Source: Vreelandella jeotgali Hwa (GTDB lineage: Bacteria > Pseudomonadota > Gammaproteobacteria > Pseudomonadales > Halomonadaceae). From it: DNA of 64,000 nucleotides. Position numbers and translations under genes: made by a program. This document shows, one piece after another, positions 1-64,000 of this stretch (positions are counted from its first letter, which is position 1; every line of letters starts with the position of its first letter). The notes beneath the pieces were generated by a model. That model was given only the letters and a program-made list of their open reading frames with translations. It searched no databases and was not told the origin of the DNA. The stretch is taken from assembly GCF_000334215.1 (NCBI RefSeq), contig NZ_AMQY01000010.1, positions 62,001-126,000 of the forward strand, read 5' to 3'.

Positions 1-786
1 CGCCTCGAATGCTCCACTTTTACGCTGAACCTTCATCATGCGCAGATTGGCTATACATCGCGCTCTGCACGGCGCGTGGTGTTTCCGGATATCAGTCGCC
101 ATGGCAAGGAACGACAAGCAACCCATGTGGTGAATGGCATTGTCGATGCGGCAGGTGTGTTTCAGACGATGGAGCCTGAGCATCAGCTACGCAGGATAAC
201 TGGATGGAAAAGGGCCGGGTGGGCATTTGCCACGAGCAATGCATCTCTGACTTCTGGCAAAACACTGCTTGCAGCATGGCAAAAAGATAGCGAGGTACGT
301 GATGATGTTCGCCATATATTGTCCGATATCAAGCTGAGCCAGCTACATCGCTGGAAGTATGAACCGGCCCTGGCGGGTTGGTGGCTTGCCTATGTGCAGC
401 GGTATGCCTGCTGGTTACTGGAGCATGACGCAAAAGCACTACGTACACCGGGCGGTGAGCGTCAAACGGACTTACGGGGTCGATTAAAACAAGATTTCCC
501 GGATGCATCACCGAAGAATATCGAGGCGCTTGATGCCCTGGCCCATGCGTTGGCGAGGTCGTTGCTGAGATGGCTGACGGACGCAGTTCTGCCATGGGAC
601 ACGGATGGGCTTTGCGTTGAAGGCATGACCTTGATGCCTGTCATGCATGGAGCACGGCAACACTGGCAACTGCAATACTATTTGCGGGATGAAGCCCACG
701 ATGCCGTGCCTACCACCACGCTGGTGACACTTGAAACCGTTGGCAGTGATTTTGCTGATTGGCTAAAACGCCGGGCGAGTGGCTAA
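1..786 (+). CDS. Hypothetical protein of integrative element, 5' partial
   Basis: The frame is already open at base 1 with no stop, so the gene probably begins outside the window; GTG at 76 is the first internal candidate start and would give 236 residues. The product is soluble-looking, rich in W and R, with no signal peptide or membrane segment. I do not recognise a family. It ends about 25 bases before the convergent Gp2-type gene and is probably part of the core of the integrative element. Confidence 0.55.
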   Translation, partial: RLECSTFTLNLHHAQIGYTSRSARRVVFPDISRHGKERQATHVVNGIVDAAGVFQTMEPEHQLRRITGWKRAGWAFATSNASLTSGKTLLAAWQKDSEVRDDVRHILSDIKLSQLHRWKYEPALAGWWLAYVQRYACWLLEHDAKALRTPGGERQTDLRGRLKQDFPDASPKNIEALDALAHALARSLLRWLTDAVLPWDTDGLCVEGMTLMPVMHGARQHWQLQYYLRDEAHDAVPTTTLVTLETVGSDFADWLKRRASG

Positions 787-811
787 CGCACCCGGCGGCA
801 TGCTTCATCGA

Positions 812-1495
812 TTATTGACTGCTACCAAATCCACGTACGCCCGTACCTACTGGTTTGGAGTAGAGTTTGCACAGATAGCTACTGATACAAAACACTGTGC
901 GAAAGGCCTCAATGTCACCCCGGTCCAGTCTATGCACGCCGTAGGCCCGTGTGAGTTGATCCTGAGCGACGTTCACCAGTCCTTGCATGCTTTGGCCATG
1001 CATACCGATAGCATCCTGCCAAGAACGCACACAGCGGTGATACAGGTTAGGCTGATGGTATTGACCGTCAGCGCAGGGGGCGAAGTGACCCAGCAAACGA
1101 AAGGCATCGTAGTTCAGTAACAGCAGCAGGTGGTAGTGCGGTTTGTCGCTGTTGTTCTGCTCCCGGCACCAGACGTAACGCAGATCTGGTTGATACCTGG
1201 TATGAGCGGCCTTTAGTTCTCGCTGCAGCGCCGTAAAGAAACGGCTTAGGCAGGCATTATCGGCGTGCATGGGGCCAGCCGGCATGCGCTGAGGGAAGCG
1301 CAGGTCGAGCCGAATAGCCAGCGTGCGGAGACGGGCGTCCAGGGCGTCGTGGAGCACACGCCACGTCGTTTCCAGATAGTTGGTGACCAGCGGGGCTGCG
1401 GGGTGTTGGAAGACCGGTGCGCCGTGAAAGGTATGCTCGTAGTGCAGGCGAAGTTTCGGATTAAGCGGGTGACGCTTGGGCTGATGGGTATACAT
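812..1495 (-). CDS. Inovirus Gp2 / YagK-YfjJ family protein (HUH-like replication initiator candidate)
   Basis: The protein of about 227 residues resembles the Gp2/YagK-YfjJ family of phage satellites and integrative elements. Visible motifs: a histidine-hydrophobic-histidine core in DKPHYHLLLLL near residue 140, and SSYLCKLYSK near residue 210, which has the YxxK form of a rolling-circle catalytic tyrosine motif. Rolling-circle nicking is therefore plausible but inferred. The ATG at 1495 (MYTHQPK) is preferred to one 12 codons upstream because AGGATC lies just before it. The gene is convergent with the preceding unknown gene and is followed upstream by a hairpin-rich noncoding region that could be its target. 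Confidence 0.7.
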   Translation of the reverse strand: MYTHQPKRHPLNPKLRLHYEHTFHGAPVFQHPAAPLVTNYLETTWRVLHDALDARLRTLAIRLDLRFPQRMPAGPMHADNACLSRFFTALQRELKAAHTRYQPDLRYVWCREQNNSDKPHYHLLLLLNYDAFRLLGHFAPCADGQYHQPNLYHRCVRSWQDAIGMHGQSMQGLVNVAQDQLTRAYGVHRLDRGDIEAFRTVFCISSYLCKLYSKPVGTGVRGFGSSQ

Positions 1496-1856
1496 GGGAA
1501 AGATCCTGATCAGACGCCCACGCACGCCCATGCCTCCGGCCCGACTGGCCAGAGGAGGCAGTAAGGCGATACGGAGACGCAGGGAAGGTCATCAAGCCGA
1601 GCCATATGCCCGGCCTGAGCGATAAAATGCGGTGTCGGACACACCGCTCGCGCTATCAGGTCAAAACGGCGTCAGCGGCCCACACAGGCCGATATGACGC
1701 ACGCCCCGGTCAGAGCGGGTACGGACGGTTAACCACAAGAGACAAGCGGGACAGGTAACGGAGGAGGCCAGCACGCCTACTCACGGAACAGTCACCATTA
1801 ACGCCATGGCATACCGCTTGAGGCGGATATGCCGGACAGGGCGCTACGATGGGAGA

Positions 1857-1878
1857 CGGGATACGTTGAGGTATCCCG
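1857..1878. repeat. Inverted repeat CGGGATAC-N6-GTATCCCG
   Basis: Perfect 8-bp arms (1857-1864 and 1871-1878) around GTTGAG. One of several hairpins in this noncoding stretch. Confidence 0.7.
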
Positions 1879-1907
1879 CTGACAGGTACGGGGAGGTATC
1901 GGTATCT

Positions 1908-1938
1908 GATGGATATCCCCTGGGGGGAGATATCCATC
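1908..1938. repeat. Inverted repeat GATGGATATC-N11-GATATCCATC
   Basis: Perfect 10-bp arms (1908-1917 and 1929-1938) with a G/C-rich 11-base spacer. A third hairpin with AGGGGG/CCCCCT arms follows at about 1953-1970. Candidate nicking hairpin or operator. Confidence 0.7.
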
Positions 1939-2267
1939 GGGTTCTATTGCTTGAGGGGGTCTTTCCCCCTTGGGTTATACCCCTGGAATATACCTGTAGT
2001 ACCCTGGTGATATACCCATACTACTACACCGTCGAGCCAAAGCCGGAGGGTAAACCCGACAAGGCCCCGCCCCGCCTGACGTGCCGGCCCGCGAAGGCCG
2101 CTCAATCTGACGTTTCTGATGAAAAAGTTAGGTCAATCCGCTTGACAGGATAGCGATGAGCCTGAATTGGCTCACAGTATCTACCTGCCCAGTGAAAATA
2201 ATCCCGGATCTATATCACTTGGATGACAGCAGCCCGCTGTCGTTTACCCGTGATAGAGGATCTTGTC

Positions 2268-2525
2268 ATGTCTCAAACATGCCCCCGATGCGGCGCACCC
2301 GCCGCGTCACACGATACCCGCGACCCTCAACGCCAGGACACCACCATGGCCGGTGCCCAGCTGGGCAACATGATTGGTGCCGTCGGCGGACGTACCGGCA
2401 TGGCCGTGGGCAGCATAGCCGGTGCGGTACTCGGCGGAATGCTGGGCAGCGCCCCGTGGCGTGCCCGGTCCGTCTCCACCGGTTTTTGCCCGGCCTGTGG
2501 CTATGCCTTCGGCTCTTCCCCATAG
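2268..2525 (+). CDS. Small zinc-ribbon / glycine-zipper protein
   Basis: An 85-residue protein. The N-terminal CPRCG and the C-terminal CPACG form one split zinc ribbon. Between them, at about residues 25-60, is a glycine-rich hydrophobic stretch (GNMIGAVGGRTGMAVGSIAG) that looks like a glycine zipper able to insert in or associate with membrane. ATG 2268 is chosen because MSQTCPRCG gives the ribbon immediately and AGAGGA lies just upstream; an earlier frame-compatible ATG would add 15 residues without a clear ribosome site. Function unknown. It precedes the YqaJ nuclease of the element. Confidence 0.6.
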   Translation: MSQTCPRCGAPAASHDTRDPQRQDTTMAGAQLGNMIGAVGGRTGMAVGSIAGAVLGGMLGSAPWRARSVSTGFCPACGYAFGSSP

Positions 2526-2686
2526 GTAGAGCGTTGCTATCCGCTTTTCAGGCGCGATGCGCCCCCGTATTGCCCACCCCGATGATTGCCTTGTCTTCCA
2601 CGCGGCCCGCTGCCCCTCGGGCGCGGGCTGCTATGCCGTGGGCGACAGATCGCTCGCCACACGTGCACGTTTCTCAGGAGCCTCCC

Positions 2687-3934
2687 ATGACCCAAACAGC
2701 CCTTCACACCAAAACGCCGTTGTTCCCGGTTTCCCCCGAGGAAGTCGAGCGCAGCACGCTGATTCCGTTTGATCAGGCCGGGCAGGAGCGCCGCAACCAG
2801 GCGGCGTCTGCCACTGATACGCCGGAAGCCCCGCCGCTGTCATCCAGGGACAAACCGGGCAGCGTGACGGCGTCTGTACTGGACGCCATCGAGCAAAGCA
2901 GCATGCCGGCCCCCGTCAGCCGCGATGCCCGTGTAAAACGCCCAAAGCCGCCACAGCGTCGCTATCGGGATCAGGCTCGCCGCCTGGTCGACACACGCGC
3001 GCTTGACCGCAATGCCTGGCTGGACATTCGACAGGGCGGGATTGGCAGCTCGGATGCGGCAGCGGCCATCGGCCTGCATCCGTACAAGTCTCAGCTGGAA
3101 CTCTGGCTGGAGAAAACCGGCCGTCAGTCGGGACTGACCGAACCCGACCGCGATGCTCAGCTCACCAGCCCGTTGCACTGGGGGCAGATACTGGAGCCCA
3201 TCGTCGCCGATCACTACGCCAAACACACCGGCTACCGCGTTCAGCGGGTCAACGCGATTCTGCAGCACACCGACTATCCCTGGATGATGGCCAACCTTGA
3301 TCGTGAGGTGGTGGGCAACGCTGACGTGGACGTGCTGGAGTGCAAGACCGCCGGGGTTCATGGCGCCCGTTTGTGGCAGTTCGGCGTTCCTGTCTATGTG
3401 CAGCTACAGGTGATGCACCAGTTGGCCGTCACCGGCCAGCAGGCAGCCGACGTGGCCGTATTGCTGGGCGGCCACGAGCTGCAGATCCATCGTGTCGAGC
3501 GCGACGACGACATGATCGAGCAGATGATCGCACTGGAACGCCAATTCTGGGAGTACGTGGAACAGGACGTTGCGCCGCCTGCCAACGGCTCGGCATCCGA
3601 CGACCGGGCCCTGCGTCAGTTGTTCCCCCGGGACGACGGTGAGGTGCTGGACTTCACCGACGACGACACCCTGAGCGAGGCGTTTGCCAACCTCCAGCAG
3701 GTACGCCAGCAGCTCGATGACCTGAAAAAGCGCGAAGCCAAGCTCAAGCACTACCTTCAGCAGGCCATGGGCACCGCGACCGGGGCCACGTTCCCCAGCG
3801 GCAGCCTCAGCTGGAAACAATCCAAACCCGGCACGCGGCTGGATACCAAGCGGCTCCAGCAGGAGCATCCCGAGATTTGCGCGGACTACCTCAAGACCGT
3901 ACCCGGCTCGCGTCGCTTTATTGTTCGCCAGTAA
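2687..3934 (+). CDS. YqaJ-family viral recombinase / lambda-type exonuclease
   Basis: A 415-residue protein. After a variable N-terminus (about 1-100), the nuclease core starts with the GGIGSSDAAAAIG motif and continues to LDREVV and DVLECKTAG, the D...E-x-K pattern of the PD-(D/E)XK fold in YqaJ and lambda exonuclease proteins. The C-terminus has a charged coiled-coil stretch (LQQVRQQLDDLKKREAKLK). Such enzymes digest one strand of DNA ends to feed single-strand annealing. The ATG at 2687 is preceded by AGGAG at 2676; the frame stays open upstream but that part is an out-of-frame shadow of the zinc-ribbon gene. It probably forms an operon with the genes to 6540. Confidence 0.8.
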   Translation: MTQTALHTKTPLFPVSPEEVERSTLIPFDQAGQERRNQAASATDTPEAPPLSSRDKPGSVTASVLDAIEQSSMPAPVSRDARVKRPKPPQRRYRDQARRLVDTRALDRNAWLDIRQGGIGSSDAAAAIGLHPYKSQLELWLEKTGRQSGLTEPDRDAQLTSPLHWGQILEPIVADHYAKHTGYRVQRVNAILQHTDYPWMMANLDREVVGNADVDVLECKTAGVHGARLWQFGVPVYVQLQVMHQLAVTGQQAADVAVLLGGHELQIHRVERDDDMIEQMIALERQFWEYVEQDVAPPANGSASDDRALRQLFPRDDGEVLDFTDDDTLSEAFANLQQVRQQLDDLKKREAKLKHYLQQAMGTATGATFPSGSLSWKQSKPGTRLDTKRLQQEHPEICADYLKTVPGSRRFIVRQ

Positions 3935-3993
3935 TGCGCCCTGTACAGCGGCGCTGACGTATTACCCGCACCCAACATCAACTCACACCACGC

Positions 3994-4037
3994 AACGCCT
4001 CAGTGCTGCTTCTCCGGCCGCTCTGGGGCGTTTTTTT
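3994..4037 (+). terminator. Rho-independent terminator after YqaJ gene
   Basis: AACGCCTCAG (3994-4003) can pair with CTGGGGCGTT (4023-4032, one G-T pair), followed by a run of seven T. It could reduce read-through into the next gene. Confidence 0.6.
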
Positions 4038-4054
4038 ATGTCAGGAGCTCTCCC

Positions 4055-4993
4055 ATGCTTAAAGGACTCGCCATCACCCCGCCCATACTCGGGCGGATCG
4101 CCATTGGCAAGGTGGTCGAACACAACGGCAAGCGCCTGCCCTGCAAGGACGACCAGTTCACCATCACCTCCCAGCTCCAGACCAAAGAGGGCTGGATACC
4201 GCATCCCGTGGATGAGCAGCTGCGCGGCGAGCAGGACGGAAAGCTGCGCGATATCCCCATCCGCCTGTTATTCAACGACCCCGATCTCAACCTCCGGGCC
4301 GAGTACGCGCTGTTTGATCGCCAGACCGCACGCCCGCTGTGCGTGGGCGACGGCGAGCAGTGCAAGCGCCGTACGCGCGACGGCATGGAGACGCTGCCTT
4401 GCCCCGCACCGGATACCTGCCCGCTGGCCCAGGGCGGCGCCTGCAAGCCCTACGGCCGTCTGAACGTGCTGGTCGGCGATGACGACCCGCTGGGCAGCTT
4501 TATTTTCCGCACCACGGGCTTCAACTCGATCAGAACGCTCGCGGCTCGCTTGGCCTACTTCAAGGCCGTGGCCGGCAACCGGCTGGCCTGCATGCCGCTG
4601 GCATTAAAGCTGCGCGGCAAGTCCACCCGCCAGAGCCGGGGCACCCCGATCTACTACGTGGATATCACTCTGCGCGATGGCTGGACGCTGGAGGCAACAT
4701 TGGCTGAAGCCCGGCGCATCGACGACGAACGCCAGGCGATGGGCTTTGATCAGCAAGCGCTCGACCGCGCCGCCAAAGCCGGCTTTGCCAACGGCGCGTT
4801 TGAAGACAGCGCCGAGGAAAGCGCCGACGTGATGGAAGAGTTCTACCCCGAGGCGCAGGCCACAACGCCAGCTGTACCGACTGCTGACGCAGAGCAGAGC
4901 GGTAGTCACTCCCCTGTACCCGCCACGCTGGCCGGCAAGCTCCAGGCAAAACACCAACAGCAGCTCGGCACTTCACAAGCCCATCAGGCCTGA
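4055..4993 (+). CDS. Recombination directionality factor-like / hydrolase or metal-binding protein
   Basis: A 312-residue protein of the family usually annotated as 'hydrolase or metal-binding protein', related to phage recombination directionality factors. It has a cysteine cluster at about residues 98-132 (CVGDGEQC, CPAPDTC and a further Cys), consistent with zinc binding, and a polar C-terminal tail rich in Q and A. AGGAG lies 7 bases before the ATG at 4055. In integrative elements this family always sits with the DUF932 and RadC-like genes, as here. Whether it controls excision of this element is inferred from family resemblance only. Confidence 0.65.
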   Translation: MLKGLAITPPILGRIAIGKVVEHNGKRLPCKDDQFTITSQLQTKEGWIPHPVDEQLRGEQDGKLRDIPIRLLFNDPDLNLRAEYALFDRQTARPLCVGDGEQCKRRTRDGMETLPCPAPDTCPLAQGGACKPYGRLNVLVGDDDPLGSFIFRTTGFNSIRTLAARLAYFKAVAGNRLACMPLALKLRGKSTRQSRGTPIYYVDITLRDGWTLEATLAEARRIDDERQAMGFDQQALDRAAKAGFANGAFEDSAEESADVMEEFYPEAQATTPAVPTADAEQSGSHSPVPATLAGKLQAKHQQQLGTSQAHQA

Positions 4994-5111
4994 GGGCCGA
5001 TTACCTCTTTTCATCCCGTAAACGCCACGAACCTGCCCGCTCCCCGCCAGGCGTGGGGCGCTATGCCGTGGTGCGGGGATCAGGACAATCCAATACATCA
5101 GGAGAATTGTC

Positions 5112-5930
5112 ATGCAGATTCTGACTCACGACCGCCTGCACCGTAACGCCCCCGCGATCTTCGCCCGGGAGCCCGATGATGCCGTGTCCGAACGCTACGG
5201 CTTTGTGCCCACCATCAACGTGGTGGATGCCCTGCAGGACGAAGGCTGGTACCCGGTACGCGCCCAGCAGACCAACGTGCGCGACATGAGCCGCCAGACC
5301 ACCGCTCGCCACATGATCCGCTTTCGGCAGGAACCCGACAGACAGGTTGACCTGGGGGACAGCGTGGCCGAGCTGGTACTGACCAACAGCCACGACCGCA
5401 GCGCCGCCTACCAGCTGGATCTGGGCCTGTTCCGGCTGATCTGCTCCAACGGCATGGTCGCCCCGGTCAGCGACATGGGCGGGATACGCGTGCGCCACGG
5501 CAAGCATGTGGTGGACGACATACTCGAAGGCTCGATAGCCCTGAGCCACCAGGTGCCGCGTATTGCCGAAGGCATGGAAGTCTTCCAGTCCACGATGGTG
5601 CACAGCGACGAAGCCCGGCTGTTTGCCGAAGCCGCGCTGGCCCTGCGCTACGGCGATGACTGGCAGCAGCAAAGCCCCATTCAGCCCGACAACGTACTGG
5701 AAGCCCGCCGCACCGAGGATGCCGGCGGCACGCTCTGGCAGGTATTCGGGCGTACCCAGGAAAACCTGTTCAAGGGCGGCGTGCGCGGCCAGTCCACGAG
5801 CGGTCGGCGTACCCGTACCCGAGCGATCAACAACGTCACCGAGGACGTGCGCCTCAACCGCGCGCTGTGGACGCTCACCGAACGCTTTGCCGAGCTGAAA
5901 GGCGCCACGCTCCCCGCGTTCCCCGCATAA
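5112..5930 (+). CDS. DUF932 domain protein
   Basis: A 272-residue protein covering nearly the full length of DUF932, a family carried by plasmids, phages and integrative elements. Recognisable parts are the N-terminal ERYGFVPT and DALQDEGW segments and the central [10 protein letters not shown] segment. The biochemical role of the family is not established. AGGAG at about 5100 sets the start at ATG 5112. It stands between the RDF-like and RadC-like genes in a three-gene series on the same strand, a standard arrangement in such elements. Confidence 0.8.
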
Positions 5931-6021
5931 CCCGCGGCAGGCAGTCCCCGGCCTGCACGTTCCGACACGCCCTTTACCCACGGTCCGTTTTTACGCGACC
6001 GGCCTATCAACTGGAGGCAAC

Positions 6022-6540
6022 ATGTCCCAACCACACGCCAATCAATCCCATCCCAGACTCATGGCCGGGGAAGACCCCGGCACCTATCAGCTCTCCCATG
6101 ATGTGACCGCCGAGGAACTGCTGTACCTGGCCAAGATGATCGCCCGGCGAAAGCTGCGCAAGGGCAATAAACTCACCGAACCGCACAAGGTCCAGCGGTG
6201 CCTGCAAACGCTGATGCTCGACTACCAGCACGAAGTCTTCGGCGTGCTGCTGCTCGACACCCAGCACCGCCTGATCACCTTCGACGAGCTGTTTCGGGGG
6301 ACGATCGATTCGGCAAGCGTCTATCCTCGCGAAGTGGTCAAGCATGCCCTCCAGCACAATGCTGCGGCGGTAATCCTGGTACACAACCATCCCAGCGGCG
6401 ACCCTGAACCCAGCGACGCCGACCGGCGGATCACCCGCCGCCTGCAGGATGCCCTGGGGCTGGTGGATATCCGCGTACTCGATCACGTCGTGGTGGCCCA
6501 CGAAGACTTTACTTCGTTCGTACAGCGGGGGTGGCTGTAA
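6022..6540 (+). CDS. radC: RadC-like JAB/MPN metalloprotease-domain protein
   Basis: A 172-residue protein consisting mainly of the RadC JAB domain. The JAMM metal site is visible: E71, the [14 protein letters not shown] motif with H121 and H123, and the D near 134. It lacks the N-terminal helix-hairpin-helix region of chromosomal RadC, as is usual for copies on mobile elements. Despite the old name, a repair role is not established for the family. GGAGG (6011) precedes the ATG. It is the last gene of the element's accessory operon, before the Rpn cluster. Confidence 0.85.
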
Positions 6541-6717
6541 AGCGGGGGCTCGTGTCATTTTGCGCTCCCCGAAAATCCCGTCAGCATTACTGCGTTGCCT
6601 CACGGCTGCCCTGATCGGCACCGTGGGGCAGGGCACGGCGATGGGCTTTCTTTTTTGGTTTTAATAGTGGATGTACCCGGCGCATGGCATGGCCTGACGG
6701 GGCCCGGCAGGGCGGTG

Positions 6718-6726
6718 TGCTATAAT
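6718..6726 (+). promoter_or_regulatory. Extended -10 promoter of first rpn gene
   Basis: TGC-TATAAT is an ideal extended -10 box 25 bases before the ATG at 6751. Unlike the other rpn promoters it has no TTGACA 13 bases upstream. Confidence 0.6.
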
Positions 6727-6750
6727 GACGGCATTGAAACAGGAGCACGC

Positions 6751-7725
6751 ATGGCCAGTCACTCGCACGATATCGCCTACAAGGAGCTGTTCAGCCACCC
6801 GGAGTTTGTGCAGCAGCTCATCGAAGGCTTTGCGCCCGACGATGTCGCAGCGCTGATGGACTTCTCGTCGCTCCAGCAGCTGAATGGCAACTACGTCACC
6901 CCGCTTGACAAGGAAAAAATCGAGGACGTGGTCTGGTCGGTCAAGGCGACGTGGCAGGGCGTGACCCAGTGGGTGTACGTGTATATCCTGCTGGAGTTTC
7001 AATCCCGCGTGGATTACACGATGCCCGTGCGGATGATGCACTACGTGGCAGGGTTTCACGATCAGCTGATAAAAAACGGCGTGACGACCCCCGGCAAAGG
7101 GTTGCCGCCGGTATTTCCCATCGTGCTGTATAACGGTGCTCAGCCTTGGGCGGCCAAACAGGACGTGTTTGATATGATCACCCCGCGGCCGCCTGGTATT
7201 CTGCAGGCTTATCAGCCGCATCTGCGCTACTATCTCGTGGATGAAGGCCGTTATAGCGATGAGGATCTGGCCGAGCGTAACAGCGTGCTGAGCGGGATTT
7301 TTGGTATCGAAAAGGCAAGGGATGGCCGCGAAGCGCTGCAGAAAGCCGTTGATCGCATCGTGGCGATTATCCAGACCGACCCTGACAAGGAGCGTATCGA
7401 CCGCATTGCTACGCGTTGGATCAAGCGCCACTTTGAACGATGGGGCGATGAAGTCGATCTAAAAGAGCTGAATAGCCTGGTGGAGGATAGAAATATGTTG
7501 GCAGACAATCTGGAAAATTGGGCGAAGCGTGAGCGTGAGGAAGGCGAAGCTAAAGGCCGCATGACGACGCTGGAAAGCACGCTGCGTAAACTCATCAAGC
7601 TGAAGTTCGGAGAGCCGCCGGCCTGGGCTGATGAAAAAATCAAGCAAGCCAATGCCGACCAGCTGGATGATTGGACGGGTAATACTCTGACGGCGGAGAC
7701 GCTGGAAGCGGTATTCAAGGGCTAG
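6751..7725 (+). CDS. Rpn family nuclease (Transposase_31 / YhgA type), rpn1, tail A
   Basis: A 324-residue recombination-promoting nuclease. The N-terminal body (to about residue 245) is of the YhgA/Transposase_31 type with the PD-(D/E)XK residues D59 and E82-F-Q84. Rpn proteins cut DNA, and several are antiphage toxins. A charged linker (AKREREEGEAKGR) leads to a C-terminal tail of the DUF4351 kind (STLRKLIKLKFGEPPAW). AGGAG at 6741 fixes the ATG at 6751. A second SD/ATG inside the gene at 7495 would give a 76-residue C-terminal protein. An 88-base stretch of its tail (7594-7681) is identical to the tail of rpn5, whose body is unrelated in sequence. Confidence 0.85.
   Translation: MASHSHDIAYKELFSHPEFVQQLIEGFAPDDVAALMDFSSLQQLNGNYVTPLDKEKIEDVVWSVKATWQGVTQWVYVYILLEFQSRVDYTMPVRMMHYVAGFHDQLIKNGVTTPGKGLPPVFPIVLYNGAQPWAAKQDVFDMITPRPPGILQAYQPHLRYYLVDEGRYSDEDLAERNSVLSGIFGIEKARDGREALQKAVDRIVAIIQTDPDKERIDRIATRWIKRHFERWGDEVDLKELNSLVEDRNMLADNLENWAKREREEGEAKGRMTTLESTLRKLIKLKFGEPPAWADEKIKQANADQLDDWTGNTLTAETLEAVFKG
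7482..7497 (+). promoter_or_regulatory. Internal ribosome binding site in rpn1
   Basis: GGAGG (7482-7486), 8-base spacer, in-frame ATG at 7495. The product MLADNLENWAKRE... would be a 76-residue C-terminal fragment, the position expected for an intragenic antitoxin (RpnS). Confidence 0.6.
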
Positions 7726-7757
7726 TCCCGCCAAACAGCTTGGTGGAGGATAGAAAT

Positions 7758-7985
7758 ATGTTGGCAGACAATTTGGAAAGCTGGGTGAAGCGTGAGCGTG
7801 AGGAAGGTCGGCAGGAAGGTGAAGTCAAAGGTGAGGCCAATCTGCTGAAAACGATGATCGTTTCCAAGTATGGCGAATGCCCCGAATGGGTACAGGAAAA
7901 GCTGAACGAGGCTGATTCGGAACAGCTGGGCGCTTGGGGGCAGAGGATCTTTCAAGCCAGCACGTTGGAAGGCTTGCTGTTATGA
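7758..7985 (+). CDS. Orphan Rpn C-terminal tail (tail B), candidate stand-alone antitoxin
   Basis: A 75-residue protein starting MLADNLESWVKRE and ending in the tail-B DUF4351 domain (LLKTMIVSKYGECPEWVQEK). It begins 33 bases after the stop of rpn1 and repeats the rpn1 junction sequence, including GGAGG exactly 8 bases before ATG 7758. It lacks any nuclease body. Its DNA is nearly identical to the 3' end of rpn4. If the internally translated tail of Rpn proteins is the antitoxin, this is a ready-made free antitoxin gene; alternatively it is the displaced former tail of rpn1. Confidence 0.7.
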   Translation: MLADNLESWVKREREEGRQEGEVKGEANLLKTMIVSKYGECPEWVQEKLNEADSEQLGAWGQRIFQASTLEGLLL

Positions 7986-8044
7986 GCCGCATCCGCGAGC
8001 TTAGCGCGGATGAAGAAACCCGCCGCCTGGCATTCGCGCACTAA
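7982..8044 (+). other. 20-codon ORF overlapping tail B (MSRIREL...LAFAH)
   Basis: ATG overlaps the tail stop as ATGA. The peptide matches the MSRIRELSADEETRRLAF part of the rpn3 body and then runs into AH-stop and the 3' untranslated region of the rpn2 type. It is probably a recombination scar, but the frame is also intact at 22818, 24689 and 26107. Confidence 0.45.
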
Positions 8045-8078
8045 ATCCCGGCTTATACCGCCTGTACCGCGCATAAAG

Positions 8079-8105
8079 AAGGCAGTCCATCGAGGCTGCC
8101 TTTTT
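8079..8105 (+). terminator. Terminator behind rpn1 and orphan tail
   Basis: AAGGCAG / CTGCCTT stem with five T. The same hairpin recurs behind every rpn unit. Confidence 0.75.
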
Positions 8106-8130
8106 GTATCTGCAACGTGGAGAAAAGCGC

Positions 8131-8155
8131 TTGACAGATGGCGATGTGCTATCAT
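8131..8155 (+). promoter_or_regulatory. rpn2 promoter, TTGACA-N13-TATCAT
   Basis: TTGACA (8131-8136) and TGC-TATCAT (8148-8155). The 13-base spacing is too short for a normal sigma-70 pair, so the extended -10 probably carries the promoter. Confidence 0.5.
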
Positions 8156-8179
8156 GCAGGTATTGAAACAGGAGCCCCC

Positions 8180-9127
8180 ATGAGCGACGCGGATACATCC
8201 CGAAGCAGCGATCACGACAGCCCCTGGAAGATGGCCCTGGATGCCTATTGTCAGGAGTTTTTGGGACTGCTGTTCCCCGATATCGAAAAGCAGGTGGACT
8301 GGTCGCGGGGCTACAGCTTTCTGGATAACGAGCTGCAGAAAATCACCGCCGACGCCAACAGCGGGCGGCGCTATGCCGACAAGCTCATCAGGGTCTACGC
8401 ACGGGACGGCAGCGAAACCTGGGTATTGATTCACGTTGAAGTGCAGGGCGAACCGGAAGACGACTTTGCCGAGCGGATGTATACCTATCAGTACCGGCTA
8501 CGCGATCGCTACGGCATGGATGTGGTGAGTCTGGCGGTGCTGGCCGATACACGCAAAAGCTTCCGGCCCACGACGTTCCACTATGAGCGCTGGGGATGCG
8601 AACTGACCTACACGTTTCCCACGGCCAAGCTGATTGACTGGGAGCAGCACTGGGAAGCGCTGGAGCAAAGCCCCAACGAGATGTCGCTGGTGGTAATGGC
8701 CCAGCTACACGCCAAGCGGTTGAAGGACGGCGCGACGCGCAAGGACACCAAGGTCGCGCTGACGCGCATGCTGTTTGAGCGGGGCTATGAGCGCGCGGAA
8801 GTCGTGCGTCTATTCATCATCATTGACTGGATGATTCAGTTACCGCATGGGCTGGAACCGATCTTCATCGATGAAGTCCATGAGATACAGGAGGAGCAGA
8901 AAATGGCTTATGTGAACACGATAGAGCGCCATGCGCTGGCAAAGGGGCGCCAGGAAGGTGAAACGCGTGGTATGGCGGTTAGCCTGCGTAGTTTGATTAC
9001 TCTCAAGTTTGGTGAGCCGCCGGCTTGGGCTGAGGAGCGCATCGACGCGGCGAGTACTGACCAGCTGAAAGGATGGACAAAAAAGATCCTGACAGCAGAT
9101 TCACTGGAAGCGGTATTCGCGCACTGA
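8180..9127 (+). CDS. Rpn family nuclease-like protein, rpn2 (body family B, tail C)
   Basis: A 315-residue protein whose body (1 to about 240) differs from rpn1 but keeps the Rpn/PD-(D/E)XK signature: D67 in YADKLI, then E87-V-Q89 in HVEVQG. The body is nearly identical to rpn5 and rpn7. The C-terminal tail C (LRSLITLKFGEPPAWAEER) is distinct from the tails of those two. GGAG at 8171 precedes the ATG at 8180. AGGAGG with in-frame ATG 8903 inside the gene predicts a 74-residue C-terminal product. Nuclease and antiphage roles are inferred from the family. Confidence 0.8.
   Translation: MSDADTSRSSDHDSPWKMALDAYCQEFLGLLFPDIEKQVDWSRGYSFLDNELQKITADANSGRRYADKLIRVYARDGSETWVLIHVEVQGEPEDDFAERMYTYQYRLRDRYGMDVVSLAVLADTRKSFRPTTFHYERWGCELTYTFPTAKLIDWEQHWEALEQSPNEMSLVVMAQLHAKRLKDGATRKDTKVALTRMLFERGYERAEVVRLFIIIDWMIQLPHGLEPIFIDEVHEIQEEQKMAYVNTIERHALAKGRQEGETRGMAVSLRSLITLKFGEPPAWAEERIDAASTDQLKGWTKKILTADSLEAVFAH
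8889..8905 (+). promoter_or_regulatory. Internal ribosome binding site in rpn2
   Basis: AGGAGG (8889-8894), 8-base spacer, in-frame ATG 8903 (MAYVNTIERHALAK...). Confidence 0.6.
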
Positions 9128-9171
9128 CTCCCCGCTTATCACGCCTGTATCCTGAAGCATCACGCATAAAG

Positions 9172-9197
9172 AAGGCAGCCCGTCGAGGCTGCCTTTT
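9172..9197 (+). terminator. Terminator behind rpn2
   Basis: AAGGCAG (9172-9178) pairs with CTGCCTT (9189-9195); four T. Confidence 0.7.
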
Positions 9198-9210
9198 GCG
9201 TATCGGTGGA

Positions 9211-9265
9211 GTTTATTCCAGTAGATTCTTTCGGCGGGGCTTGACAGACGAAAATGTGGTAGCAT
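9211..9265 (+). promoter_or_regulatory. rpn3 promoter with conserved upstream element
   Basis: A 30-base conserved leader (GTTTATTCCAGTAGATTC... to 9240, also at 21749 and 26243) abuts TTGACA (9241-9246), N13 and TGG-TAGCAT (9258-9265). Confidence 0.5.
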
Positions 9266-9289
9266 AGGGCTATTACGACAGGAGTTTCC

Positions 9290-10135
9290 ATGAGCGAGCT
9301 ACTCGATCCCACCAACGACTACGTGTTCAAGCGGCTGTTTTCCGAAGCGCCCGATCTGCTGGTCAATCTGATCAACGACCTGCGGCCGGATCTACCCAAT
9401 ATCGCGTCGGTAGAAATCCTCAACCCGAATATCGAGCCGACCGAGCTGAACGGCAAGTACATCATTCTGGACGTACTGGCTCGCGACGGGGACGGCCACT
9501 GCTACAATGTGGAGATACAGGTACGCCGCTATGGTGCCTGGCACAAGCGCGGCTTGTTCTACCTGACCCGCACGCTGGGCAGCCAGCTGGGAACCGGAGA
9601 GGACTATACGGAGCTGCGCGCGTCGGTAGGCTTGCACCTGTTGGACTTCGACTTGTTCACGGACACGGCCGAGGAGCGAGAACAGGCCACCTGGCGTTTC
9701 GAGATGCGGGATTCACGCCAGCCCCAGGTATCGCTTGGGAGCGTGTTGCAGATGAACCTGATCGAAATACACAAGGCGGATCGCCTGGGCTTGCCGGAAG
9801 GCCCGCTGCGCGCCTGGATTACCTTCTTCAAGCACTGGCAGGAGGAATTGACGATGGCCAATGTTGCCCATGAACCGGTTAAGCGTGCCATGAGCCGCAT
9901 CCGCGAGCTTAGCGCGGACGAAGAGACCCGCCGCTTGGCATTCGTGCGTGAGCGTGCGCTGCGGGATGAAGTCTCGTTTTTGAACGATGCCCGCCGAGAA
10001 GGCAGAGAGGAAGGTATAGAGCAGACAGCTCGTAATTTGATCAAGCTGGGTGTCCTCAGTGACGAAAAGGTTGCCGAGGTAACTGGTATGACAGTGGCAG
10101 AGATTAGCGCGCTGCATGCCGAGGATAAGCACTGA
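9290..10135 (+). CDS. Rpn / PDDEXK_2 family nuclease, rpn3 (body family C)
   Basis: A 281-residue protein of the PDDEXK_2 (Rpn-like) family: MSELLDPTNDYVFKRLF start, D61 in IILDVLARDG, E75-I-Q77 in YNVEIQVRR. The C-terminus is not DUF4351 but an HTH-like tail (ARNLIKLGVLSDEKVAEVTGM) common in this family. CAGGAG precedes the ATG. Inside the gene, AGGAGG at 9840 with in-frame ATG 9854 would give a 93-residue C-terminal protein (MANVAHEP...). A segment from about 9822 to 10010 is duplicated immediately downstream with a different tail (10156-10525), direct evidence of tail exchange by recombination within the body. Confidence 0.8.
   Translation: MSELLDPTNDYVFKRLFSEAPDLLVNLINDLRPDLPNIASVEILNPNIEPTELNGKYIILDVLARDGDGHCYNVEIQVRRYGAWHKRGLFYLTRTLGSQLGTGEDYTELRASVGLHLLDFDLFTDTAEEREQATWRFEMRDSRQPQVSLGSVLQMNLIEIHKADRLGLPEGPLRAWITFFKHWQEELTMANVAHEPVKRAMSRIRELSADEETRRLAFVRERALRDEVSFLNDARREGREEGIEQTARNLIKLGVLSDEKVAEVTGMTVAEISALHAEDKH
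9840..9856 (+). promoter_or_regulatory. Internal ribosome binding site in rpn3
   Basis: AGGAGG (9840-9845), 8-base spacer, in-frame ATG 9854. Confidence 0.6.
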
Positions 10136-10155
10136 CTTTGCCTTATCTATAGCCT

Positions 10156-10525
10156 CGCGATCTTCAAGCACTGGCAGGAGGAATTGACGATGGCCAATGT
10201 TGCCCATGAACCGGTTAAGCGTGCCATGAGCCGCATCCGCGAACTTAGCGCGGACGAAGAGACTCGTCGCCTTGCGTTTGTGCGTGAGCGTGCGCTGCGG
10301 GATGAAGTCTCGTTTTTGAATGATGCTCGCCGTGAAGGTATGGAGGAGGGCACCATGACCGCGCTGAAAGGCACGCTGCGCAAGCAAATAACACTCAAGT
10401 TTGGTGAGGTGCCAACGTGAGCTGATCATCGCATACAGCAAGCTGATGATACCGAGCTAAGCGAGTGGGTCGTGCAGATCCTGTCGGCAGATTCACTGGA
10501 AGCGCTGCTTCTGCCTGTATCCTGA
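10156..10525 (+). pseudogene. Orphan rpn3 body fragment joined to tail D, nonsense mutation
   Basis: The segment repeats the end of the rpn3 body from ATCTTCAAGCACTGGCAGG onwards, again with AGGAGG (10176) 8 bases before ATG 10190, then changes to a DUF4351 tail D like that of rpn7. A TGG to TGA change stops the frame at 10420 (after GEVPT). Ignoring that stop, the tail continues in frame (ADHRIQQADDTELSEWVVQ) to a TGA at 10523. As it stands it could make a 76-residue product from ATG 10190 with half a tail. A decayed orphan tail cassette. Confidence 0.7.
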
Positions 10526-10541
10526 AGCATCACGCATAAAA

Positions 10542-10566
10542 AAGGCAGCCCGTTGAAAGCTGCCTG
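10542..10566 (+). terminator. Terminator-like hairpin behind decayed orphan
   Basis: AAGGCAG / CTGCCT stem as behind other rpn units, but the T-run has been lost, in line with decay of this copy. Confidence 0.5.
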
Positions 10567-10596
10567 CCACATATTCCACCGTTCATTTTGGTCCAT

Positions 10597-11793
10597 TCAA
10601 TCGCTTGCGCTGTACATGTCAGCATCGAGCAGAGGCAATAGCGTATTTTCCACGATATTAGCTAAGCGGTTGGAATTGTTGATTAAAACCTGGTTATCCA
10701 AATGAGAGTAACGCTGTGTGGTCGCATAGTTGGCATGCCCCAGGATCTCCTTCACGATATAGAGTGGAATCCCGTTGTTGACCATGTAGCTGGCTGCAGT
10801 ATGACGTAAATCGTGCATCCTGAAGTCGTGTAGGTCGGCTTTTTTACGTGCAGTATTCCATGCGTGATACATATTGACGTAAGGCTTCAGTGTTTCAGGG
10901 TTGGGTAGAATGTAGTCGCACGCTTTCTCTTTTTCCAGATAGCGCAGCATTTTTATCAGGTAATCCGATAGCGGTACGTATCGAGCCCGCCCCGACTTGT
11001 TGTCAGGGATGCACCACTGGTGTTGTTGCCAGTCAATATGTTGCCATTTGGCCTGCAAGACCTCTGTTTTTCTTGCCCCCGTCAGTAGCAGCATGCGGAA
11101 AATGTAGGGCAGTGCCGTCGATTCGGATTCATCGCAAGCCGCCCACAATGCCTTTAGCTCGTCGTCGGACAGATAGCGAGATCGGATGTTGTTTTCCTTT
11201 CGCTTTTCAACTGCAGCCACTGGGTTAGCGGTGACCCCGGGGATCTCCCACTTCAGCGCAAGCGCAAACATGCGGTGAAGGACGTTCATCATGCGGTTGG
11301 TGCTGCTGGGCTTGTGCCGCTGGCCATGGGCTGCTGCCAGGTCAACCATGTGTTTTTTCGAGATCTGGTCAAGATGGAGCTTGCCGAGGACAGGGACGAT
11401 GTGTAGTCGAAACATGGCCTCGTCTACCTCCCAGCTTTTTTTGCTGACCTTGATGTGGGGCAAGTAGCTGTCGGCAATGAAGGCCGCAAGCGTCGTGGTT
11501 TGACGCCTGACCTTTTGTGCCGCAAAAGGGTCTTCGCCCAGCTCCAGCTGAGACAGGTACTGCTTGGCACGTTGACGCGCCTGCTTGAGGCTCACGGCCT
11601 CAGCCCCCAGGAGATGACGGGTTGTATACTTGCCATACGCGGTTTTAAAGCGCAAATAGAAGCTACGCTTTCCGCTGGGCTGGGCCTTCAGCATGAAGCC
11701 AGGCAGTTCTGTGTCACAATAGTCAGTATGCGGCTTGCCTTCATGGCAGGTCGCAGTATCAACCAGTTTTTGGGATAGCTTTACAGCTGGCAT
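10597..11793 (-). CDS. Tyrosine-type integrase of the element
   Basis: A 398-residue phage-type integrase (DUF4102 arm-binding N-terminus, then catalytic domain). Active-site residues are visible: R241 in TGARKTEV, H327-x-x-R330 in HDLRHTAAS, H353 in LGHANYATT and nucleophile Y362 in QRYSHL. GGAGGG lies about 8 bases before ATG 11793, which decides this start over one 11 codons upstream. It probably integrates and excises the 1-12479 element; the nearby flagellin break marks the likely junction. It is divergent from the XRE regulator, about 90 bases apart. Confidence 0.9.
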   Translation of the reverse strand: MPAVKLSQKLVDTATCHEGKPHTDYCDTELPGFMLKAQPSGKRSFYLRFKTAYGKYTTRHLLGAEAVSLKQARQRAKQYLSQLELGEDPFAAQKVRRQTTTLAAFIADSYLPHIKVSKKSWEVDEAMFRLHIVPVLGKLHLDQISKKHMVDLAAAHGQRHKPSSTNRMMNVLHRMFALALKWEIPGVTANPVAAVEKRKENNIRSRYLSDDELKALWAACDESESTALPYIFRMLLLTGARKTEVLQAKWQHIDWQQHQWCIPDNKSGRARYVPLSDYLIKMLRYLEKEKACDYILPNPETLKPYVNMYHAWNTARKKADLHDFRMHDLRHTAASYMVNNGIPLYIVKEILGHANYATTQRYSHLDNQVLINNSNRLANIVENTLLPLLDADMYSASD

Positions 11794-11886
11794 TTTGGCA
11801 CCCTCCGGGTCAGCTTCTACAAACAATATGCTTATAGTATCAGTAACTGTTGGTGCTGTATAGCGCTATCGATAGCCGGTGTCCTT

Positions 11887-12282
11887 ATGACCTCAGACGA
11901 CAATATCCATGCCCACCTGAAAATCGCTGTCGCCATGCGTGCAGTACGTGGTGCACTAGGCCTCAGCCAAAATGACCTGGCTGAGTTAATCGGGATTTCC
12001 AAACCAACGGTGGCCCGAATCGAGACGCTGGAGGTGCCAATGCGCTTTGACGCTTACGCCAACATGATGAAAAACCTGAAAAAAATAGGCGTCAACATAG
12101 ATACAGTGCTGAGCGATAACGTGCAGGTAGAGTTTGAGCCAGAGGCGCTCACGGCTTTGCTAACCAAGCTGTCGGATCAAGGTAAGCGCAGAAAAGACCG
12201 GGCTCAAACAGGGGTGGGGGTCAGGCAAGCGTCGAAGAAAAGCGCTGATGATACAGGCGCAGACGCCTCGGCTCCTGAGTGA
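11887..12282 (+). CDS. XRE-family helix-turn-helix regulator
   Basis: A 131-residue protein with an N-terminal HTH (residues about 18-70: MRAVRGALGLSQNDLAELIGI...) followed by a basic, disordered C-terminus. The match to the HipB/Xre type is clear. Its divergent position beside the integrase suggests that it represses integrase or controls element mobility; this is inferred from context. It is the last gene before the flagellin junction. The 170 bases that follow are AT-rich with no gene. Confidence 0.8.
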   Translation: MTSDDNIHAHLKIAVAMRAVRGALGLSQNDLAELIGISKPTVARIETLEVPMRFDAYANMMKNLKKIGVNIDTVLSDNVQVEFEPEALTALLTKLSDQGKRRKDRAQTGVGVRQASKKSADDTGADASAPE

Positions 12283-12479
12283 AGCAGTCGAAAATAAGAT
12301 AAACAAAGCGGGAAAGCAAAAAAACGTTTAATATCAGATACTTATGTAGATACTGGAGACATTTTCATAACAAGTGATCGGCGCGGAGGAACAAGATAGC
12401 CACAAACAACAAAATAGATGCTAATAGTATCCGCTAAGTTCTTTTTGAATCATGCGCTTACGATGCTACGCTTTCCTCT

Positions 12480-14227
12480 GCGCCAAGGATGATGCGGCCG
12501 GTCAGGCCATCGCCAACCGCTTTGAAGCCCAGACCACCGGCCTCGCCCAGGCCCAGCGTAACGCCAGCGACGGTATCTCGGTGGCCCAGACGGCCGAGGG
12601 GGCCCTGGACCAGATTAACGATAACGTCCAGCGCGTGCGTGAGCTCACCGTCCAGGCCGAGAACGGCACCAACTCCGAAAATGACCTGAATTCCATTCAG
12701 GACGAAATCACCGAGCGCCTGTCAGAGATTAACCGCGTCTCCCAGCAGACCGACTTCAACGGCACCAAGGTGCTGGACGAAGGCGTGAGTGGGCTGGATA
12801 TTCAGGTCGGCGCCAACGATAACGAACAAATCACCATTGAGCTGGAGCAGGTCAACGCCAAAACGCTTGGAATGGAAGGCTTCAACGTCAATGGCGAAGG
12901 CAAGGTGGATAACGAAGCCGCAAGCGCTGACGACCTGACGCTGAACGGCTTTAGCAAAACCGGCAACGCGCAGTCCAACGGCTCGGTGGAATACACTAAC
13001 ACCGAAACGACCCAAAACGACCGCATGAACGCCGCCGACCTGATGGGGAATCTGGATGACGGTGCGACCGTCGATCTGACTGGTTCCACCGGCTCCAATA
13101 CGGGCTTTGTCGCCCAAGGTGGTGGTGGTGATATCGCATTTGATTCAGTTGGCGATTTGGAATACAGCGCTGACAACGATAACTTCACCTACGACGTAGG
13201 CAGTGAAGTCGACCAAGCGTCATCCGCCGATGCAATCGTGCCCGGAGCGGGTGAAGGCCCCAGCAAAGCGACAGTAGAGATTGGCGGTAAATCCACGACC
13301 GTGATGATTCAGGAAAGCGGCCAGCTGCAAAACGAAAGCGGTGAAGATCTCTATATTGATGCCAGCGGTAACCTGACGGCCACTCAAGCCGGCTCGGTTG
13401 AAGATGGCACGGTTGAGAATCTGACCACCGCCATGAGCGATAATGGTGCGGTTGGTGCTAATGTATCAGCCAATGATGATCTTGGTTCGGCTACTCTGAC
13501 GATGAGCGATAGCGGAACTAAGTTTGAAGGTGCAAGTGGCGACGGTACTACTGCTGGTATCGAAGTCACCGGCGTGGTGGCTGACAAAGCCAACGTCTCC
13601 AGCATGCTGGCCGCTGATGGCGGTGATGTGACGCTGGCCGATAACATTAAAGCCGAAGATGATTCTGGCAGTGAAGAAAACATCAAGTCCTTCACCGTCG
13701 ACGGCAACGGTGAAGTCGAAGTTAACGGTTCTTCTGCCGGTGGTCAGCTGGATGACACCAATATCCTGTACACCGATGGCGACGGCAACTTCACCGAAGC
13801 GACTGAAACCACTGAAACCACCACCTACTACGCCCAGGAAAGCAGCGAGGGAGTCGAAGGTGAAGGCATTGTGACCGACAACACCGGTGCCCAGATCTTC
13901 AAGGACGGCGATGACCAATTGACCCCGGAAAGCGTGACCGAAAGCGATCGCACCGAAGATCCGCTGGCGAAGCTCGACGACGCCTTGGGCAACATCGACA
14001 AAATGCGTTCCAACCTGGGTGCGATCCAGAACCGCTTCGAATCCGCGATCACCAACCTGAGCACCAACGAGACCAACCTCTCGGATGCCCAGTCGCGCAT
14101 CGAAGACGCGGACTACGCCTCCGAAGTAGCGGCCATGACCAAAAACCAGATCCTGCAGCAGGCAGGCACCTCGGTACTGGCCCAGGCCAACCAGCTCCCG
14201 CAGAACGCGCTGTCTCTGCTGGGCTAA
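12480..14227 (+). pseudogene. fliC: Flagellin, 5'-truncated at element junction
   Basis: The sequence from AKDDAAGQAIANRF onward is flagellin: conserved D1 helices, a 350-residue variable Gly/Asp/Thr-rich D2-D3 region, and the standard C-terminus (SRIEDADYASEVAAMTKNQIL... to NALSLLG). The first 40 or so conserved residues, which lead up to RLSSGLRINS, are missing. Instead an unrelated 10-residue lead from ATG 12452 (MRLRCYAFLC) enters without a ribosome site or a flagellar promoter. Recognisable coding starts at GCGCCAAGG near 12480. The N-terminal D0 region is needed for export and polymerisation, so the product is probably non-functional; the missing 5' part may lie at the left end of the element. 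Confidence 0.8.
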
Positions 14228-14243
14228 GCTGACCCCCTCAACC

Positions 14244-14264
14244 ACCGCCCCACGGGGCGGTTTT
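14244..14264 (+). terminator. Flagellin terminator 1
   Basis: ACCGCCCC-AC-GGGGCGGT followed by TTTT, directly after the flagellin stop. Confidence 0.8.
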
Positions 14265-14279
14265 GAGACCTGGATTTTG

Positions 14280-14305
14280 ACGGGCTCCGAGAGGGGCCCG
14301 TTTTT
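14280..14305 (+). terminator. Terminator 2
   Basis: ACGGGCTCC-GAGA-GGGGCCCGT (one G-T pair) with five T. Tandem to the first. Confidence 0.7.
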
Positions 14306-14328
14306 GTGGCTGACAAAAGGAATGAAAT

Positions 14329-14730
14329 TTGATCAACGATTTTCTTAAGACCGTGCAAGCGGTACTAGATTCGATGGGGCAGAAGTCCCCGATTTTTAAA
14401 TACGAAAAACCACTTATGGAGCACGCTGGCGAAGCTCTAAAGAGTTTTCAGAAAGAGTATGCTGATGATATTTCTAAGTATTTGAAGGAGTTTTTTGATA
14501 GCACAAAGGGATCTGCTAAATCCTTGTTTGAATCAGAGCTTAATGCTGTAAGGAAATCGGTAGAGGAGTTGTTGGGGTATAAAAAAGCAAGGCATAATAA
14601 AGCTATAAGCATAATATTGACTGTCATAGCATCAATCAAAAATATCATTTCTGATTACCTGAAACTTGACCCTTCGGCTAAAGCTGCTATGGAAATGTTT
14701 GAGGAAGCCATTAGCTTTTTGAAGATTTGA
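14329..14730 (+). CDS. Small AT-rich hypothetical protein
   Basis: A 133-residue protein, largely helical and charged, with a short hydrophobic stretch near residue 95 (AISIILTVIASIKNII). Base composition is far more AT-rich than the neighbours, indicating recent acquisition. The start is TTG 14329, about 8 bases after AAAAGGAA; the only nearby ATG opens a very short frame. No family recognised. It sits alone between the flagellin terminators and a repeat copied from upstream of the large methyltransferase gene. Confidence 0.55.
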   Translation: MINDFLKTVQAVLDSMGQKSPIFKYEKPLMEHAGEALKSFQKEYADDISKYLKEFFDSTKGSAKSLFESELNAVRKSVEELLGYKKARHNKAISIILTVIASIKNIISDYLKLDPSAKAAMEMFEEAISFLKI

Positions 14731-14888
14731 AAATCGGGGAGCTGATATTTTTTATCTTTTAGAGATGCTTTTATATTAGTTGACTTCTAGTAAGGCCAGG
14801 TTTTTATATAATGACATCTTCGTCATATTAAAATGCTCTGAGAAGAAGAGCATAGAGAAAGCAGTGCACGACGGCGTTTCAGTGTGCG

Positions 14889-14989
14889 AACGCCACCGTT
14901 CCCACCCCCATATCCAACGCTTGATCCGGGGCTTTTTCTGTTAGTGTTACGCTGACGTTATTTACCAACCAGGATAGGCCGCTGTCATG
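14889..14989. repeat. Direct repeat copy 1 (upstream region of methyltransferase gene)
   Basis: AACGCCACCGTTCCCACCCC... through CAACCAGGATAGGCCGC to an ATG, clearly similar to 15781-15875. The ATG at 14987 opens only a 15-codon frame whose stop overlaps ATG 15034. Confidence 0.75.
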
Positions 14990-15033
14990 TGTCGAATATG
15001 GCCTACAGCAGAAGCGATTGGAAAAGGGGAAAC

Positions 15034-15537
15034 ATGAAAATTGAGTTTGGCCCCAGGGAGTTTATCGACGAAAGCACGTTGCCGGGCGCGCAAATCCAGC
15101 ACTTTTCGCTGGCAGGCACCGATTATGGTGCGCTTTTTGTCCCTCGCTCGGCCTGGGATGATAATACAGCGATTCAGGTCTCTAATAAGCTTGGCATTAC
15201 ATTACCGCTTGAAGCGTATGAAATAAAATTTGACACCTTGGAGAGCCTTTACGATACGGAACCTGCCCACGGTTTTCGTCCCCGAGCCGAACTAGGACTG
15301 CGCCCTTATACGTATGAAGAAATGAATATTTTAGGAGGAGGTCTGCTGGCGTCTTTGAGCATGTTTGATGAACAGTTTGCTTGCTCAGGCTATTATGGCT
15401 GCGCCGTTGATGACGATCCGCGGCTGGTTTGCTATTATAAAAGGCTATATCGGCGGTACGGCAACGTTTTTAAAGCCAAAGGCTTGAAGCCCTACACCTC
15501 CACAGGAGGAACATGCTATGCATTCCTACGCCAATAA
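15034..15537 (+). CDS. Hypothetical protein
   Basis: A 167-residue soluble protein (MKIEFGPREFIDESTLPGAQ...) ending in CYAFLRQ. No family recognised and no signal peptide. ATG 15034 is chosen because GGGGA precedes it and because it overlaps the stop of the 15-codon frame opened in the repeat (ATGA), suggesting coupling; an extension to GTG 14989 is possible but lies in the duplicated leader. It overlaps the next small gene by 20 bases, so the two are probably co-expressed. Confidence 0.6.
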   Translation: MKIEFGPREFIDESTLPGAQIQHFSLAGTDYGALFVPRSAWDDNTAIQVSNKLGITLPLEAYEIKFDTLESLYDTEPAHGFRPRAELGLRPYTYEEMNILGGGLLASLSMFDEQFACSGYYGCAVDDDPRLVCYYKRLYRRYGNVFKAKGLKPYTSTGGTCYAFLRQ

Positions 15538-15691
15538 CCCAGTAGCAGACCCCCAGCAGGCCAGAGCTGCCAAGCTGCGTGAAGCTCGCCGGCGCTACCT
15601 GCAAGCAAGGAAACGCGGTGAAGTTAAAGTCAGCATGACGGCAGCAGAGGCGCAACGGCGCGCCGAGCATTCCGTTTTTCGCCTTCGTTAA
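15518..15691 (+). CDS. Small basic protein, 57 residues
   Basis: MHSYANNPVADPQQARAAKL... to SVFRLR-stop: a strongly basic, Ala/Arg-rich helical peptide. AGGAGG (15504) lies about 8 bases before ATG 15518. It begins inside the 3' end of the preceding gene in another frame and ends just before a perfect terminator hairpin, which supports real expression. Role unknown; a DNA- or protein-binding partner of the upstream gene is possible. Confidence 0.55.
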   Translation: MHSYANNPVADPQQARAAKLREARRRYLQARKRGEVKVSMTAAEAQRRAEHSVFRLR

Positions 15692-15711
15692 GGTGACTCA
15701 ACACCGTTAAA

Positions 15712-15743
15712 CAACAGCTTCGGCCCAAGGGCCGAAGCTGTTG
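15712..15743 (+). terminator. Perfect 15-bp hairpin
   Basis: CAACAGCTTCGGCCC-AA-GGGCCGAAGCTGTTG followed by TCTTA. Symmetric, so it may act in both directions, but the T-run is weak. Confidence 0.65.
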
Positions 15744-15780
15744 TCTTATAGCCAGTAGCGATGCTGCCTCCGGCAAGCCA

Positions 15781-15875
15781 AACGCCACCGTTCCTACCCC
15801 CATATTCAACGCTTCACCCACGGCATTTCCTGTTAGGCTGACCTTATTTGCCAACCAGGATAGGCCGCCCCCATG
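15781..15875. repeat. Direct repeat copy 2
   Basis: Partner of 14889-14989, ending at the ATG (15873) of the large methyltransferase gene. This is likely the original copy. Confidence 0.75.
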
Positions 15876-18800
15876 CCACACACCGCCTCGCCCGCCGCGC
15901 AAGACCTCCACGCCGTCAACGATCTGTTTGCCCAGGGCCATTACGCCGATGCCGAAGCCCGGGCCGCGACGCTGGCCGAGCAGCACCCGCAGCCCGACGG
16001 CGCCCTGGGCATTCTCGCGCTTGCCGCCCGGGCCGATGACCAGGGGGCGTTCAGCACCGCTGGCGGCACCGCGCCGGACGGCGCCTCGCGGCTTTACGAG
16101 GCCACCGCAGCCGTGACCGCCGAGCGGCTCGCCATGCAGCAGGCCGGCGGGCTGGCGGCGGTGCCCTGGCTGCACGTTATGGGCGATGATGCCGCCGCGC
16201 CTTCGCCGCTCAGCCGTTTTATCGACACGCTGCTGGATCAGCACGGCGGGCTTGAAGCCTACCTGGCCGCGCTGACTCCGGCGCAGTGTCAGGCGGACGC
16301 CCGGCGCTGCCTGGCCGCAACCGGCGATGATGCCGGCCCGGCCGCTCAGCCGCTGGCGCTGCATCAGCTGGGGCTGGTGGGGCTTTGGTTCCCTCAACTG
16401 CCCGTGGTGTTTTACCCCCGCGAGCTGGCCGAGCAGGGCCTGGCCGCTTATCTGGCGGCGGTAAAGGCGGCAGACGCCGGCCAGCCGGCGCCCGCCCTGC
16501 ACGCCATCGGCGAGCGCCTGGCCGAGGCGGAGCAGGCCCGCCAGCACTGGGCGCGCGTGCTGCCCAACCCCGTGTATTGGGTCACGCCGGCGGAGCTGGC
16601 CGCAACACCGGCGACCGTTGCCAGGCGCCTTATCGCCGCGCTGCCCCCGGCCAATCGCCCTGCGGAAGAGGCAACGGCCGAGGCGTTGCAGGCAGCGTGC
16701 CCGGCGACGCATTGGGTGGCGCAGACTGAGCTGGCCCGGGCGTTCAAGCCGCATTTGGCCCCGCTGCTGGCAGGCTATCAGGACGCGATGGAAGCCAGCG
16801 GCCTGCCCGCGCAGTCCATCGAGGGGTTTGACTGGCAGCTCCAGGGCCGCGTGGTCACGGTGGACAACGCCGCTCAACTGCCGCGCCAGGCCAACTTCGC
16901 CGCGCTGATGGCGACGAATGCTTTCGCCGTGGTGGCGTTTGATCCGGCCAGCCGCGTCACGGCCGAGAACCTGGCCGAGGTGGAGGAGTTTCAGCACGTT
17001 CCCCATGTGCTGCTGGGCGACGGTAACCCCGCCACGCTCCACGCCACCCTCGATGAATCTCTTACCGCGCCGCTGGAGCCGCTGCCCGATGCGCAGCTGC
17101 CGGCAAGCCTGCACGGTAGCGCCCGGGTGCTCACCCGCCTGCCCATCAATACCCTGCGGCTGGATGACATCGACGGCCTGGCCAGCCTCGACTGGCTGAT
17201 ACTCGACGAACTGGCCGACGCCCATACGGTGCTGGAAAACGGCGAGCGCGCGCTGGCCCATACCCTGCTGTTGCAGGTGGGTGTTGCCTTTGCCCCGACC
17301 CACTACGGCCAGGCGGATTTGGCCCGCATCAGCCACTGGGCCAGCCGCCACGGCTTTACGTTCTACCGGTTGAATAACCTCCGCCACCGCAGCCTGATGC
17401 CCCAGCGCGAGGGCCTCGCTCGGCCCCAGGCGACCCAGCTCGCCAGCGCCGATGCGCTGTTCATTCCCTCGCCGGAGCGCCTGGCCGCGCTCGACGCTAA
17501 CCAGCGCAAGCGCTTGGCCTTTGTGCTGGATACGGTTTACGGCATTCACGATCTGCCCCACCAGCTGCTGGCCGAGGTGGATGACGCCATGGGCGAGCGT
17601 TACCTCAAGGCCCGTGGCTACGTGGGCGTACACCGCAGCGCCAAAGCGAAAAAACAGCCGCCGCTGTTCGCTGTGCCCAAAGCCCGGCGCCGGGCCGAGC
17701 GCGGTCTGGAGGCGGCGCTTGCGCAACACAACAGCCAGCGGGCGCTGGGCCAGGCCCGCCAGCTGCTGAAGGACCACCCCGACGACCCGGACGGCCGCTA
17801 CTATCAGGGCCGGGCGCTGTCGCAGCTGGGCCGCCACGACCCGGCCTGCGCCCAGCTGGACGCGCTGTACCAGGAGGCGCCGACGCTGCGCTACGGGCTG
17901 GCGCTGGGCGAAGCCCGGCACCGCGCGGGGCGTAACAAGGCGGTACGCCGCATCGCTGACAAGCTCGCCGAGCAGCACCCGGATCACCTGGCCGTGGCGC
18001 GGCTGGCGCTGCTGCCCGTGCTCGCCAGCCACAAGCGCCGCGAGCTGAACGAGGCGCTCGAACGCTGCCGCACGCTGCTTGACCATACCGATGCCGCGCT
18101 GGTCGCCGCCGGCCTGGGCGATGCCCCGGCGGATGCGGCCAGCGCCCGCGCCGAGCTGTTGCACCTGGCCGCCTGCTTTCAGCAGGCGCTGGCCGATGAC
18201 GCCCCAACGCAGGCTGGCGCCGTTGACGCCCACCAGGCCGCGCTGGCGGCGCTGGGCGACCGCCAGGGGCCGCTGCGGGCACAAATGCTCACCGCGCTGG
18301 CCGAGGCGCGGCTCGCCGCCGGTGACGTTGAGCCGGCCGTTGAAACGCTATGGCAGGCCTGCGCCACCCGGCCGCTCTCGCTGCATACCGCGACGGCCGC
18401 CGCCCGCCTGCACGACGCTCTGGGCCAAAGCCCCCGTGCCGAGCACCAGCAGCTGGCCAACCTGCACGCCAGGCTGAACAGCGCCTGGCGCCGGCACGAA
18501 GGCAAGGCGCTGACCGCCAGCCTTGGCGATTACGGCCTGCCTACCCAGGGCATGGCGCCGCTGATGCTGGCGGGCAACCGCCCGACGCCGGCGCGGCTGG
18601 AGCATTACGGCTTGCCGGACCTGCTGCCCCAGGGGGCAACCGCGCTGGATATCGGCTGCCATCAGGGCTTTTTGCTGCTGGCGCTGGCGGATGTTCTCGG
18701 CCAGGGCACCGGCATTGACGCTCGCCAACCCTGTGTAGAGGTCGGCAACGCCGTCGTTGAGCATGCCGGCCATGCGCATATTCAGCTGCACCACCAAACC

Positions 18801-19892
18801 CTGGCCGACTACGTGGCGGAAGGCTTGCCCGGCGGCACTGCCGCCGCCGAAGCGTCGCGGTTTGATCTGGTGATCGCCAGCGCCGTACACCAGCACCTTC
18901 ACCTGCCCGAAGAAGACTTTGGCGATGCTCTGGCGCGGCTCTGCAAGCCCGGCGGCGTGGTGCTGCTGGAAAGCCACGGCACAAGCCAGCCGCGCCACCC
19001 CGAGCCGGGCTTTACCGACCGCGCCACGGCCGTGGCCAGCGCCGGCTTTAGCGTTATACGCCAGGGCGCGCTATGCGACGACGGCATCAACTACCGCGAG
19101 TTCTGGCTGCTCCAGCGCGAGGCCGAGCCGCAGGCCGCGCCACGGCCCGGCGCCGGTCAGGCGCACCCGCCTCGGCTGCCGGTGATCGAAGGCGATGCGG
19201 CCATTACCCGGCCCATGCACGCCATCTGCCGCGCGGTGGCAGAGGAGGGCGCCTGGTTCAATCCGGATCTGCGTATCCACGCCGACAACGGCAGCCTCTC
19301 GCTTTACGGCACCCCGGGGGCGGCTCGCGCCAGCTATATGCGCGTGCCGATGACCATGATGCCCCAGCTCGAAGGCTTCGATATTGAGGCCAAAAAAGGC
19401 CGGCTGGCCGCCACGCCCAACGGCATGAAGCTGCTGCCCCGCCAGCAGGAAATGCTGGAAGCCATGCTCGAGCTGTTCAATGTCACCGACAAGCTCAACC
19501 TCTGGCAGGCCAGCCTGCCGTTTCTCGCCTGGCAGCAAACCCCGAAGGTGCTGGACTACCTGCTGAGCGCAAGGCCGCACGACAGCAAACTCCGCCGCTT
19601 CCGTAAGCAGCAGCGGGCCGGCGAGCACAGCAAGCTGCTGGTGGATAGCTTCATTGGCTCGCGCCAGTTTGGCCTCAGGCCTCATCACCTGGACGCTATG
19701 GGCGTGAAGGATAACCCCCGGCAACGCAATGTGCTGCTGCCGCTGGTGGACTGCCTCAACCACAGCCTTGAGGCCGAGGGCTTTTATACGCCAATGGCCG
19801 GCGGCAACCCCGTGATGCGTACCTACCACCGGCCAGGGCAATCGCACGTAAAGAAGACGTCTCATTCCAGGCCAAGTAGATGGGCGCGATAG
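15873..19892 (+). pseudogene. Giant multi-domain methyltransferase, 5' part, interrupted by IS
   Basis: The native frame runs to 19833, then 20 codons of IS sequence follow. Regions seen: N-terminal unknown part (1-400); an FkbM-like part at about 420-510 (INTLRLDDIDGLASLDWLIL... GFTFYRLNN), apparently degenerate; TPR-like helices at about 605-870; a class I SAM methyltransferase with LDIGCHQGF near 923; and the beginning of a SET-like lysine methyltransferase with LVDCLNHS near 1291. The SET end lies beyond the IS. Removing the IS and one target copy restores a frame of about 1493 residues. The location behind flagellin suggests flagellin modification (methylation), which is inference. The product lacks its SET C-terminus as it stands. 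Confidence 0.7.
19824..19833. repeat. Target site duplication, left copy
   Basis: TACCACCGGC, repeated at 21072-21081 on the other side of the insertion sequence. Confidence 0.85.
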
Positions 19893-21071
19893 TCGTCAGA
19901 GGTAGCCGCAAGGATACGCTTGGTCTTGAAGCTTCCCCTGCGTTTTATCGGATCCAGACGAATGACATTGAGCGTCAATCGCTTGAGAATGGCCAGATTA
20001 TGTCCCGCATGCGCCGTTCGTGCCCGCATCTGATCATCAGCAAAGGTGACGTCGAGGCACCAGTGTACCTGGTTCTCGATGCGCCAGTGCTGTCGAACTG
20101 CCCTGGCCATTTGCTCGGCATTCGGTTCCAGGCTACTGATGTAATAACGGTAGTCACGTTCCATTCTACCCCGGTACTCGCGTGTTGACTCAATAACGGC
20201 GAAGCAGCGCATGTCCGGCCAGCGATCAGGCTTTGGCAGGCAGTCCAGCGCATCGAACACGTAGCAACGCCGTGTTTCCAGGCGGCCATGTGCCTTGTTT
20301 ACCTCCTCCTTGAATTGATGCGGGGTCTGCGATGCCGGTGCCATCCCGAATTGTTCGAAGAAGTCGTCGATTGCCTCCTTGAGTTGCGGTTGGTTCTCCT
20401 TGATAGCCAGTACATAGTCGGCCCGCCTCTCGCGGATCGCCTGCGCGATCGAAGGCTGAGTGCCCATGGCGTCGATGGTGACAATGCACCCTTCCAACGC
20501 CAGAGTCGCCAGCAGGTCCGGGATGGCGGTCTTCTCGTTAGACCTGGTGGCAGTCGCCTGCTGGCCGAGAATGACGCCAGCATCAGCGGCAAAGGCACTG
20601 ACGAGGTGCAGAGGCGCTTCGCAGGCCCTGGCCGACCGCCGGCTGGTCTTGCCGTCCAGGGCCACAACCTGAGGCGAGAGGTTGGGCAGAACGCCGTCTA
20701 TCCAGCGCCGGAAGGTCACTTCGAACTCGCGTGGATCCATCAAACCGAAGAGCCGGGCAAAAGTGTCATGCGATGGGATCCCATTGGGCAGGTTGAGGTA
20801 TTGACGAAGCCAGGAGAGCTTTTCCCGGGCCCACAATTCAATTTCTTCAAACGTATCGGCGCCAACAAGTACGCCGCAGACGGCGACGGTGAGCAAGTCA
20901 GGCAAGGGGTGCTGCACCTGGCTGGAGTGACGTGGGTCGGTAACGCAGGCGAAGATATCCAGAATCGGTGTGGCCGTCTGATGCATCAGGTCCTCTGGTC
21001 AAATGCCACAGCTATATCGAATCACTCTGCATGATTCAATTGCGAACGAATCTCGACGTGCGATTGCCCTG
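19834..21071. mobile_element. ISAs1-family insertion sequence, complete
   Basis: 1238 bp with terminal inverted repeats CAGGGCAATCGCACGT (left) and its complement (right), one intact transposase gene on the minus strand, and a 10-bp duplication of TACCACCGGC. These are standard features of the ISAs1 family. It interrupts the SET-like domain of the giant methyltransferase gene. Confidence 0.9.
19862..20986 (-). CDS. ISAs1 family transposase
   Basis: A 374-residue DDE transposase, full-length for the family. Visible catalytic segments: VVALDGKTSRR, IVTIDAMGTQ and the HWRIENQVHWCLDVTF region near the C-terminus. An N-terminal DDE_Tnp_1-associated region (IFACVTDPRHSSQVQHPL) is present. There is no internal stop, so the element is probably still mobile. 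Confidence 0.95.
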   Translation of the reverse strand: MHQTATPILDIFACVTDPRHSSQVQHPLPDLLTVAVCGVLVGADTFEEIELWAREKLSWLRQYLNLPNGIPSHDTFARLFGLMDPREFEVTFRRWIDGVLPNLSPQVVALDGKTSRRSARACEAPLHLVSAFAADAGVILGQQATATRSNEKTAIPDLLATLALEGCIVTIDAMGTQPSIAQAIRERRADYVLAIKENQPQLKEAIDDFFEQFGMAPASQTPHQFKEEVNKAHGRLETRRCYVFDALDCLPKPDRWPDMRCFAVIESTREYRGRMERDYRYYISSLEPNAEQMARAVRQHWRIENQVHWCLDVTFADDQMRARTAHAGHNLAILKRLTLNVIRLDPIKRRGSFKTKRILAATSDDYRAHLLGLE

Positions 21072-21602
21072 TACCACCGGCCGGATGCCCACACCGGCGA
21101 GCTGCTGGTGCGTTACAACTACAACGACGCCGTGACGACCACGCTAAGCTACGGCTTTGTGGACGCCGCCAGCCACTGGCTGGCCTCGGTGCCGGTTACG
21201 CTCAGCGTTAGCGGGCAAACGCTGGCGGTGCAGGGGGTTGCCATGCAGTTCAGCGGCACGCTGCCCGCCGCCCTGGCGGATATCCGCCCCTACATCCCCG
21301 GCACTCAGCGCAAAAATTCAAGCCACGCCACCGTCACCAAGCTGATGCTCTGCACCCAAAACCCCCACAGCCTGCGCCGTGTGCTGACGTATCTTGTCCA
21401 CCAGCTGGGCCTTGCCCACACCGATTTCGTCGCCCGCCAGCAGGTCGCCGAGCTGGAACGCCAGCTCATCGAGCAAAACCGCCAGTGGTGGCAAGGCTTC
21501 GCCGCGCTCACCGCCGAGCTGCCCGCTGACCACCCCGCCCGCCAGCTATGCCACCACAGCCTGGGGCTGATCGAGCAGGTCGCCGAAGCGCTGGGCCACT
21601 GA
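21072..21602 (+). pseudogene. Giant methyltransferase, 3' part (SET C-terminus) after IS
   Basis: Starting with the second target copy, the frame reads YHRPDAHTGELLVRYNYNDAV and TLSYGFVD, matching the E-L-x-x-x-Y ... YGFV end of SET-domain lysine methyltransferases, then a helical C-terminal region like the Rubisco-LSMT substrate-binding part. An open frame from 21003, inside the IS, could express this piece alone (199 residues), but it would lack the SAM-binding half. It is in frame with the 5' part once the IS and one target copy are removed. Confidence 0.75.
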
Positions 21603-21748
21603 CCCCGACCCGGAAGATAACGCCGGATGCGTCGCGCCATGAAACCCACCCGCCAGCAAACCCGGCCGGGTGGGGTAGCCGCGCCGCCAGCCGGTAGCCG
21701 CTGCGACGCTCAACCCTTCGCCGAATACGGCCTACGGTATCGGCGGGG

Positions 21749-21802
21749 GTTATTCCGGTAGATTCTTTCGGCGGGGCTTGACAAGCGGGAATGTGCTAGC
21801 AT
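21749..21802 (+). promoter_or_regulatory. rpn4 promoter with conserved upstream element
   Basis: Conserved leader, TTGACA (21778-21783), N13, TGC-TAGCAT (21795-21802). Same design as at rpn3 although the gene body is of another family. Confidence 0.5.
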
Positions 21803-21826
21803 AGGGCCATTACGACAGGAGCGGAT

Positions 21827-22821
21827 ATGGCCACCAACCACCACGACATCGCCTACAAGGAACTGTTCAGCCATCCGGAGTTTGTGCAGCAGCTCATCGA
21901 AGGCTTTGCGCCCGACGACATCGCAGCGCTGATGGACTTCACGTCGCTCAAGCAGCACAACGGGCAGTACGTGACGCCGCTGAATCAGGAAAAGATCGAA
22001 GACGTGGTATGGTCGGTGAAGGCAACGTGGGAAGGCGTGACCCAGCGGGTCTATCTATATATTTTGCTGGAGTTTCAGTCCCGCGTGGGTCCCGCGTGGA
22101 TTACACGATGCCCTTGCGGATGATGCACTACGCGGCAGGATTCCATGATCACCTGATCAAAAACGGCGAGACCACGGCGAGAAAAGGGCTGCCGCCGGTG
22201 TTTCCGATGGTGCTGTACAACGGCTCGAAACCCTGGGCAGCCAGGCAGGACGTGTTCGACATGATTGCCCCACGGCCACCGGGACTCTTGCAGCCCTACC
22301 AGCCACATTTGCGCTACTATCTGGTGGATGAAGGCCGTTATAGCGATGAGGACCTGGCCGAGCGCAACAGCGTACTGAGCGGGATTTTTGGTATCGAAAA
22401 GGCAAGGGAGGGCCGCGAAGCGCTGCAAAAAGCGGTGGATCGCATCGTGGCAATCATCCAGGCCGACCCGGACAAGGATCGAATCGACCGCATCGTCACG
22501 CGCTGGATCAAACGGCATTTTGAACGTTTGGGGGCAAAGGTCGATCTAACAGAGCTGAACAGCCTGGTGGAGGATAGAAATATGTTGGCAGACAATCTGG
22601 AAAATTGGGCGAAGCGCGAGCGGCAGGAAGGTCGGCGGGAAGGTCGGCAGGAAGGTGAAGTCAAAGGTGAGGCCAAGCTGCTGAAAACGATGATCGTTTC
22701 CAAGTATGGCGAATGCCCCGAATGGGTGCAGGAAAAGCTGAACGAGGCTGATTCGGAACAGCTGGGCGCTTGGGGGCAGAAGATCTTTCAAGCCAGTACG
22801 TTGGAAGGCTTGCTGTTATGA
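21827..22821 (+). pseudogene. Rpn nuclease rpn4 (body family A, tail B), frameshifted by 11-bp tandem duplication
   Basis: A homologue of rpn1 throughout the body, joined to tail B (LLKTMIVSKYGECPEW). GTCCCGCGTGG occurs twice in tandem at 22078-22088 and 22089-22099 where rpn1 has it once; the 11 extra bases shift the frame just after the catalytic E-x-Q (LLEFQSR). The N-terminal frame stops near 22123 and the rest is open to 22821. Loss of one copy would restore a full nuclease, so on/off switching by slippage is possible. The internal SD/ATG at 22582, downstream of the shift, is intact and would still make a 79-residue tail protein. Confidence 0.8.
22569..22584 (+). promoter_or_regulatory. 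Internal ribosome binding site in rpn4
   Basis: GGAGG (22569-22573), 8-base spacer, ATG 22582 in the tail frame. Confidence 0.6.
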
Positions 22822-22880
22822 GCCGCATCCGCGAGCTTGGCGCGGATGAAGAAACCCGCCGCCTGGCATTCGCGCACTAA
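22818..22880 (+). other. 20-codon ORF overlapping rpn4 stop
   Basis: Same ATGA overlap and same length as at 7982, with one Ser to Gly change (RELGADEE). Probably a conserved recombination scar. Confidence 0.45.
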
Positions 22881-22915
22881 ATCCCGGCTTATACCGCCTG
22901 TACCGCGCATAAAAG

Positions 22916-22942
22916 AAGGCAGCCCATCGAGGCTGCCTTTTT
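22916..22942 (+). terminator. Terminator behind rpn4
   Basis: AAGGCAG / CTGCCTT stem with five T. Confidence 0.75.
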
Positions 22943-22967
22943 GTATCTGCAACGTGGAGAAAAGCGC

Positions 22968-22992
22968 TTGACAGATGGCGATGTGCTATTAT
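22968..22992 (+). promoter_or_regulatory. rpn5 promoter, TTGACA-N13-TATTAT
   Basis: TTGACA (22968-22973) and TGC-TATTAT (22985-22992); nearly identical to the rpn2 and rpn7 promoters. Confidence 0.5.
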
Positions 22993-23016
22993 TCAGGCAT
23001 TGAAGCAGGAGCCCCC

Positions 23017-23964
23017 ATGAGCGACGCGGACACATCCCGAAGCAGCGATCACGACAGCCCCTGGAAGATGGCCCTGGACGCCTATTTTCAGGAATTTCTG
23101 GGGCTGCTGTTCCCCGATATCGAAAAGCAGGTGGACTGGTCGCGGGGCTACAGCTTTCTGGATAACGAGCTGCAGAAAATTACCGCCGATGCCCATAGCG
23201 GGCGGCGCTATGCCGACAAGCTCATCAGGGTCTACGCCCGGGACGGCAGCGAAACCTGGGTGCTGATTCACGTTGAAGTGCAGGGCGAACCGGAAGACGA
23301 GTTTGCCGAGCGGATGTATACCTATCAGTACCGGCTACGCGACCGCTACGGCATGGATGTGGTGAGTCTGGCGGTGCTGGCCGATACCCGCGAGACCTTC
23401 CGGCCCACGACGTTTCACTATGAGCGCTGGGGATGCGAGCTGACCTATACATTCCCCACGGCCAAGCTGATTGACTGGGAGCAGCACTGGGAAGCGCTGG
23501 AACAAAGCCCCAACGAAATGTCACTGGTGGTGATGGCCCAGCTCCACGCCAAGCGGTTGAAGGACGGCGCGACGCGCAAGGATACCAAGGTCGCGCTGAC
23601 GCGCCTGCTGTTTGAGCGGGGCTATGAACGCGCGGAAGTCGTGCGTCTATTCAACATCATTGACTGGATGATTCAGCTGCCGCACGGGTTGGAACCGATA
23701 TTTTCTCATGAGGTCGATGAGATACAGGAGGAAAAGAAAATGGCTTATGTGAATACGTTGGAGCGCCAGGCGTTGGCCAAAGAACGTCAGGAAGGGCGCA
23801 TGACCGCACTGGAAAGCACGCTACGCAAACTTATCAAGCTGAAGTTCGGAGAGCCGCCGGCCTGGGCTGATGAAAAAATCAAGCAAGCCAATGCCGACCA
23901 GCTGGATGATTGGACGGGTAGCATTCTGACGGCGGAGAAGCTGGAAGCGGTGTTCACGGACTGA
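23017..23964 (+). CDS. Rpn family nuclease-like protein, rpn5 (body family B, tail A)
   Basis: A 315-residue protein with a body nearly identical to rpn2 and rpn7 (D67, E87-V-Q89), but ending in tail A (LRKLIKLKFGEPPAWADEK), which elsewhere is attached to the unrelated rpn1 body. Bases 23833-23920 are identical to 7594-7681 of rpn1. GCAGGAG precedes ATG 23017. Internal AGGAGG and ATG 23740 would give a 74-residue C-terminal protein. Nuclease and antiphage roles are inferred from the family. Confidence 0.8.
   Translation: MSDADTSRSSDHDSPWKMALDAYFQEFLGLLFPDIEKQVDWSRGYSFLDNELQKITADAHSGRRYADKLIRVYARDGSETWVLIHVEVQGEPEDEFAERMYTYQYRLRDRYGMDVVSLAVLADTRETFRPTTFHYERWGCELTYTFPTAKLIDWEQHWEALEQSPNEMSLVVMAQLHAKRLKDGATRKDTKVALTRLLFERGYERAEVVRLFNIIDWMIQLPHGLEPIFSHEVDEIQEEKKMAYVNTLERQALAKERQEGRMTALESTLRKLIKLKFGEPPAWADEKIKQANADQLDDWTGSILTAEKLEAVFTD
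23726..23742 (+). promoter_or_regulatory. Internal ribosome binding site in rpn5
   Basis: AGGAGG (23726-23731), 8-base spacer, in-frame ATG 23740. Confidence 0.6.
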
Positions 23965-24008
23965 CTCTCCGCTTCTTCCGCCTATACCTTAAGCACCGCG
24001 CATAAAAG

Positions 24009-24034
24009 AAGGCAGCCCGTTGAAGCTGCCTTCT
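24009..24034 (+). terminator. Terminator behind rpn5
   Basis: AAGGCAG / CTGCCTT stem. It abuts the truncated rpn6 copy directly. Confidence 0.65.
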
Positions 24035-24035
24035 T

Positions 24036-24689
24036 GACCTCCTGGCGCGTGATGCGGAAGGCCACTGCTACAATGTCGAGATACAGGTACGTCGCTATGG
24101 TGCCTGGCACAAGCGAGGCCTGTTCTACCTGACCCGCACGCTGGGTAGCCAGCTGGGAGCCGGAGAGGATTACACGGAGCTGCGCGCGTCGGTGGGCTTG
24201 CACCTGCTGGACTTCGACTTGTTCACCGACACGGCAGCCGAGCGCGAGCAGGCCACCTGGCGTTTCGAGATGCGGGATTCACGCCAGCCCCAGGTGTCGC
24301 TTGGGAACGTGTTGCAGATGAACCTGATCGAAATACACAAGGCGGATCGCCTGGGCTTGCCGGAAGGCCCGTTGCGCGCCTGGATCACCTTCTTCAAACA
24401 CTGGCAGGAGGAATTGACGATGGCCAATGTCGCCCATGAACCGGTCAAGCGTGCCATGAGCCGCATCCGCGAGCTTAGCGCGGATGAAGAGACCCGCCGC
24501 CTGGCGTTTGTACGCGAGCGCGCGCTGCGGGATGAAGTGTCGCTGCTGAATGATGCGAAGCGTGAAGGGCGCGAAGAAGTGGCAAGGAATTTGATTGAAA
24601 TGAAGCTGCTGACGGATGCCCAAATCGCGAGCGCTTCGGGCCTTTCTGAAGCTGAAATTGAAGTGCTCCGGAATGAGGTAACACATTGA
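24036..24689 (+). pseudogene. Rpn nuclease rpn6 (body family C), 5'-truncated
   Basis: Coding homology to rpn3 starts abruptly at its D61 region (DLLARDAEGHCYNVEIQVRR) directly after the rpn5 terminator. The first 60 codons, start and promoter are gone, so no full nuclease can be made. The rest is open to 24689 and ends in an HTH-like tail (ARNLIEMKLLTDAQIASASG) that has diverged from that of rpn3. The internal AGGAGG and ATG 24420 are intact, so an 89-residue C-terminal protein could still be made. Confidence 0.75.
24406..24422 (+). promoter_or_regulatory. Internal ribosome binding site in rpn6
   Basis: AGGAGG (24406-24411), 8-base spacer, in-frame ATG 24420 (MANVAHEP...). Confidence 0.6.
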
Positions 24690-24757
24690 TGGCCATGAAC
24701 CACATCCGCGAACTCAGCGCGGACGAAGAACCCCGCCGCCTGGCATTCGCGCACTAA
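24689..24757 (+). other. 22-codon ORF overlapping rpn6 stop (MAMNHIREL...LAFAH)
   Basis: TGATG overlap with rpn6. A divergent version of the scar peptide, yet still open to the same AH-stop. Confidence 0.4.
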
Positions 24758-24791
24758 ATCCCGGCTTATACCGCCTTTACCGCGCATAAAG

Positions 24792-24817
24792 AAGGCAGCC
24801 CATCGAGGCTGCCTTTT
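24792..24817 (+). terminator. Terminator behind rpn6
   Basis: AAGGCAG / CTGCCTT stem with five T. Confidence 0.75.
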
Positions 24818-24843
24818 TGTATCTGCAACGTGGAGAAAAGCGC

Positions 24844-24868
24844 TTGACAGATGGCGATGTGCTATTAT
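24844..24868 (+). promoter_or_regulatory. rpn7 promoter, TTGACA-N13-TATTAT
   Basis: TTGACA (24844-24849) and TGC-TATTAT (24861-24868), same layout as rpn2 and rpn5. Confidence 0.5.
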
Positions 24869-24892
24869 TCAGGCATTGAAGCAGGAGCCCCC

Positions 24893-25864
24893 ATGAGCGA
24901 CGCGGATACATCCCGAAGCAGCGATCACGACAGCCCCTGGAAGATGGCCCTGGACGCCTATTGTCAGGAATTTCTGGGGCTGCTGTTCCCCGATATCGAA
25001 AAGCAGGTGGACTGGTCGCGGGGCTATAGTTTTCTGGATAACGAGCTGCAGAAAATCACCGCTGACGCCAACAGCGGGCGGCGTTATGCCGACAAGCTCA
25101 TCAGGGTCTACGCCCGGGACGGCAGCGAAACCTGGGTGCTGATTCATGTCGAGGTTCAGGGCGAACCGGAAGACGACTTTGCCGAGCGGATGTATACCTA
25201 TCAGTACCGGCTACGCGACCGCTACGGCATGGATGTGGTGAGTCTGGCGGTGCTGGCCGATACCCGCGAGACCTTCCGGCCCACGACGTTTCACTATGAG
25301 CGCTGGGGATGCGAACTGACCTACACGTTTCCCACGGCCAAGCTGATTGACTGGGAGCAGCACTGGGAAGCGCTGGAACAAAGCCCCAACGAGATTTCCC
25401 TGGTGGTAATGGCCCAGCTACACGCCAAGCGGTTGAAGGACGGCGCGACGCGCAAGGACACCAAGGTCGCGCTGACGCGCCTGCTGTTTGAGCGGGGCTA
25501 TGAACGCGCGGAAGTCGTGCGTCTATTCAACATCATTGACTGGATGATTCAGATACCGCATGGGCTGGAACCGATCTTCATCGATGAAGTCCATGAGATA
25601 CAGGAGGAGAAGAAAATGGCCTATGTGAACACGATAGAGCGGCATGCGCTGGCAAAAGGGCGTCAGGAAGGTGAAGTCAAAGGTGAAGTCAAAGGCCGCA
25701 TGACGACGCTGGAAAGTACGCTGCGCAACCAGATCAAGTTGAAGTTTGGTGAGGTGCCTGCCTGGGCAGATCAGCGCATTCAGCAAGCCGATGACGCTGA
25801 GCTAAGCGAGTGGGTTGTTCAGATCCTGTCGGTAGATTCACTGGAAGCGCTGCTGAACGCCTGA
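24893..25864 (+). CDS. Rpn family nuclease-like protein, rpn7 (body family B, tail D)
   Basis: A 323-residue protein, the third copy of the family-B body (D67, E87-V-Q89 intact). It carries tail D (LRNQIKLKFGEVPAWADQR), shared with the decayed orphan at 10156. The linker contains a duplicated GEVKGEVKG unit. GCAGGAG precedes ATG 24893; internal AGGAGG and ATG 25616 predict an 82-residue C-terminal product. Followed after 3 bases by an orphan tail B. Confidence 0.8.
   Translation: MSDADTSRSSDHDSPWKMALDAYCQEFLGLLFPDIEKQVDWSRGYSFLDNELQKITADANSGRRYADKLIRVYARDGSETWVLIHVEVQGEPEDDFAERMYTYQYRLRDRYGMDVVSLAVLADTRETFRPTTFHYERWGCELTYTFPTAKLIDWEQHWEALEQSPNEISLVVMAQLHAKRLKDGATRKDTKVALTRLLFERGYERAEVVRLFNIIDWMIQIPHGLEPIFIDEVHEIQEEKKMAYVNTIERHALAKGRQEGEVKGEVKGRMTTLESTLRNQIKLKFGEVPAWADQRIQQADDAELSEWVVQILSVDSLEALLNA
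25602..25618 (+). promoter_or_regulatory. Internal ribosome binding site in rpn7
   Basis: AGGAGG (25602-25607), 8-base spacer, in-frame ATG 25616. Confidence 0.6.
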
Positions 25865-25867
25865 GTC

Positions 25868-26110
25868 ATGGGCGGGCCGGAGAAGAAAATGGCTTATGTG
25901 AATACGTTGGAGCGCCAGGCGTTGGCTAAAGAACGTCAGGTAGGTGAAGTCAAAGGCGAGGCCAAGCTGCTGAAAAAAATGATTATTTCCAAGTATGGCG
26001 ACTGTCCCGAGTGGGTGCAGGAAAAGCTGAACGAGGCTGATTCAGAACAGTTGGGTGCTTGGGGGCAGAAGATCTTTCAATCCAGCACGTTGGAAGGCTT
26101 GCTGTTATGA
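25868..26110 (+). CDS. Orphan Rpn C-terminal tail (tail B), candidate stand-alone antitoxin
   Basis: An 80-residue frame, or 73 residues from ATG 25889, whose MAYVNTLERQALAKERQ opening equals the family-B junction and whose end is tail B. It thus joins a family-B junction to a tail otherwise found on family-A genes. GGAG lies 6 bases before ATG 25889, so the ribosome site is weaker than in the other copies. It follows rpn7 by 3 bases, so it could be translated from the rpn7 message. Free antitoxin or displaced former tail. Confidence 0.65.
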   Translation: MGGPEKKMAYVNTLERQALAKERQVGEVKGEAKLLKKMIISKYGDCPEWVQEKLNEADSEQLGAWGQKIFQSSTLEGLLL

Positions 26111-26169
26111 GCCGCATCCGCGAGCTTAGCGCGGATGAAGAAACCCGCCGCCTGGCGTTCGCGCACTAA
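26107..26169 (+). other. 20-codon ORF overlapping orphan tail stop
   Basis: ATGA overlap; peptide identical to that at 7982. Confidence 0.45.
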
Positions 26170-26203
26170 ATCCCGGCTTATACCGCCTTTACCGCGTATA
26201 AAG

Positions 26204-26230
26204 AAGGCAGTCCATCGAGGCTGTCTTTTT
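26204..26230 (+). terminator. Terminator behind second orphan tail
   Basis: AAGGCAG / CTGTCTT stem with one mismatch and five T. Confidence 0.65.
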
Positions 26231-26242
26231 CGTATCGGTGAG

Positions 26243-26274
26243 GTTTATTCCAGTAGATTCTTTCGGCGGGGCTT
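26243..26274 (+). repeat. Third copy of rpn upstream element, not followed by TTGACA
   Basis: Matches 9211-9242 but breaks off just before the promoter and runs into unrelated DNA, marking the right edge of the second rpn cluster. Confidence 0.6.
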
Positions 26275-26312
26275 TTCGCCTCGTACCGGCGAGTAAAAAC
26301 AACAAGGGCATC

Positions 26313-26510
26313 ATGCGTGAAGCAGAGCACCAGCAGATCATCGACGAGCTGCAAACCCTCATTGGCGATACTCAGCACACCCTCGGTCGCTTTGAAGCCA
26401 CGGGCATGGATAACCAAATGCCCCACGACTACAACCGGCTGCTCGTCATCCTCAACGACGCTGTCACCCGCCAGCGCGATCACACCCAGGCGATGCTGGC
26501 GCAGGGGTGA
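26313..26510 (+). CDS. Small helical hypothetical protein
   Basis: A 65-residue, fully helical, amphipathic and acidic protein (MREAEHQQIIDELQTLIGDT...), with no signal or membrane segment. AAGGG lies 5 bases before ATG 26313; the frame is open for 25 codons upstream but that part is rpn repeat. No family recognised. It is convergent with the LLM oxidoreductase gene. Confidence 0.5.
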   Translation: MREAEHQQIIDELQTLIGDTQHTLGRFEATGMDNQMPHDYNRLLVILNDAVTRQRDHTQAMLAQG

Positions 26511-26651
26511 GAGCGTCGCCTGTCTCGGGCGCGTCCTGAGAGGGATAAGCCTGGATTCATGGAATAACCACAGCACTTTGGGCCATACGGTAGAGGCAGC
26601 AGGGTCAGCGCCGGTACAAGCCCGCTCTGGTTTGCTTGCCATTGCCGTGGA

Positions 26652-27692
26652 TCACGAAGTCGATGTGCCCTGCCGTAGCGCATCAAGCAGTTCGATGGAG
26701 CGTAGCCGGTCGTCGCGGTGGTAAACGTCGGTGACGACCATCAGCTCGTCGGCGCCGGTGTGGGCGATAAAGGCGTCCAGCTCGTCGCGCACGCTGCCTG
26801 GGCTGCCGACCACGGCCGCGCCGAGGTTTTGCGCCACGGCGGCGCGTTCCCGTGAGGTCCAGTCGATGTGCTCGGTGGGCGGTAGCGCCCGCGTGCTTTT
26901 GCCGCGATGAAGGTTGAGGAATTTCTGCTGGGCGGTGGTGTTCAGGTAGTGCGCCTGGGCGTCGGTGTCGGCCACGGTGACCGGCATGCCGATCATGGCG
27001 TAGGGCTCTTCAAGAACGGCCGAGGGCTGGAATTCGTTGCGGTAGATATGCAGCGCTTCCAGCAGGTAGCCGGGGGCAAACTGCGCGGCGAAGGCAAACG
27101 GCAGCCCCAGGTGCGCGGCCAGCCGGGCGCTATAGCCGCTGGAGCCCAGCAGCCAGACGGGGACGTGGGTGCTCTGGCCGGGCACGGCGCGGATGCGCTG
27201 GTCGGGCTGGGCGTCGGCCAGGTAGCGGCGCAGCTCGTTCAGACGTTCGGGGAAGTCTTCCACGCCGGCGAGCGGGTCCCGGCGCAGCGCGCGCATGGTC
27301 GCGCCGTCGGCGCCGGGGGCGCGACCCAGCCCGAGGTCGATGCGTTCCGGGTGCAGCGTGGCCAGGGTGCCGAACTGTTCGGCAATCACCAGCGGCGCGT
27401 GGTTGGGTAGCATGACGCCGCCGCTGCCTACGCGGATGCGCCGGGTGTGGCTGGCGATGTGCCCGATCAGCACCGAGGTGGCGGCGCTGGCGATACCGTC
27501 GATGTTGTGGTGCTCGGCCAGCCAGTAGCGCTGATACCCCAGCTCGTCGGCCCGGCGCGCCAGGGCGACGCTGTCGTCGAGGGCGTCCTGGATGCTGGCG
27601 CCCTGACGGATGGGGGCCAGGTCCAGCAGCGATAACGGCGTTTGGGCGAGGGGCGATGTGTGGTGTGAAGCGGAGTGGCGGAGTAGGGACAT
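26652..27692 (-). CDS. LLM-class flavin-dependent oxidoreductase
   Basis: A 346-residue luciferase-like monooxygenase of the YhbW/MsnO8 subgroup. Typical segments: [12 protein letters not shown] near the start, [45 protein letters not shown], and a C-terminal [13 protein letters not shown]. These enzymes use reduced flavin to oxidise small organic substrates; the substrate here is unknown. ATG 27692 ([10 protein letters not shown]) is preferred to a TTG 8 codons earlier because GAGG precedes it. It is divergent from the toxin-antitoxin operon. Confidence 0.85.
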
Positions 27693-27815
27693 GCCGGCCT
27701 CGGGCGTTGCTGACAATGAAACATTAGCATTCGAGGATGCCGCCCATGCGCTATTTTGGCAAGCGGGGTGGCTTGCCTGTCAGTAGTCGATAGCAACGTG
27801 GACCGTGCATCGAAT

Positions 27816-27830
27816 TTCGAAAAATTCGAA
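27816..27830. promoter_or_regulatory. Candidate antitoxin operator TTCGAA-AAA-TTCGAA
   Basis: Two palindromic TTCGAA boxes 3 bases apart, about 57 bases before the antitoxin ATG. Such paired boxes fit autoregulation by the HTH antitoxin. Confidence 0.45.
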
Positions 27831-27886
27831 TAATGACGTTTTCCGGCTTACACTGATAACCACCATGACAGCAGCAGGAGAATACA

Positions 27887-28342
27887 ATGGCATCTCTGTC
27901 TACACGGCTTCCCAGCCGGGAAGAAGCTGCCCTGGCCAGGCTTTCAAGCCGTGAGCTGGCCGCTTATGTGGAAACCGGTGCGACCACTCAGCACGTCACC
28001 TTTACCCAACAGGACGGTGAGTATCATCAGGTGGAGTTGCCGGTCGCGGCGCTACGCCTGTTGGTGAATATCCTGACGGAGTTGGGCGATGGCAATACGG
28101 TGAAAATGATGCCGGTGCATGCGGAAATGACGACCCAGGAGGCATCGGATGTGCTGAACATGTCACGCCCAACCTTCATCAAGTTACTGGATGACGGGGA
28201 GCTTCCCTACCATCGCGCCGGTAATCGCCGCAAGGTCAAATACCGCGATGTTATGGCGTATAAAAAGACCATCGACAACAAGCGCCTGGAAACGCTGCAA
28301 GAGCTGTCGGAGCTTGATCAGCTGGATGGGCTGGGGTACTGA
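27887..28342 (+). CDS. HTH (excisionase-type) antitoxin of PIN toxin
   Basis: A 151-residue protein. The N-terminal half is unknown; residues about 85-130 form a MerR/excisionase helix-turn-helix (MTTQEASDVLNMSRPTFIKLLDDGELPYHR...KVKYRDVMAYK). AGGAG precedes ATG 27887. The stop overlaps the start of the PIN gene (TGATG), the usual layout of this toxin-antitoxin type, in which the HTH protein binds the toxin and represses the operon. Confidence 0.8.
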   Translation: MASLSTRLPSREEAALARLSSRELAAYVETGATTQHVTFTQQDGEYHQVELPVAALRLLVNILTELGDGNTVKMMPVHAEMTTQEASDVLNMSRPTFIKLLDDGELPYHRAGNRRKVKYRDVMAYKKTIDNKRLETLQELSELDQLDGLGY

Positions 28343-28914
28343 TGAGTTCATACTATACGGTCGTGTACGATGCCTGTGTGCTGTATCCCGCCCCATTACG
28401 CAGTCTGTTGATGTACATGGCCGTAACCGATTTATACCGGGCTCGCTGGTCGCAGCAGATTCATCACGAATGGATATGTAATTTACTGGCAAAACGCCCT
28501 GACTTGACTCGGGAAAAATTGGAACGTGTCCGGCAACTCATGGATCGCCATACCCGTGACGCCGTTGTAACCGGTTTTGAGCCTTTGATTGATGGGCTGG
28601 CATTACCCGATCCTGACGACCGACATGTATTGGCATGCGCTATTCACAGTGGGGCAGAAGCTATTATTACATTTAATCTGAAGGATTTTCCCGATGAAGC
28701 ACTGGAACAGTATGACGTCAAGGCGATTCATCCGGATGAATTTGTCGCTGACATGCTGGCGCTAAGTCCAGGCGATGTTATACAGGCAGTGCAGCATCAC
28801 CGCAGAAGTCTAAAAAATCCGCCGTTCACTGCTGACGAGTATCTGGATTTGCTGTTCAACCAGCGGCTACCCGAGACGGTTAATATGCTGAAGGATTTCC
28901 AGCCTATGTTGTAG
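28342..28914 (+). CDS. PIN-domain ribonuclease toxin
   Basis: A 190-residue PIN protein. Acidic residues of the active site are seen in VVYDACVLYP (first Asp), HHEWICNL (Glu), and PDPDDRHVLACAIHSGAEAIITFNLKDFP (the D-D/H motif and the ending NxKDFP). PIN toxins cleave RNA. It is translationally coupled to the antitoxin. The C-terminal 60 residues extend beyond the minimal PIN domain, as in other members paired with excisionase-like antitoxins. Confidence 0.8.
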   Translation: MSSYYTVVYDACVLYPAPLRSLLMYMAVTDLYRARWSQQIHHEWICNLLAKRPDLTREKLERVRQLMDRHTRDAVVTGFEPLIDGLALPDPDDRHVLACAIHSGAEAIITFNLKDFPDEALEQYDVKAIHPDEFVADMLALSPGDVIQAVQHHRRSLKNPPFTADEYLDLLFNQRLPETVNMLKDFQPML

Positions 28915-29111
28915 GCATTGGCGTCAGCTTATGTGCAGGCTTGTTAATGGAAAGAGGACTGTCAGGCCGTCAGCGAGGCGAGCCTGTCGTATACGTTATC
29001 CCAGCATGGGCAAGTCTCCGACTTACTTGCCGGATGATCTTTCCGGGTAAGCTTTCCAAATAACGATACATGGAAAGTAAACTTCCATTCGCCAGGAGTC
29101 GTTGGCTCGAC

Positions 29112-29143
29112 AAAAAAGGGGCTTGCGCCCTGGCGCAAGCCCC
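29112..29143 (-). terminator. Terminator of the torA-like operon
   Basis: GGGGCTTGCGCC-CT-GGCGCAAGCCCC stem; on the minus strand it is followed by TTTTTT. It lies about 28 bases past the reductase stop. Confidence 0.85.
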
Positions 29144-29170
29144 TGTGGTTGGTGGGTGGTTTGGGTGCGG

Positions 29171-31663
29171 TTACGACGGCTGGGAGAACACCGTGACCTC
29201 GGGCAGGTCGTCGGTGAATTTCTCGACATCGGCGACCCCGGTCTGGCCGCAGTTGGCCTGCGACAGCTTGGAGGTGGCAATGCCCGGGGTCAGGTTGTTG
29301 ACGTCGCCGTAGCGGCAGAGGCTGCCGATTTCGCGCGGGTTGACCGGGTCAAACCAGCCGCCTTCCTGAATGCGGATGACGCCGGGCATCAGGTCTTCGG
29401 TGACCACGGCGCCGGCGAGGATGTGCCCGCGGTTGTTGTAGACCCGCACGACGTCGCCGTCCTGGATGTCGCGTTCCCCGGCGTCTTTGGGGTTCATCCA
29501 GCAGGGTTCGCGGTTCTGCACGGCGTATGTCTCGCGGAACGAAGTGCCGCAGAGCTGCGAGTGCAGCCGGCCGTGAGGGTGGTTGCTGGCGATGGCCAGC
29601 GGGTAAACCGTGGTCGGGCCGTCCAGGCGCTCGATGGGTTCCAGCCAGGTGGGGTGCGGCGGGCAATCGTCGTAGTCGTACTCGGCGACGGCGCGGGAGT
29701 AGATTTCGAACTTGCCGGTGGCCGTGCCCAGGGCGTTGAGGATCGGGTCTTCGCGGAAGTCCTGGTGGCGGACGAAGTGCTTCTGTTCGTCCTCGAGCGG
29801 GAAGGCCAGGGGTTCGTTGGATTCCCAGAAAACGCCGAAGACCGGCATTTCCATGCCCTTGGCGCGAGACTCGATCTTGGCGCCTTCGTAGAAGCCGCGA
29901 ATCCAGTCCATTTCCGTGCGGCCTTCGGTAAACTCGCGTCCCTTGCCCAGCTTGCCGGCAATATCGGCGAAGATGTCGAAGTCGTTGCGCGCTTCAAACT
30001 GCGGCTCGACGATTTTCTTCATCGGCACGATATGGCTCAGCGCGTAGTCGCCGACCTGCTCGATATCGTTGCGCTCGTACGTGGTCGTGGTCGGCAGGAC
30101 AATATCGGCGTGGCGCGCGGTGGCCGTCCACTGGAAGTCGTTGACGACGAAGGTGTCCAGCGTCTGCCAGGCTTCCAGCATTTCGTTGCGGTCCTGGTGG
30201 TGGGCAAAGGGGTTGCCGCCCGCCCAGTAGGCCATCTTGATCTTCGGCAGGTCGATGGTGCCGCCGTTGAAGTCCATCTTACCGCCGGGGTTGAGCAGGG
30301 TTTCCACCAGGCGCGCCACGGGAATCGCGGAGTCGCCGGTTTCGTTTTCCACGGATAGTCCGCCGCCGCTGCCGGCGGCATCGCCGATGGATTGCAGCAC
30401 CGGGCTTTCGTGGGTCGGCGCGCCCCCGGACGAATAGTGGTAGCTCAGGCCGTAGCCGCCGCCGGGCAGGCCGATCTGGCCGAGCATGCAGGCCAGTGTC
30501 ACCAGCATCCAGGTAGACTGCTCGCCGTGGTGCTGGCGCTGGGTGGCGTAGCCCAGCGAGAGCATGGTGCGGCTGTTGGCGAAGCGCCGCGCCAGCTCGC
30601 GGATTTTCTCGGCGTCGATGCCGGAGATGTCGGCGGCCCACTCGGCGTCCTTGGGCTGGCCGTCGGTCTCGCCGATGAGGTAGGGCTTGAAGTCGTCGAA
30701 GCCGCTGGTATAGCGGTCGAGAAATTCCTGGTCGTGGAGGTCTTCGCTGTAGAGCGTGTGGGCGATGCCCAGCATTAGCGCCACATCGGTCTGGGGCTTG
30801 GGCGCGACCCATTCGCCGTCGAAATACTCGCAGGTTTCGGTTTTCGCCGGGTCGACGGAAATGACCTCGACGCCGGCCTTTTTCAGCTGGTCAAAGCCGG
30901 CGAAGGCGCCGTGGTCGGCGACCTGCCAGGAAATCTGCGAGTTGTTCATGGGGTTGCAGCCCCAGAACACCATCAGGTCGGTATTTTCCGCCAGTACCGG
31001 GTAGGTGGTGCACTGCTCGTAGACCTCGATCGACCCGGTGACGTAGGGCAGGATGACCTGCGCCGCGCCGGTGGAGTAGTCGCCGATGCTGGAGGTGAAG
31101 CCGCCGCCGGTGAGGTTGAGCATGCGGCTTAACAGCGTGCGGCAGTTGTGCAGCTTGCCGGGGCTTTTCCAGCCGTAGGAGCCGGCAAAGAGGCTGTTGG
31201 GGCCGTGCTCGTTACGCACGCGGGTGATCTCGTTGGCCACCAGCTCGGTGGCCTTTTCCCAGGACACGCGCACGAAGTCGCCGTCGCCGCGTCCGGCGGG
31301 GTCGGCGCCGGGGCCCTGTTCCAGCCAGGCGCGGCGAACCATGGGATAGCGGATGCGCGAGGCCGAGTAGATGGAGTCGCGCACGCCTTCGAGCATTGGC
31401 GTGGGCTGCGGGTCTTTCGCCCAGGGCTTGAACTCAACCGCGCGGCCGTCTTCGACCACGCCCTTGAACACGCCCCAGTGGCAGCCGGAGACGATTTCCT
31501 GCTTGCCGGTCTGCGCCTGGGCGCCGCGGCTGAGCAGCGAGGTGGAAAGCGGCAGCGAGCTCGCCGCCATTGTGGCTACGGAGCCTTGCAGAAACCGGCG
31601 CCGACCCGGTGAGGCGACCTCGGCAGTGGATATAACCTTGAGCTCGTCGGTCTTGTCACTCAT
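29171..31663 (-). CDS. torA: Periplasmic TMAO/DMSO reductase, TorA/DorA-like molybdoenzyme
   Basis: An 830-residue bis-MGD enzyme. A Tat signal (GRRRFLQGS at residue 20, hydrophobic stretch, ...GAQAQ) directs export of the folded protein. The sequence GCHWGVFKGVVEDGR, the KDPQPTPMLEGVRDSIYSASRIRYPMVR region and GDYSTGAAQ with the molybdenum-binding Ser197 place it in the TorA/DorA/BisC branch, which lacks an Fe-S cluster. Such enzymes reduce trimethylamine N-oxide or dimethylsulfoxide with electrons from a cytochrome c. It is the last gene of cytochrome-torD-torA, overlapping torD by 4 bases. TMAO versus DMSO preference cannot be read from the sequence. Confidence 0.85.
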   Translation of the reverse strand: MSDKTDELKVISTAEVASPGRRRFLQGSVATMAASSLPLSTSLLSRGAQAQTGKQEIVSGCHWGVFKGVVEDGRAVEFKPWAKDPQPTPMLEGVRDSIYSASRIRYPMVRRAWLEQGPGADPAGRGDGDFVRVSWEKATELVANEITRVRNEHGPNSLFAGSYGWKSPGKLHNCRTLLSRMLNLTGGGFTSSIGDYSTGAAQVILPYVTGSIEVYEQCTTYPVLAENTDLMVFWGCNPMNNSQISWQVADHGAFAGFDQLKKAGVEVISVDPAKTETCEYFDGEWVAPKPQTDVALMLGIAHTLYSEDLHDQEFLDRYTSGFDDFKPYLIGETDGQPKDAEWAADISGIDAEKIRELARRFANSRTMLSLGYATQRQHHGEQSTWMLVTLACMLGQIGLPGGGYGLSYHYSSGGAPTHESPVLQSIGDAAGSGGGLSVENETGDSAIPVARLVETLLNPGGKMDFNGGTIDLPKIKMAYWAGGNPFAHHQDRNEMLEAWQTLDTFVVNDFQWTATARHADIVLPTTTTYERNDIEQVGDYALSHIVPMKKIVEPQFEARNDFDIFADIAGKLGKGREFTEGRTEMDWIRGFYEGAKIESRAKGMEMPVFGVFWESNEPLAFPLEDEQKHFVRHQDFREDPILNALGTATGKFEIYSRAVAEYDYDDCPPHPTWLEPIERLDGPTTVYPLAIASNHPHGRLHSQLCGTSFRETYAVQNREPCWMNPKDAGERDIQDGDVVRVYNNRGHILAGAVVTEDLMPGVIRIQEGGWFDPVNPREIGSLCRYGDVNNLTPGIATSKLSQANCGQTGVADVEKFTDDLPEVTVFSQPS

Positions 31664-32343
31664 GCGTATTCTCCTTGGCGTCGTTCGTTGACGGCCGCCG
31701 TGTCCGCCGTCTCGGGGGCGGAGCCGGCGCGGTCTATCAGGGCGGTCAGCAGGTTGCCGGCGGCGGCGTAAAAGCCGTTGGCATCGCGGGCGTTGAGCGC
31801 CTCGTTGAAAGGCGGCACCCAGCTGGCCAGGCGTTGTGTCAGGTCATCGGCGGTGGCGGTCTGCCCGTCGCGCAGCGCGGTGGCCAGCGCTTCCAGCTCG
31901 ATGGCCAGGTGATCCGGCGGTTCGCAGCAGTCCTCGCTGACGTGCAGGTCCAGCGCGCGCAGGGTGGCGTCCATGCTCGCCACCGATGGGCCGCCCAGCG
32001 CCGGGCCGTCGGCCCCGGGTTGCCAGGCGCTTTCGTAGGGCAGCACCGCGCGATGCTGGAAGATGCCTTCAAACAGCGCCGTATAACGGCGCTGCAAGTG
32101 CACGCCGAGCCCTTCCGGCGGCTGCCGGGTAAGGGCGTCTTCCAGCGCCCGGGCGGGCGCTTCGGCGTCGAGTTGCCGGCCCAGCCAGCGCAGCGTTGGC
32201 TGTTCCTGCTGCGCGTCGGCCTGGTGCAGTTCGCCGGGCGGCGGTGCGCGGAAAACATCGCTCAGCCACTCGGCCGCTGCGATCAGGGCTGCGGTATCCG
32301 GCATCGCCTCCCGGGGCGTGTCTGATACGGCAGGCTGGTTCAT
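31660..32343 (-). CDS. torD: TorD/DmsD-family molybdoenzyme chaperone
   Basis: A 227-residue all-helical protein of the TorD family. The conserved E-PDH signature is present as CCEPPDHLAIELEALA, and YTALFEG is typical. Members bind the Tat signal and apo-form of their molybdoenzyme until the cofactor is inserted; the partner is the TorA-like protein immediately downstream. ATGA overlaps (4 bases) on both sides imply tight translational coupling. Confidence 0.85.
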   Translation of the reverse strand: MNQPAVSDTPREAMPDTAALIAAAEWLSDVFRAPPPGELHQADAQQEQPTLRWLGRQLDAEAPARALEDALTRQPPEGLGVHLQRRYTALFEGIFQHRAVLPYESAWQPGADGPALGGPSVASMDATLRALDLHVSEDCCEPPDHLAIELEALATALRDGQTATADDLTQRLASWVPPFNEALNARDANGFYAAAGNLLTALIDRAGSAPETADTAAVNERRQGEYA

Positions 32344-34043
32344 TGTGCATCTCCCTTGTCCTGCGGCACGGCTTCGCTGGCGTGGTTGGCGGCTGCCTGG
32401 CCGGCGGTGTCCGGGTTCAGGTCGCTGGAATGGTTCTGCAGGTACGACAGAATCAGCCGGTATTCGTCATCGCTGAAGGTGGTGAACCGTTCCATTGACT
32501 TGAGCGTGCCGATCCACTGGTTGGCGGTGTAGTGGTCTTTCTTCGGCAGCGTGTGGCAGGACGAGCAGGTGCTCTGATAGGTCTTTTCGCTATAGCTCCA
32601 TAGCGCCTGCTGTTCCAGGTTGAGCTCGCTGGCGTCGGTCCAGGCGGTCAGGCTGATGGGGTGCCAGACCTGGTCGGTATCGGCGTCGGTTTCCGCCTCG
32701 CCCTGTTCCGCGGCGGCGGTGGCGCTTTCGCCCAGCGCGGCCACGAGCACACGCTGGCCCTTGTCCTGATAGATCACCGAGGGCGCGTTTTCCGGCTGCC
32801 AGCCGTCAATGGCGAGCTTGAGCCGGTCGTCCTGGCGCTCGACGACCTGGACGCTGGCGCCGCCGAGAAGCTTGCCGTCGCCTTTCGCTTCGCCATCGCT
32901 GTTGTCGGGCGTGGCGCTGTCCATGAACAGCGTCTTGGTGCCGACGACGTGTACCTGGTCACCGTCCGCGATGTTCTGCGGGTCGCTGGTGGGCAGCGGC
33001 GGCCGGTTGTCGACCATGTTGTCGAGCATCACCACTTCTTCGCTGCGGTTGGGCTCGGGCATGCCCGGGGCGGGCTTGTCCACGGCGTCCAGCTGTTTCA
33101 GGTAGGTCGCCATGGCCTGGAGGTCTTCCCAGGGCAGCTGCGAGGTGTTTTCCACCACTTCGGCCATGTCGCCGCCGGCGGTGCGGCCGATGGGGCTCGC
33201 GCCGGTATGCAGGTAGTTGGCGATGGACGCGGCGGACCAGAAGCCGATGCCGGTTTCGTCCGGCGTGATGTTGGGGAAGTAGCCGGTTTGCTCGGGGTTG
33301 ACGCCGCCGGCATAGCGCTCGTCATTGGGAATGTTGCCCATGAAGGTGCGCGACGAGTGGCATTCGACGCAGTGGCCGGCGCTTTCGACCAGGTAGCGGC
33401 CCTGCTCGAAGCGGTCCTGGTCGACGTTGTCGGCCAGCTGGTCGGTGTCGATGCCGATTTCCTCGGTGCTTTTGCCGTCGAGGAACGCCAGCCGCCAGAC
33501 GCCGATGCCCCGACGCAGGTTGTAGGGGAATTTGAGCTCGTGGTCCGGCACGACCTTGTCGCTTTCGGGCAGCGTCATCATGTAGGCGTAGAGGTCGCGC
33601 ACGTCACCGGGCTTGAGGCGCTGGTACGAGGTGTAGGGAAACGCCGGGTACAGGTTCTCGCCGTCCGGCCAGATGTCGCTGGGGCCCACGCCTTCGCGCA
33701 CCGCGCGGTCAAACTCGGCCAGCGACCAGTCGCCGATGCCGTGCTCCGAATCCGGCGAGATGTTGGGCATGTGGAACTTGCCGAACTCGCTGTCGAGCAC
33801 CTTGCCGCCGCCGAGCATTTCGTCGTCGTCCTGGCCGGTGGTGGCGTGGCAGGTGGCGCAGTCGGAGGCCACGAATATACGCCGGCCGTTGTCGATATCG
33901 GCCTGGCTTTCGTCGGTTTTCGCTGCCGGTATGTCGTGCGTCAGCGACCAGGTCCAGGGCGAGGTCAGCACGAGGAAGCCACCGACCCCGAGAACAGCGG
34001 CTCCTGCCACCGCGATGGAAATCTTCTTGCGTTTGCCTGGCAT
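32340..34043 (-). CDS. Membrane-anchored tri-haem cytochrome c with TorC-like C-terminal domain
   Basis: A 567-residue protein: an N-terminal membrane anchor (residues 8-30), two cytochrome c domains of the alcohol/gluconate-dehydrogenase type with CATCH (62-66) and CVECH (225-229), a linker of about 200 residues containing a beta-rich SH3-like part, and a C-terminal mono-haem domain with CSSCH (493-497) followed by HYTANQWIGTLKSM, which matches the TorC C-terminal domain. It is first in the operon and most likely the electron donor to TorA. The usual NapC/NirT-type tetra-haem quinol oxidase half of TorC is replaced by the di-haem module, so electrons may enter from another source. Confidence 0.8.
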   Translation of the reverse strand: MPGKRKKISIAVAGAAVLGVGGFLVLTSPWTWSLTHDIPAAKTDESQADIDNGRRIFVASDCATCHATTGQDDDEMLGGGKVLDSEFGKFHMPNISPDSEHGIGDWSLAEFDRAVREGVGPSDIWPDGENLYPAFPYTSYQRLKPGDVRDLYAYMMTLPESDKVVPDHELKFPYNLRRGIGVWRLAFLDGKSTEEIGIDTDQLADNVDQDRFEQGRYLVESAGHCVECHSSRTFMGNIPNDERYAGGVNPEQTGYFPNITPDETGIGFWSAASIANYLHTGASPIGRTAGGDMAEVVENTSQLPWEDLQAMATYLKQLDAVDKPAPGMPEPNRSEEVVMLDNMVDNRPPLPTSDPQNIADGDQVHVVGTKTLFMDSATPDNSDGEAKGDGKLLGGASVQVVERQDDRLKLAIDGWQPENAPSVIYQDKGQRVLVAALGESATAAAEQGEAETDADTDQVWHPISLTAWTDASELNLEQQALWSYSEKTYQSTCSSCHTLPKKDHYTANQWIGTLKSMERFTTFSDDEYRLILSYLQNHSSDLNPDTAGQAAANHASEAVPQDKGDAQ

Positions 34044-34633
34044 GGCTTGCTCCCTTGGTTGCCGCCATCGTTATGCCAATGGCGTGGATAGTACCCGCTT
34101 GCGTTTTGCCCGCGCCCGGCGCTGCCAGCCACCGTTGCGCGGTGTTATTCATCCTGGCTGTTTTCAATGTAGCTGAATTAGCGGTCTGACGTTTTGAGAC
34201 AGGTCAGGATGTTGCGGATCACGATTCAATCACCGATTCGGCTTTAAGCGCTTATTCGGCCTCAGTCCCTGGTTGGGCTGAGTGTAGCTGCTTTATTAAA
34301 GAATGATTATATCATGCGGGGAATCTTTTTAAGAGAGCGCTCGGGCGTCGTCGGGTGCCGATGGAGGTAAGGGAGGATAGAGACAAGAGAGGCAGGAGCG
34401 GGTCGTTCGGGTAGACAAAACCGGTCGTACAGAGAGGTAAAAAAGCGTGCGGAGAGGCAGGCAGCAAATACAGGCAGCAAATAAAAGCGCGGGGAGAAGA
34501 AAAACAGCAAGTGAGCTGAGAAAAGAGCGCGAGAAAAACGAGCGGCAGGAAAAGAAGAATCGCGGCGGGAAGGGGAATCGATTCGGTTAGCCCGCCGCCA
34601 GCGCTCGGCTGGCGGCGGGCTTTTACGGGTCAG
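34044..34633. other. 590-base noncoding region with purine-rich strand
   Basis: The promoter region of the tri-haem cytochrome operon should lie in 34044-34320. From about 34320 to 34580 the plus strand is almost all purine with AGAGAGG/GAAAA runs, so a leftward transcript would be C/U-rich and unstructured. No gene is convincing here. Confidence 0.5.
34583..34623. terminator. Strong GC hairpin behind small cytochrome gene
   Basis: GCCCGCCGCCAGC-GCTC-GGCTGGCGGCGGGC (near-perfect) with TTTT on the plus-strand side; it lies just past the stop of the leftward cytochrome gene. Confidence 0.65.
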
Positions 34634-34960
34634 TTACTGCTCGCTGTAATACGCGGCAATATCGGCAATGTCCTCATCCGACAGGGTGGCCGCCTGGGGC
34701 GTCATGATCGCCGAGGAGCCGCCCTTGCGCTGTTCGGCGCGGTAGGCTTTCAGCGCGCCTTCCAGATAGGTGGCGGACTGGCCGGCGAGGTTGGGATAGG
34801 TGGGGGCCGTTGCCTGGCCGTCCTTGCCGTGGCAGGCCACGCAAACGGCGATCTTGCCGGCGCCGGCTTCGGCATCCCCCTCGGCCAGGGCGCTGCCGGG
34901 CAGCAGGGCGACGCCTGCGGCCAGGGCCACGGCGAGTCCGGCTTTGTGCATCAAGGTCAT
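34634..34960 (-). CDS. Small soluble cytochrome c (c553/c5-like)
   Basis: A 108-residue protein with a Sec signal peptide (MTLMHKAGLAVALAAGVALLP...ALA, cleaved near residue 26) and one haem site CVACH (40-44), with NLAGQSATYLEGALKAYR and a C-terminal IAAYYSEQ as in c553-type cytochromes; the axial Met is probably in AIMTPQA. GGGGAG lies 8 bases before ATG 34960, which excludes longer frames. It is divergent from the type II molybdoenzyme operon, so it could carry electrons between that enzyme and a terminal acceptor. Confidence 0.85.
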   Translation of the reverse strand: MTLMHKAGLAVALAAGVALLPGSALAEGDAEAGAGKIAVCVACHGKDGQATAPTYPNLAGQSATYLEGALKAYRAEQRKGGSSAIMTPQAATLSDEDIADIAAYYSEQ

Positions 34961-35440
34961 GGTTTTTTCTCCCCTTTTGGCTGAAGGCCTTTCCGCCCGG
35001 TTTGCATGCTGTGTTGTATTCAGCTCTGTCGGCTCTGTTGACGGGTTCTGCGTGTTCGCTTTGCTGTTGCTATTAAACACGGCCCCCGCCGGGGCAGCAA
35101 CCCGGCCGAGCGGCGTGGCGGGGGCAGTATGATGCAGGTCAAACAATGGTCGGATATCGCTCCGGCGCGGTGTTGGTCCGACTTTGGTGGTGGTACGGTT
35201 TGCCGCAGACGGTTTATCAGGACGGCCTTGAAACAGGCCATAAACAAAGCAGGACAGGGCCGAGCCGGAACGTGGAGCAACAGCGTTGATGACACCACGT
35301 TGAAGGCACAACGCCGGCGGTATCCAACACCATCATTTTATATCCAGGCGTGGCACCAGGCCGGATTCAGCGCCGTGACTCAGCGCCGCTACCGGGACGC
35401 GCCCGGCTTTCCGGCGGCAGCTGTGGATGAGGAGAACACC
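34961..35440. other. Divergent promoter region, small cytochrome / type II molybdoenzyme
   Basis: 480 bases, of which I can define no FNR-like dyad or other clear box. Open frames extend into it upstream of the molybdoenzyme ATG but without ribosome sites. Confidence 0.4.
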
Positions 35441-38206
35441 ATGTGGAAGCTCAAGCGTCGTGATTTCCTGAAAGGGCTGGGGGTCACCGGTACCGGGGCC
35501 ATGCTCAGCGGCAACGTCTGGGCGCTCAACCGCCTGGAGCCGATTGGCGATACCCTGGCAAGCGAATACCCGTACCGCGGGTGGGAAGATCTCTACCGCA
35601 ACGAATGGACCTGGGACAGCGTCGGCCACGCCGCCCACTGCATCAACTGCATGGGCAATTGCGCGTGGAACGTCTACGTCAAGGACGGCATCGTTATCCG
35701 CGAGGAGCAGATCGCCAAGTACCCTCAGGTCAACCCCAACGTGCCCGATGCCAACCCCCGGGGCTGCCAGAAGGGCGCGATTCATTCCACCGCGATGTAC
35801 GAGGCCGATCGCTTGCGTCATCCGCTCAAGCGCGCCGGCGAGCGCGGCGAGGGCAAGTGGCAGCGGATTTCCTGGGATCAGGCGACCGAGGAAGTTGCCG
35901 ACAAGATCCTCGATATCTTTGAAAAGTACGGCCCCGGCAAGCTCAAGACCCACCAGGGCTCGGGCAATCAGTCCATGGTCCGCCAGTCCGGCCCGGCACG
36001 CTTTGCGGCGCTGGTGGGCGGCATCCAGCTCGACGGCTTTACCGTGGTCGGCGACCTGCTGACCGGCGCCCACCTGGCGTACGGCAGCCCGCTGGAAAGC
36101 TTTACCTCGGACGCCTGGTTCGATGCCGACTACATCATGCTGGGCATGATCAACCCCAACGCCACGCGCATTCCCGATGCCCACTACATCTGGGAGGCCA
36201 AGTACAACGGCGCGCGGATTACCAGCAGCGCACCGGACTACAACCCCAGCTCGATTCATACCGATCTGTGGATGCCCATCAAGCAGGGCACCGACCCCTT
36301 CCTGGCGATGTCGCTGGTCAACGTCATCATCGACGAAGAGCTCTTCAAGCCGGCGTTCATGAAAGAGCAGACCGACCTGCCGATGCTGGTGCGCCTGGAC
36401 AACGGCAAGCTGCTGCGCGAAGAAGACCTGGTCGAGGGCGGCTCCGACGAGGTTTTCTACCACTGGGACCTCAACAGCGGCCAGGGCGTGAAGGCCAGCG
36501 GCTCCATGGGCGACGACGACAAGACGCTCAAGCTCGGCGACGTGGACCCGGCCATCGAGGGCGAGTACGAGTTTGACGGCATCACCGTGACGCCGGTGTT
36601 CGAGAAGGTGAAGCGCGAAGCGGCCAAGTACACCCCGGAAGAGACCCACTCGACCACCAATATCCACCCGGATATCGTGCGCCAGGAAGCGCGCCACATT
36701 GCCGCCGCCAACAAGGCCATCATCATGCTGGGCTATGTCACGTCCAGCTACTCCAACTGCCTGTATACCTGCTGGGGCTACGCGCTGACGCTGGCGCTGA
36801 CCGGCCACGGCGGGCGCACCGGCGGGCTGGATACCTCCTGGGTGGCGTGGAACCACCCGCGCTGGACCGAGCTTTCCGGCTACGGCGGCGAGAAATCCGC
36901 ACGGCTGGAGCCCGGCGGCCTCGGTGAGTTTCTGCGCGGCGGCATGATGGAAGGCGCGCGCCAGCACTTCGACAACGCCAAGCTCAAGGAGCGCGTGGGC
37001 TTCGATCTCGACGAGATGGAAGAGATGGTCAACGAGTCCATCGACAAGGAATGGATGCCCTACTACGGCGAAATCAAGGGCATGATTTCGATCGCCGACA
37101 ACACCTTCCGGCGCAACAAGATGTCGGAAACGTACCGCGACGAACACCTGCGCCAGGCCAGCGAGCTCTACGTCAACATCAACGTGCGCATGGACTCCAC
37201 CGCCGAATGGGCCGACTATATTCTGCCGGCGGCGAGCCACTACGAGGCCTGGGACATTCGCACCCAGGGCTATCATCGCTTCGCCAATATCTTTACCCGC
37301 TCGGTGGACCCGGTGGGCGAGTCCAAGCCCGACTGGGACATCATGGCGCTGCTCACGCAAAAGATTCAGGAGCGCGCTATCGCCCGGGATATCGGCGCCA
37401 TCGAGGACGGCGATGTTACCCGCGACATGCACACCATCCACGATGACTTTACCCGCAACGGTGAGCTGAAAACCGACCACGACGTGCTCAAGCATATCGT
37501 CGAGGATTCGCCGGAATTCGGCGGCGTCAGCCTGGAAGAGGCGGCCGAGCGCGGCTTTATCGTGATGAACGAGCACGCCGGCGCCAATCAGCCGCTCAAG
37601 CCCGACGAGCCCTACAACCCCTTTACCGCGCAAACCGAGGGCAAAAAGCCCTACGATACCCTGACCGGGCGCATTACCTTTTACTGCGATCACCCCTGGT
37701 TCGAGAAGCTGGATTCCACCGTGCCCACCGCGCGTAACTACGCCGGGCCGGAGGCCTCCAACTACCCGCTGCACTTCTACTCGCCGCACGCGCGCTGGGG
37801 GATTCACTCCAACTGGCGCAGCAACAAGTACCTGCTGCGCCTGCAACGCGGCGAGCCCAATATCTACATCAACCCGCAGCTGGCCGATGAGCGCGGCATC
37901 AAGGACGGTGACCGGGTGCGGATGTTCAACGGCGTGGGCGAGTTCTTTGCCCAGGCGAAGTTCTACCCCAGCATCCCGGTGGACTCGATCATGATGGAGC
38001 ACGGCTGGGAGCCGCATCAGTACATCCAGCGCAAGAACATGAATATGTCCAACGCGATTTTCCTGCAGCCGCTGGAGCTGGTGGGCAACTGGGGGCATCT
38101 GAAGTTCATCTACGCGATGTGGAATGCCAACCAGCATATTCACGAAAGCTGCTACGACATCGAGCTGGCCAGGGCCGAAGACATCGCCGAGCCGGGCACC
38201 GTTTAA
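35441..38206 (+). CDS. Type II DMSO reductase family catalytic subunit (DdhA/SerA/EbdA-like)
   Basis: A 921-residue molybdenum subunit. Tat signal MWKLKRRDFLKGLGVTG; Fe-S site FS0 in the type II form H-x3-C-x3-C...C (H66, C70, C74, C109). The bis-MGD pattern and the C-terminal NAIFLQPLELVGNWGHLKF are of the dimethylsulfide-dehydrogenase / selenate / chlorate / ethylbenzene group. These enzymes act in the periplasm as alpha-beta-gamma trimers. Position before beta, chaperone and gamma genes in that order equals ddhABDC and serABDC. GAGGAG fixes ATG 35441. Substrate is not determinable here; dimethylsulfide is attractive because a TorA-like enzyme is next door, but that is inference. Confidence 0.8.
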   Translation: MWKLKRRDFLKGLGVTGTGAMLSGNVWALNRLEPIGDTLASEYPYRGWEDLYRNEWTWDSVGHAAHCINCMGNCAWNVYVKDGIVIREEQIAKYPQVNPNVPDANPRGCQKGAIHSTAMYEADRLRHPLKRAGERGEGKWQRISWDQATEEVADKILDIFEKYGPGKLKTHQGSGNQSMVRQSGPARFAALVGGIQLDGFTVVGDLLTGAHLAYGSPLESFTSDAWFDADYIMLGMINPNATRIPDAHYIWEAKYNGARITSSAPDYNPSSIHTDLWMPIKQGTDPFLAMSLVNVIIDEELFKPAFMKEQTDLPMLVRLDNGKLLREEDLVEGGSDEVFYHWDLNSGQGVKASGSMGDDDKTLKLGDVDPAIEGEYEFDGITVTPVFEKVKREAAKYTPEETHSTTNIHPDIVRQEARHIAAANKAIIMLGYVTSSYSNCLYTCWGYALTLALTGHGGRTGGLDTSWVAWNHPRWTELSGYGGEKSARLEPGGLGEFLRGGMMEGARQHFDNAKLKERVGFDLDEMEEMVNESIDKEWMPYYGEIKGMISIADNTFRRNKMSETYRDEHLRQASELYVNINVRMDSTAEWADYILPAASHYEAWDIRTQGYHRFANIFTRSVDPVGESKPDWDIMALLTQKIQERAIARDIGAIEDGDVTRDMHTIHDDFTRNGELKTDHDVLKHIVEDSPEFGGVSLEEAAERGFIVMNEHAGANQPLKPDEPYNPFTAQTEGKKPYDTLTGRITFYCDHPWFEKLDSTVPTARNYAGPEASNYPLHFYSPHARWGIHSNWRSNKYLLRLQRGEPNIYINPQLADERGIKDGDRVRMFNGVGEFFAQAKFYPSIPVDSIMMEHGWEPHQYIQRKNMNMSNAIFLQPLELVGNWGHLKFIYAMWNANQHIHESCYDIELARAEDIAEPGTV

Positions 38207-38218
38207 GAGGAGATTTGC

Positions 38219-39199
38219 ATGGCTGTTAAACGCCAACTCAGCATGGTGCTGGATTTGAACAAGTGCATCGGCTGTCAGACCTGTACGGCGGCCTGCAAGC
38301 TGATGTGGACCAACCGTAACGGCCGCGAGTACATGTACTGGAACAACGTGGAGACCCAGCCGGGGCTGGGCTACCCGCGCGACTACCAGAACATGGGCGG
38401 CGGCTTCGACGAGGAGGGCGCGCTGCGCCTGAGCCGCCAGCCCAGCCAGGAGGACTACGGCATCCCCTGGGAGTACAACTACTCCGAGGCGCTGATGACC
38501 GGCACCGACCCCTGGCTGCGGCCCAACGTCAAGCCGACCTGGGGCGCCAACTGGGACGAGGACGAAGGCGAAGGCGACTACCCCAACAGCTACTACTTCT
38601 ACCTGCCGCGGCTGTGTAACCACTGCGCCAACCCCGGCTGCCTGGCGGCGTGCTCGCGCAACGCGATCTACAAGCGCCAGGAAGACGGCATCGTGCTGGT
38701 GGACCAGGAGCGCTGCCGGGGGTATCGCTACTGCGTCAACGCCTGCCCGTACAAGAAGGTGTACTTCAACGAGCAGATTTCCAAATCCGAGAAGTGCATT
38801 TTCTGCTACCCGCGCATCGAGAAGGGCCTGCCCACCGCCTGCGCCCAGCAGTGCGTCGGGCGGATCCGCTGGATCGGCTATCGCGACGACGAGGACGGCC
38901 CCATCCACAAGCTGGTGGACAAGCATCAGGTCGCGCTGCCGCTGCACCCGGAATGGGGCACCGAGCCCAACGTATTTTATATTCCGCCGATGTCGCCGCC
39001 CAAATTCGGTGAAAACGGCGAGCAGCTCGACGAGTCGCGTATTCCGCTCGACTATCTGGAAAGCCTGTTCGGCCCGCGCGTGGGCGAGGTGCTGGATACC
39101 CTGGCAGCGGAGCGTCAGGCCAAGGCCGACGGCCAGGACAGCGAGCTGATGGATACGCTGATCGGCTTCAAGCACGCCGAAATGTTCAAGCTGAGCTGA
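38219..39199 (+). CDS. Fe-S beta subunit of type II molybdoenzyme
   Basis: A 326-residue iron-sulfur protein with four cluster motifs: CIGCQTCTAACK; CNHCANPGCLAAC; CRGYRYCVNACP, where Tyr replaces the second Cys, typical for a [3Fe-4S] cluster in this family; and CIFCYPRIEKGLPTACAQQC. It passes electrons from the alpha to the gamma subunit. No signal peptide; exported with alpha by the Tat route. AGGAG 7 bases before the ATG, 12 bases after alpha. Confidence 0.88.
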   Translation: MAVKRQLSMVLDLNKCIGCQTCTAACKLMWTNRNGREYMYWNNVETQPGLGYPRDYQNMGGGFDEEGALRLSRQPSQEDYGIPWEYNYSEALMTGTDPWLRPNVKPTWGANWDEDEGEGDYPNSYYFYLPRLCNHCANPGCLAACSRNAIYKRQEDGIVLVDQERCRGYRYCVNACPYKKVYFNEQISKSEKCIFCYPRIEKGLPTACAQQCVGRIRWIGYRDDEDGPIHKLVDKHQVALPLHPEWGTEPNVFYIPPMSPPKFGENGEQLDESRIPLDYLESLFGPRVGEVLDTLAAERQAKADGQDSELMDTLIGFKHAEMFKLS

Positions 39200-39215
39200 G
39201 GCCGGGAGACCCTTG

Positions 39216-39944
39216 ATGAGCGCTTTGACTCAATCACCCGGCGCGCCGGCGCAGGAGGATAGCCTGACGGCGGTGGAATCGTTCTACCGCCTGGCGGCGG
39301 TGCTGCTGGGCTACCCGCTGGCCGAGACCCAGCAGGCGCTGGAGGATGGCCGCCTGCAGCAGGCGCTGGACGAAGCCTGGCGGGCGCAGACCGGCGACCG
39401 CTGGCCGGCGCAGTCGCCCTGCGCCGACCTCGACGCCCTTGAGGTCGGCTACATGGCGACTTTCGTCCACGGCCGGCGCGGCCAGCCGCGGGTGCCGCTG
39501 GTCGGCAGCGCCTATGATTCGCTGCTGGCCGGCGAAACCCCGGGCAGCTACATGCTCAACGTCCGGGCGTTTTACCGCCACTTTGACCTGCAAACGGCCC
39601 GGGGCGACGAAGGCCACACCGAAGAGCCCGACCACCTGGTCACCATGCTCGAATTCTGCGCGCTGCTGTGTCATCTCGAAGCCCGGGCGCTGGGCGCCGG
39701 CCAGGACGCCTCGGCGTACCGTCGCGCCCGACGCGACTTTATTACCCGCTATCTGTCCCCGCTGCTGCATGCGGTCAAGGCCGCGTATGTCAGGGCCTCC
39801 GGTCACGGGCTGGATGCCACCCTGGCGCAGCTGATTGACACGCTGCCCGCCTGGGCCGACCGCCGGCGTGAGGCGCTGGAAGAGCAGGTCGGCCCCTGCC
39901 CGGCCCCCGGTGCCATTCCGGCCAGCCAGGCCATGTGGGACTGA
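39216..39944 (+). CDS. TorD-family chaperone for the type II molybdoenzyme (DdhD-like)
   Basis: A 242-residue helical protein with the TorD-family signature EEPDHLVTMLEFCALLCHLE and a preceding YDSLLAGETPG segment. Expected to hold the alpha subunit for cofactor loading. GGGAG precedes ATG 39216; a TTG one codon earlier is also possible. Third in the operon, as DdhD and SerD are. Confidence 0.82.
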   Translation: MSALTQSPGAPAQEDSLTAVESFYRLAAVLLGYPLAETQQALEDGRLQQALDEAWRAQTGDRWPAQSPCADLDALEVGYMATFVHGRRGQPRVPLVGSAYDSLLAGETPGSYMLNVRAFYRHFDLQTARGDEGHTEEPDHLVTMLEFCALLCHLEARALGAGQDASAYRRARRDFITRYLSPLLHAVKAAYVRASGHGLDATLAQLIDTLPAWADRRREALEEQVGPCPAPGAIPASQAMWD

Positions 39945-39986
39945 GCCGCGCGCTGTCCGTGCCACCGACCGTTGAGGATACCTGCC

Positions 39987-40880
39987 ATGAAGCTGCCCCT
40001 GAAAAATCGTTCCCTGAAGCAGTCCGCAAGCCCGTCTACAAAATCGTCCAAAGGGACGTCCACAAAACGACATCATCATCCGCTTCGCCCGGCGGCGCTG
40101 GCCGGCCTGGCGCTGGTTGTTGCCGCCGGCGGCGCCGCTGATGCGGACCAGGACGCGGGCAACCCCAACGTCACGGCCGTGGAGCCCGGCGACACCGTGG
40201 CGGTCACTCGGATGCCGGACAATATCTACCTGCGCAGCCAGAACGATCCCGACGATCTGATCTGGGATCGGGTGCCGACGTATCGCACGACGCTGCTGCC
40301 CGCGCCGCCCGTGCATCGCTCGGTCAAGCTGCGCTTTGCCGACGAAATCGAGGCCGGCAAGCCGCTGTATTTTCAGGTCGCGCGCACCGATGAGCGTTTT
40401 TATATTCGCCTGCGGTGGAAGGACGCCAGCGAGGATCGCGCCACCACGGTGGACGACTTCCGCGATGGCGTGGCGGTGCAGTACGCGATCAACGGCGTCG
40501 ATACCTCGTACATGATGGGCTCGGGGCCGGATAACCCGGTAAATATCTGGTACTGGCGCTCTGACCGCGAGGCCGTCGAAAACCTGGCCGCCGGCGGCTA
40601 CGGCAGCACTACACGGTTGCCCGAGCAGAACATCGCCGGCGACAGCGCCTACGTGCCCGACGAGTACAGCGATGACGGCGAGTGGCATGTGGTCATGTCG
40701 CGCCCCATCGAAGCCGGCGACAGCGAGCACGCGGCGAACCTGGAGCGCAACCCGGTACCCATGGGCTTCGCCCTGTGGCAGGGTAACGACAATCAGCGCG
40801 ACGGCGACAAGCGCGTGACCCACACCTGGATCCGGCTGGACGCCGCCGGCAGCGATGGTGAAACAGCAGCAGACGGTTAA
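39987..40880 (+). CDS. Haem b gamma subunit of type II molybdoenzyme (DdhC/EbdC-like)
   Basis: A 297-residue protein with a long basic N-terminus (KRHHHPLRP) before a signal segment (AALAGLALVVAAGGAADA) and a beta-sandwich of the ethylbenzene-dehydrogenase haem-binding type (FYIRLRWKDASEDR, PVNIWYWRSD, GEWHVVMSRPI, PVPMGFALWQGN). The family binds haem b through Met and Lys and hands electrons to a periplasmic cytochrome c. GAGGAT before ATG 39987 decides the start. Confidence 0.78.
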   Translation: MKLPLKNRSLKQSASPSTKSSKGTSTKRHHHPLRPAALAGLALVVAAGGAADADQDAGNPNVTAVEPGDTVAVTRMPDNIYLRSQNDPDDLIWDRVPTYRTTLLPAPPVHRSVKLRFADEIEAGKPLYFQVARTDERFYIRLRWKDASEDRATTVDDFRDGVAVQYAINGVDTSYMMGSGPDNPVNIWYWRSDREAVENLAAGGYGSTTRLPEQNIAGDSAYVPDEYSDDGEWHVVMSRPIEAGDSEHAANLERNPVPMGFALWQGNDNQRDGDKRVTHTWIRLDAAGSDGETAADG

Positions 40881-40892
40881 CGAGGTACCTCA

Positions 40893-42014
40893 ATGTCGGT
40901 TTCGCACTATACACCCGGTGCATCCGCCACCCCTGGCGCATCCGCCGAGACGGCCAACGCCGAGCGCGACCCGCTGGCGCTGGCGTCGGCCGACTGCGGC
41001 CGGGGCCATTCCTGCCAGTTCTGCCCCGATGAGCCGACCTGCACCCTCGACAAGCCCCAGCACGAAAAGCACCTGCTGGAGTCGCGCTTGAGCGGTATCG
41101 GCCAGATACTGCTGGTCATGGCCAACAAGGGCGGCGTGGGCAAGAGCACGGTATCGGCCAACGTCGCCGCGGGGCTGGCGGCTCGCGGCTATCGCGTCGG
41201 CGTTGCCGATGCCGATATTCACGGGCCCAACCAGAGCCGCTTTTTCGGCTTCGCCGGCGAGCGTATCCGCCTGGGGCAGGCCGGGCTTTCCCCCCGGGCG
41301 TTTAACGCCGAGGGCATCGAGCATCCGATCCGGGTCGGCTCGCTGGCGTTCATGATGGAAACCGACGATACGCCCATCGTTTGGCGCGATCCCTACAAGC
41401 ACGACTTCATGCACCACCTGATCGGTTCCTTCGACTGGGGGCCGCTGGATTTTCTCGTCGTGGATATGCCGCCGGGCACCGGCAACGAGCTGATTACCCT
41501 GGCCGATATGCTCGAAGGTCAGGAAGCGGCGGCGCTGCTGGCGACCACGCCCCAGGAGATGGCGCTGATGGACAGCCTCAAGGCGGTGCGCTTCTGCCGG
41601 GAACGCGGTATGCCGCTGCTGGGCGCGGTGGAAAATATGTCCGGGGTGGTCTGCCCCCACTGCCAGGGCGAGTTTCATCTCTTCCCCCGGGAGCATCTGG
41701 CCACGGCGCTGGCGGAACACGAGGTTGCATCGCTGGCGCAGATTCCGCTGTCGCCGGCGCTGGCCAGCGGTTCCGACAGCGGCCGGCCCATCACGGTCGA
41801 CGCCCCGGACGGCACCGAGGCCCGGGCCTTTGCCCCGGTGGTCGATGCCTGCGTCGAGCACGCCCGGGCGCTTTTCGCCGACGCCGCCGTGGCCTCGCTG
41901 GATACCCTGGAAGAGGGCGCCGGCAGCGAGTTCGACGCTGCCCTGGCCGACCTGCCTGCGGAGCAGCAGGAAGAGCTGCGCGGCCAGCTGGCCGACTTGC
42001 TGCGCCAGAGCTGA
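40893..42014 (+). CDS. Mrp/ApbC/NBP35-type P-loop ATPase, Fe-S cluster carrier
   Basis: A 373-residue protein. An N-terminal cysteine segment (CGRGHSCQFCPDEPTC, about 35-50) precedes the deviant Walker A NKGGVGKST (78-86), then DADIHGPN, DMPPGTGNE and a CPHC motif near residue 252 that binds an Fe-S cluster in the family. Such proteins insert Fe-S clusters into client enzymes; being in the molybdoenzyme operon 12 bases after gamma, the client is probably alpha or beta. GAGG precedes the ATG. Confidence 0.82.
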   Translation: MSVSHYTPGASATPGASAETANAERDPLALASADCGRGHSCQFCPDEPTCTLDKPQHEKHLLESRLSGIGQILLVMANKGGVGKSTVSANVAAGLAARGYRVGVADADIHGPNQSRFFGFAGERIRLGQAGLSPRAFNAEGIEHPIRVGSLAFMMETDDTPIVWRDPYKHDFMHHLIGSFDWGPLDFLVVDMPPGTGNELITLADMLEGQEAAALLATTPQEMALMDSLKAVRFCRERGMPLLGAVENMSGVVCPHCQGEFHLFPREHLATALAEHEVASLAQIPLSPALASGSDSGRPITVDAPDGTEARAFAPVVDACVEHARALFADAAVASLDTLEEGAGSEFDAALADLPAEQQEELRGQLADLLRQS

Positions 42015-42082
42015 ACCCCCGCCGCCGCTGCGCCCGGCGGCCCGCCTTTTTTCGATTCGTCTCGTTACGTCAGGATACCTTG

Positions 42083-43999
42083 ATGACCCAGACCGCCAAT
42101 CCGGACCGCCGCCGCTTTTTCCGTCAGCTGCTCGACGGCGCCAACCCCAACGCCCCGCAGCGCGCCGCCTGGCATCGCGTGCCCGAAGTGGGCGCCGGCG
42201 ACGGCGATGTGCTCTGGTCCGGCTGGGCCGGCGACGGTGAGGTGTTCGTGGTCGGCGATGAAGCCATGGTGCTGCACTTTGACGGCCACGCCGATGACCA
42301 GGACCGGCTGTGGAAGCCGCTGGACACCCCCGGTAACCTGCCGCTTCACGGCATCTGGGGGCCTTCCCGGGATCATTTGTTTGCCGTGGGCTGGATGGGC
42401 TGCCTGCTGCACTTTGACGGCACCCGCTGGCAAAAGCTGCGTGGCGGCGTCATCGACGACGAGGACCAGCGCTTTACCGCCTGCGAGGAAAACACCCCGC
42501 TGTTTGCCATCGACGGCAACGCCGACGGCCACGCCTGGGCGGTAGGCGATGAAGGCATGATCCTGCACTACGACGGCCAGGCCTGGCAGCGGGAAGACAG
42601 CCCCACCCGCATCAACCTGCGCGCCGTGGGCTGCACGCCCGGCGGCCGCGTTTTTGCCGCCGGCGGCGAAGGCACTGTAATACGGCGCGACCTCGACGGC
42701 AGCTGGGAGGCGCTGGACTGCCCGCTGGGCGCCGGTTTTCAGGCCATGCTGGTGGTCGATGACGATACCCTGCTGCTCGGCGGTGGGCGCTATTTCGTCG
42801 ATCAGGGCGGGTTTCGCGGCGAGCTGGTGAGCTACGCCAACGGCCGCTTTGAGGCCATCGACGTCGACACTCCCATGCCGCGGCTGCGCTCGCTGCGGCC
42901 GTACAAGGACGGTGTGCTGATCGTCGGCGACCGCGGCTATCTATTCTATTTGCGCGACTTTCTCGCCCAGGCGAGCCCCGGCGGAGCCCGCGCCGAGAAG
43001 CAACAGCCGCGCCTTTACCAGCTGGAAAGCAACTGCCATCATGACCTGATGGATATCGTGCCGCTCACTACCGGCGAGGCGCTGGTAGTCGGCGATTTCG
43101 GCACCATCATGACCGCCGCGCCGGACTTTATCGATGCCCTGGCGCCGGTGGCGGGCGGCGAAGCCGAGACGCCCTGCTGGGAGGCGATGGACTCGCCCAC
43201 CGACCGCCAGCTGTGGAATCTCTGGGAAACCCCGCAGGGCGTGTGCTACGCCTGCGGCGAGGCCGGCACGGTGATGCGCCTGGCCGCCGACGGCGACCGC
43301 TGGGAGCGGCTCCCCGCGCCCACCGAGCTCAACCTGCACTGCGTGCTGGATGCCGGGGAAGGCGGGCTCTACGCCGCCGGTCAGTTCGGGCAGATTTTCC
43401 GCTTCGACGGCCACGAATGGCAGCTGCACTTTGACCTGCACCTGGATGTCACCATTCTTTCGATGTGGGGCACCCGCCCGGATTCGATTTTCGCCGTGGG
43501 CGACGAGGGGCTGATTCTCCACTTCGACGGTCTGGGCTGGAAGCGGCTGCCCAGTGGCACCTCGTCGGCGCTTTATCACCTCTGGGGCATGGACGACGAG
43601 CACCTGCTCGCCGTGGGCGACTTTGGCCTGGTGCTGCGCTATAACGGCCGCGAGTGGACCGATTTTGCCGCCGGCACTGAAAACTTCCTTTACGGCGTCT
43701 GGGGCGATGCGCTGGACAATATCTACACCGTGGGGCTTTCCGGGACCCTGGCGCACTTCAGCGGGCAGCGCTGGCAGCTGATGCCCATCCGCGTGCGCGA
43801 TGATCTGCTGTCGATCTCCGGCTCTGCGGCCGCCGGCGTCTACGCCGTGGGCACCCACGGCTGCGCGGTACGGCGGGACGGCGATGAGTGGCGCAGCGAT
43901 CCCACCGGTACCGACCTGGGCCTGCGTTCGGTACTCGCCACCCGGGGCGGGGTGGTCTACGCCGTGGGCGATCAGGGCACGATTCTCCGCCGGCCCTGA
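42083..43999 (+). CDS. Beta-propeller repeat protein in molybdoenzyme operon
   Basis: A 638-residue protein with a dozen or so repeats of the form (W/L)...(I/L)WG...(I/L)FAVGD.G.(I/L)LH(F/Y)DG..W, that is blades of a propeller or double propeller. N-terminal RRRFFRQLL looks Tat-like but lacks the hydrophobic stretch, so export is doubtful. AGGAT before ATG 42083; the frame extends far upstream only as shadow of the ATPase gene. Function unknown: perhaps an assembly scaffold for the molybdoenzyme. 68 bases after the Mrp gene, same strand. Confidence 0.7.
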   Translation: MTQTANPDRRRFFRQLLDGANPNAPQRAAWHRVPEVGAGDGDVLWSGWAGDGEVFVVGDEAMVLHFDGHADDQDRLWKPLDTPGNLPLHGIWGPSRDHLFAVGWMGCLLHFDGTRWQKLRGGVIDDEDQRFTACEENTPLFAIDGNADGHAWAVGDEGMILHYDGQAWQREDSPTRINLRAVGCTPGGRVFAAGGEGTVIRRDLDGSWEALDCPLGAGFQAMLVVDDDTLLLGGGRYFVDQGGFRGELVSYANGRFEAIDVDTPMPRLRSLRPYKDGVLIVGDRGYLFYLRDFLAQASPGGARAEKQQPRLYQLESNCHHDLMDIVPLTTGEALVVGDFGTIMTAAPDFIDALAPVAGGEAETPCWEAMDSPTDRQLWNLWETPQGVCYACGEAGTVMRLAADGDRWERLPAPTELNLHCVLDAGEGGLYAAGQFGQIFRFDGHEWQLHFDLHLDVTILSMWGTRPDSIFAVGDEGLILHFDGLGWKRLPSGTSSALYHLWGMDDEHLLAVGDFGLVLRYNGREWTDFAAGTENFLYGVWGDALDNIYTVGLSGTLAHFSGQRWQLMPIRVRDDLLSISGSAAAGVYAVGTHGCAVRRDGDEWRSDPTGTDLGLRSVLATRGGVVYAVGDQGTILRRP

Positions 44000-44143
44000 T
44001 TTTGCTGGCCCCGATTCCACGCTGGCCCTGAGCCTGCGCCGGCCCGGCGACCCGGGCCGCTTTTACGGGGGCCGGGCGTAGCTTTATATTTTAGTGTGCT
44101 GATATAATACAGCGACACCCACGCCTGCCCCGGAGCTCCCACC

Positions 44144-45658
44144 ATGCCTTCGTTCAGGAAAATGAGCCTGTTTATCGTCTCGGCGGCGATTATCGGCCTG
44201 CTGCTGGTCTTTGTCGGCGTTCAGGGAGAAGCCGCTGCCCGGCTGTTCTCCCGGGTGCAGGAGGTCATGGCGAGCTCCACCGGCTGGATGCTGATTTTCA
44301 TCATGAACGCGGTGCTGCTGTTCGCGCTCTACCTGTTGTTCACGCCGCTGGCGCGTATTCGCCTGGGCGGGCCCAATGCCCGCCCCGAGTTCAGCCGGCT
44401 GGACTGGTTCGGCATGCTGTTTGCCGCCGGTATGGGTATCGGGCTGCTGTTCTACAGCGTTTCCGAGCCGCTGCAGCACTACGCCAGCTATGCGGACTAC
44501 AACGGCGAGGGCGCGCGCGCCGCCCAGGTGTCCATGGAGATGACGTTTTTGCACTGGGGGCTGCATCCTTGGGGCATTTACGCGCTGGTGGGGCTGACGC
44601 TGGCCTTTTTCCATTACAACGCCGGCCATAAGCTCAGCTTCGAGGCGCCGCTGCGCGAACTGCTGCCCGCCGCCTGGGCGCGGCGGGTCGGCTGGGTGGC
44701 CAACCTTGCGGCGGTGATCGGCACCCTGTTCGGTATCACCACGTCGTTGGGGCTGGGCGCCAGCCAGGCGAGCGCTGGCATTGCCGAGCTGACCCGGCTG
44801 CAAAGCGACGACTGGCTGAATCTGGCGGTTATCGGCGTGGTGTGCAGCATGGCGCTGATCAGCGTACTCAGCGGCCTGGGCAACGGGGTGCGCCTGCTCA
44901 GCAAGCTGAATCTGATGGTCGCGGCGGGCCTGATGCTGTTTGTGCTCTTTGCCGGCGAGCCGCTGCTGGTGTTCAAGGCGCTGGGTGAGCACCTGGGCAC
45001 CTACATCAACGACCTGCCCAAACTCTCGACCTGGAACGAGACCTACACCGGCACCCACTGGCAGTCGCAGTGGACGATTTTTTACTGGAGCTGGTGGATT
45101 TCCTGGTCGCCGTTTGTGGGCATGTTCATCGCCCAGGTGTCCCGAGGCCGAACCATCCGCGAGTATCTGCTGGGCGTGCTCTTTGTGCCCACGCTGTTCA
45201 ACTTTCTGTGGATGACGGTGTTCGGCAGCAACGCGTTGTTTCTGGAGCTGTTCGAGAATGCGGGGTTTGCCGAGATGGTAAGCGCTGCGCCGGATGAAAG
45301 CATCTATCGGCTGCTGGACTATCTGCCGCTCAGTTCCCTGACCACCGGCGTCGCGGTGCTGGTGGTGCTGGTGTTCTTCGTCACCTCGGCGGACTCGGGC
45401 GCGCTGGTGGTCTCGACGCTGACGTCAAACGGCAATGCCCCCAGCTGGCGGCAGCGGTTTTTCTGGGTCGCGGCCGTGGGGTTGGTGACGGCGTTCCTGC
45501 TGCGTGCCGGCGGGCTCGATGCGTTGCAGTCGGCGGCGATTGCCAGCGGGTTGCCGTTCGGGCTCCTGCTGCTGACGTTTATTCCCGCCTTATCCATCGC
45601 CCTGCGCCGGCCCCATGCGCTTGCGGAGACGTCGCCGGAGTCTTCTTCCGGCAGCTAA
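44144..45658 (+). CDS. BCCT-family betaine/choline/carnitine (or DMSP) transporter
   Basis: A 504-residue protein with twelve predicted membrane segments and the BCCT hallmark WSWWISWSPFVGMFIAQVSRGRTIREY at about 308-332, plus GMGIGLLFYSVSEPLQHY in TM3-4. Such carriers import trimethylammonium or dimethylsulfonium solutes with Na+ or H+. Next to the putative DMS/TMAO enzymes, uptake of betaine, carnitine or DMSP are options; the substrate is not determinable. GGAG precedes the ATG. Confidence 0.9.
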   Translation: MPSFRKMSLFIVSAAIIGLLLVFVGVQGEAAARLFSRVQEVMASSTGWMLIFIMNAVLLFALYLLFTPLARIRLGGPNARPEFSRLDWFGMLFAAGMGIGLLFYSVSEPLQHYASYADYNGEGARAAQVSMEMTFLHWGLHPWGIYALVGLTLAFFHYNAGHKLSFEAPLRELLPAAWARRVGWVANLAAVIGTLFGITTSLGLGASQASAGIAELTRLQSDDWLNLAVIGVVCSMALISVLSGLGNGVRLLSKLNLMVAAGLMLFVLFAGEPLLVFKALGEHLGTYINDLPKLSTWNETYTGTHWQSQWTIFYWSWWISWSPFVGMFIAQVSRGRTIREYLLGVLFVPTLFNFLWMTVFGSNALFLELFENAGFAEMVSAAPDESIYRLLDYLPLSSLTTGVAVLVVLVFFVTSADSGALVVSTLTSNGNAPSWRQRFFWVAAVGLVTAFLLRAGGLDALQSAAIASGLPFGLLLLTFIPALSIALRRPHALAETSPESSSGS

Positions 45659-45744
45659 CCCGTGCCCACAGTTTGCCCCCGGCCGTTAACCCGCGCCACA
45701 GCCCGAGAGCCCCGGGGTCGCGATAGACCCCGCTATAAAGCTCG

Positions 45745-46275
45745 CTACAGCGACGCCGCCGAGCGCGCCGCCTGGTCGTAAAGGCCGGAAATGGCGCGCA
45801 GGCTGGCGGCAATGTGGTGCAGCTCCTGACGTTCCACACCCAGGGTGGACAGCGAATCGACCAGGCAGGCTTCGCGGATTTCCGCATACTGCTGGCACGC
45901 CGCCTGCCCCTCATCGGTGGTGTGAAAGAACGTCTCCTTCCCGCGCTTGTTGCCCGTAACCAGCCCCAGCTTGCCGAGTTTTTTCAGCGCGTAGCTGACG
46001 GTGTGCGTGTCTTCCACGTTGAGCACCAGGCAAATATCCGCCTGGCGCTTGGCGCGCCGCCGGTGGTTGATGCTGTGCAGCACCAGCACATCCAGCGACC
46101 CCAGCTCGGGCAGCCCGGTGGCGGCCATGCAGCGCGACATCCAGCGCTGAAAGGCGTGGCTGGCGATGATCAGACCGAACTCGAATTCGGAGAGCTCCTC
46201 GCTGCTCCGGGAAAGGTGCTCGGACGATACAATGGGCCCGCGCAGCGGCGTGGCGGCGGGGGTGTTGTGGCTCAT
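45745..46275 (-). CDS. Winged-helix (MarR-like) transcriptional regulator
   Basis: A 176-residue protein with a wHTH at about 60-125 (LGSLDVLVLHSINHRRRAKRQADICLVLN... VSYALKKLGKLGLV...). This form often accompanies TRAP transporter operons. It overlaps the DctM gene by one base and is the last gene of the leftward TRAP operon, so it probably senses the transported acid and controls the operon and perhaps the divergent pxp genes. Confidence 0.78.
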   Translation of the reverse strand: MSHNTPAATPLRGPIVSSEHLSRSSEELSEFEFGLIIASHAFQRWMSRCMAATGLPELGSLDVLVLHSINHRRRAKRQADICLVLNVEDTHTVSYALKKLGKLGLVTGNKRGKETFFHTTDEGQAACQQYAEIREACLVDSLSTLGVERQELHHIAASLRAISGLYDQAARSAASL

Positions 46276-47573
46276 TAACGGTTCCCCATGGCGGTGGGCA
46301 GATAGGTGACGATGTCCGGGAACAGCGCGATGAGAACGACGCCCAGCATCATCAGAAAGAAGAAAGGCAGCGCGGCGCGGGCAATGCTCAGAATGTTGCG
46401 CCCGGTAATGCCCTGAAGCACAAAGAGGTTAAAGCCGATGGGCGGCGTGATCTGCGACATTTCCACCACGATGACCAGATAAATACCGAACCAGATCAGG
46501 TCGATGCCCGCCGTCTCGACCATGGGCAGCAGGATCGAGGTGGTCAGCACCACCACCGAAATGCCGTCAAGAAAGCAGCCCAGCAGGATGAACAGCAGCG
46601 TCAGCGCGGCCAGCAGCAGCGCCGGCGATAGCCCCAGGGTGCCGATCCATGCCGCCAGGTCGCTGGGCAGGCCGGTAAAGCCCATGGCAGCGGTCAGAAA
46701 GGACGCCCCGGCGAGGATAAACGCAATCATGCAGGAGGTACGCACGGCCCCCATCAGGGCGTCGTGGAAGACGTGGCGATTCATGCTGCCCTGCACCCGC
46801 GCCAGCACCAGCGACAGGACCACGCCCACGGCCGCGGCTTCGGTGGGCGAAGCCAGGCCGGCGTAGATCGAGCCGATAACCCCGGCGATCAGCGCAAGCA
46901 TGGGCACCAGCCGCCGCGATCGGCGCAGGCGCTCGCGCCAGGCCACCGAAGGCTCGGCGGCGGGAATCCTACCGGGGTGGCGCCAGGCCCAGAGCATCAA
47001 ATAGGCGGCAAAGAGGCTGACCAGCAGCAGACCCGGCAGGATGCCGGCGATAAACAGCCGAGCGATGGACTGGTCGGTAGCCACGCCGTAAACGATCAGG
47101 ATGATCGAGGGCGGAATCAGCAGCCCCAGGGTAGCCGAACCCGCCAGGGTGCCGATGACCAGCTGCTCGTCATAGCCGCGCCGGGTGAGCTCGGGAATCG
47201 TCATCTTGCCCATGGTGGCGCAGGTCGCCGCCGACGAGCCCGAGACGGCGGCAAAGAGCCCGCAGCCGATCACGTTGGTATGCAGCAGGCGGCCGGGAAT
47301 GCGCTGCATCCAGGGCGAGAGGCCGGTAAACATATCGTTGGCCAGCCGCGAGCGGAACAGGATTTCGCCCATCCAGATAAACATCGGCAGCGCGGTCAGC
47401 TCCCAGCTGTAGCTGGCGCCCCAGAGATCGGAAGCCATGACGTCCCCGGTGGGCACCGGGGTGAACTGGCTCAGCGCCACCCAGCCCAGGCCCAGCAGGG
47501 AAAAAGCGACCCAGACGCCGCTTCCCAGCAGGATCAGCAGCGTGACGAACAGGGTCAGGGTGAGTATCAGCAT
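46275..47573 (-). CDS. dctM: TRAP transporter large permease (DctM)
   Basis: A 432-residue membrane protein with about twelve segments and family segments GCGLFAAVSGSSAATCATMGKMTIPEL and GLLIPPSIILIVYGVATDQSIARLFIAGILPGL. It forms the transport channel with DctQ and takes the substrate delivered by the periplasmic DctP using the sodium gradient. It follows dctQ by 10 bases. Confidence 0.9.
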   Translation of the reverse strand: MLILTLTLFVTLLILLGSGVWVAFSLLGLGWVALSQFTPVPTGDVMASDLWGASYSWELTALPMFIWMGEILFRSRLANDMFTGLSPWMQRIPGRLLHTNVIGCGLFAAVSGSSAATCATMGKMTIPELTRRGYDEQLVIGTLAGSATLGLLIPPSIILIVYGVATDQSIARLFIAGILPGLLLVSLFAAYLMLWAWRHPGRIPAAEPSVAWRERLRRSRRLVPMLALIAGVIGSIYAGLASPTEAAAVGVVLSLVLARVQGSMNRHVFHDALMGAVRTSCMIAFILAGASFLTAAMGFTGLPSDLAAWIGTLGLSPALLLAALTLLFILLGCFLDGISVVVLTTSILLPMVETAGIDLIWFGIYLVIVVEMSQITPPIGFNLFVLQGITGRNILSIARAALPFFFLMMLGVVLIALFPDIVTYLPTAMGNR

Positions 47574-47583
47574 CTTGGCCTCG

Positions 47584-48135
47584 TCAGTTCGGGTCGGTAT
47601 CGCCGGGGGTGAAGCTATCCGGCCGGCGAACGGCCACGACCAGGGTTTGCCACCAGGCTTCTCCCAGCGCCAGGCAGAATAGAATCAGGCCGCCCAGCAT
47701 GGCCGACTGCGGCAGCCACAGCGGGATGCTCAACAGCCCGTAGGAGGTTTCGCCGTAGGCGATGCTGTCCGTCAGCAGCCGATAAACGTAGTACGTCAGG
47801 TACAGGCAGAGCGCCAGCGCGATGCTCAGGCAGACGGTTTCAGCCCATACCCGGTACCGCGATGGCAGCTGGCCGATCAGAAGCGTCACACGGATATGGG
47901 CGTGATGGATGAAGGTATACGCCAGGCCGAAAAAGGTGGCGCCGACCAGCAGAAAGCCGCAGATTTCGGCCAGACCGGGAATGGTCAGGCCGATACGTTC
48001 GGCACCCAGGGCCGTCAGCAGAATATCGCTGATACGGCCGAGGATCTGCAGGCTGATCAGGGTGCAGATCAGCACCAGGCAGGTGGCCGAGAGGTAGCCA
48101 CCCAGGTGGTAGAGCGAACGGAGTCGATACTTCAT
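47584..48135 (-). CDS. dctQ: TRAP transporter small permease (DctQ)
   Basis: A 183-residue protein with four membrane segments, typical length for DctQ (VLICTLISLQILGR, PGLAEICGFLLVGATFFGLAYTFIHHAHIRVTLL). It couples the large permease and binding protein. Between DctP and DctM genes. Confidence 0.88.
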   Translation of the reverse strand: MKYRLRSLYHLGGYLSATCLVLICTLISLQILGRISDILLTALGAERIGLTIPGLAEICGFLLVGATFFGLAYTFIHHAHIRVTLLIGQLPSRYRVWAETVCLSIALALCLYLTYYVYRLLTDSIAYGETSYGLLSIPLWLPQSAMLGGLILFCLALGEAWWQTLVVAVRRPDSFTPGDTDPN

Positions 48136-48167
48136 GCTCGTGGATTCCGGGGTGGCTGGAAGGTGGC

Positions 48168-48182
48168 GTCGCCGCAGGCGAC
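48168..48182. promoter_or_regulatory. Hairpin between dctP and dctQ
   Basis: GTCGCC-GCA-GGCGAC in the 92-base gap. Such hairpins often protect the upstream binding-protein message and lower permease expression. Confidence 0.4.
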
Positions 48183-48227
48183 GGGCCGTGCGGCGGCCGG
48201 ATGACCGCCGCTATGTCTGGCCGGTTG

Positions 48228-49292
48228 TCAGTCCTGCTGATTGTCGCGGTAGGCATCCAGGATTTTCTGCCCCTGGTCGCCGGCGCGCTCGACCCATTCC
48301 TCGGTCATGGTGTCGCCGATTTCCTGCAGCTTGTCCGCCAGCTCGGGGGTGGGCGTGGTGACGTTGATGCCGTTGTCTTTCAGCGCTTTCAGCGCTTCCC
48401 GGGTTTCGTCACGGCTCATGTCCCAGCCGCGCTGCTCGGCCTGGTCGGCGGCGTCAAGAACGGCCTGCCGGGTGTCCTCATCCAGCCGTGAAAACGCCTT
48501 GTCGCTGACGATGATCATGTTTTTCGGCAGCCACAGCTGGGCGTGGTTGAACTCGCTGAGGTAGTCCCAGGCCTTGGTGTCCACGCCGGTGGCCGGCGAG
48601 GTGATCATGGCGCCCACGCGCCCGGTGCTGAAGGCGGTGGGAATATCCGGCACCTCGACCTGGGTGGGGACCGCGCCGGCCAGCTGCGCCAGCCGTTCGC
48701 TGGCATTGTTGTAGGCCCGCATGCTGAGGTTTTCCAGGTCATCGGGGCCGGTCAGCTCTTCCTGGGTGTAGATGCCCTGGGGCGGCCAGGGCACGGCGAA
48801 CAGCAAGCGCAGGTCCTGCTTGGCCAGCTCCTGCGAGATCGTGTCCCGGGAGGCTTCCCAGAGCGCGCGGGCATCGTCGTAGCCCGACGCCAGGTAGGGC
48901 ACCGAGTCCACTTCAAAAATCGGGTTTTCGTTCGCCAGCCGCGACATGATCACCTCGCCGATGGGCACGATGCCGCGACGCACGGAGTTCTTGATTTCCG
49001 CATGGCTGATCAGCGAGCCGTTGGAATGCACGTTGATGTCCAGCTCGCCATCGGTGGCATCGCGCACCTCGTCGGTGAATTCGCGGATATTCTCGGTGTG
49101 AAAGGTACGGTCGCCGTAGGGCGTGGGCATGTCCCACTCCGTCGCCGCCTGGGCGCTCAGGCTCAGGGTTGCCAGGCTAACGCCCAGCGCGATGGTCGAG
49201 GTCATCCGCGAACGTCCGCGAGACAGGCGCCTGCCCGATAGACGCCGGAGCAGCAGGCTATGGGGCAGCAAGTTGTTCAGGGGCATGATCAT
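48228..49292 (-). CDS. dctP: TRAP transporter substrate-binding protein (DctP)
   Basis: A 354-residue periplasmic binding protein. A long basic N-terminus (LLRRLSGRRLSRGRSR) precedes the signal MTSTIALGVSLATLSLSAQAA. DctP features include EIKNSVRRGIVPIGEV and MSMRAYNN-like LENLSMRAYNNASERL. AAGGAG just before ATG 49292 favours the long form. Substrate likely an acid; 5-oxoproline is suggested by the divergent pxpABC genes. Confidence 0.85.
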   Translation of the reverse strand: MIMPLNNLLPHSLLLRRLSGRRLSRGRSRMTSTIALGVSLATLSLSAQAATEWDMPTPYGDRTFHTENIREFTDEVRDATDGELDINVHSNGSLISHAEIKNSVRRGIVPIGEVIMSRLANENPIFEVDSVPYLASGYDDARALWEASRDTISQELAKQDLRLLFAVPWPPQGIYTQEELTGPDDLENLSMRAYNNASERLAQLAGAVPTQVEVPDIPTAFSTGRVGAMITSPATGVDTKAWDYLSEFNHAQLWLPKNMIIVSDKAFSRLDEDTRQAVLDAADQAEQRGWDMSRDETREALKALKDNGINVTTPTPELADKLQEIGDTMTEEWVERAGDQGQKILDAYRDNQQD

Positions 49293-49507
49293 GGGTTCTC
49301 CTTGAAGGGCACGGGGTTGGGCGTGCGTTCTTGTTGTATGACATTGGCTCCACGGGAAGACTAGGCAGCCATGCTGGTTAACGTCAACGATCTCAGGACT
49401 GAATTTTTATTCTGTAGTGATAAAGTGTTGGTAATTTATTGGCAAAATGCTTTCAATAAAATGTCTTCCAAAAACCGTCTGTAAAAAAGCACCTTCAGGA
49501 GGCCCGG

Positions 49508-50284
49508 ATGCCCACAGAAGAACGGCCGCCCACGAAAGACCTGCGCCTCAACGCCGACATGGGGGAAAGTTTCGGCCCCTGGACGATGGGCTGCGACGCC
49601 GACTTGATGCCGTATGTTGATCTGGCCAACGTCGCCTGCGGCTTTCACGCCTCGGACCCCGACACCATGCGCCACACGGTGCGCCTGGCGCGCGAGCACG
49701 GTGTGGTTGTCGGGGCGCATCCGGCGTACCCCGACCTGGTTGGATTCGGCCGGCGGGCCATGGCCTGCACGCCAACCGAAATTGAAAACATGGTGCTGTA
49801 TCAGTTGGGCGCGCTGGAGGCGCTGTGCCGCGCCGAGGGCATGTCGCCGGGCTACGTTAAGCCCCACGGCGCGCTGTATAACGCCATGAGCCACGATGAC
49901 GCGATACTCGCTGCGGTTATGCGGGCGCTGTCGCGCCATGGTGCGGCGTTGTCGCTGGTGGTCATGGCAACGCGGGATACCTCGGGCGTGCGCTCGCTGG
50001 CTCGGGAGTACGGCGTCGCCGTGTGGCTCGAGGCGTTCGCCGACCGCGGCTACGATGGCAACGGGCGGCTGCTGCCGCGCCGCTGGGCGAATGCGGTGCA
50101 TCACGACGCCGCGACGATTCTGGATCAGGCGCGGCGTATTGCCCGCAACGAGCCCCTGACCGCCAGCGACGGCAGCGAGCTGGTGCTGGACGCGGATACG
50201 CTCTGTGTCCACGGCGACAATCCCGAGTCGATTGCGGCCATCCGCGATATTCGCCATCAGCTGTTTCCCCGGGAGGCGTCATGA
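49508..50284 (+). CDS. pxpA: 5-oxoprolinase subunit PxpA
   Basis: A 258-residue LamB/YcsF-family protein: [52 protein letters not shown]. With PxpB and PxpC it hydrolyses 5-oxoproline (pyroglutamate) to glutamate using ATP. AGGAGG lies 5 bases before the ATG. Divergent from dctP over an AT-rich 215-base region. Confidence 0.92.
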
Positions 50285-50997
50285 GGCCGACAGCACTGCC
50301 GCGTCTGGAATCCGCCGGGCAGGACGGCTGGCTGATACGGCTGTTTGACGCCATCGACGAAGCCAACATGGCCTGGCTGCTGGCGCTGATGCGCGACTGC
50401 GAAACGGCGCTGGGCGATAGCCTGGTCGACATGGTGCCGTCCTATACCACCCTGCTGGTGGTTTTTGATCCCGAACGGATAGCGCCGGCGGACGTACGCC
50501 ATCAGCTGTGGCAGGTGCTGGCAGCGCTCAGGCCCGACCATCAACAGGCAGACGCGCCGGTGCGCGAGCTGCCGACCTGGTACGACCCCGGCGTTGGCCC
50601 GGAGCTCGATGCGCTGGCCGAGCAGGCCGGCATGACCCGGGACGAGGTGGTGGAATGCCATGCCGGCACGACCTACCAGGTGTATGCGCTGGGGTTTGCG
50701 CCCGGCTTTGCGTTCATGGGCAGCGTGGATGAGCGCCTGGTGATGCCCCGCTTGAGCACCCCGCGCAAGCGCGTGCCGGCCGGCAGCGTCGGCGTGGCCG
50801 GGCAGCAGACGGCGGCGTATCCCGTGGCATCGCCAGGGGGCTGGAACCTGATCGGCCGCACCGCCGCTGTGCTGTTTGATCGTCGGCGCGAGGGTTTCAG
50901 TCTCTTGCAGGTGGGCGACCGGGTGCGCTTTGTGCCGGTCACGCAAACCCGATTCGAGCGTTCGGGCGGCGATATAACGCCCGTCAGGGAGGCGTGA
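50281..50997 (+). CDS. pxpB: 5-oxoprolinase subunit PxpB
   Basis: A 238-residue allophanate-hydrolase subunit 1 type protein with [17 protein letters not shown] and [29 protein letters not shown] 50281 overlaps the pxpA stop by 4 bases; the frame upstream is shadow. Confidence 0.92.
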
Positions 50998-51935
50998 TGA
51001 GCGATAACAAGCCCGGGCTGCGAGTGCTGCGCGCCGGCCCGCTGGCAATGCTGCAGGATGCCGGGCGCTTTGGCGTGCGTCGGCTCGGCGTGACCCAGGG
51101 CGGCCCGGCGGATCTGCATGCCTGGGCCTGGGCCAACCGCCTGGCGGGCAACGGCTGGGGCGCGGCCGCGCTGGAAGTTGCGCTGGGCGGGCTGACGCTT
51201 GAAGTGCTGTGCGACAGTCGCATTGCGGTCTGCGGCGCCGACCTTGACGCCACCCTGGATGACGCCCCGCTCCCGCTGTGGCGCGATCTGAGTGTAAAGC
51301 GCGGCCAGCTGCTGCGTTTTCAGCAGCCGGCCAGCGGCTTGCGCGCCTATCTGGCGGTTGCCGGCGGCTTTCAGGCCGAGCCGGTTCTGGGCAGCGTTGC
51401 CTGCGTGGTGCGCGAAGGCCTGGGCGGCCACGACGGTACCGGCCGCCCGCTGGCGGAAGGCGACGAGCTTTGCGTCCGCGCCGCCGCGCCTCGTCGCGCG
51501 ACGGGGCACGAGGCGCCCGCCGGCACCCGGCCCGACTATTGCACCGCGCCGACGTTGAGCCTGATCCCCGGTGCCCAGGTGGCCGAATTTGACGGCGCCA
51601 GCCTTTACGCGGCCTTCAATCGTCCCTGGCAGGTTGATGAGCGTGCCGACCGCATGGGCGTGCGCTTGCGCGGCCCGGTATTGCGCTGCAACCTCACCCG
51701 GATGATCTCCGAAGGCCTGGGGCTCGGAGCGCTACAGGTGCCCACCGACGGCCAGCCGATTGCCTTGTTGAACGACCGCCAGACCATCGGCGGCTACCCG
51801 CGTCTCGGCGCTCTGACACCGCTGGCCTGTGCCCGCCTGGCGCAGTGTTCGCCGGGCACTCGCCTGCGCCTCAAGGCCGTATCGGCCGAGGCCGCTCTGG
51901 GCGACTATCGGCGTTTTCGTCGCGCGCTGCGTTGA
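50997..51935 (+). CDS. pxpC: 5-oxoprolinase subunit PxpC
   Basis: A 312-residue allophanate-hydrolase subunit 2 type (biotin-dependent carboxyltransferase-like) protein: AGPLAMLQDAGRFGVRRLGVTQGGPAD, YLAVAGGF, SEGLGLGALQVPTDGQPIAL. Start by TGATG overlap with pxpB. Completes the ATP-dependent oxoprolinase. Confidence 0.92.
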   Translation: MSDNKPGLRVLRAGPLAMLQDAGRFGVRRLGVTQGGPADLHAWAWANRLAGNGWGAAALEVALGGLTLEVLCDSRIAVCGADLDATLDDAPLPLWRDLSVKRGQLLRFQQPASGLRAYLAVAGGFQAEPVLGSVACVVREGLGGHDGTGRPLAEGDELCVRAAAPRRATGHEAPAGTRPDYCTAPTLSLIPGAQVAEFDGASLYAAFNRPWQVDERADRMGVRLRGPVLRCNLTRMISEGLGLGALQVPTDGQPIALLNDRQTIGGYPRLGALTPLACARLAQCSPGTRLRLKAVSAEAALGDYRRFRRALR

Positions 51936-52012
51936 CCGCCTGGCCGTTCGGTCTGTTCGGCAGAGCTTTTATCCAGCAACAGGAATATAACGCAGGCGCC
52001 TATGTAAATATA

Positions 52013-52040
52013 TTGCAAATAACAAAGATTCGCATTATTG
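52013..52040. promoter_or_regulatory. Possible Fur box upstream of TonB receptor
   Basis: TTGCAAATAACAAAGATTCG... to CATTATTG is AT-rich and partly matches the GATAATGATAATCATTATC pattern. Its place about 45 bases before the receptor ATG fits iron repression. Confidence 0.35.
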
Positions 52041-52086
52041 TCTTGCCTTGCTGCTTATCCATCGTAATCACCAGCAAGGGATCGAC

Positions 52087-54153
52087 ATGTCACGGTTTTA
52101 TCAACGGTATCCTTATCAACAGCACCCTTATCAGCGGCCTTTCTTCCGTCAACGGCCGGTAGCGCTCGGGAGTTCGCTGGCGCTGGCCGTGGCGGGGCTG
52201 GTGAGTCTGCCGGTACAGGCGCAGGAGGCCGAGGCGCTGGATGACGTCGTGGTCACCGCGACGGGCCACCAGCAGCAGATCAGGCAGGCGCCGGCGTCCA
52301 TCAGCGTGATCGAGCGCGACACCCTGGAAGACAAGGCCTACCGCGATGTTACCGACGCGCTGAAAGACGTGCCCGGCGTGGTGGTCACCGGCGGCGGGTC
52401 GTCGCAGGACATCAGCCTGCGCGGCATGGGCGCCAAATACACGCTGATGCTGGTCGACGGCAAGCGTCAGGGCTCGCGCGAGACGCGCCCCGGCAGCGAC
52501 GGCCCGGGCATCGAGCAGAGCTGGATGCCGCCGCTGTCGGCCATTGAGCGGGTGGAGGTAATCCGCGGGCCGATGTCGTCGCTGTACGGCTCCGATGCGC
52601 TGGGCGGGGTGGTCAATATCATCACCCGCAGCGTTGACCGCGAATGGGGCGGCAGCGTGACCGTCGACACCACGCTTCAGCAGGATGCCGACTCGGGCAA
52701 CCGCCAGCAGAGCCGCTTTTACGTGGGCGGCCCGCTCAGTGACGACGTGCTGGGGCTGAAGGTTTACGGCCAGTACTCGCAGCGCGACGAAGACCATATC
52801 GTCAACGGCTACAACGACCAGCGCCTGGCCGACGCCACCGCCGAGCTGAGCTGGAACGCCACGGTCAACCACGACCTGACCCTGGAGGCCGGCTACAGCG
52901 AGCAGGAACGCACCAGCAACCCCGGCGAGTCCATCGCCGAGGAAGGGCGGGGCGGGCCCAATACGCGCTCGAAGGATGAGTATGACCGGCGCCACTATGC
53001 GCTGGGCCACGAGGGCAGCTGGGACTTTGGCACCTCGGAAAGCCATATCCAGCAGGAAAAGGTGCGCAACCCCAACGCGCGCGGCGGTATCGACTACGAA
53101 GACACGGTATTCAGCAGCCAGGCGGTACTGCCGCTGGGGCAGCACCTTTTTACGCTGGGCGGGGAGTACGAAAAGCAGAAGCTCACCAGCCAGGGCAATA
53201 CCCTGGCGGACGGTGAAGGCAAGATCGACCGCTGGCAGTGGGCGCTGTTCGTGGAAGACGAATGGAGGCTCGCCGAGAGCTTCTCGCTCACCGGCGGGGC
53301 GCGGCTCAACAAGGATGAAAACTACGGCACCCACTGGTCGCCGCGCCTGTACGGGGTCTGGAACGCGGCGCCGCAGTGGACGGTGAAGGGCGGCGTTACC
53401 AGCGGCTATCGCGCGCCGGACCTGCGCTATACCGCGCCGGGCTGGGGCCAGGCGACCGGCGGGCCGGGAGGCAATGCGCTGCTCATCGGCAACCCCGATC
53501 TGGAGCCGGAGAAGAGCCTCAGTAACGAGCTGGGTGTGTTCTGGGACAATGACGGCGGCGTCCAGGCGGGGGTGACGCTTTTCCATAACCGCTTCAAGGA
53601 CAAGATTGCCGAAGACCCGGTGTGTTACAGCGGTGACTATCGCGGTGACGATGTGACGCCGGAATGCCTGGTAGACGGCGATGACCACGAATACGCCTAT
53701 ATCGATACCCGCAAGAATATCGACAAGGCGGTGACCCGGGGTGTCGAGGCCTCGCTGACGCTGCCGCTGGGCCGGGATTATTCGCTGACCGGCAGCTATA
53801 CCTACACCGACTCCGAGCAGAAAAGCGGCGACGATAAAGGCGAGCCGCTCAATAACCTGCCCGAACACATGGCCAACGCCACCCTGGACTGGAAGCCCGA
53901 AGGCCCGCTCTCGGGCTGGACCCGGGTCAACTTTCGCGGACGTTCCAGCGGCGCGCCGCAGTTCCACGGCAGCAGCGGCCGCGAGATTCCGTCGTATACC
54001 TTTGTCGACGTAGGCAGCGCCTACCAGCTGACGCCCGCGGCCAGGCTGTTCGGCGGGGTGTATAACGCCCTGGACAAGGACGTGAACTACGCCGATTTCG
54101 AAAAGGTGCTGGACGGACGCCGGTATAACTTCGGCATCACCGTCGAGTTTTAA
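52087..54153 (+). CDS. TonB-dependent outer membrane receptor (siderophore/colicin type)
   Basis: A 688-residue receptor. Signal sequence ending at VQAQ, TonB box-like DDVVVTATG, plug domain (RQAPASISVIERDTL, VTGGGSSQDISLRGMG, ERVEVIRGPMSSLYGSDALGGVVNIITR) and a 22-stranded barrel ending in YNFGITVEF with the terminal Phe. The FepA/CirA subgroup is the best fit; substrate probably a ferric siderophore. ATG 52087 follows AAGGGATCG. Confidence 0.88.
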   Translation: MSRFYQRYPYQQHPYQRPFFRQRPVALGSSLALAVAGLVSLPVQAQEAEALDDVVVTATGHQQQIRQAPASISVIERDTLEDKAYRDVTDALKDVPGVVVTGGGSSQDISLRGMGAKYTLMLVDGKRQGSRETRPGSDGPGIEQSWMPPLSAIERVEVIRGPMSSLYGSDALGGVVNIITRSVDREWGGSVTVDTTLQQDADSGNRQQSRFYVGGPLSDDVLGLKVYGQYSQRDEDHIVNGYNDQRLADATAELSWNATVNHDLTLEAGYSEQERTSNPGESIAEEGRGGPNTRSKDEYDRRHYALGHEGSWDFGTSESHIQQEKVRNPNARGGIDYEDTVFSSQAVLPLGQHLFTLGGEYEKQKLTSQGNTLADGEGKIDRWQWALFVEDEWRLAESFSLTGGARLNKDENYGTHWSPRLYGVWNAAPQWTVKGGVTSGYRAPDLRYTAPGWGQATGGPGGNALLIGNPDLEPEKSLSNELGVFWDNDGGVQAGVTLFHNRFKDKIAEDPVCYSGDYRGDDVTPECLVDGDDHEYAYIDTRKNIDKAVTRGVEASLTLPLGRDYSLTGSYTYTDSEQKSGDDKGEPLNNLPEHMANATLDWKPEGPLSGWTRVNFRGRSSGAPQFHGSSGREIPSYTFVDVGSAYQLTPAARLFGGVYNALDKDVNYADFEKVLDGRRYNFGITVEF

Positions 54154-54164
54154 GCATCGAGACG

Positions 54165-54197
54165 GCGGCCCGTCGGCAATGGCGGGCCGCACGTATT
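54165..54197 (+). terminator. Terminator of TonB receptor gene
   Basis: GCGGCCCG / CGGGCCGC stem followed by ACGTATTTT; just after the stop. Confidence 0.55.
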
Positions 54198-54261
54198 TTG
54201 CCCCGGCACGCTCCGGCAGGTAGAGTTTCCAGATGTAACTCAGATACCCCAAGGAGCCCGA

Positions 54262-55233
54262 ATGACGTTTTCCCCTTCCTTTACCCCGCCGGCGTTGAGC
54301 GTTGCCGTATTCACCGGGGCGCTCGCGTTCAGCACGGTTGCCGTGGCCGATGAGCCCGCCGACGTCCGCTTTGCCGTGCCGTCCTGGCCCGGCGTTACCG
54401 TCAAGAGCGAGCTGGCCGGCCAGCTGCTGGAAGCGCTGGGCTATCAGCCGGCGCAGCAGGAGCTGGGGTCGACGATTGCCTATGAAGCGCTGAATCAGGA
54501 TGACGTGGATGCCTACCTGGCGGCCTGGCTGCCGGGTCAGAGCGAATCGTACGACGCCGCCATGCAGGACGGGGTCATCGACGACCTGGGCAATAACGTC
54601 GACGGCGCCCGCCTGGGCTTTGCCGTGCCGACCTATGTCTACGATGCCGGCGTTACCTCGGCGGAAGACCTCAAGGACCCTGATGTGCGGGCGCAGTTCG
54701 GCAACACCGTCTATTCCATCGAGGTGGGGTCGGGCATCAGCGAAATTCTCAAGCGCGGGGTGGCGGATAACGTCTACAACCTGGCCGAGTGGGACATCTC
54801 GGAAACCTCGACGCCCGGCATGCTCAGCACGGTCAAGTCCGCGATTCAGCGTGAAGACTGGGTGGTTTTCGGCGCCTGGACGCCGCACTGGATGAACATC
54901 GCCTACGACGTGCGCTACCTCGACGATCCCAACGACCTCTGGGGCGAAGAAGGCGGCCGCAGCAACGTGCGCACCCTGGTCGGCCAGCGCTTCGCCGGGC
55001 GCCAGCCCAACGCAACCCGGCTGCTGGACCAGCTCAACTTCAGCGCGGACGACCAGAGCTCGATGATTTACGGCTACAGCTTTGACGACCAGCCCGCCGC
55101 CGACGTGGCCCGCGCCTGGCTGCAGGACCATCCCGAGGCAGTGAAGTCGTTTATGGATGGCGTCACGACCCGTAGCGGTGACCAAAACGCCTGGCCTGTG
55201 GTTCAGAGCGCGTTGAATATCCCCGCCCCGTAA
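54262..55233 (+). CDS. ProX/OpuAC-type glycine betaine substrate-binding protein
   Basis: A 323-residue periplasmic protein with signal peptide (to VAVADEP). OpuAC domain: VRFAVPSWPGVTVKSELAGQLLEALGY, DDVDAYLAAWLPGQSESYDAAM, WDISETSTPGMLSTVKSAI, VVFGAWTPHWMN with the Trp residues that cage quaternary ammonium groups. No permease or ATPase gene is adjacent, so it is an orphan subunit. AAGGAG precedes the ATG. Confidence 0.88.
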   Translation: MTFSPSFTPPALSVAVFTGALAFSTVAVADEPADVRFAVPSWPGVTVKSELAGQLLEALGYQPAQQELGSTIAYEALNQDDVDAYLAAWLPGQSESYDAAMQDGVIDDLGNNVDGARLGFAVPTYVYDAGVTSAEDLKDPDVRAQFGNTVYSIEVGSGISEILKRGVADNVYNLAEWDISETSTPGMLSTVKSAIQREDWVVFGAWTPHWMNIAYDVRYLDDPNDLWGEEGGRSNVRTLVGQRFAGRQPNATRLLDQLNFSADDQSSMIYGYSFDDQPAADVARAWLQDHPEAVKSFMDGVTTRSGDQNAWPVVQSALNIPAP

Positions 55234-55260
55234 CCCTGCAGCACCCGACACTCCGTAACG

Positions 55261-55294
55261 AACGCGGCGGCCCTGGCGGGTGGCCGCGTTTTTT
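55261..55294 (+). terminator. Terminator of ProX-like gene
   Basis: AACGCGGC-N14-GCCGCGTT followed by TTTT; clear rho-independent form. Confidence 0.8.
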
Positions 55295-55484
55295 GTTTGT
55301 GGCCACCGTGGCGTTCACCGGGGTCATCCGGCCGTGCGGAAACCCGGCGGCCATCTGCCGTGGGGATGACTTGTGACAAAACCCGGGCAATCAGGCAAGA
55401 TACCCTGCTAACCAACGCTTTTAGCTCTTTTAGCTTTTTTAGCTTCGGGCCAAGCGCGGGATAAACACGACAAGGGATACCGGA

Positions 55485-56075
55485 ATGGAAAGCATGCGCC
55501 TGGTGCTGGTGATCGCCATTATAGCGGGGTGGATGAGTCTTAACGGCCTCTTGTGTATCGCCTATCTATGGCTGACGGGGCGGCTGCCGGGTCATCGGCA
55601 ACGGTCGTCGAAGCGCCGCGATGACTCACCTGACGACAATGTGGAAGCGCCGGTGCTGATCGACGAAAAGGCCGGCGCCTGGGGGCTTTTCGTGATGTTT
55701 GATACCCCGGACATGGGGCTCAACCAGCGGGTGGGTGGCCTGCTGGCGACTGCCGGCGCGGTGCATGAAAGCCGCAGCAAAACCTTTACCCTGGCAGGGG
55801 AGTCGCCGCGCAACCCTATCCTCATTGCCAACGCCTACCCGCCGGGCACGTTGCCGTCGTTCAATCAGGATAACGGCCCCGCGCCCATCAAGGGCATCAG
55901 CCTGAAAATGGCCAAAAAGAACCGCTCCGCCACCCCTAACAAAATGCAGCTGGCCAAGCTGGTGTCGCTCACCCGGGAATTTATCCGGCTGGGCGGCAAG
56001 GCCGTGGATGCCGACAAGCACCCGGTGACGGAGGCAGGCCTGCAAGCCGTCATCAACGGCCGTGCCAAAGTCTGA
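55485..56075 (+). CDS. ZipA-like membrane-anchored protein
   Basis: A 196-residue protein with one N-terminal membrane segment (residues 5-30, VLVIAIIAGWMSLNGLLCIAYLWL), a short charged linker and a domain at about 66-140 (WGLFVMFDTPDMGLNQRVGGLLATAG...PILIANAYPPGTL...PIKGISLKM) that resembles the FtsZ-binding C-terminal fold of ZipA by pattern (PxLFSLANxxxPGTF...TPGVSxFM). Much shorter than true ZipA because the long linker is missing. Resemblance seen by eye; a division role is inference. Confidence 0.5.
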   Translation: MESMRLVLVIAIIAGWMSLNGLLCIAYLWLTGRLPGHRQRSSKRRDDSPDDNVEAPVLIDEKAGAWGLFVMFDTPDMGLNQRVGGLLATAGAVHESRSKTFTLAGESPRNPILIANAYPPGTLPSFNQDNGPAPIKGISLKMAKKNRSATPNKMQLAKLVSLTREFIRLGGKAVDADKHPVTEAGLQAVINGRAKV

Positions 56076-56181
56076 CCCCCGCGTTACGGTTGCCGCGTAC
56101 CCGGTGCCTGACGCTACCCTGACGCTACCGCCCGCCGGCACCATTGCCAGCGGGTGCCATTGCCCATAAGGAGCCCCGAGC

Positions 56182-56895
56182 ATGAAAAGAGTGATGCCTG
56201 CGTTGATCCTCGGCGCGGCGGGTATTATCGCCGCGTCGCTGGTCGGCACCGGTCTTGCCGACCTGGGGACCGGCGACCGCTATGTCACGGTCAAGGGGCT
56301 GGCCGAGCGCGATGTCACCGCGGATACCGCGCTCTGGCCGCTGCGCTTTGTGGCCACCGGCGACACGCTCCAGGACGCCCGAGCGGGCATCCGCGAGAGC
56401 CACGACGCGGTTCTCGCGTTTCTCGAACAGCACAATATCCGCGATGACAGAGTCGAGCTGCAAAAGCTCAGCGTCAACGACACGGGCGCCGACCCCTACC
56501 AGAACAGCGACGGCGGGCCGGGCTTTATCATCAATCAGACGCTTACCGTGCGTAGCCACAACGTCGAGCGCGTGCGCAAAGCGGCCCAGGCCGTCAGCGA
56601 GCTGGTGGACGCGGGCGTGGTGCTGTCGTCGGATTACGGCAGCAGCGGGCCCAGCTACCTGTTCAGCCAGCTCAATGACATCAAGCCCGAGATGATCGCC
56701 GAAGCCACCGCCGCTGCCCGGGAATCCGCCGAGCAGTTTGCCGAGGATGCCGACGCCACGGTGGGCAAGCTGCGCCGGGCCAACCAGGGCGTGTTCCAGA
56801 TCAACGCCCGGGACGCCGCGGCCGGCGTGAGCCGGACCCGGCAGGCGGAAAAAACCGTGCGCGTGGTGACTACCATCGACTATTACCTTGATTGA
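56182..56895 (+). CDS. SIMPL domain (DUF541) protein
   Basis: A 237-residue protein with an N-terminal signal/anchor (LILGAAGIIAASLVGTGLA) and the SIMPL domain: RYVTVKGLAERDVTADTALWPLRF, VELQKLSVNDTGADPYQ, ISAEF-like FIINQTLTVRSHNVERVR, and a C-terminal VRVVTTIDYYLD. Periplasmic; biochemical role of the family unclear (oxidative stress has been proposed for some). AAGGAG precedes the ATG. Confidence 0.85.
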   Translation: MKRVMPALILGAAGIIAASLVGTGLADLGTGDRYVTVKGLAERDVTADTALWPLRFVATGDTLQDARAGIRESHDAVLAFLEQHNIRDDRVELQKLSVNDTGADPYQNSDGGPGFIINQTLTVRSHNVERVRKAAQAVSELVDAGVVLSSDYGSSGPSYLFSQLNDIKPEMIAEATAAARESAEQFAEDADATVGKLRRANQGVFQINARDAAAGVSRTRQAEKTVRVVTTIDYYLD

Positions 56896-57679
56896 TTCGG
56901 CCTGGCCCGACCGTCTGGAGCATCTGGCCCGCCGCGCCGGCGACGCCATCATGGCGGTGTATGCCCGGGACATCAGCGTGACCCAAAAGGCGGATCATTC
57001 GCCGGTGACCGACGCTGATCTGGCCGCCCACCGGGTGATCGCCGATGGGCTGGCGGCATGGCCGGAAGCGATCCCGGTGCTGTCCGAAGAGGATACCGCG
57101 AGTTTTGCCGGCGCGGACGGCCGGGGCCGTTACTGGCTGGTGGACCCGCTGGACGGCACCCGGGAGTTCGTCCGCCGCAACGATGAGTTTACCGTTAACA
57201 TTGCGCTGGTCGAGAGCGGCCGGCCGGTGCTGGGCGTTGTGCTGGTGCCGGTAACCGGTGTGGCCTACGTGGCGGCCCGGGGGCAGGGCGCCTGGAAAGT
57301 GGCAGCCGAGGGCCGGCAGCGCGAGCCCATCCGGGTCGCCGGGCGGCCCGCAGCCGGCGCCTGCTGGCGGGTGCTGGGTAGCCGCTCGCACGCCAACGCC
57401 GGGGGCAGCGCCTGGCTGGAGGCCCTCGGCGAGTACTGCCTGATTCCGGTCGGCAGCTCGCTCAAGTCATGCCTGGTGGCCGAAGGCCAGGCGGACGTTT
57501 ATCCGCGCCCGGGGCCTACCTGTCTCTGGGATACCGCCGCCGCCCAGGTGGTGCTTGAGCAGGCCGGCGGCCGGATGGTGGCGGGGGTCGGGTCGGCGCC
57601 GGACCCGGCCGGCGAGCCGCTGAACTACGCCACGCCGGCGCAGACGCGGAACCCGGCGTTTGTGGCCTGGGGATTCTGA
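56888..57679 (+). CDS. cysQ: 3'(2'),5'-bisphosphate nucleotidase CysQ
   Basis: A 263-residue inositol-monophosphatase-fold enzyme. Metal sites: DHSPVTDAD, LSEEDT, WLVDPLDGTREFVRRNDEFTVNIAL, and LWDTAAAQVVLEQAGG. It removes the phosphate of PAP formed in sulfate assimilation. The start is a TTG overlapping the SIMPL stop by 8 bases; the next in-frame ATG lies 21 codons later, inside the domain. Confidence 0.88.
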   Translation: MIDSAWPDRLEHLARRAGDAIMAVYARDISVTQKADHSPVTDADLAAHRVIADGLAAWPEAIPVLSEEDTASFAGADGRGRYWLVDPLDGTREFVRRNDEFTVNIALVESGRPVLGVVLVPVTGVAYVAARGQGAWKVAAEGRQREPIRVAGRPAAGACWRVLGSRSHANAGGSAWLEALGEYCLIPVGSSLKSCLVAEGQADVYPRPGPTCLWDTAAAQVVLEQAGGRMVAGVGSAPDPAGEPLNYATPAQTRNPAFVAWGF

Positions 57680-57771
57680 CCAAACCGGCCAACGACACGA
57701 CGTACCCGAGGCGGAATGCCAAAAACACGGGCATCAGCGCCCGTCAGCAACGCCGATGAGCCGCGACGCCC

Positions 57772-58362
57772 ATGGAAGACTTCAACGTGTCAGCGTTTTT
57801 GCTGATCAACCACCCCGCCGGCCAAAGCGCCGTGCTGGATGCGCTGGGCCTGGCCGCCGCCGAAGCCATGCCGTACCTGTTCATGCTGGTACTCGCCGGG
57901 CTCTGGCTGAGCCCCGAGGTAGCGCGGCGCAAGGCCGGTCTCAAGGCCGGCGGGGCGGTACTGGCAGGGCTTGGCATCAGCTACGCCCTGTCGCTGGTGT
58001 ACAGCCATCCGCGCCCCTTCGTACAGGGGCTGGGTCATACCCTGCTGGCCCACTCGCCGGATGCTTCCTTTCCCTCGGACCACACCACCTTCCTGTTTTC
58101 CATTGCGTTTGTGCTGGCCATCGAAAGCCGCACCCGGCTGCTGGGCGCGCTATTGGTCGGTCTGGGATTGGCCGGCGGGCTGGCTCGGGTGTTTGTCGGC
58201 GTGCATTTCCCGCTGGATATTCTCGGCGCCGCCGTTACCGGCCTGGCGGCGGCCGGCAGCGTCCAGCTGTGCAATAACGCAGCGAGCCCCCAGGGCCGGC
58301 TGCTTGAGCGGGTTGCCGCCATACGCCCCGATCGCTGGATAAGCGGGCGGGGCGGTCAGTAG
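57772..58362 (+). CDS. PAP2-family phosphatase (undecaprenyl-diphosphatase type)
   Basis: A 196-residue membrane protein with about five segments and the three phosphatase motifs: HPRPF (in VYSHPRPFV, lacking the usual upstream Lys), PSDHTTF and RVFVGVHFPLDIL. This small form resembles BcrC/YbjG, which recycle undecaprenyl pyrophosphate for wall synthesis. Weak ribosome site. Confidence 0.82.
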   Translation: MEDFNVSAFLLINHPAGQSAVLDALGLAAAEAMPYLFMLVLAGLWLSPEVARRKAGLKAGGAVLAGLGISYALSLVYSHPRPFVQGLGHTLLAHSPDASFPSDHTTFLFSIAFVLAIESRTRLLGALLVGLGLAGGLARVFVGVHFPLDILGAAVTGLAAAGSVQLCNNAASPQGRLLERVAAIRPDRWISGRGGQ

Positions 58363-58377
58363 CCGGCGGGTTTGCGG

Positions 58378-60105
58378 CTAAAACGCTTCCCAGTCGTCTT
58401 CGGCCGTGTTGCGGGAGGCCGTTGACGCGCCGGTATCGGGCAGCGCCGAAGCGGTCGGCGGCGATGCGGTTTGAGCCGCGGCGTCATCGCCGAGGATGAA
58501 GGTATCCACCAGCTCGCTGAGCGCCGCCGCCTGGTCGCGCATGGACTCGGCGGTGCTGGAGGTCTGCTGCACCATGGACGAGTTCTGCTGGGTCATGGTG
58601 TCCATTTCGGTAACGGCGGTATTGACCTGGCTGATGCCCGAGCTCTGTTCCTTGGCGCCGGCGCTTATCTCGGCGATGACGTCGGTGACCCGGGTAACGC
58701 TGTCGACAATTTCGCGGATCGTGTCGCCGGCGCGCTTGACGGTATCGCTGCCCTGCTCGGTATGCCGCACCGCGGTGTCGATCAGCTCGCGGATCTCGCT
58801 TGAGGCATTGGCGCTGCGGCTGGCCAGATCGCGCACCTCCTCGGCGACCACGGCAAAGCCGCGGCCGTGTTCGCCGGCCCGGGCGGCTTCGACCGAAGCG
58901 TTCAGCGCGAGAATGTTGGTCTGAAAGGCAATGCCGTCGATCATGGTGATGATTTCGCCGATGCGGGAAGCCGACTGGCTCAGGTTGCCCATTGTGTCTT
59001 CCACTTCGTTCATGGCTTCGCCGCCCTGGTGGGCCACGGTCACGGTCGAGCTGGCCAGCTGGCTGGCCTGCTGGGCGTTGTCGGCGCTGTGGTTCACCGT
59101 TGAGGTGATTTCTTCCATGGACGACGAGGTTTCCTGCAGGTTGGCAGCCGCCTGCTCGGTGCGCGAGGCCAGCTCATCGCTGCCCTGGGCCATTTCGCTG
59201 GCGCCGTGATAGACCTCGTGTACGTTTTGGCGCACGTTGATCAGCGTGGTCTGCATGCGGGCAACGAAGGCATTGAACTGCTCGGCCAGCGCGCCGATTT
59301 CATCGCGTGTCCTGACCACAAGGCGCTGGGTCAGATCGCCGCGGCCCTGGGCAATATCGCGCATGGCGCTGGCGGTCTGGTTGATCGGCCGTACCAGCCG
59401 GCGCACCAGCCATACGGCGATGATGCTCATCAATACAAAGGCGCCCAGGCCGATCAGTATCGCCAGCATGATGCTTTGTTGCAGGTTGTTTTCGGCACGC
59501 TCGCGAACACCGGCCATGGTGTGCTGAATGTCGCGCATATAGGCGCCGGCGCCCATCACCCAGTCCAGCTCGGGGACGTTGATAACGTAGGACTGCTTGG
59601 CCGCCACTTCGTCGGTGCCGGGATATTCCCAGTCGTAGCGGTAAAAGCCGTTGCCGCTGCGCCCGGTCTCGATCATGCCTTGCACGATGTAGGTGCCGTC
59701 ATCGCTTTGCATGTCGTAGTGGGGCTGTCCGACCAGGTCCGGGTTATCCCCCAGTACCGTGGCAATCCCGTCGTAATCGTAGGCCCAGATGTAGTTGCCG
59801 TCTTCAAAGCGGACGTTTTGCAGCAGCTCATACACGCGCCGGCGTTTGCTTGCCTCGCTGGCGCCGGGATCGTCGAGTATCGGCTGAATGGCGCTGTGGG
59901 TACTCTCCACGATGCTCTTGACCTTGTCCTTGCGCGCGTCGATCAGCTGTTGTTTTTGCGCGGCCAGAGCCTGTCGGGTGGCGGATTGCTGCTCGAGCGA
60001 TGACGACAGCACCAGCACCACGGTGACGAGTAACAGCGGTATCAGCACGAGCATGAGGATTTTGGCCTGGAGGCCGGAAAGGCGCGATGCCAGTGAACGC
60101 AACAT
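58378..60105 (-). CDS. Methyl-accepting chemotaxis protein with single Cache domain
   Basis: A 575-residue receptor. TM1 at about 17-38, periplasmic sCache_2 domain ([30 protein letters not shown] ... WVMGAGAYM), TM2 at about 200-222, HAMP, and a signalling hairpin tip [25 protein letters not shown]. The C-terminus DDWEAF is a W-x-x-F pentapeptide docking site for CheR/CheB, so the receptor is probably adaptive. sCache_2 domains often bind small organic acids; ligand unknown. Confidence 0.92.
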
Positions 60106-60287
60106 AAACAGCTCCTGGGTCAGGTCCGTTAAAAGCCTTGCAGCAAAGGGGTCGGGCGACCCGCTTGCCGGATGGCCCGGGCGGCCCGGGGCTATACCAC
60201 TATCGGCAAAACAACCGCTGACCTGAATAGCTTATGCGTTGAATCCTTCAACGCTGTTGCGCCAGACGTGCGCCGAGCAGAAACGCA

Positions 60288-60316
60288 AACGCCCCGCTTG
60301 AGGCAAGCGAGGCGTT
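60288..60316 (-). terminator. Terminator of outer membrane protein gene
   Basis: AACGCCCCGCTTG-AGG-CAAGCGAGGCGTT stem, one mismatch; about 60 bases past the leftward stop, weak T-run. Confidence 0.5.
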
Positions 60317-60375
60317 GCAGACAGGGCGCTGAGACGGGTGGCCGCCCCATTCCCGTTGGCGATGTCGCCGTGGCG

Positions 60376-60885
60376 TTAGAAGCGGTATTTCACGCCCACG
60401 CTGGCTGCGTCGAAGGTGTAGCTGGACTCGTCCAGATAGCGCATATAGTCGGCGCCAAGGGCGACGCGCGGTGCCACGTCAATTTCGGCGCCGGCGCCGT
60501 AGGAAAAGTCCGACTCGCTGCTGTAGTCAAAGTCGACCTTGGTGGCGCCGGCCAGGCCGTACAGGCGGATATCGTTGTTGATCGGCAGAATACCCTTGGC
60601 GTAGGCGCCGACCAGGTAGTCCAGCTCGGCATAGCCGTCGGAACCGCCGGTGCCGGCCTGAGCTTCAACGGCGAAGTATTGGTTGAACTGCATGCCGCCG
60701 TTGAGACGCAGGCCAACGCTGTCGCGGCTGCTGCCGTAATCCGGGTCAACTTCCCAGAGCATGGCATCGGCGCCGATGTAGGGTGTGGCCTGCATCGGCT
60801 GTGCGGGCTGCTGGGCCTGGGCGGTGGTGGCTACGCCGGCGGCAAAAACGGCGGCGGTCAGGGTCGCCAGTGTTAGCTGTTTCAT
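60376..60885 (-). CDS. Outer membrane beta-barrel protein (OmpA-like/porin family)
   Basis: A 169-residue protein with signal peptide MKQLTLATLTAAVFAAGVATTAQAQ and alternating hydrophobic strands of an eight-stranded barrel (TPYIGADAMLW, VGLRLNGGMQFNQYFAVEAQAG, LYGLAGATKVDF, ALGADYMRYL), ending GVKYRF with the terminal Phe. ATG 60885 has AGGAG at the right distance; an in-frame ATG five codons upstream is also possible. Confidence 0.85.
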   Translation of the reverse strand: MKQLTLATLTAAVFAAGVATTAQAQQPAQPMQATPYIGADAMLWEVDPDYGSSRDSVGLRLNGGMQFNQYFAVEAQAGTGGSDGYAELDYLVGAYAKGILPINNDIRLYGLAGATKVDFDYSSESDFSYGAGAEIDVAPRVALGADYMRYLDESSYTFDAASVGVKYRF

Positions 60886-60915
60886 GGGGTACTCCTTCAT
60901 GTAGTACTCATTTAT

Positions 60916-60940
60916 GAAGTGCTCCTTTATAAAGCACTTC
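60916..60940. promoter_or_regulatory. Leader hairpin GAAGTGCT-N9-AGCACTTC
   Basis: 8-bp arms. On the leftward transcript it holds AAAGGAG in its loop region, followed by the tetrapeptide frame ATG AGT ACT ACA TGA which overlaps the alternative barrel-gene ATG. Possible translational control. Confidence 0.4.
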
Positions 60941-61124
60941 TTTTTGAGTCAAACCGTTCGGCCAGTCAGGCGGGTCGAGCGTTGCTCGGCAGGCGCCGGC
61001 CCCTGGCTGCTATTTGCGAACGCTGTTCTATAACACTGTTCACGTTACGCCTGGCGGCCGAGAGCGGCAAGCCGACAAAGTGCAAACTTATGACAAGTGC
61101 TGCATGACGAGCACTGTATGTACA

Positions 61125-61206
61125 GGTACGGCAGGACAGGTACGGCAGGACAGGTACGGCAGGACAGGTACGGCAAGAAGGTACCGCACGACAAGTACCG
61201 CATCAG
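61125..61206. repeat. 14-bp minisatellite GGTACGGCAGGACA
   Basis: Three perfect tandem copies (61125-61166) followed by about three degenerate ones. Noncoding. Confidence 0.85.
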
Positions 61207-61316
61207 GAGGGGCGCCGGAGCCTCGTTGCCCGGGCAGGTGGCGAGGCGGCGATGATCGGGCGGTGGGGCAGCCGCGCTGTGCAGTCGGAGACGTAGCGGC
61301 CGGGGCAGGGCGGACC

Positions 61317-61709
61317 CTAGAAGGGAACGTCCCGGCGACCGGTCTGAAAGGCGACGACCTTGCGGTAGATTTCCCGAGCGCCTTCGAGGGCCTCGGTTTC
61401 CATTTCGTCCGGGGCGATGCGGCTGTCTCCCTGGTGGCCGCCGCTTTGCAGGAGGGTCTGCACGTCCTTGCGGTAGCGTTCCAGCAGGTGTTCGAGGTTG
61501 GCGTGAATACTCTGGACTTCCAGGGTGAACTGGCGGCGTTGTTCCAGCCGAGTGGCCAGCGCATCAGCGGACGGGGCGTTGTCGATCAGGCTTTCCACCG
61601 TCTGGTTCACCAGCTTTTGTGCACGGTGGAGACGGGGAACGATGACATACACCACATCGTAAAGCGAAAGGAGATCGCGGTCGTTTTGCATGGACATTTC
61701 GGCGGACAC
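61317..61709 (-). CDS. Helical hypothetical protein
   Basis: A protein of up to 130 residues, all-helical (LSLYDVVYVIVPRLHRAQKL..., LEQRRQFTLEVQSIHANLEHLLERYRKD), no signal or membrane segment. Start uncertain: GTG 61709, ATG 61697 or ATG 61691, none with a good ribosome site. Family not recognised. It ends in GRRDVPF. Stands alone between two intergenic regions. Confidence 0.55.
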   Translation of the reverse strand: MSAEMSMQNDRDLLSLYDVVYVIVPRLHRAQKLVNQTVESLIDNAPSADALATRLEQRRQFTLEVQSIHANLEHLLERYRKDVQTLLQSGGHQGDSRIAPDEMETEALEGAREIYRKVVAFQTGRRDVPF

Positions 61710-61900
61710 AAACTGGAGGATGACCCGCCGATTCTACGCGATGCACGCGCTCCGGCAAGCGCTGATAAAACCGTCGGGGTTATGGCAGCTGAAGTATCGC
61801 CGCTGGGTTATTGCAGTTAAAAGTGTTTGAAGAGCCGTCGACCCGTTGACGGCTCAAACCGTGCTGCTGAAGCTGATGATGGTAAGCCGTAACGGGCAGG

Positions 61901-62800
61901 CTAAACGATATCCAGCGGCTCCTTGCGCGCGGGCGGCGGGAAGGCCGCGTCGAGCCGTTGGCAGATGTCGTCATTGAGCGTGACCTCGAGCGCGGCGGCG
62001 TTTTGCTCGACGTGCGCCGCCTGTGCCGCCTTCGGAATGGCGACCAGGTCGCGCTGCATGGCGTTGGCGTCGACGTCCTGCGGGCGGATGGCCCAGGCCA
62101 GCAGCAGCTGCTGGGGCGTGATGTTGAGGTCGGCGGCGATGCGTTCCACCTCGGGGTGGTCGAGCAGCTGGCGCCGCAGGCCGCCGTCCTGGGCCAGCGG
62201 GCAGTAGCCCATCGCCGGCATCCGGCGCTCGCGCATCCATGGCAGCAGCGAGTGCTCGATACCCCGCGAGCCCAGGTGATAAAGCACCTGGTTCACCGCG
62301 CAGTCGCCGCCGCCCTTGAGGTGGTAGAGCGTGTTGAGCTCGTCGGTGTCGAAATTGGACACGCCAAAGCGGCGGATCTTGCCGTCGGCGCGCAGGCGGT
62401 CGAAGGCTTCCAGCGTCTCGTCCAGCGGAATACCGCCCGGCCAGTGCAGCAGATAGAGGTCGAGATAGTCGGTGCCGAGCCGCTTGAGGCTGGCTTCGCA
62501 GGCGGCAATGGCGCTGTCGCGCCCGGCGTTCCAGGGAAACGCCTTGGACACCAGAAAGGCCTCGTCGCGGCGGCCGGCCAGGGCGTCGCCCACGACTTCT
62601 TCGGCGCCGCCGTTGCCGTACATTTCGGCGGTGTCGATCAGTGTCAGGCCCTGATCCAGGCCGTGCTGCAGCGCCTGCACCTCCTGCTGGCGCGGGGCGA
62701 GGTTTTCGCCCATGAACCAGGTGCCCTGGCCAATGGCGGGCAGGTCGACGGCGGATTCGTGGGCGGTCGCGCCCAGGCGGACATGGGGTAGTGACGACAT
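61901..62800 (-). CDS. Aldo/keto reductase
   Basis: A 299-residue AKR of the YtbE/2,5-diketogluconate-reductase-like group: DTAEMYGNGGAEEVVGDAL (catalytic Asp and Tyr), LYLLHWPG (Lys is in LVSKAFPWN; His in LLHW), RFGVSNFDTDEL, AIPKAAQAAHVEQNAAAL for NADP binding. AAAAGGAG lies 6 bases before ATG 62800, so longer frames are rejected. Confidence 0.9.
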   Translation of the reverse strand: MSSLPHVRLGATAHESAVDLPAIGQGTWFMGENLAPRQQEVQALQHGLDQGLTLIDTAEMYGNGGAEEVVGDALAGRRDEAFLVSKAFPWNAGRDSAIAACEASLKRLGTDYLDLYLLHWPGGIPLDETLEAFDRLRADGKIRRFGVSNFDTDELNTLYHLKGGGDCAVNQVLYHLGSRGIEHSLLPWMRERRMPAMGYCPLAQDGGLRRQLLDHPEVERIAADLNITPQQLLLAWAIRPQDVDANAMQRDLVAIPKAAQAAHVEQNAAALEVTLNDDICQRLDAAFPPPARKEPLDIV

Positions 62801-63117
62801 GCGGCTCTCCTTTTGTGGGGTTTTTCCGGCTGGGATTTTCCTGCTGAGTTCTCCGGGCATGGCTTTTCCGGCTGAGTTCTCCGAGCAGGACTTTCCCGTG
62901 ATCCTGTATTGGCCTGTCATCCATCGTGCAGCGGCCAGGCGCTGCCATTAATGGAAAAGCTTTCCATACCAACCGCCGGTGGTGCAAGGCGGCAGCCTGT
63001 CGGGCGTTCGCCACGCCGGGCAACGGTTTTTGCTAGACTGGCCTTGCCGCGCTGCCGGCCGCGTTATTTATCCACCATGTTCATTCACCGTATTCATCCA
63101 CCGTCGAGGAAGCCGCC
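62801..63117. other. Intergenic region with short repeats and a palindrome
   Basis: Contains partial tandem copies of TTTTCCGGCTGAGTTCTCCG (62820-62900) and the inverted repeat ATGGAAA-AGC-TTTCCAT (62951-62967), a possible operator between the divergent reductase and yjdM genes. Confidence 0.45.
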
Positions 63118-63459
63118 ATGAGCTCGTTCCCCCCTTGCCCGCAGTGCGGGTCGGAGTACACCTACCAGGACCAGGAAATGTTGATCTGCCCCGAGTGCGC
63201 CCACGAGTGGGTCGTCAACGGCGCAGTGGAAGAAGAAAGCGATGCGCCGCTGATCAGCGATGCCAACGGCAATATGCTTCAGGACGGCGATAACGTCACC
63301 GTGGTCAAGGACCTGAAGATCAAGGGGGCGTCTTCGGTGGTCAAGGTGGGCACCAAGGTCAAGAACATTCGCCTGGTCGAAGGCGACCACAATATCGACT
63401 GCAAGATCGACGGCATCGGCCCGATGAAGCTGAAGTCGGACTTTGTCAAAAAAGCCTGA
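63118..63459 (+). CDS. yjdM: Zinc-ribbon protein YjdM/PhnA
   Basis: A 113-residue protein of the PhnA/YjdM family: N-terminal ribbon [21 protein letters not shown], then the KOW/SH3-like barrel ([44 protein letters not shown]). Older names tie it to phosphonate use, but a direct role is doubtful. GAGG precedes the ATG. Confidence 0.9.
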
Positions 63460-63728
63460 CGAGTAGAAAGCCGCCGGTCGCGCGGTTATTCCATTAGCCT
63501 GCTAAATCATGTTAGCTTTACCGGCTTTCGCAAGTGGCTCGGGCCGGTATAGGGCAACTTGTGCCTGCTGCCCGGCGGCGATCGACCCGGATCGCCGTCG
63601 CCCCGAGTCGCCATCGTTGTTTGTCCCCTGTCATTGATTTGCCACCTGCTGTTGTTCATTCCCTGCCGTTCACCCCCTGCGGTTGATGGCACTCAGGCCC
63701 GGTTGAAGAAACGTTCGGAGAAAATGCC

Positions 63729-64000
63729 ATGACCCCGGAGCAGCGTTTTGCCCGCTGGGTACGCGCGGCGATTGTGCTGTTCGTCGTCATTTTTGTGTAC
63801 TTTGTCGTGGCCGATCATTACATGCCGGCGACGCCCCAGGCGCGCGCGCTGCGCGATGTGGTGCGGGTGGCGCCCCAGGTGAGCGGCCAGGTCGTCGAGG
63901 TGCCGGTGCAGAACAATGCCCGCGTACAGCGCGATGATGTGCTGTTCCGGATTGATCCCGAGCCGTTCGAGCTGGCGGTGGAAAAGGCGCGGCTGGCGCT
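63729..64000 (+). CDS. HlyD/EmrA-family membrane fusion protein, 3' partial
   Basis: The gene runs off the window after about 90 residues. N-terminal membrane segment (AAIVLFVVIFVYFVVADHYM) and the biotinyl-lipoyl-like start VVRVAPQVSGQVVEVPVQNNARVQRDDVLFRIDPEPFELAVEKA of periplasmic adaptor subunits of export pumps. GGAG-like AACGTTCGGAGAAA precedes ATG 63729. A transporter partner is expected just outside. Confidence 0.8.
   Translation, partial: MTPEQRFARWVRAAIVLFVVIFVYFVVADHYMPATPQARALRDVVRVAPQVSGQVVEVPVQNNARVQRDDVLFRIDPEPFELAVEKARLA

What the first reader, a model, noticed from the sequence alone, without database searches (positions are those of the whole stretch)
6700..26280. Two Rpn clusters built as mosaics: nuclease bodies with exchangeable C-terminal tails
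Seven rpn genes use three bodies (A: 6751, 21827; B: 8180, 23017, 24893; C: 9290, 24036), all with a D...E-x-Q nuclease pattern where the region is present. Tails do not follow bodies: tail A is on body A (6751) and on body B (23017), with 88 identical bases (7594-7681 = 23833-23920); tail B is on body A (21827) and behind rpn1 and rpn7 as orphans; tail D is on body B (24893) and behind body C (10156). Bodies of family B are nearly identical but carry tails C, A and D. This is the footprint of cassette exchange, like polymorphic toxins with displaced tips. I know of no description of tail shuffling with orphan cassettes for Rpn genes, though I cannot search for one.
Basis: partly seen in the sequence, partly recalled or inferred. 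Interest (0 to 1): 0.88.

Follow-up and report, generated by a model that had tools for sequence, protein, structure and literature searches.

The report
Toxin genes that swap antitoxin tails
In this bacterium and its relatives, genes for predicted DNA-cutting defence toxins carry interchangeable tails, each likely to double as the toxin's own antidote, and small genes behind them carry unmatched spare tails that are probably left over from earlier swaps.

Summary
Seven rpn genes use three bodies (A, B, C) and their C-terminal tails do not follow the bodies; three orphan tails lie behind rpn1, rpn3 and rpn7. Rpn is already a known toxin-antitoxin family: the tail, translated from an internal start, is the antitoxin RpnS (Zhong 2023). 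All seven genes here carry an internal Shine-Dalgarno-ATG. Each orphan begins at the internal start of the body type directly upstream but ends in a different tail. In 168 loci, 20 unmatched orphans sit directly behind a full-length rpn gene; 16 have a linker matching that gene (shuffled mean 5, maximum 12 in 20,000). Nearly identical bodies carry different tail classes, and dissimilar bodies share tails. Homology ends about 6 nt before the tail, in the 4-residue repeat zone, and the register is kept modulo 4 in 87 of 91 genes. One orphan without an adjacent toxin gene is kept at one site in four species under purifying selection. Stand-alone rpnS genes were known, but as copies of the upstream tail; tail exchange and displaced antitoxins appear in none of the papers I could read. 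That orphans act as antitoxins is inferred.

The parts
6751..7725 (+). rpn1: body A, internal start 7495, tail A from 7561
   Evidence: PF04754 7.5e-26; internal GGAGG-8-ATG; tail 91% to rpn5
7734..7985 (+). orphan o1: body-A linker with own SD and ATG (7758), tail B
   Evidence: linker 87-91% to body A genes, tail 97% to rpn4, 64% (gapped) to rpn1
7982..8044 (+). remnant of body-C linker ending like tail C; again at 22818-22880, 26107-26169 and about 24689-24757
8180..9127 (+). rpn2: body B, internal start 8903, tail C from 8972
9143..9199 (+). terminator-like repeat behind the tails, one of six copies in the clusters
   Evidence: families D11/D12; role inferred
9290..10135 (+). rpn3: body C, internal start 9854, HTH-class tail from 10028
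   Evidence: PF12784 3.1e-32, TIGR01784 above cut-off
10160..10518 (+). orphan o2: body-C linker with own SD and ATG (10190), tail D, broken by a TGA at 10418-10420
   Evidence: linker 90% to rpn3, tail 82% to rpn7
21827..22821 (+). rpn4: body A (frameshifted), internal start 22582 in an intact small frame, tail B from 22669
23017..23964 (+). rpn5: body B, internal start 23740, tail A from 23800
24036..24689 (+). rpn6: body C without its 5' end, internal start 24420, HTH-class tail from 24582
24893..25864 (+). rpn7: body B, internal start 25616, tail D from 25700
   Evidence: AlphaFold2 model
25868..26110 (+). orphan o3: body-B linker with own SD (GGAG) and ATG (25889), tail B
   Evidence: linker 97% to rpn5 and 83% to rpn7, tail 92% to rpn4

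Best explanation
The clusters are mosaics of three Rpn nuclease-type bodies joined to exchangeable tails at a fixed point just behind an internal ribosome-binding site and start codon, and the orphan genes behind them carry a body's own internal start joined to a different tail, so they are likely displaced RpnS-type antitoxins. Shown by sequence: the mosaic, the internal starts, the position of the joint, the matching linkers with different tails, the same pattern in relatives, and purifying selection on one solitary orphan. Inferred mechanism: the conserved linker with its 12-nt repeats, and perhaps the shared terminator, would let a foreign tail recombine onto a body in register. Because the antitoxin is nested in the toxin gene, one event would change the toxin's regulatory tail and its antitoxin together, giving a matched pair at once. 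The old linker-tail piece would stay downstream as a separate gene and would still neutralise toxin bearing the old tail. Recombination between the two linker copies would delete the new tail and re-fuse the old one, the arrangement seen in rpn4; E. coli rpnE alleles look like such a deletion.
For: Mosaic: bodies and tails conflict. Internal starts: all ten window units; strict SD + ATG in 106 of 142 full-length relatives against 0 of 142 in the same search 80 codons upstream. Linkers: 16 of 20 unmatched orphans directly behind a full-length gene match that gene's linker; shuffled mean 5.0, maximum 12 in 20,000. Same site, other tail: L048 aligns at 86% through the flank and body A and stops 14 nt before tail A. 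Class switches: body pairs of at least 95% identity differ in tail class in 11 of 81; tails of at least 90% identity lie on dissimilar bodies in 61 of 137 pairs, 45 of them between body classes A, B and C; at least 14 changes on the body-B tree. Joint: homology ends at median -6 nt from the tail in 123 pairs; register kept modulo 4 in 87 of 91 genes. Function: a solitary orphan intact in four species, pN/pS 0.04-0.28. RpnS as specific antitoxin: Zhong et al., preprint read whole. Re-fusion: E. coli EC20 and 10159.
Against: No expression or toxicity data here. Four of 20 unmatched orphans do not match the upstream linker (L044 at 8945, L240, L206, L176). o3's linker is nearer to rpn5 (97%) than to rpn7 (83%), so the history at rpn7 is not a simple displacement. 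o2 is broken, L066 is truncated, and many short tail frames in the survey lack a clear start. Four of 24 tandem orphans are plain copies of the upstream tail. Body A with HTH tails shows two registers, 28 and 15 of 45. Body B is below every curated family cut-off.
Confidence: 0.7

Rival explanations
1. Tail exchange is real, but the orphans are recombination debris without function that decay after the swap.
For: o2 carries a stop, L066 is truncated, L048 has a linker remnant cut by an insertion and a frame-broken orphan, and several orphans have no clear start.
Against: o1 and o3 are intact with SD and ATG. A solitary orphan is intact at one site in four species with pN/pS 0.04-0.28; five of six pairs differ from neutrality at P <= 0.0012, the sixth has only six changes.
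Confidence: 0.25
2. Orphans are tandem copies of the upstream gene's own 3' end, as in E. coli rpnE/ypaA, whose tails then diverged in place.
For: Four of 24 tandem pairs have the same tail; E. coli ypaA is of this kind; Zhong et al. describe it.
Against: Unmatched orphans keep linkers at high identity while the tail is of another kind or class, and the tail has close relatives on other bodies: L043 87%, L189 90%, L054 87%. In-place divergence does not give that.
Confidence: 0.04
3. The clusters arose by whole-gene duplication and loss, without exchange of tails.
For: Body-B genes are 93-96% identical and share promoter-side sequence.
Against: Body and tail conflict in the window, in 135 genes and on the body-B tree, at least 14 changes.
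Confidence: 0.01

Closest known systems
Rpn toxin-antitoxin systems with intragenic antitoxin (RpnL/RpnS; Zhong et al. 2023, PMC10327210)
   Same: PD-(D/E)XK-type body, variable tail, internal SD and start, 4-residue repeats in the linker helix, arrays of rpn genes, stand-alone rpnS genes that begin at the same start.
   Different: Here tails are exchanged between bodies, between two tail classes too, and the stand-alone genes carry a tail other than the upstream gene's. The preprint text describes only downstream copies that cluster with the upstream tail, deletions and fusions.
E. coli K-12 rpnE / ypaA
   Same: Both small proteins start at AAAAGGAGAGATTAATG; in EC20 and 10159 a single rpnE ends in the ypaA tail.
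   Different: ypaA's tail is of rpnE's own kind; no foreign tail.
Polymorphic toxins (CDI, Rhs) with displaced tips and orphan immunity genes (from memory; papers seen only in the listing)
   Same: Conserved N-terminal part, exchangeable C-terminal part, older modules left downstream.
   Different: In Rpn the catalytic part stays and the exchanged tail is itself the antitoxin, nested in the toxin gene; secretion was not examined.

Membership tests
Rpn family (COG5464; PF04754/PF12784/TIGR01784) | Match to a family profile, bodies A and C | tested here: met
   A: PF04754 91.4 bits (cut-off 21); C: PF12784 112.6 (27.4) and TIGR01784 115 (52.1)
Rpn family (COG5464; PF04754/PF12784/TIGR01784) | Match to a family profile, body B | tested here: inconclusive
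   No Pfam match up to E 0.1; TIGR01784 17.4-19.9 bits, below the cut-off 52.1; two of the 120 listed relatives are named RpnC/YadD family and some Rpn family or TIGR01784
Rpn family (COG5464; PF04754/PF12784/TIGR01784) | Active-site pattern D...E-x-Q | tested here: met
   Read in bodies A, B, C; D63, E82, Q84 of RpnA named in passages of PMC5350276; body-B columns D67, E87, Q89 invariant in 45 sequences
Rpn family (COG5464; PF04754/PF12784/TIGR01784) | PD-(D/E)XK fold | tested here: inconclusive
RpnL/RpnS intragenic antitoxin system | Internal SD and start before the tail | tested here: met
   All ten window units; strict form in 106 of 142 relatives, 0 of 142 in control
RpnL/RpnS intragenic antitoxin system | Linker length varies by 4 residues | tested here: met
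   87 of 91 genes in the group's modal register; body A with HTH tails in two registers
RpnL/RpnS intragenic antitoxin system | RpnL toxic, RpnS neutralises it; phage defence | not testable with these tools
   Needs expression
Downstream rpnS copies of the known kind | Downstream tail clusters with the upstream gene's own tail | tested here: not met
   Not met for the three window orphans and 20 of 24 tandem pairs; met for 4 of 24
Polymorphic toxins (CDI/Rhs) | Delivery to other cells, separate immunity gene | not tested
   Antitoxin is nested, not separate; secretion was not examined

The most novel reading that the evidence does not exclude
Rpn loci are a switching system in which one recombination event in the repeat zone replaces the toxin's regulatory tail and its nested antitoxin together, so that lock and key are never mismatched; displaced RpnS genes are kept as an antitoxin memory, even at sites without a toxin gene, against RpnL variants met on incoming DNA, and serve as a store of tails that can be re-fused by deletion.
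Probability: 0.42. Interest if true: 0.86.

Novelty: new variant of a known kind. Interest (0 to 1): 0.72.

Why it matters
Separate toxin and antitoxin genes must co-evolve. Nesting the antitoxin in the toxin's tail would let a single exchange make a new matched pair, which could explain why Rpn tails are so variable and why rpn genes occur in arrays. It also gives a meaning to small DUF4351 genes now listed as of unknown function: likely displaced antitoxins. The solitary orphan makes the question why a cell keeps an antitoxin without its toxin directly testable.

Tried and rejected
Whole-gene duplication and in-place divergence were rejected. PADLOC gave no match at E 0.01 for the six proteins tried; rpn1 and rpn7 have no sequence match in the PDB up to E 1. 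The DUF4351-class profile found no convincing PDB relative; the HTH-class profile found 8vd6 at 5.2e-10, not pursued. A search of the protein database for stand-alone relatives of o1 returned two proteins, o1 and o3 themselves, so tail B as a stand-alone protein looks rare there; the nearest tails on full-length genes, in L051 and L188, are about 66-73% identical. Foldseek and VIA-align rows hardly cover the tails, so likeness to RpnA-S (PDB 7TH0, named in the paper) was not tested by structure. The pooled pN/pS of orphan tails (0.165 over 71 orphan/orphan pairs, 0.150 over 83 orphan/full pairs) was set aside: divergence may predate orphaning, and pairs overlap.

Dropped rows and limits: 14 of 284 tails fit neither the full-length nor the short rule. 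One search keeps 24 direct pairs of the 128 short frames; the rest have no full-length gene directly upstream on the fetched stretch, or are chains or fragments. One search dropped 7 of 142 full genes for short bodies, and its count of dissimilar bodies includes some truncated ones. One search used 110 of 120 listed proteins (of 1512 found) and a quick tree. I picked loci from hit lists that were cut in the family searches, and did not fetch every listed hit, so counts are not a random sample. Permutations treat pairs as independent; L192 and L194 are one array in two genomes, and L044 gives three pairs. One search compares without gaps. Gene names outside rpn (integrase, IS transposase, radC, HAD-type hydrolase) are recalled from sequence and come from no call.
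Full report
What is there. The window is contig C10, 62001-126000, of a 2.85 Mb genome. The nearest named relatives of body B are Vreelandella and Halomonas. Seven rpn genes lie in two clusters, 6751-10518 and 21827-26110; between them are genes that read as an integrase (10597-11826) and an IS transposase (19862-20986) (names recalled). Bodies are A (rpn1, rpn4), B (rpn2, rpn5, rpn7) and C (rpn3, rpn6). Body A matches PF04754; body C matches PF12784 and TIGR01784; body B is below every curated cut-off.

What the tails are. The preprint of Zhong et al. (PMC10327210, main text read whole) reports that Rpn proteins are toxin-antitoxin systems: full-length RpnL is a toxic DNA endonuclease, and RpnS, the C-terminal part made from an internal start, blocks it. 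RpnA-S and RpnB-S act only on their own RpnL, and adding one 4-residue repeat to RpnC-S abolishes its effect on RpnC. Every window rpn gene has such an internal start: GGAGG, 8 nt, ATG, in frame. In 142 full-length relatives a strict SD + ATG is found in 106, against 0 of 142 in the same search 80 codons upstream; with looser SD motifs it is 137 of 142 against 18 of 142.

The orphans. o1, behind rpn1, has body A's internal start and linker and tail B. o2, behind rpn3, has body C's start and linker and tail D. o3, behind rpn7, has body B's start and linker and tail B. Each orphan thus has the start of the body type in front of it and another tail. o3's linker is nearer to rpn5 (97%) than to rpn7 (83%), so rpn7 or o3 has also changed its linker.

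Survey. Profiles of two tail classes (DUF4351-like, A2; HTH-like, A1; class names mine) hit 23 and 35 of 61 genomes of the genus and 61 and 93 of 250 of the family. In 168 loci, window included, I found 284 tails: 142 in full-length genes, 128 in short frames, 14 in neither group. Both classes occur on all bodies: A 46 HTH / 32 DUF4351, B 11/13, C 16/11, other 2/11. Body pairs of at least 95% identity differ in tail class in 11 of 81; tail pairs of at least 90% identity lie on dissimilar bodies in 61 of 137, 45 of them between classes A, B and C; in L094 two neighbouring genes, bodies B and A, share a 41-residue tail without a difference. On a quick tree of 110 body-B proteins the tail class changes at least 14 times.

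Displaced tails. In 24 cases a short tail gene lies directly behind a full-length gene. Its linker matches that gene in 20, and its tail differs in 20. Among the 20 unmatched ones 16 linkers match, against a shuffled mean of 5.0 and a maximum of 12 in 20,000. The four exceptions are L044 at 8945 (linker A behind body B), L240 (linker C behind body B), L206 (weak) and L176 (fragment). Four of the 24 are plain copies of the upstream tail, the kind that Zhong et al. describe. An earlier pass on the genus alone gave 9 of 10.

The same site in relatives. In L048 (G009) the flank and body A align with the window at 86% up to 7547, 14 nt before tail A, and the tail there is different. Behind it lie body-A linker remnants, one joined to tail D, then a body-B gene with tail D and an orphan. 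The rpn7/o3 junction is nearly identical in L048, but the orphan there carries another tail. In L043 the same site holds a body-C gene with an HTH-class tail, followed by an orphan with linker C and a DUF4351-class tail.

Where the joint is. In 123 pairs with the same body and different tails, homology passes the internal start and ends at a median of 6 nt before the tail, quartiles -16 to +5 (ungapped). The distance from internal start to tail changes in steps of four residues: 87 of 91 genes share their group's commonest value modulo 4; body A with HTH tails uses two registers, 28 and 15 of 45. In the AlphaFold2 models (mean pLDDT 80.8 and 76.9, lower in parts of this zone) the joint lies in one long helix (246-285 in rpn7, 247-281 in P0046) that leads to a small helical tail. 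I infer that the 12-nt repeats guide recombination in register.

Do orphans matter? A solitary orphan with linker A lies behind one and the same gene in L057, L058, L060 and L195, and is truncated in L066. The four intact copies have 76 codons and an SD (GGAGG, in L057 GAAGG). pN/pS is 0.04-0.28; five of six pairs differ from neutrality at P <= 0.0012, the pair L058/L195 with six changes does not. The pairs are not independent. This supports function without an adjacent toxin gene.

E. coli. In K-12, rpnE and ypaA begin their small proteins at the same AAAAGGAGAGATTAATG, and ypaA's tail is of rpnE's own kind. In strains EC20 and 10159 there is one rpnE that ends in the ypaA tail, as deletion between the two copies would give. 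Zhong et al. mention such fusions. The rpn1 and o1 linkers are repeats of 87 nt at 83% identity, 263 nt apart, and rpn4 has the arrangement that a deletion between them would give. This is inference.

Outside the family. Of 274 genomes of the class, 29 have a match. L295, from another family, holds an array in which two kinds of body or linker share one tail, with orphans between; L296 shows a plain copy. I did not count linkers there.

Literature. Searches listed no paper whose title or abstract deals with exchange of Rpn tails or orphans with foreign tails. Kingston 2017 (PMC5350276, passages) calls the tail variable; PMC12707154 (passages) only cites the system. The PNAS version and all supplements were not open to me, so the claim of novelty is limited to what I saw.

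Verdict. A known kind of toxin-antitoxin system with a new feature: exchange of the antitoxin-bearing tail between toxin bodies, with displaced antitoxin genes left behind. The exchange is well supported; the protective role of the orphans is inferred.

Noticed in passing
22078-22099: The rpn4 body is frameshifted by an 11-nt tandem repeat while its internal small frame stays open: toxin part broken, predicted antitoxin part intact.
   Followed up: no
7982-8044, 22818-22880, 26107-26169, about 24689-24757: The same short remnant, body-C linker ending like tail C, lies behind each tail-B copy and behind rpn6; possibly an older displaced tail.
   Followed up: partly
L048 3140-4700: An insertion that reads as an IS element cuts a displaced body-A linker remnant in the related genome.
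   Followed up: no
14889-14989 and 15781-15875: Two direct repeats of 45-56 nt, 86-87% alike, flank a small gene region between the clusters (families D16, D17).
   Followed up: no
own genome C1:36548-36814 and C21:9711-9968: Two further body-A rpn genes with DUF4351-class tails elsewhere in the same genome.
   Followed up: partly
profile A1 (HTH-class tails): The HTH-class tail profile matches PDB 8vd6 (named CAP REPEAT) at E 5.2e-10; relation unknown.
   Followed up: no
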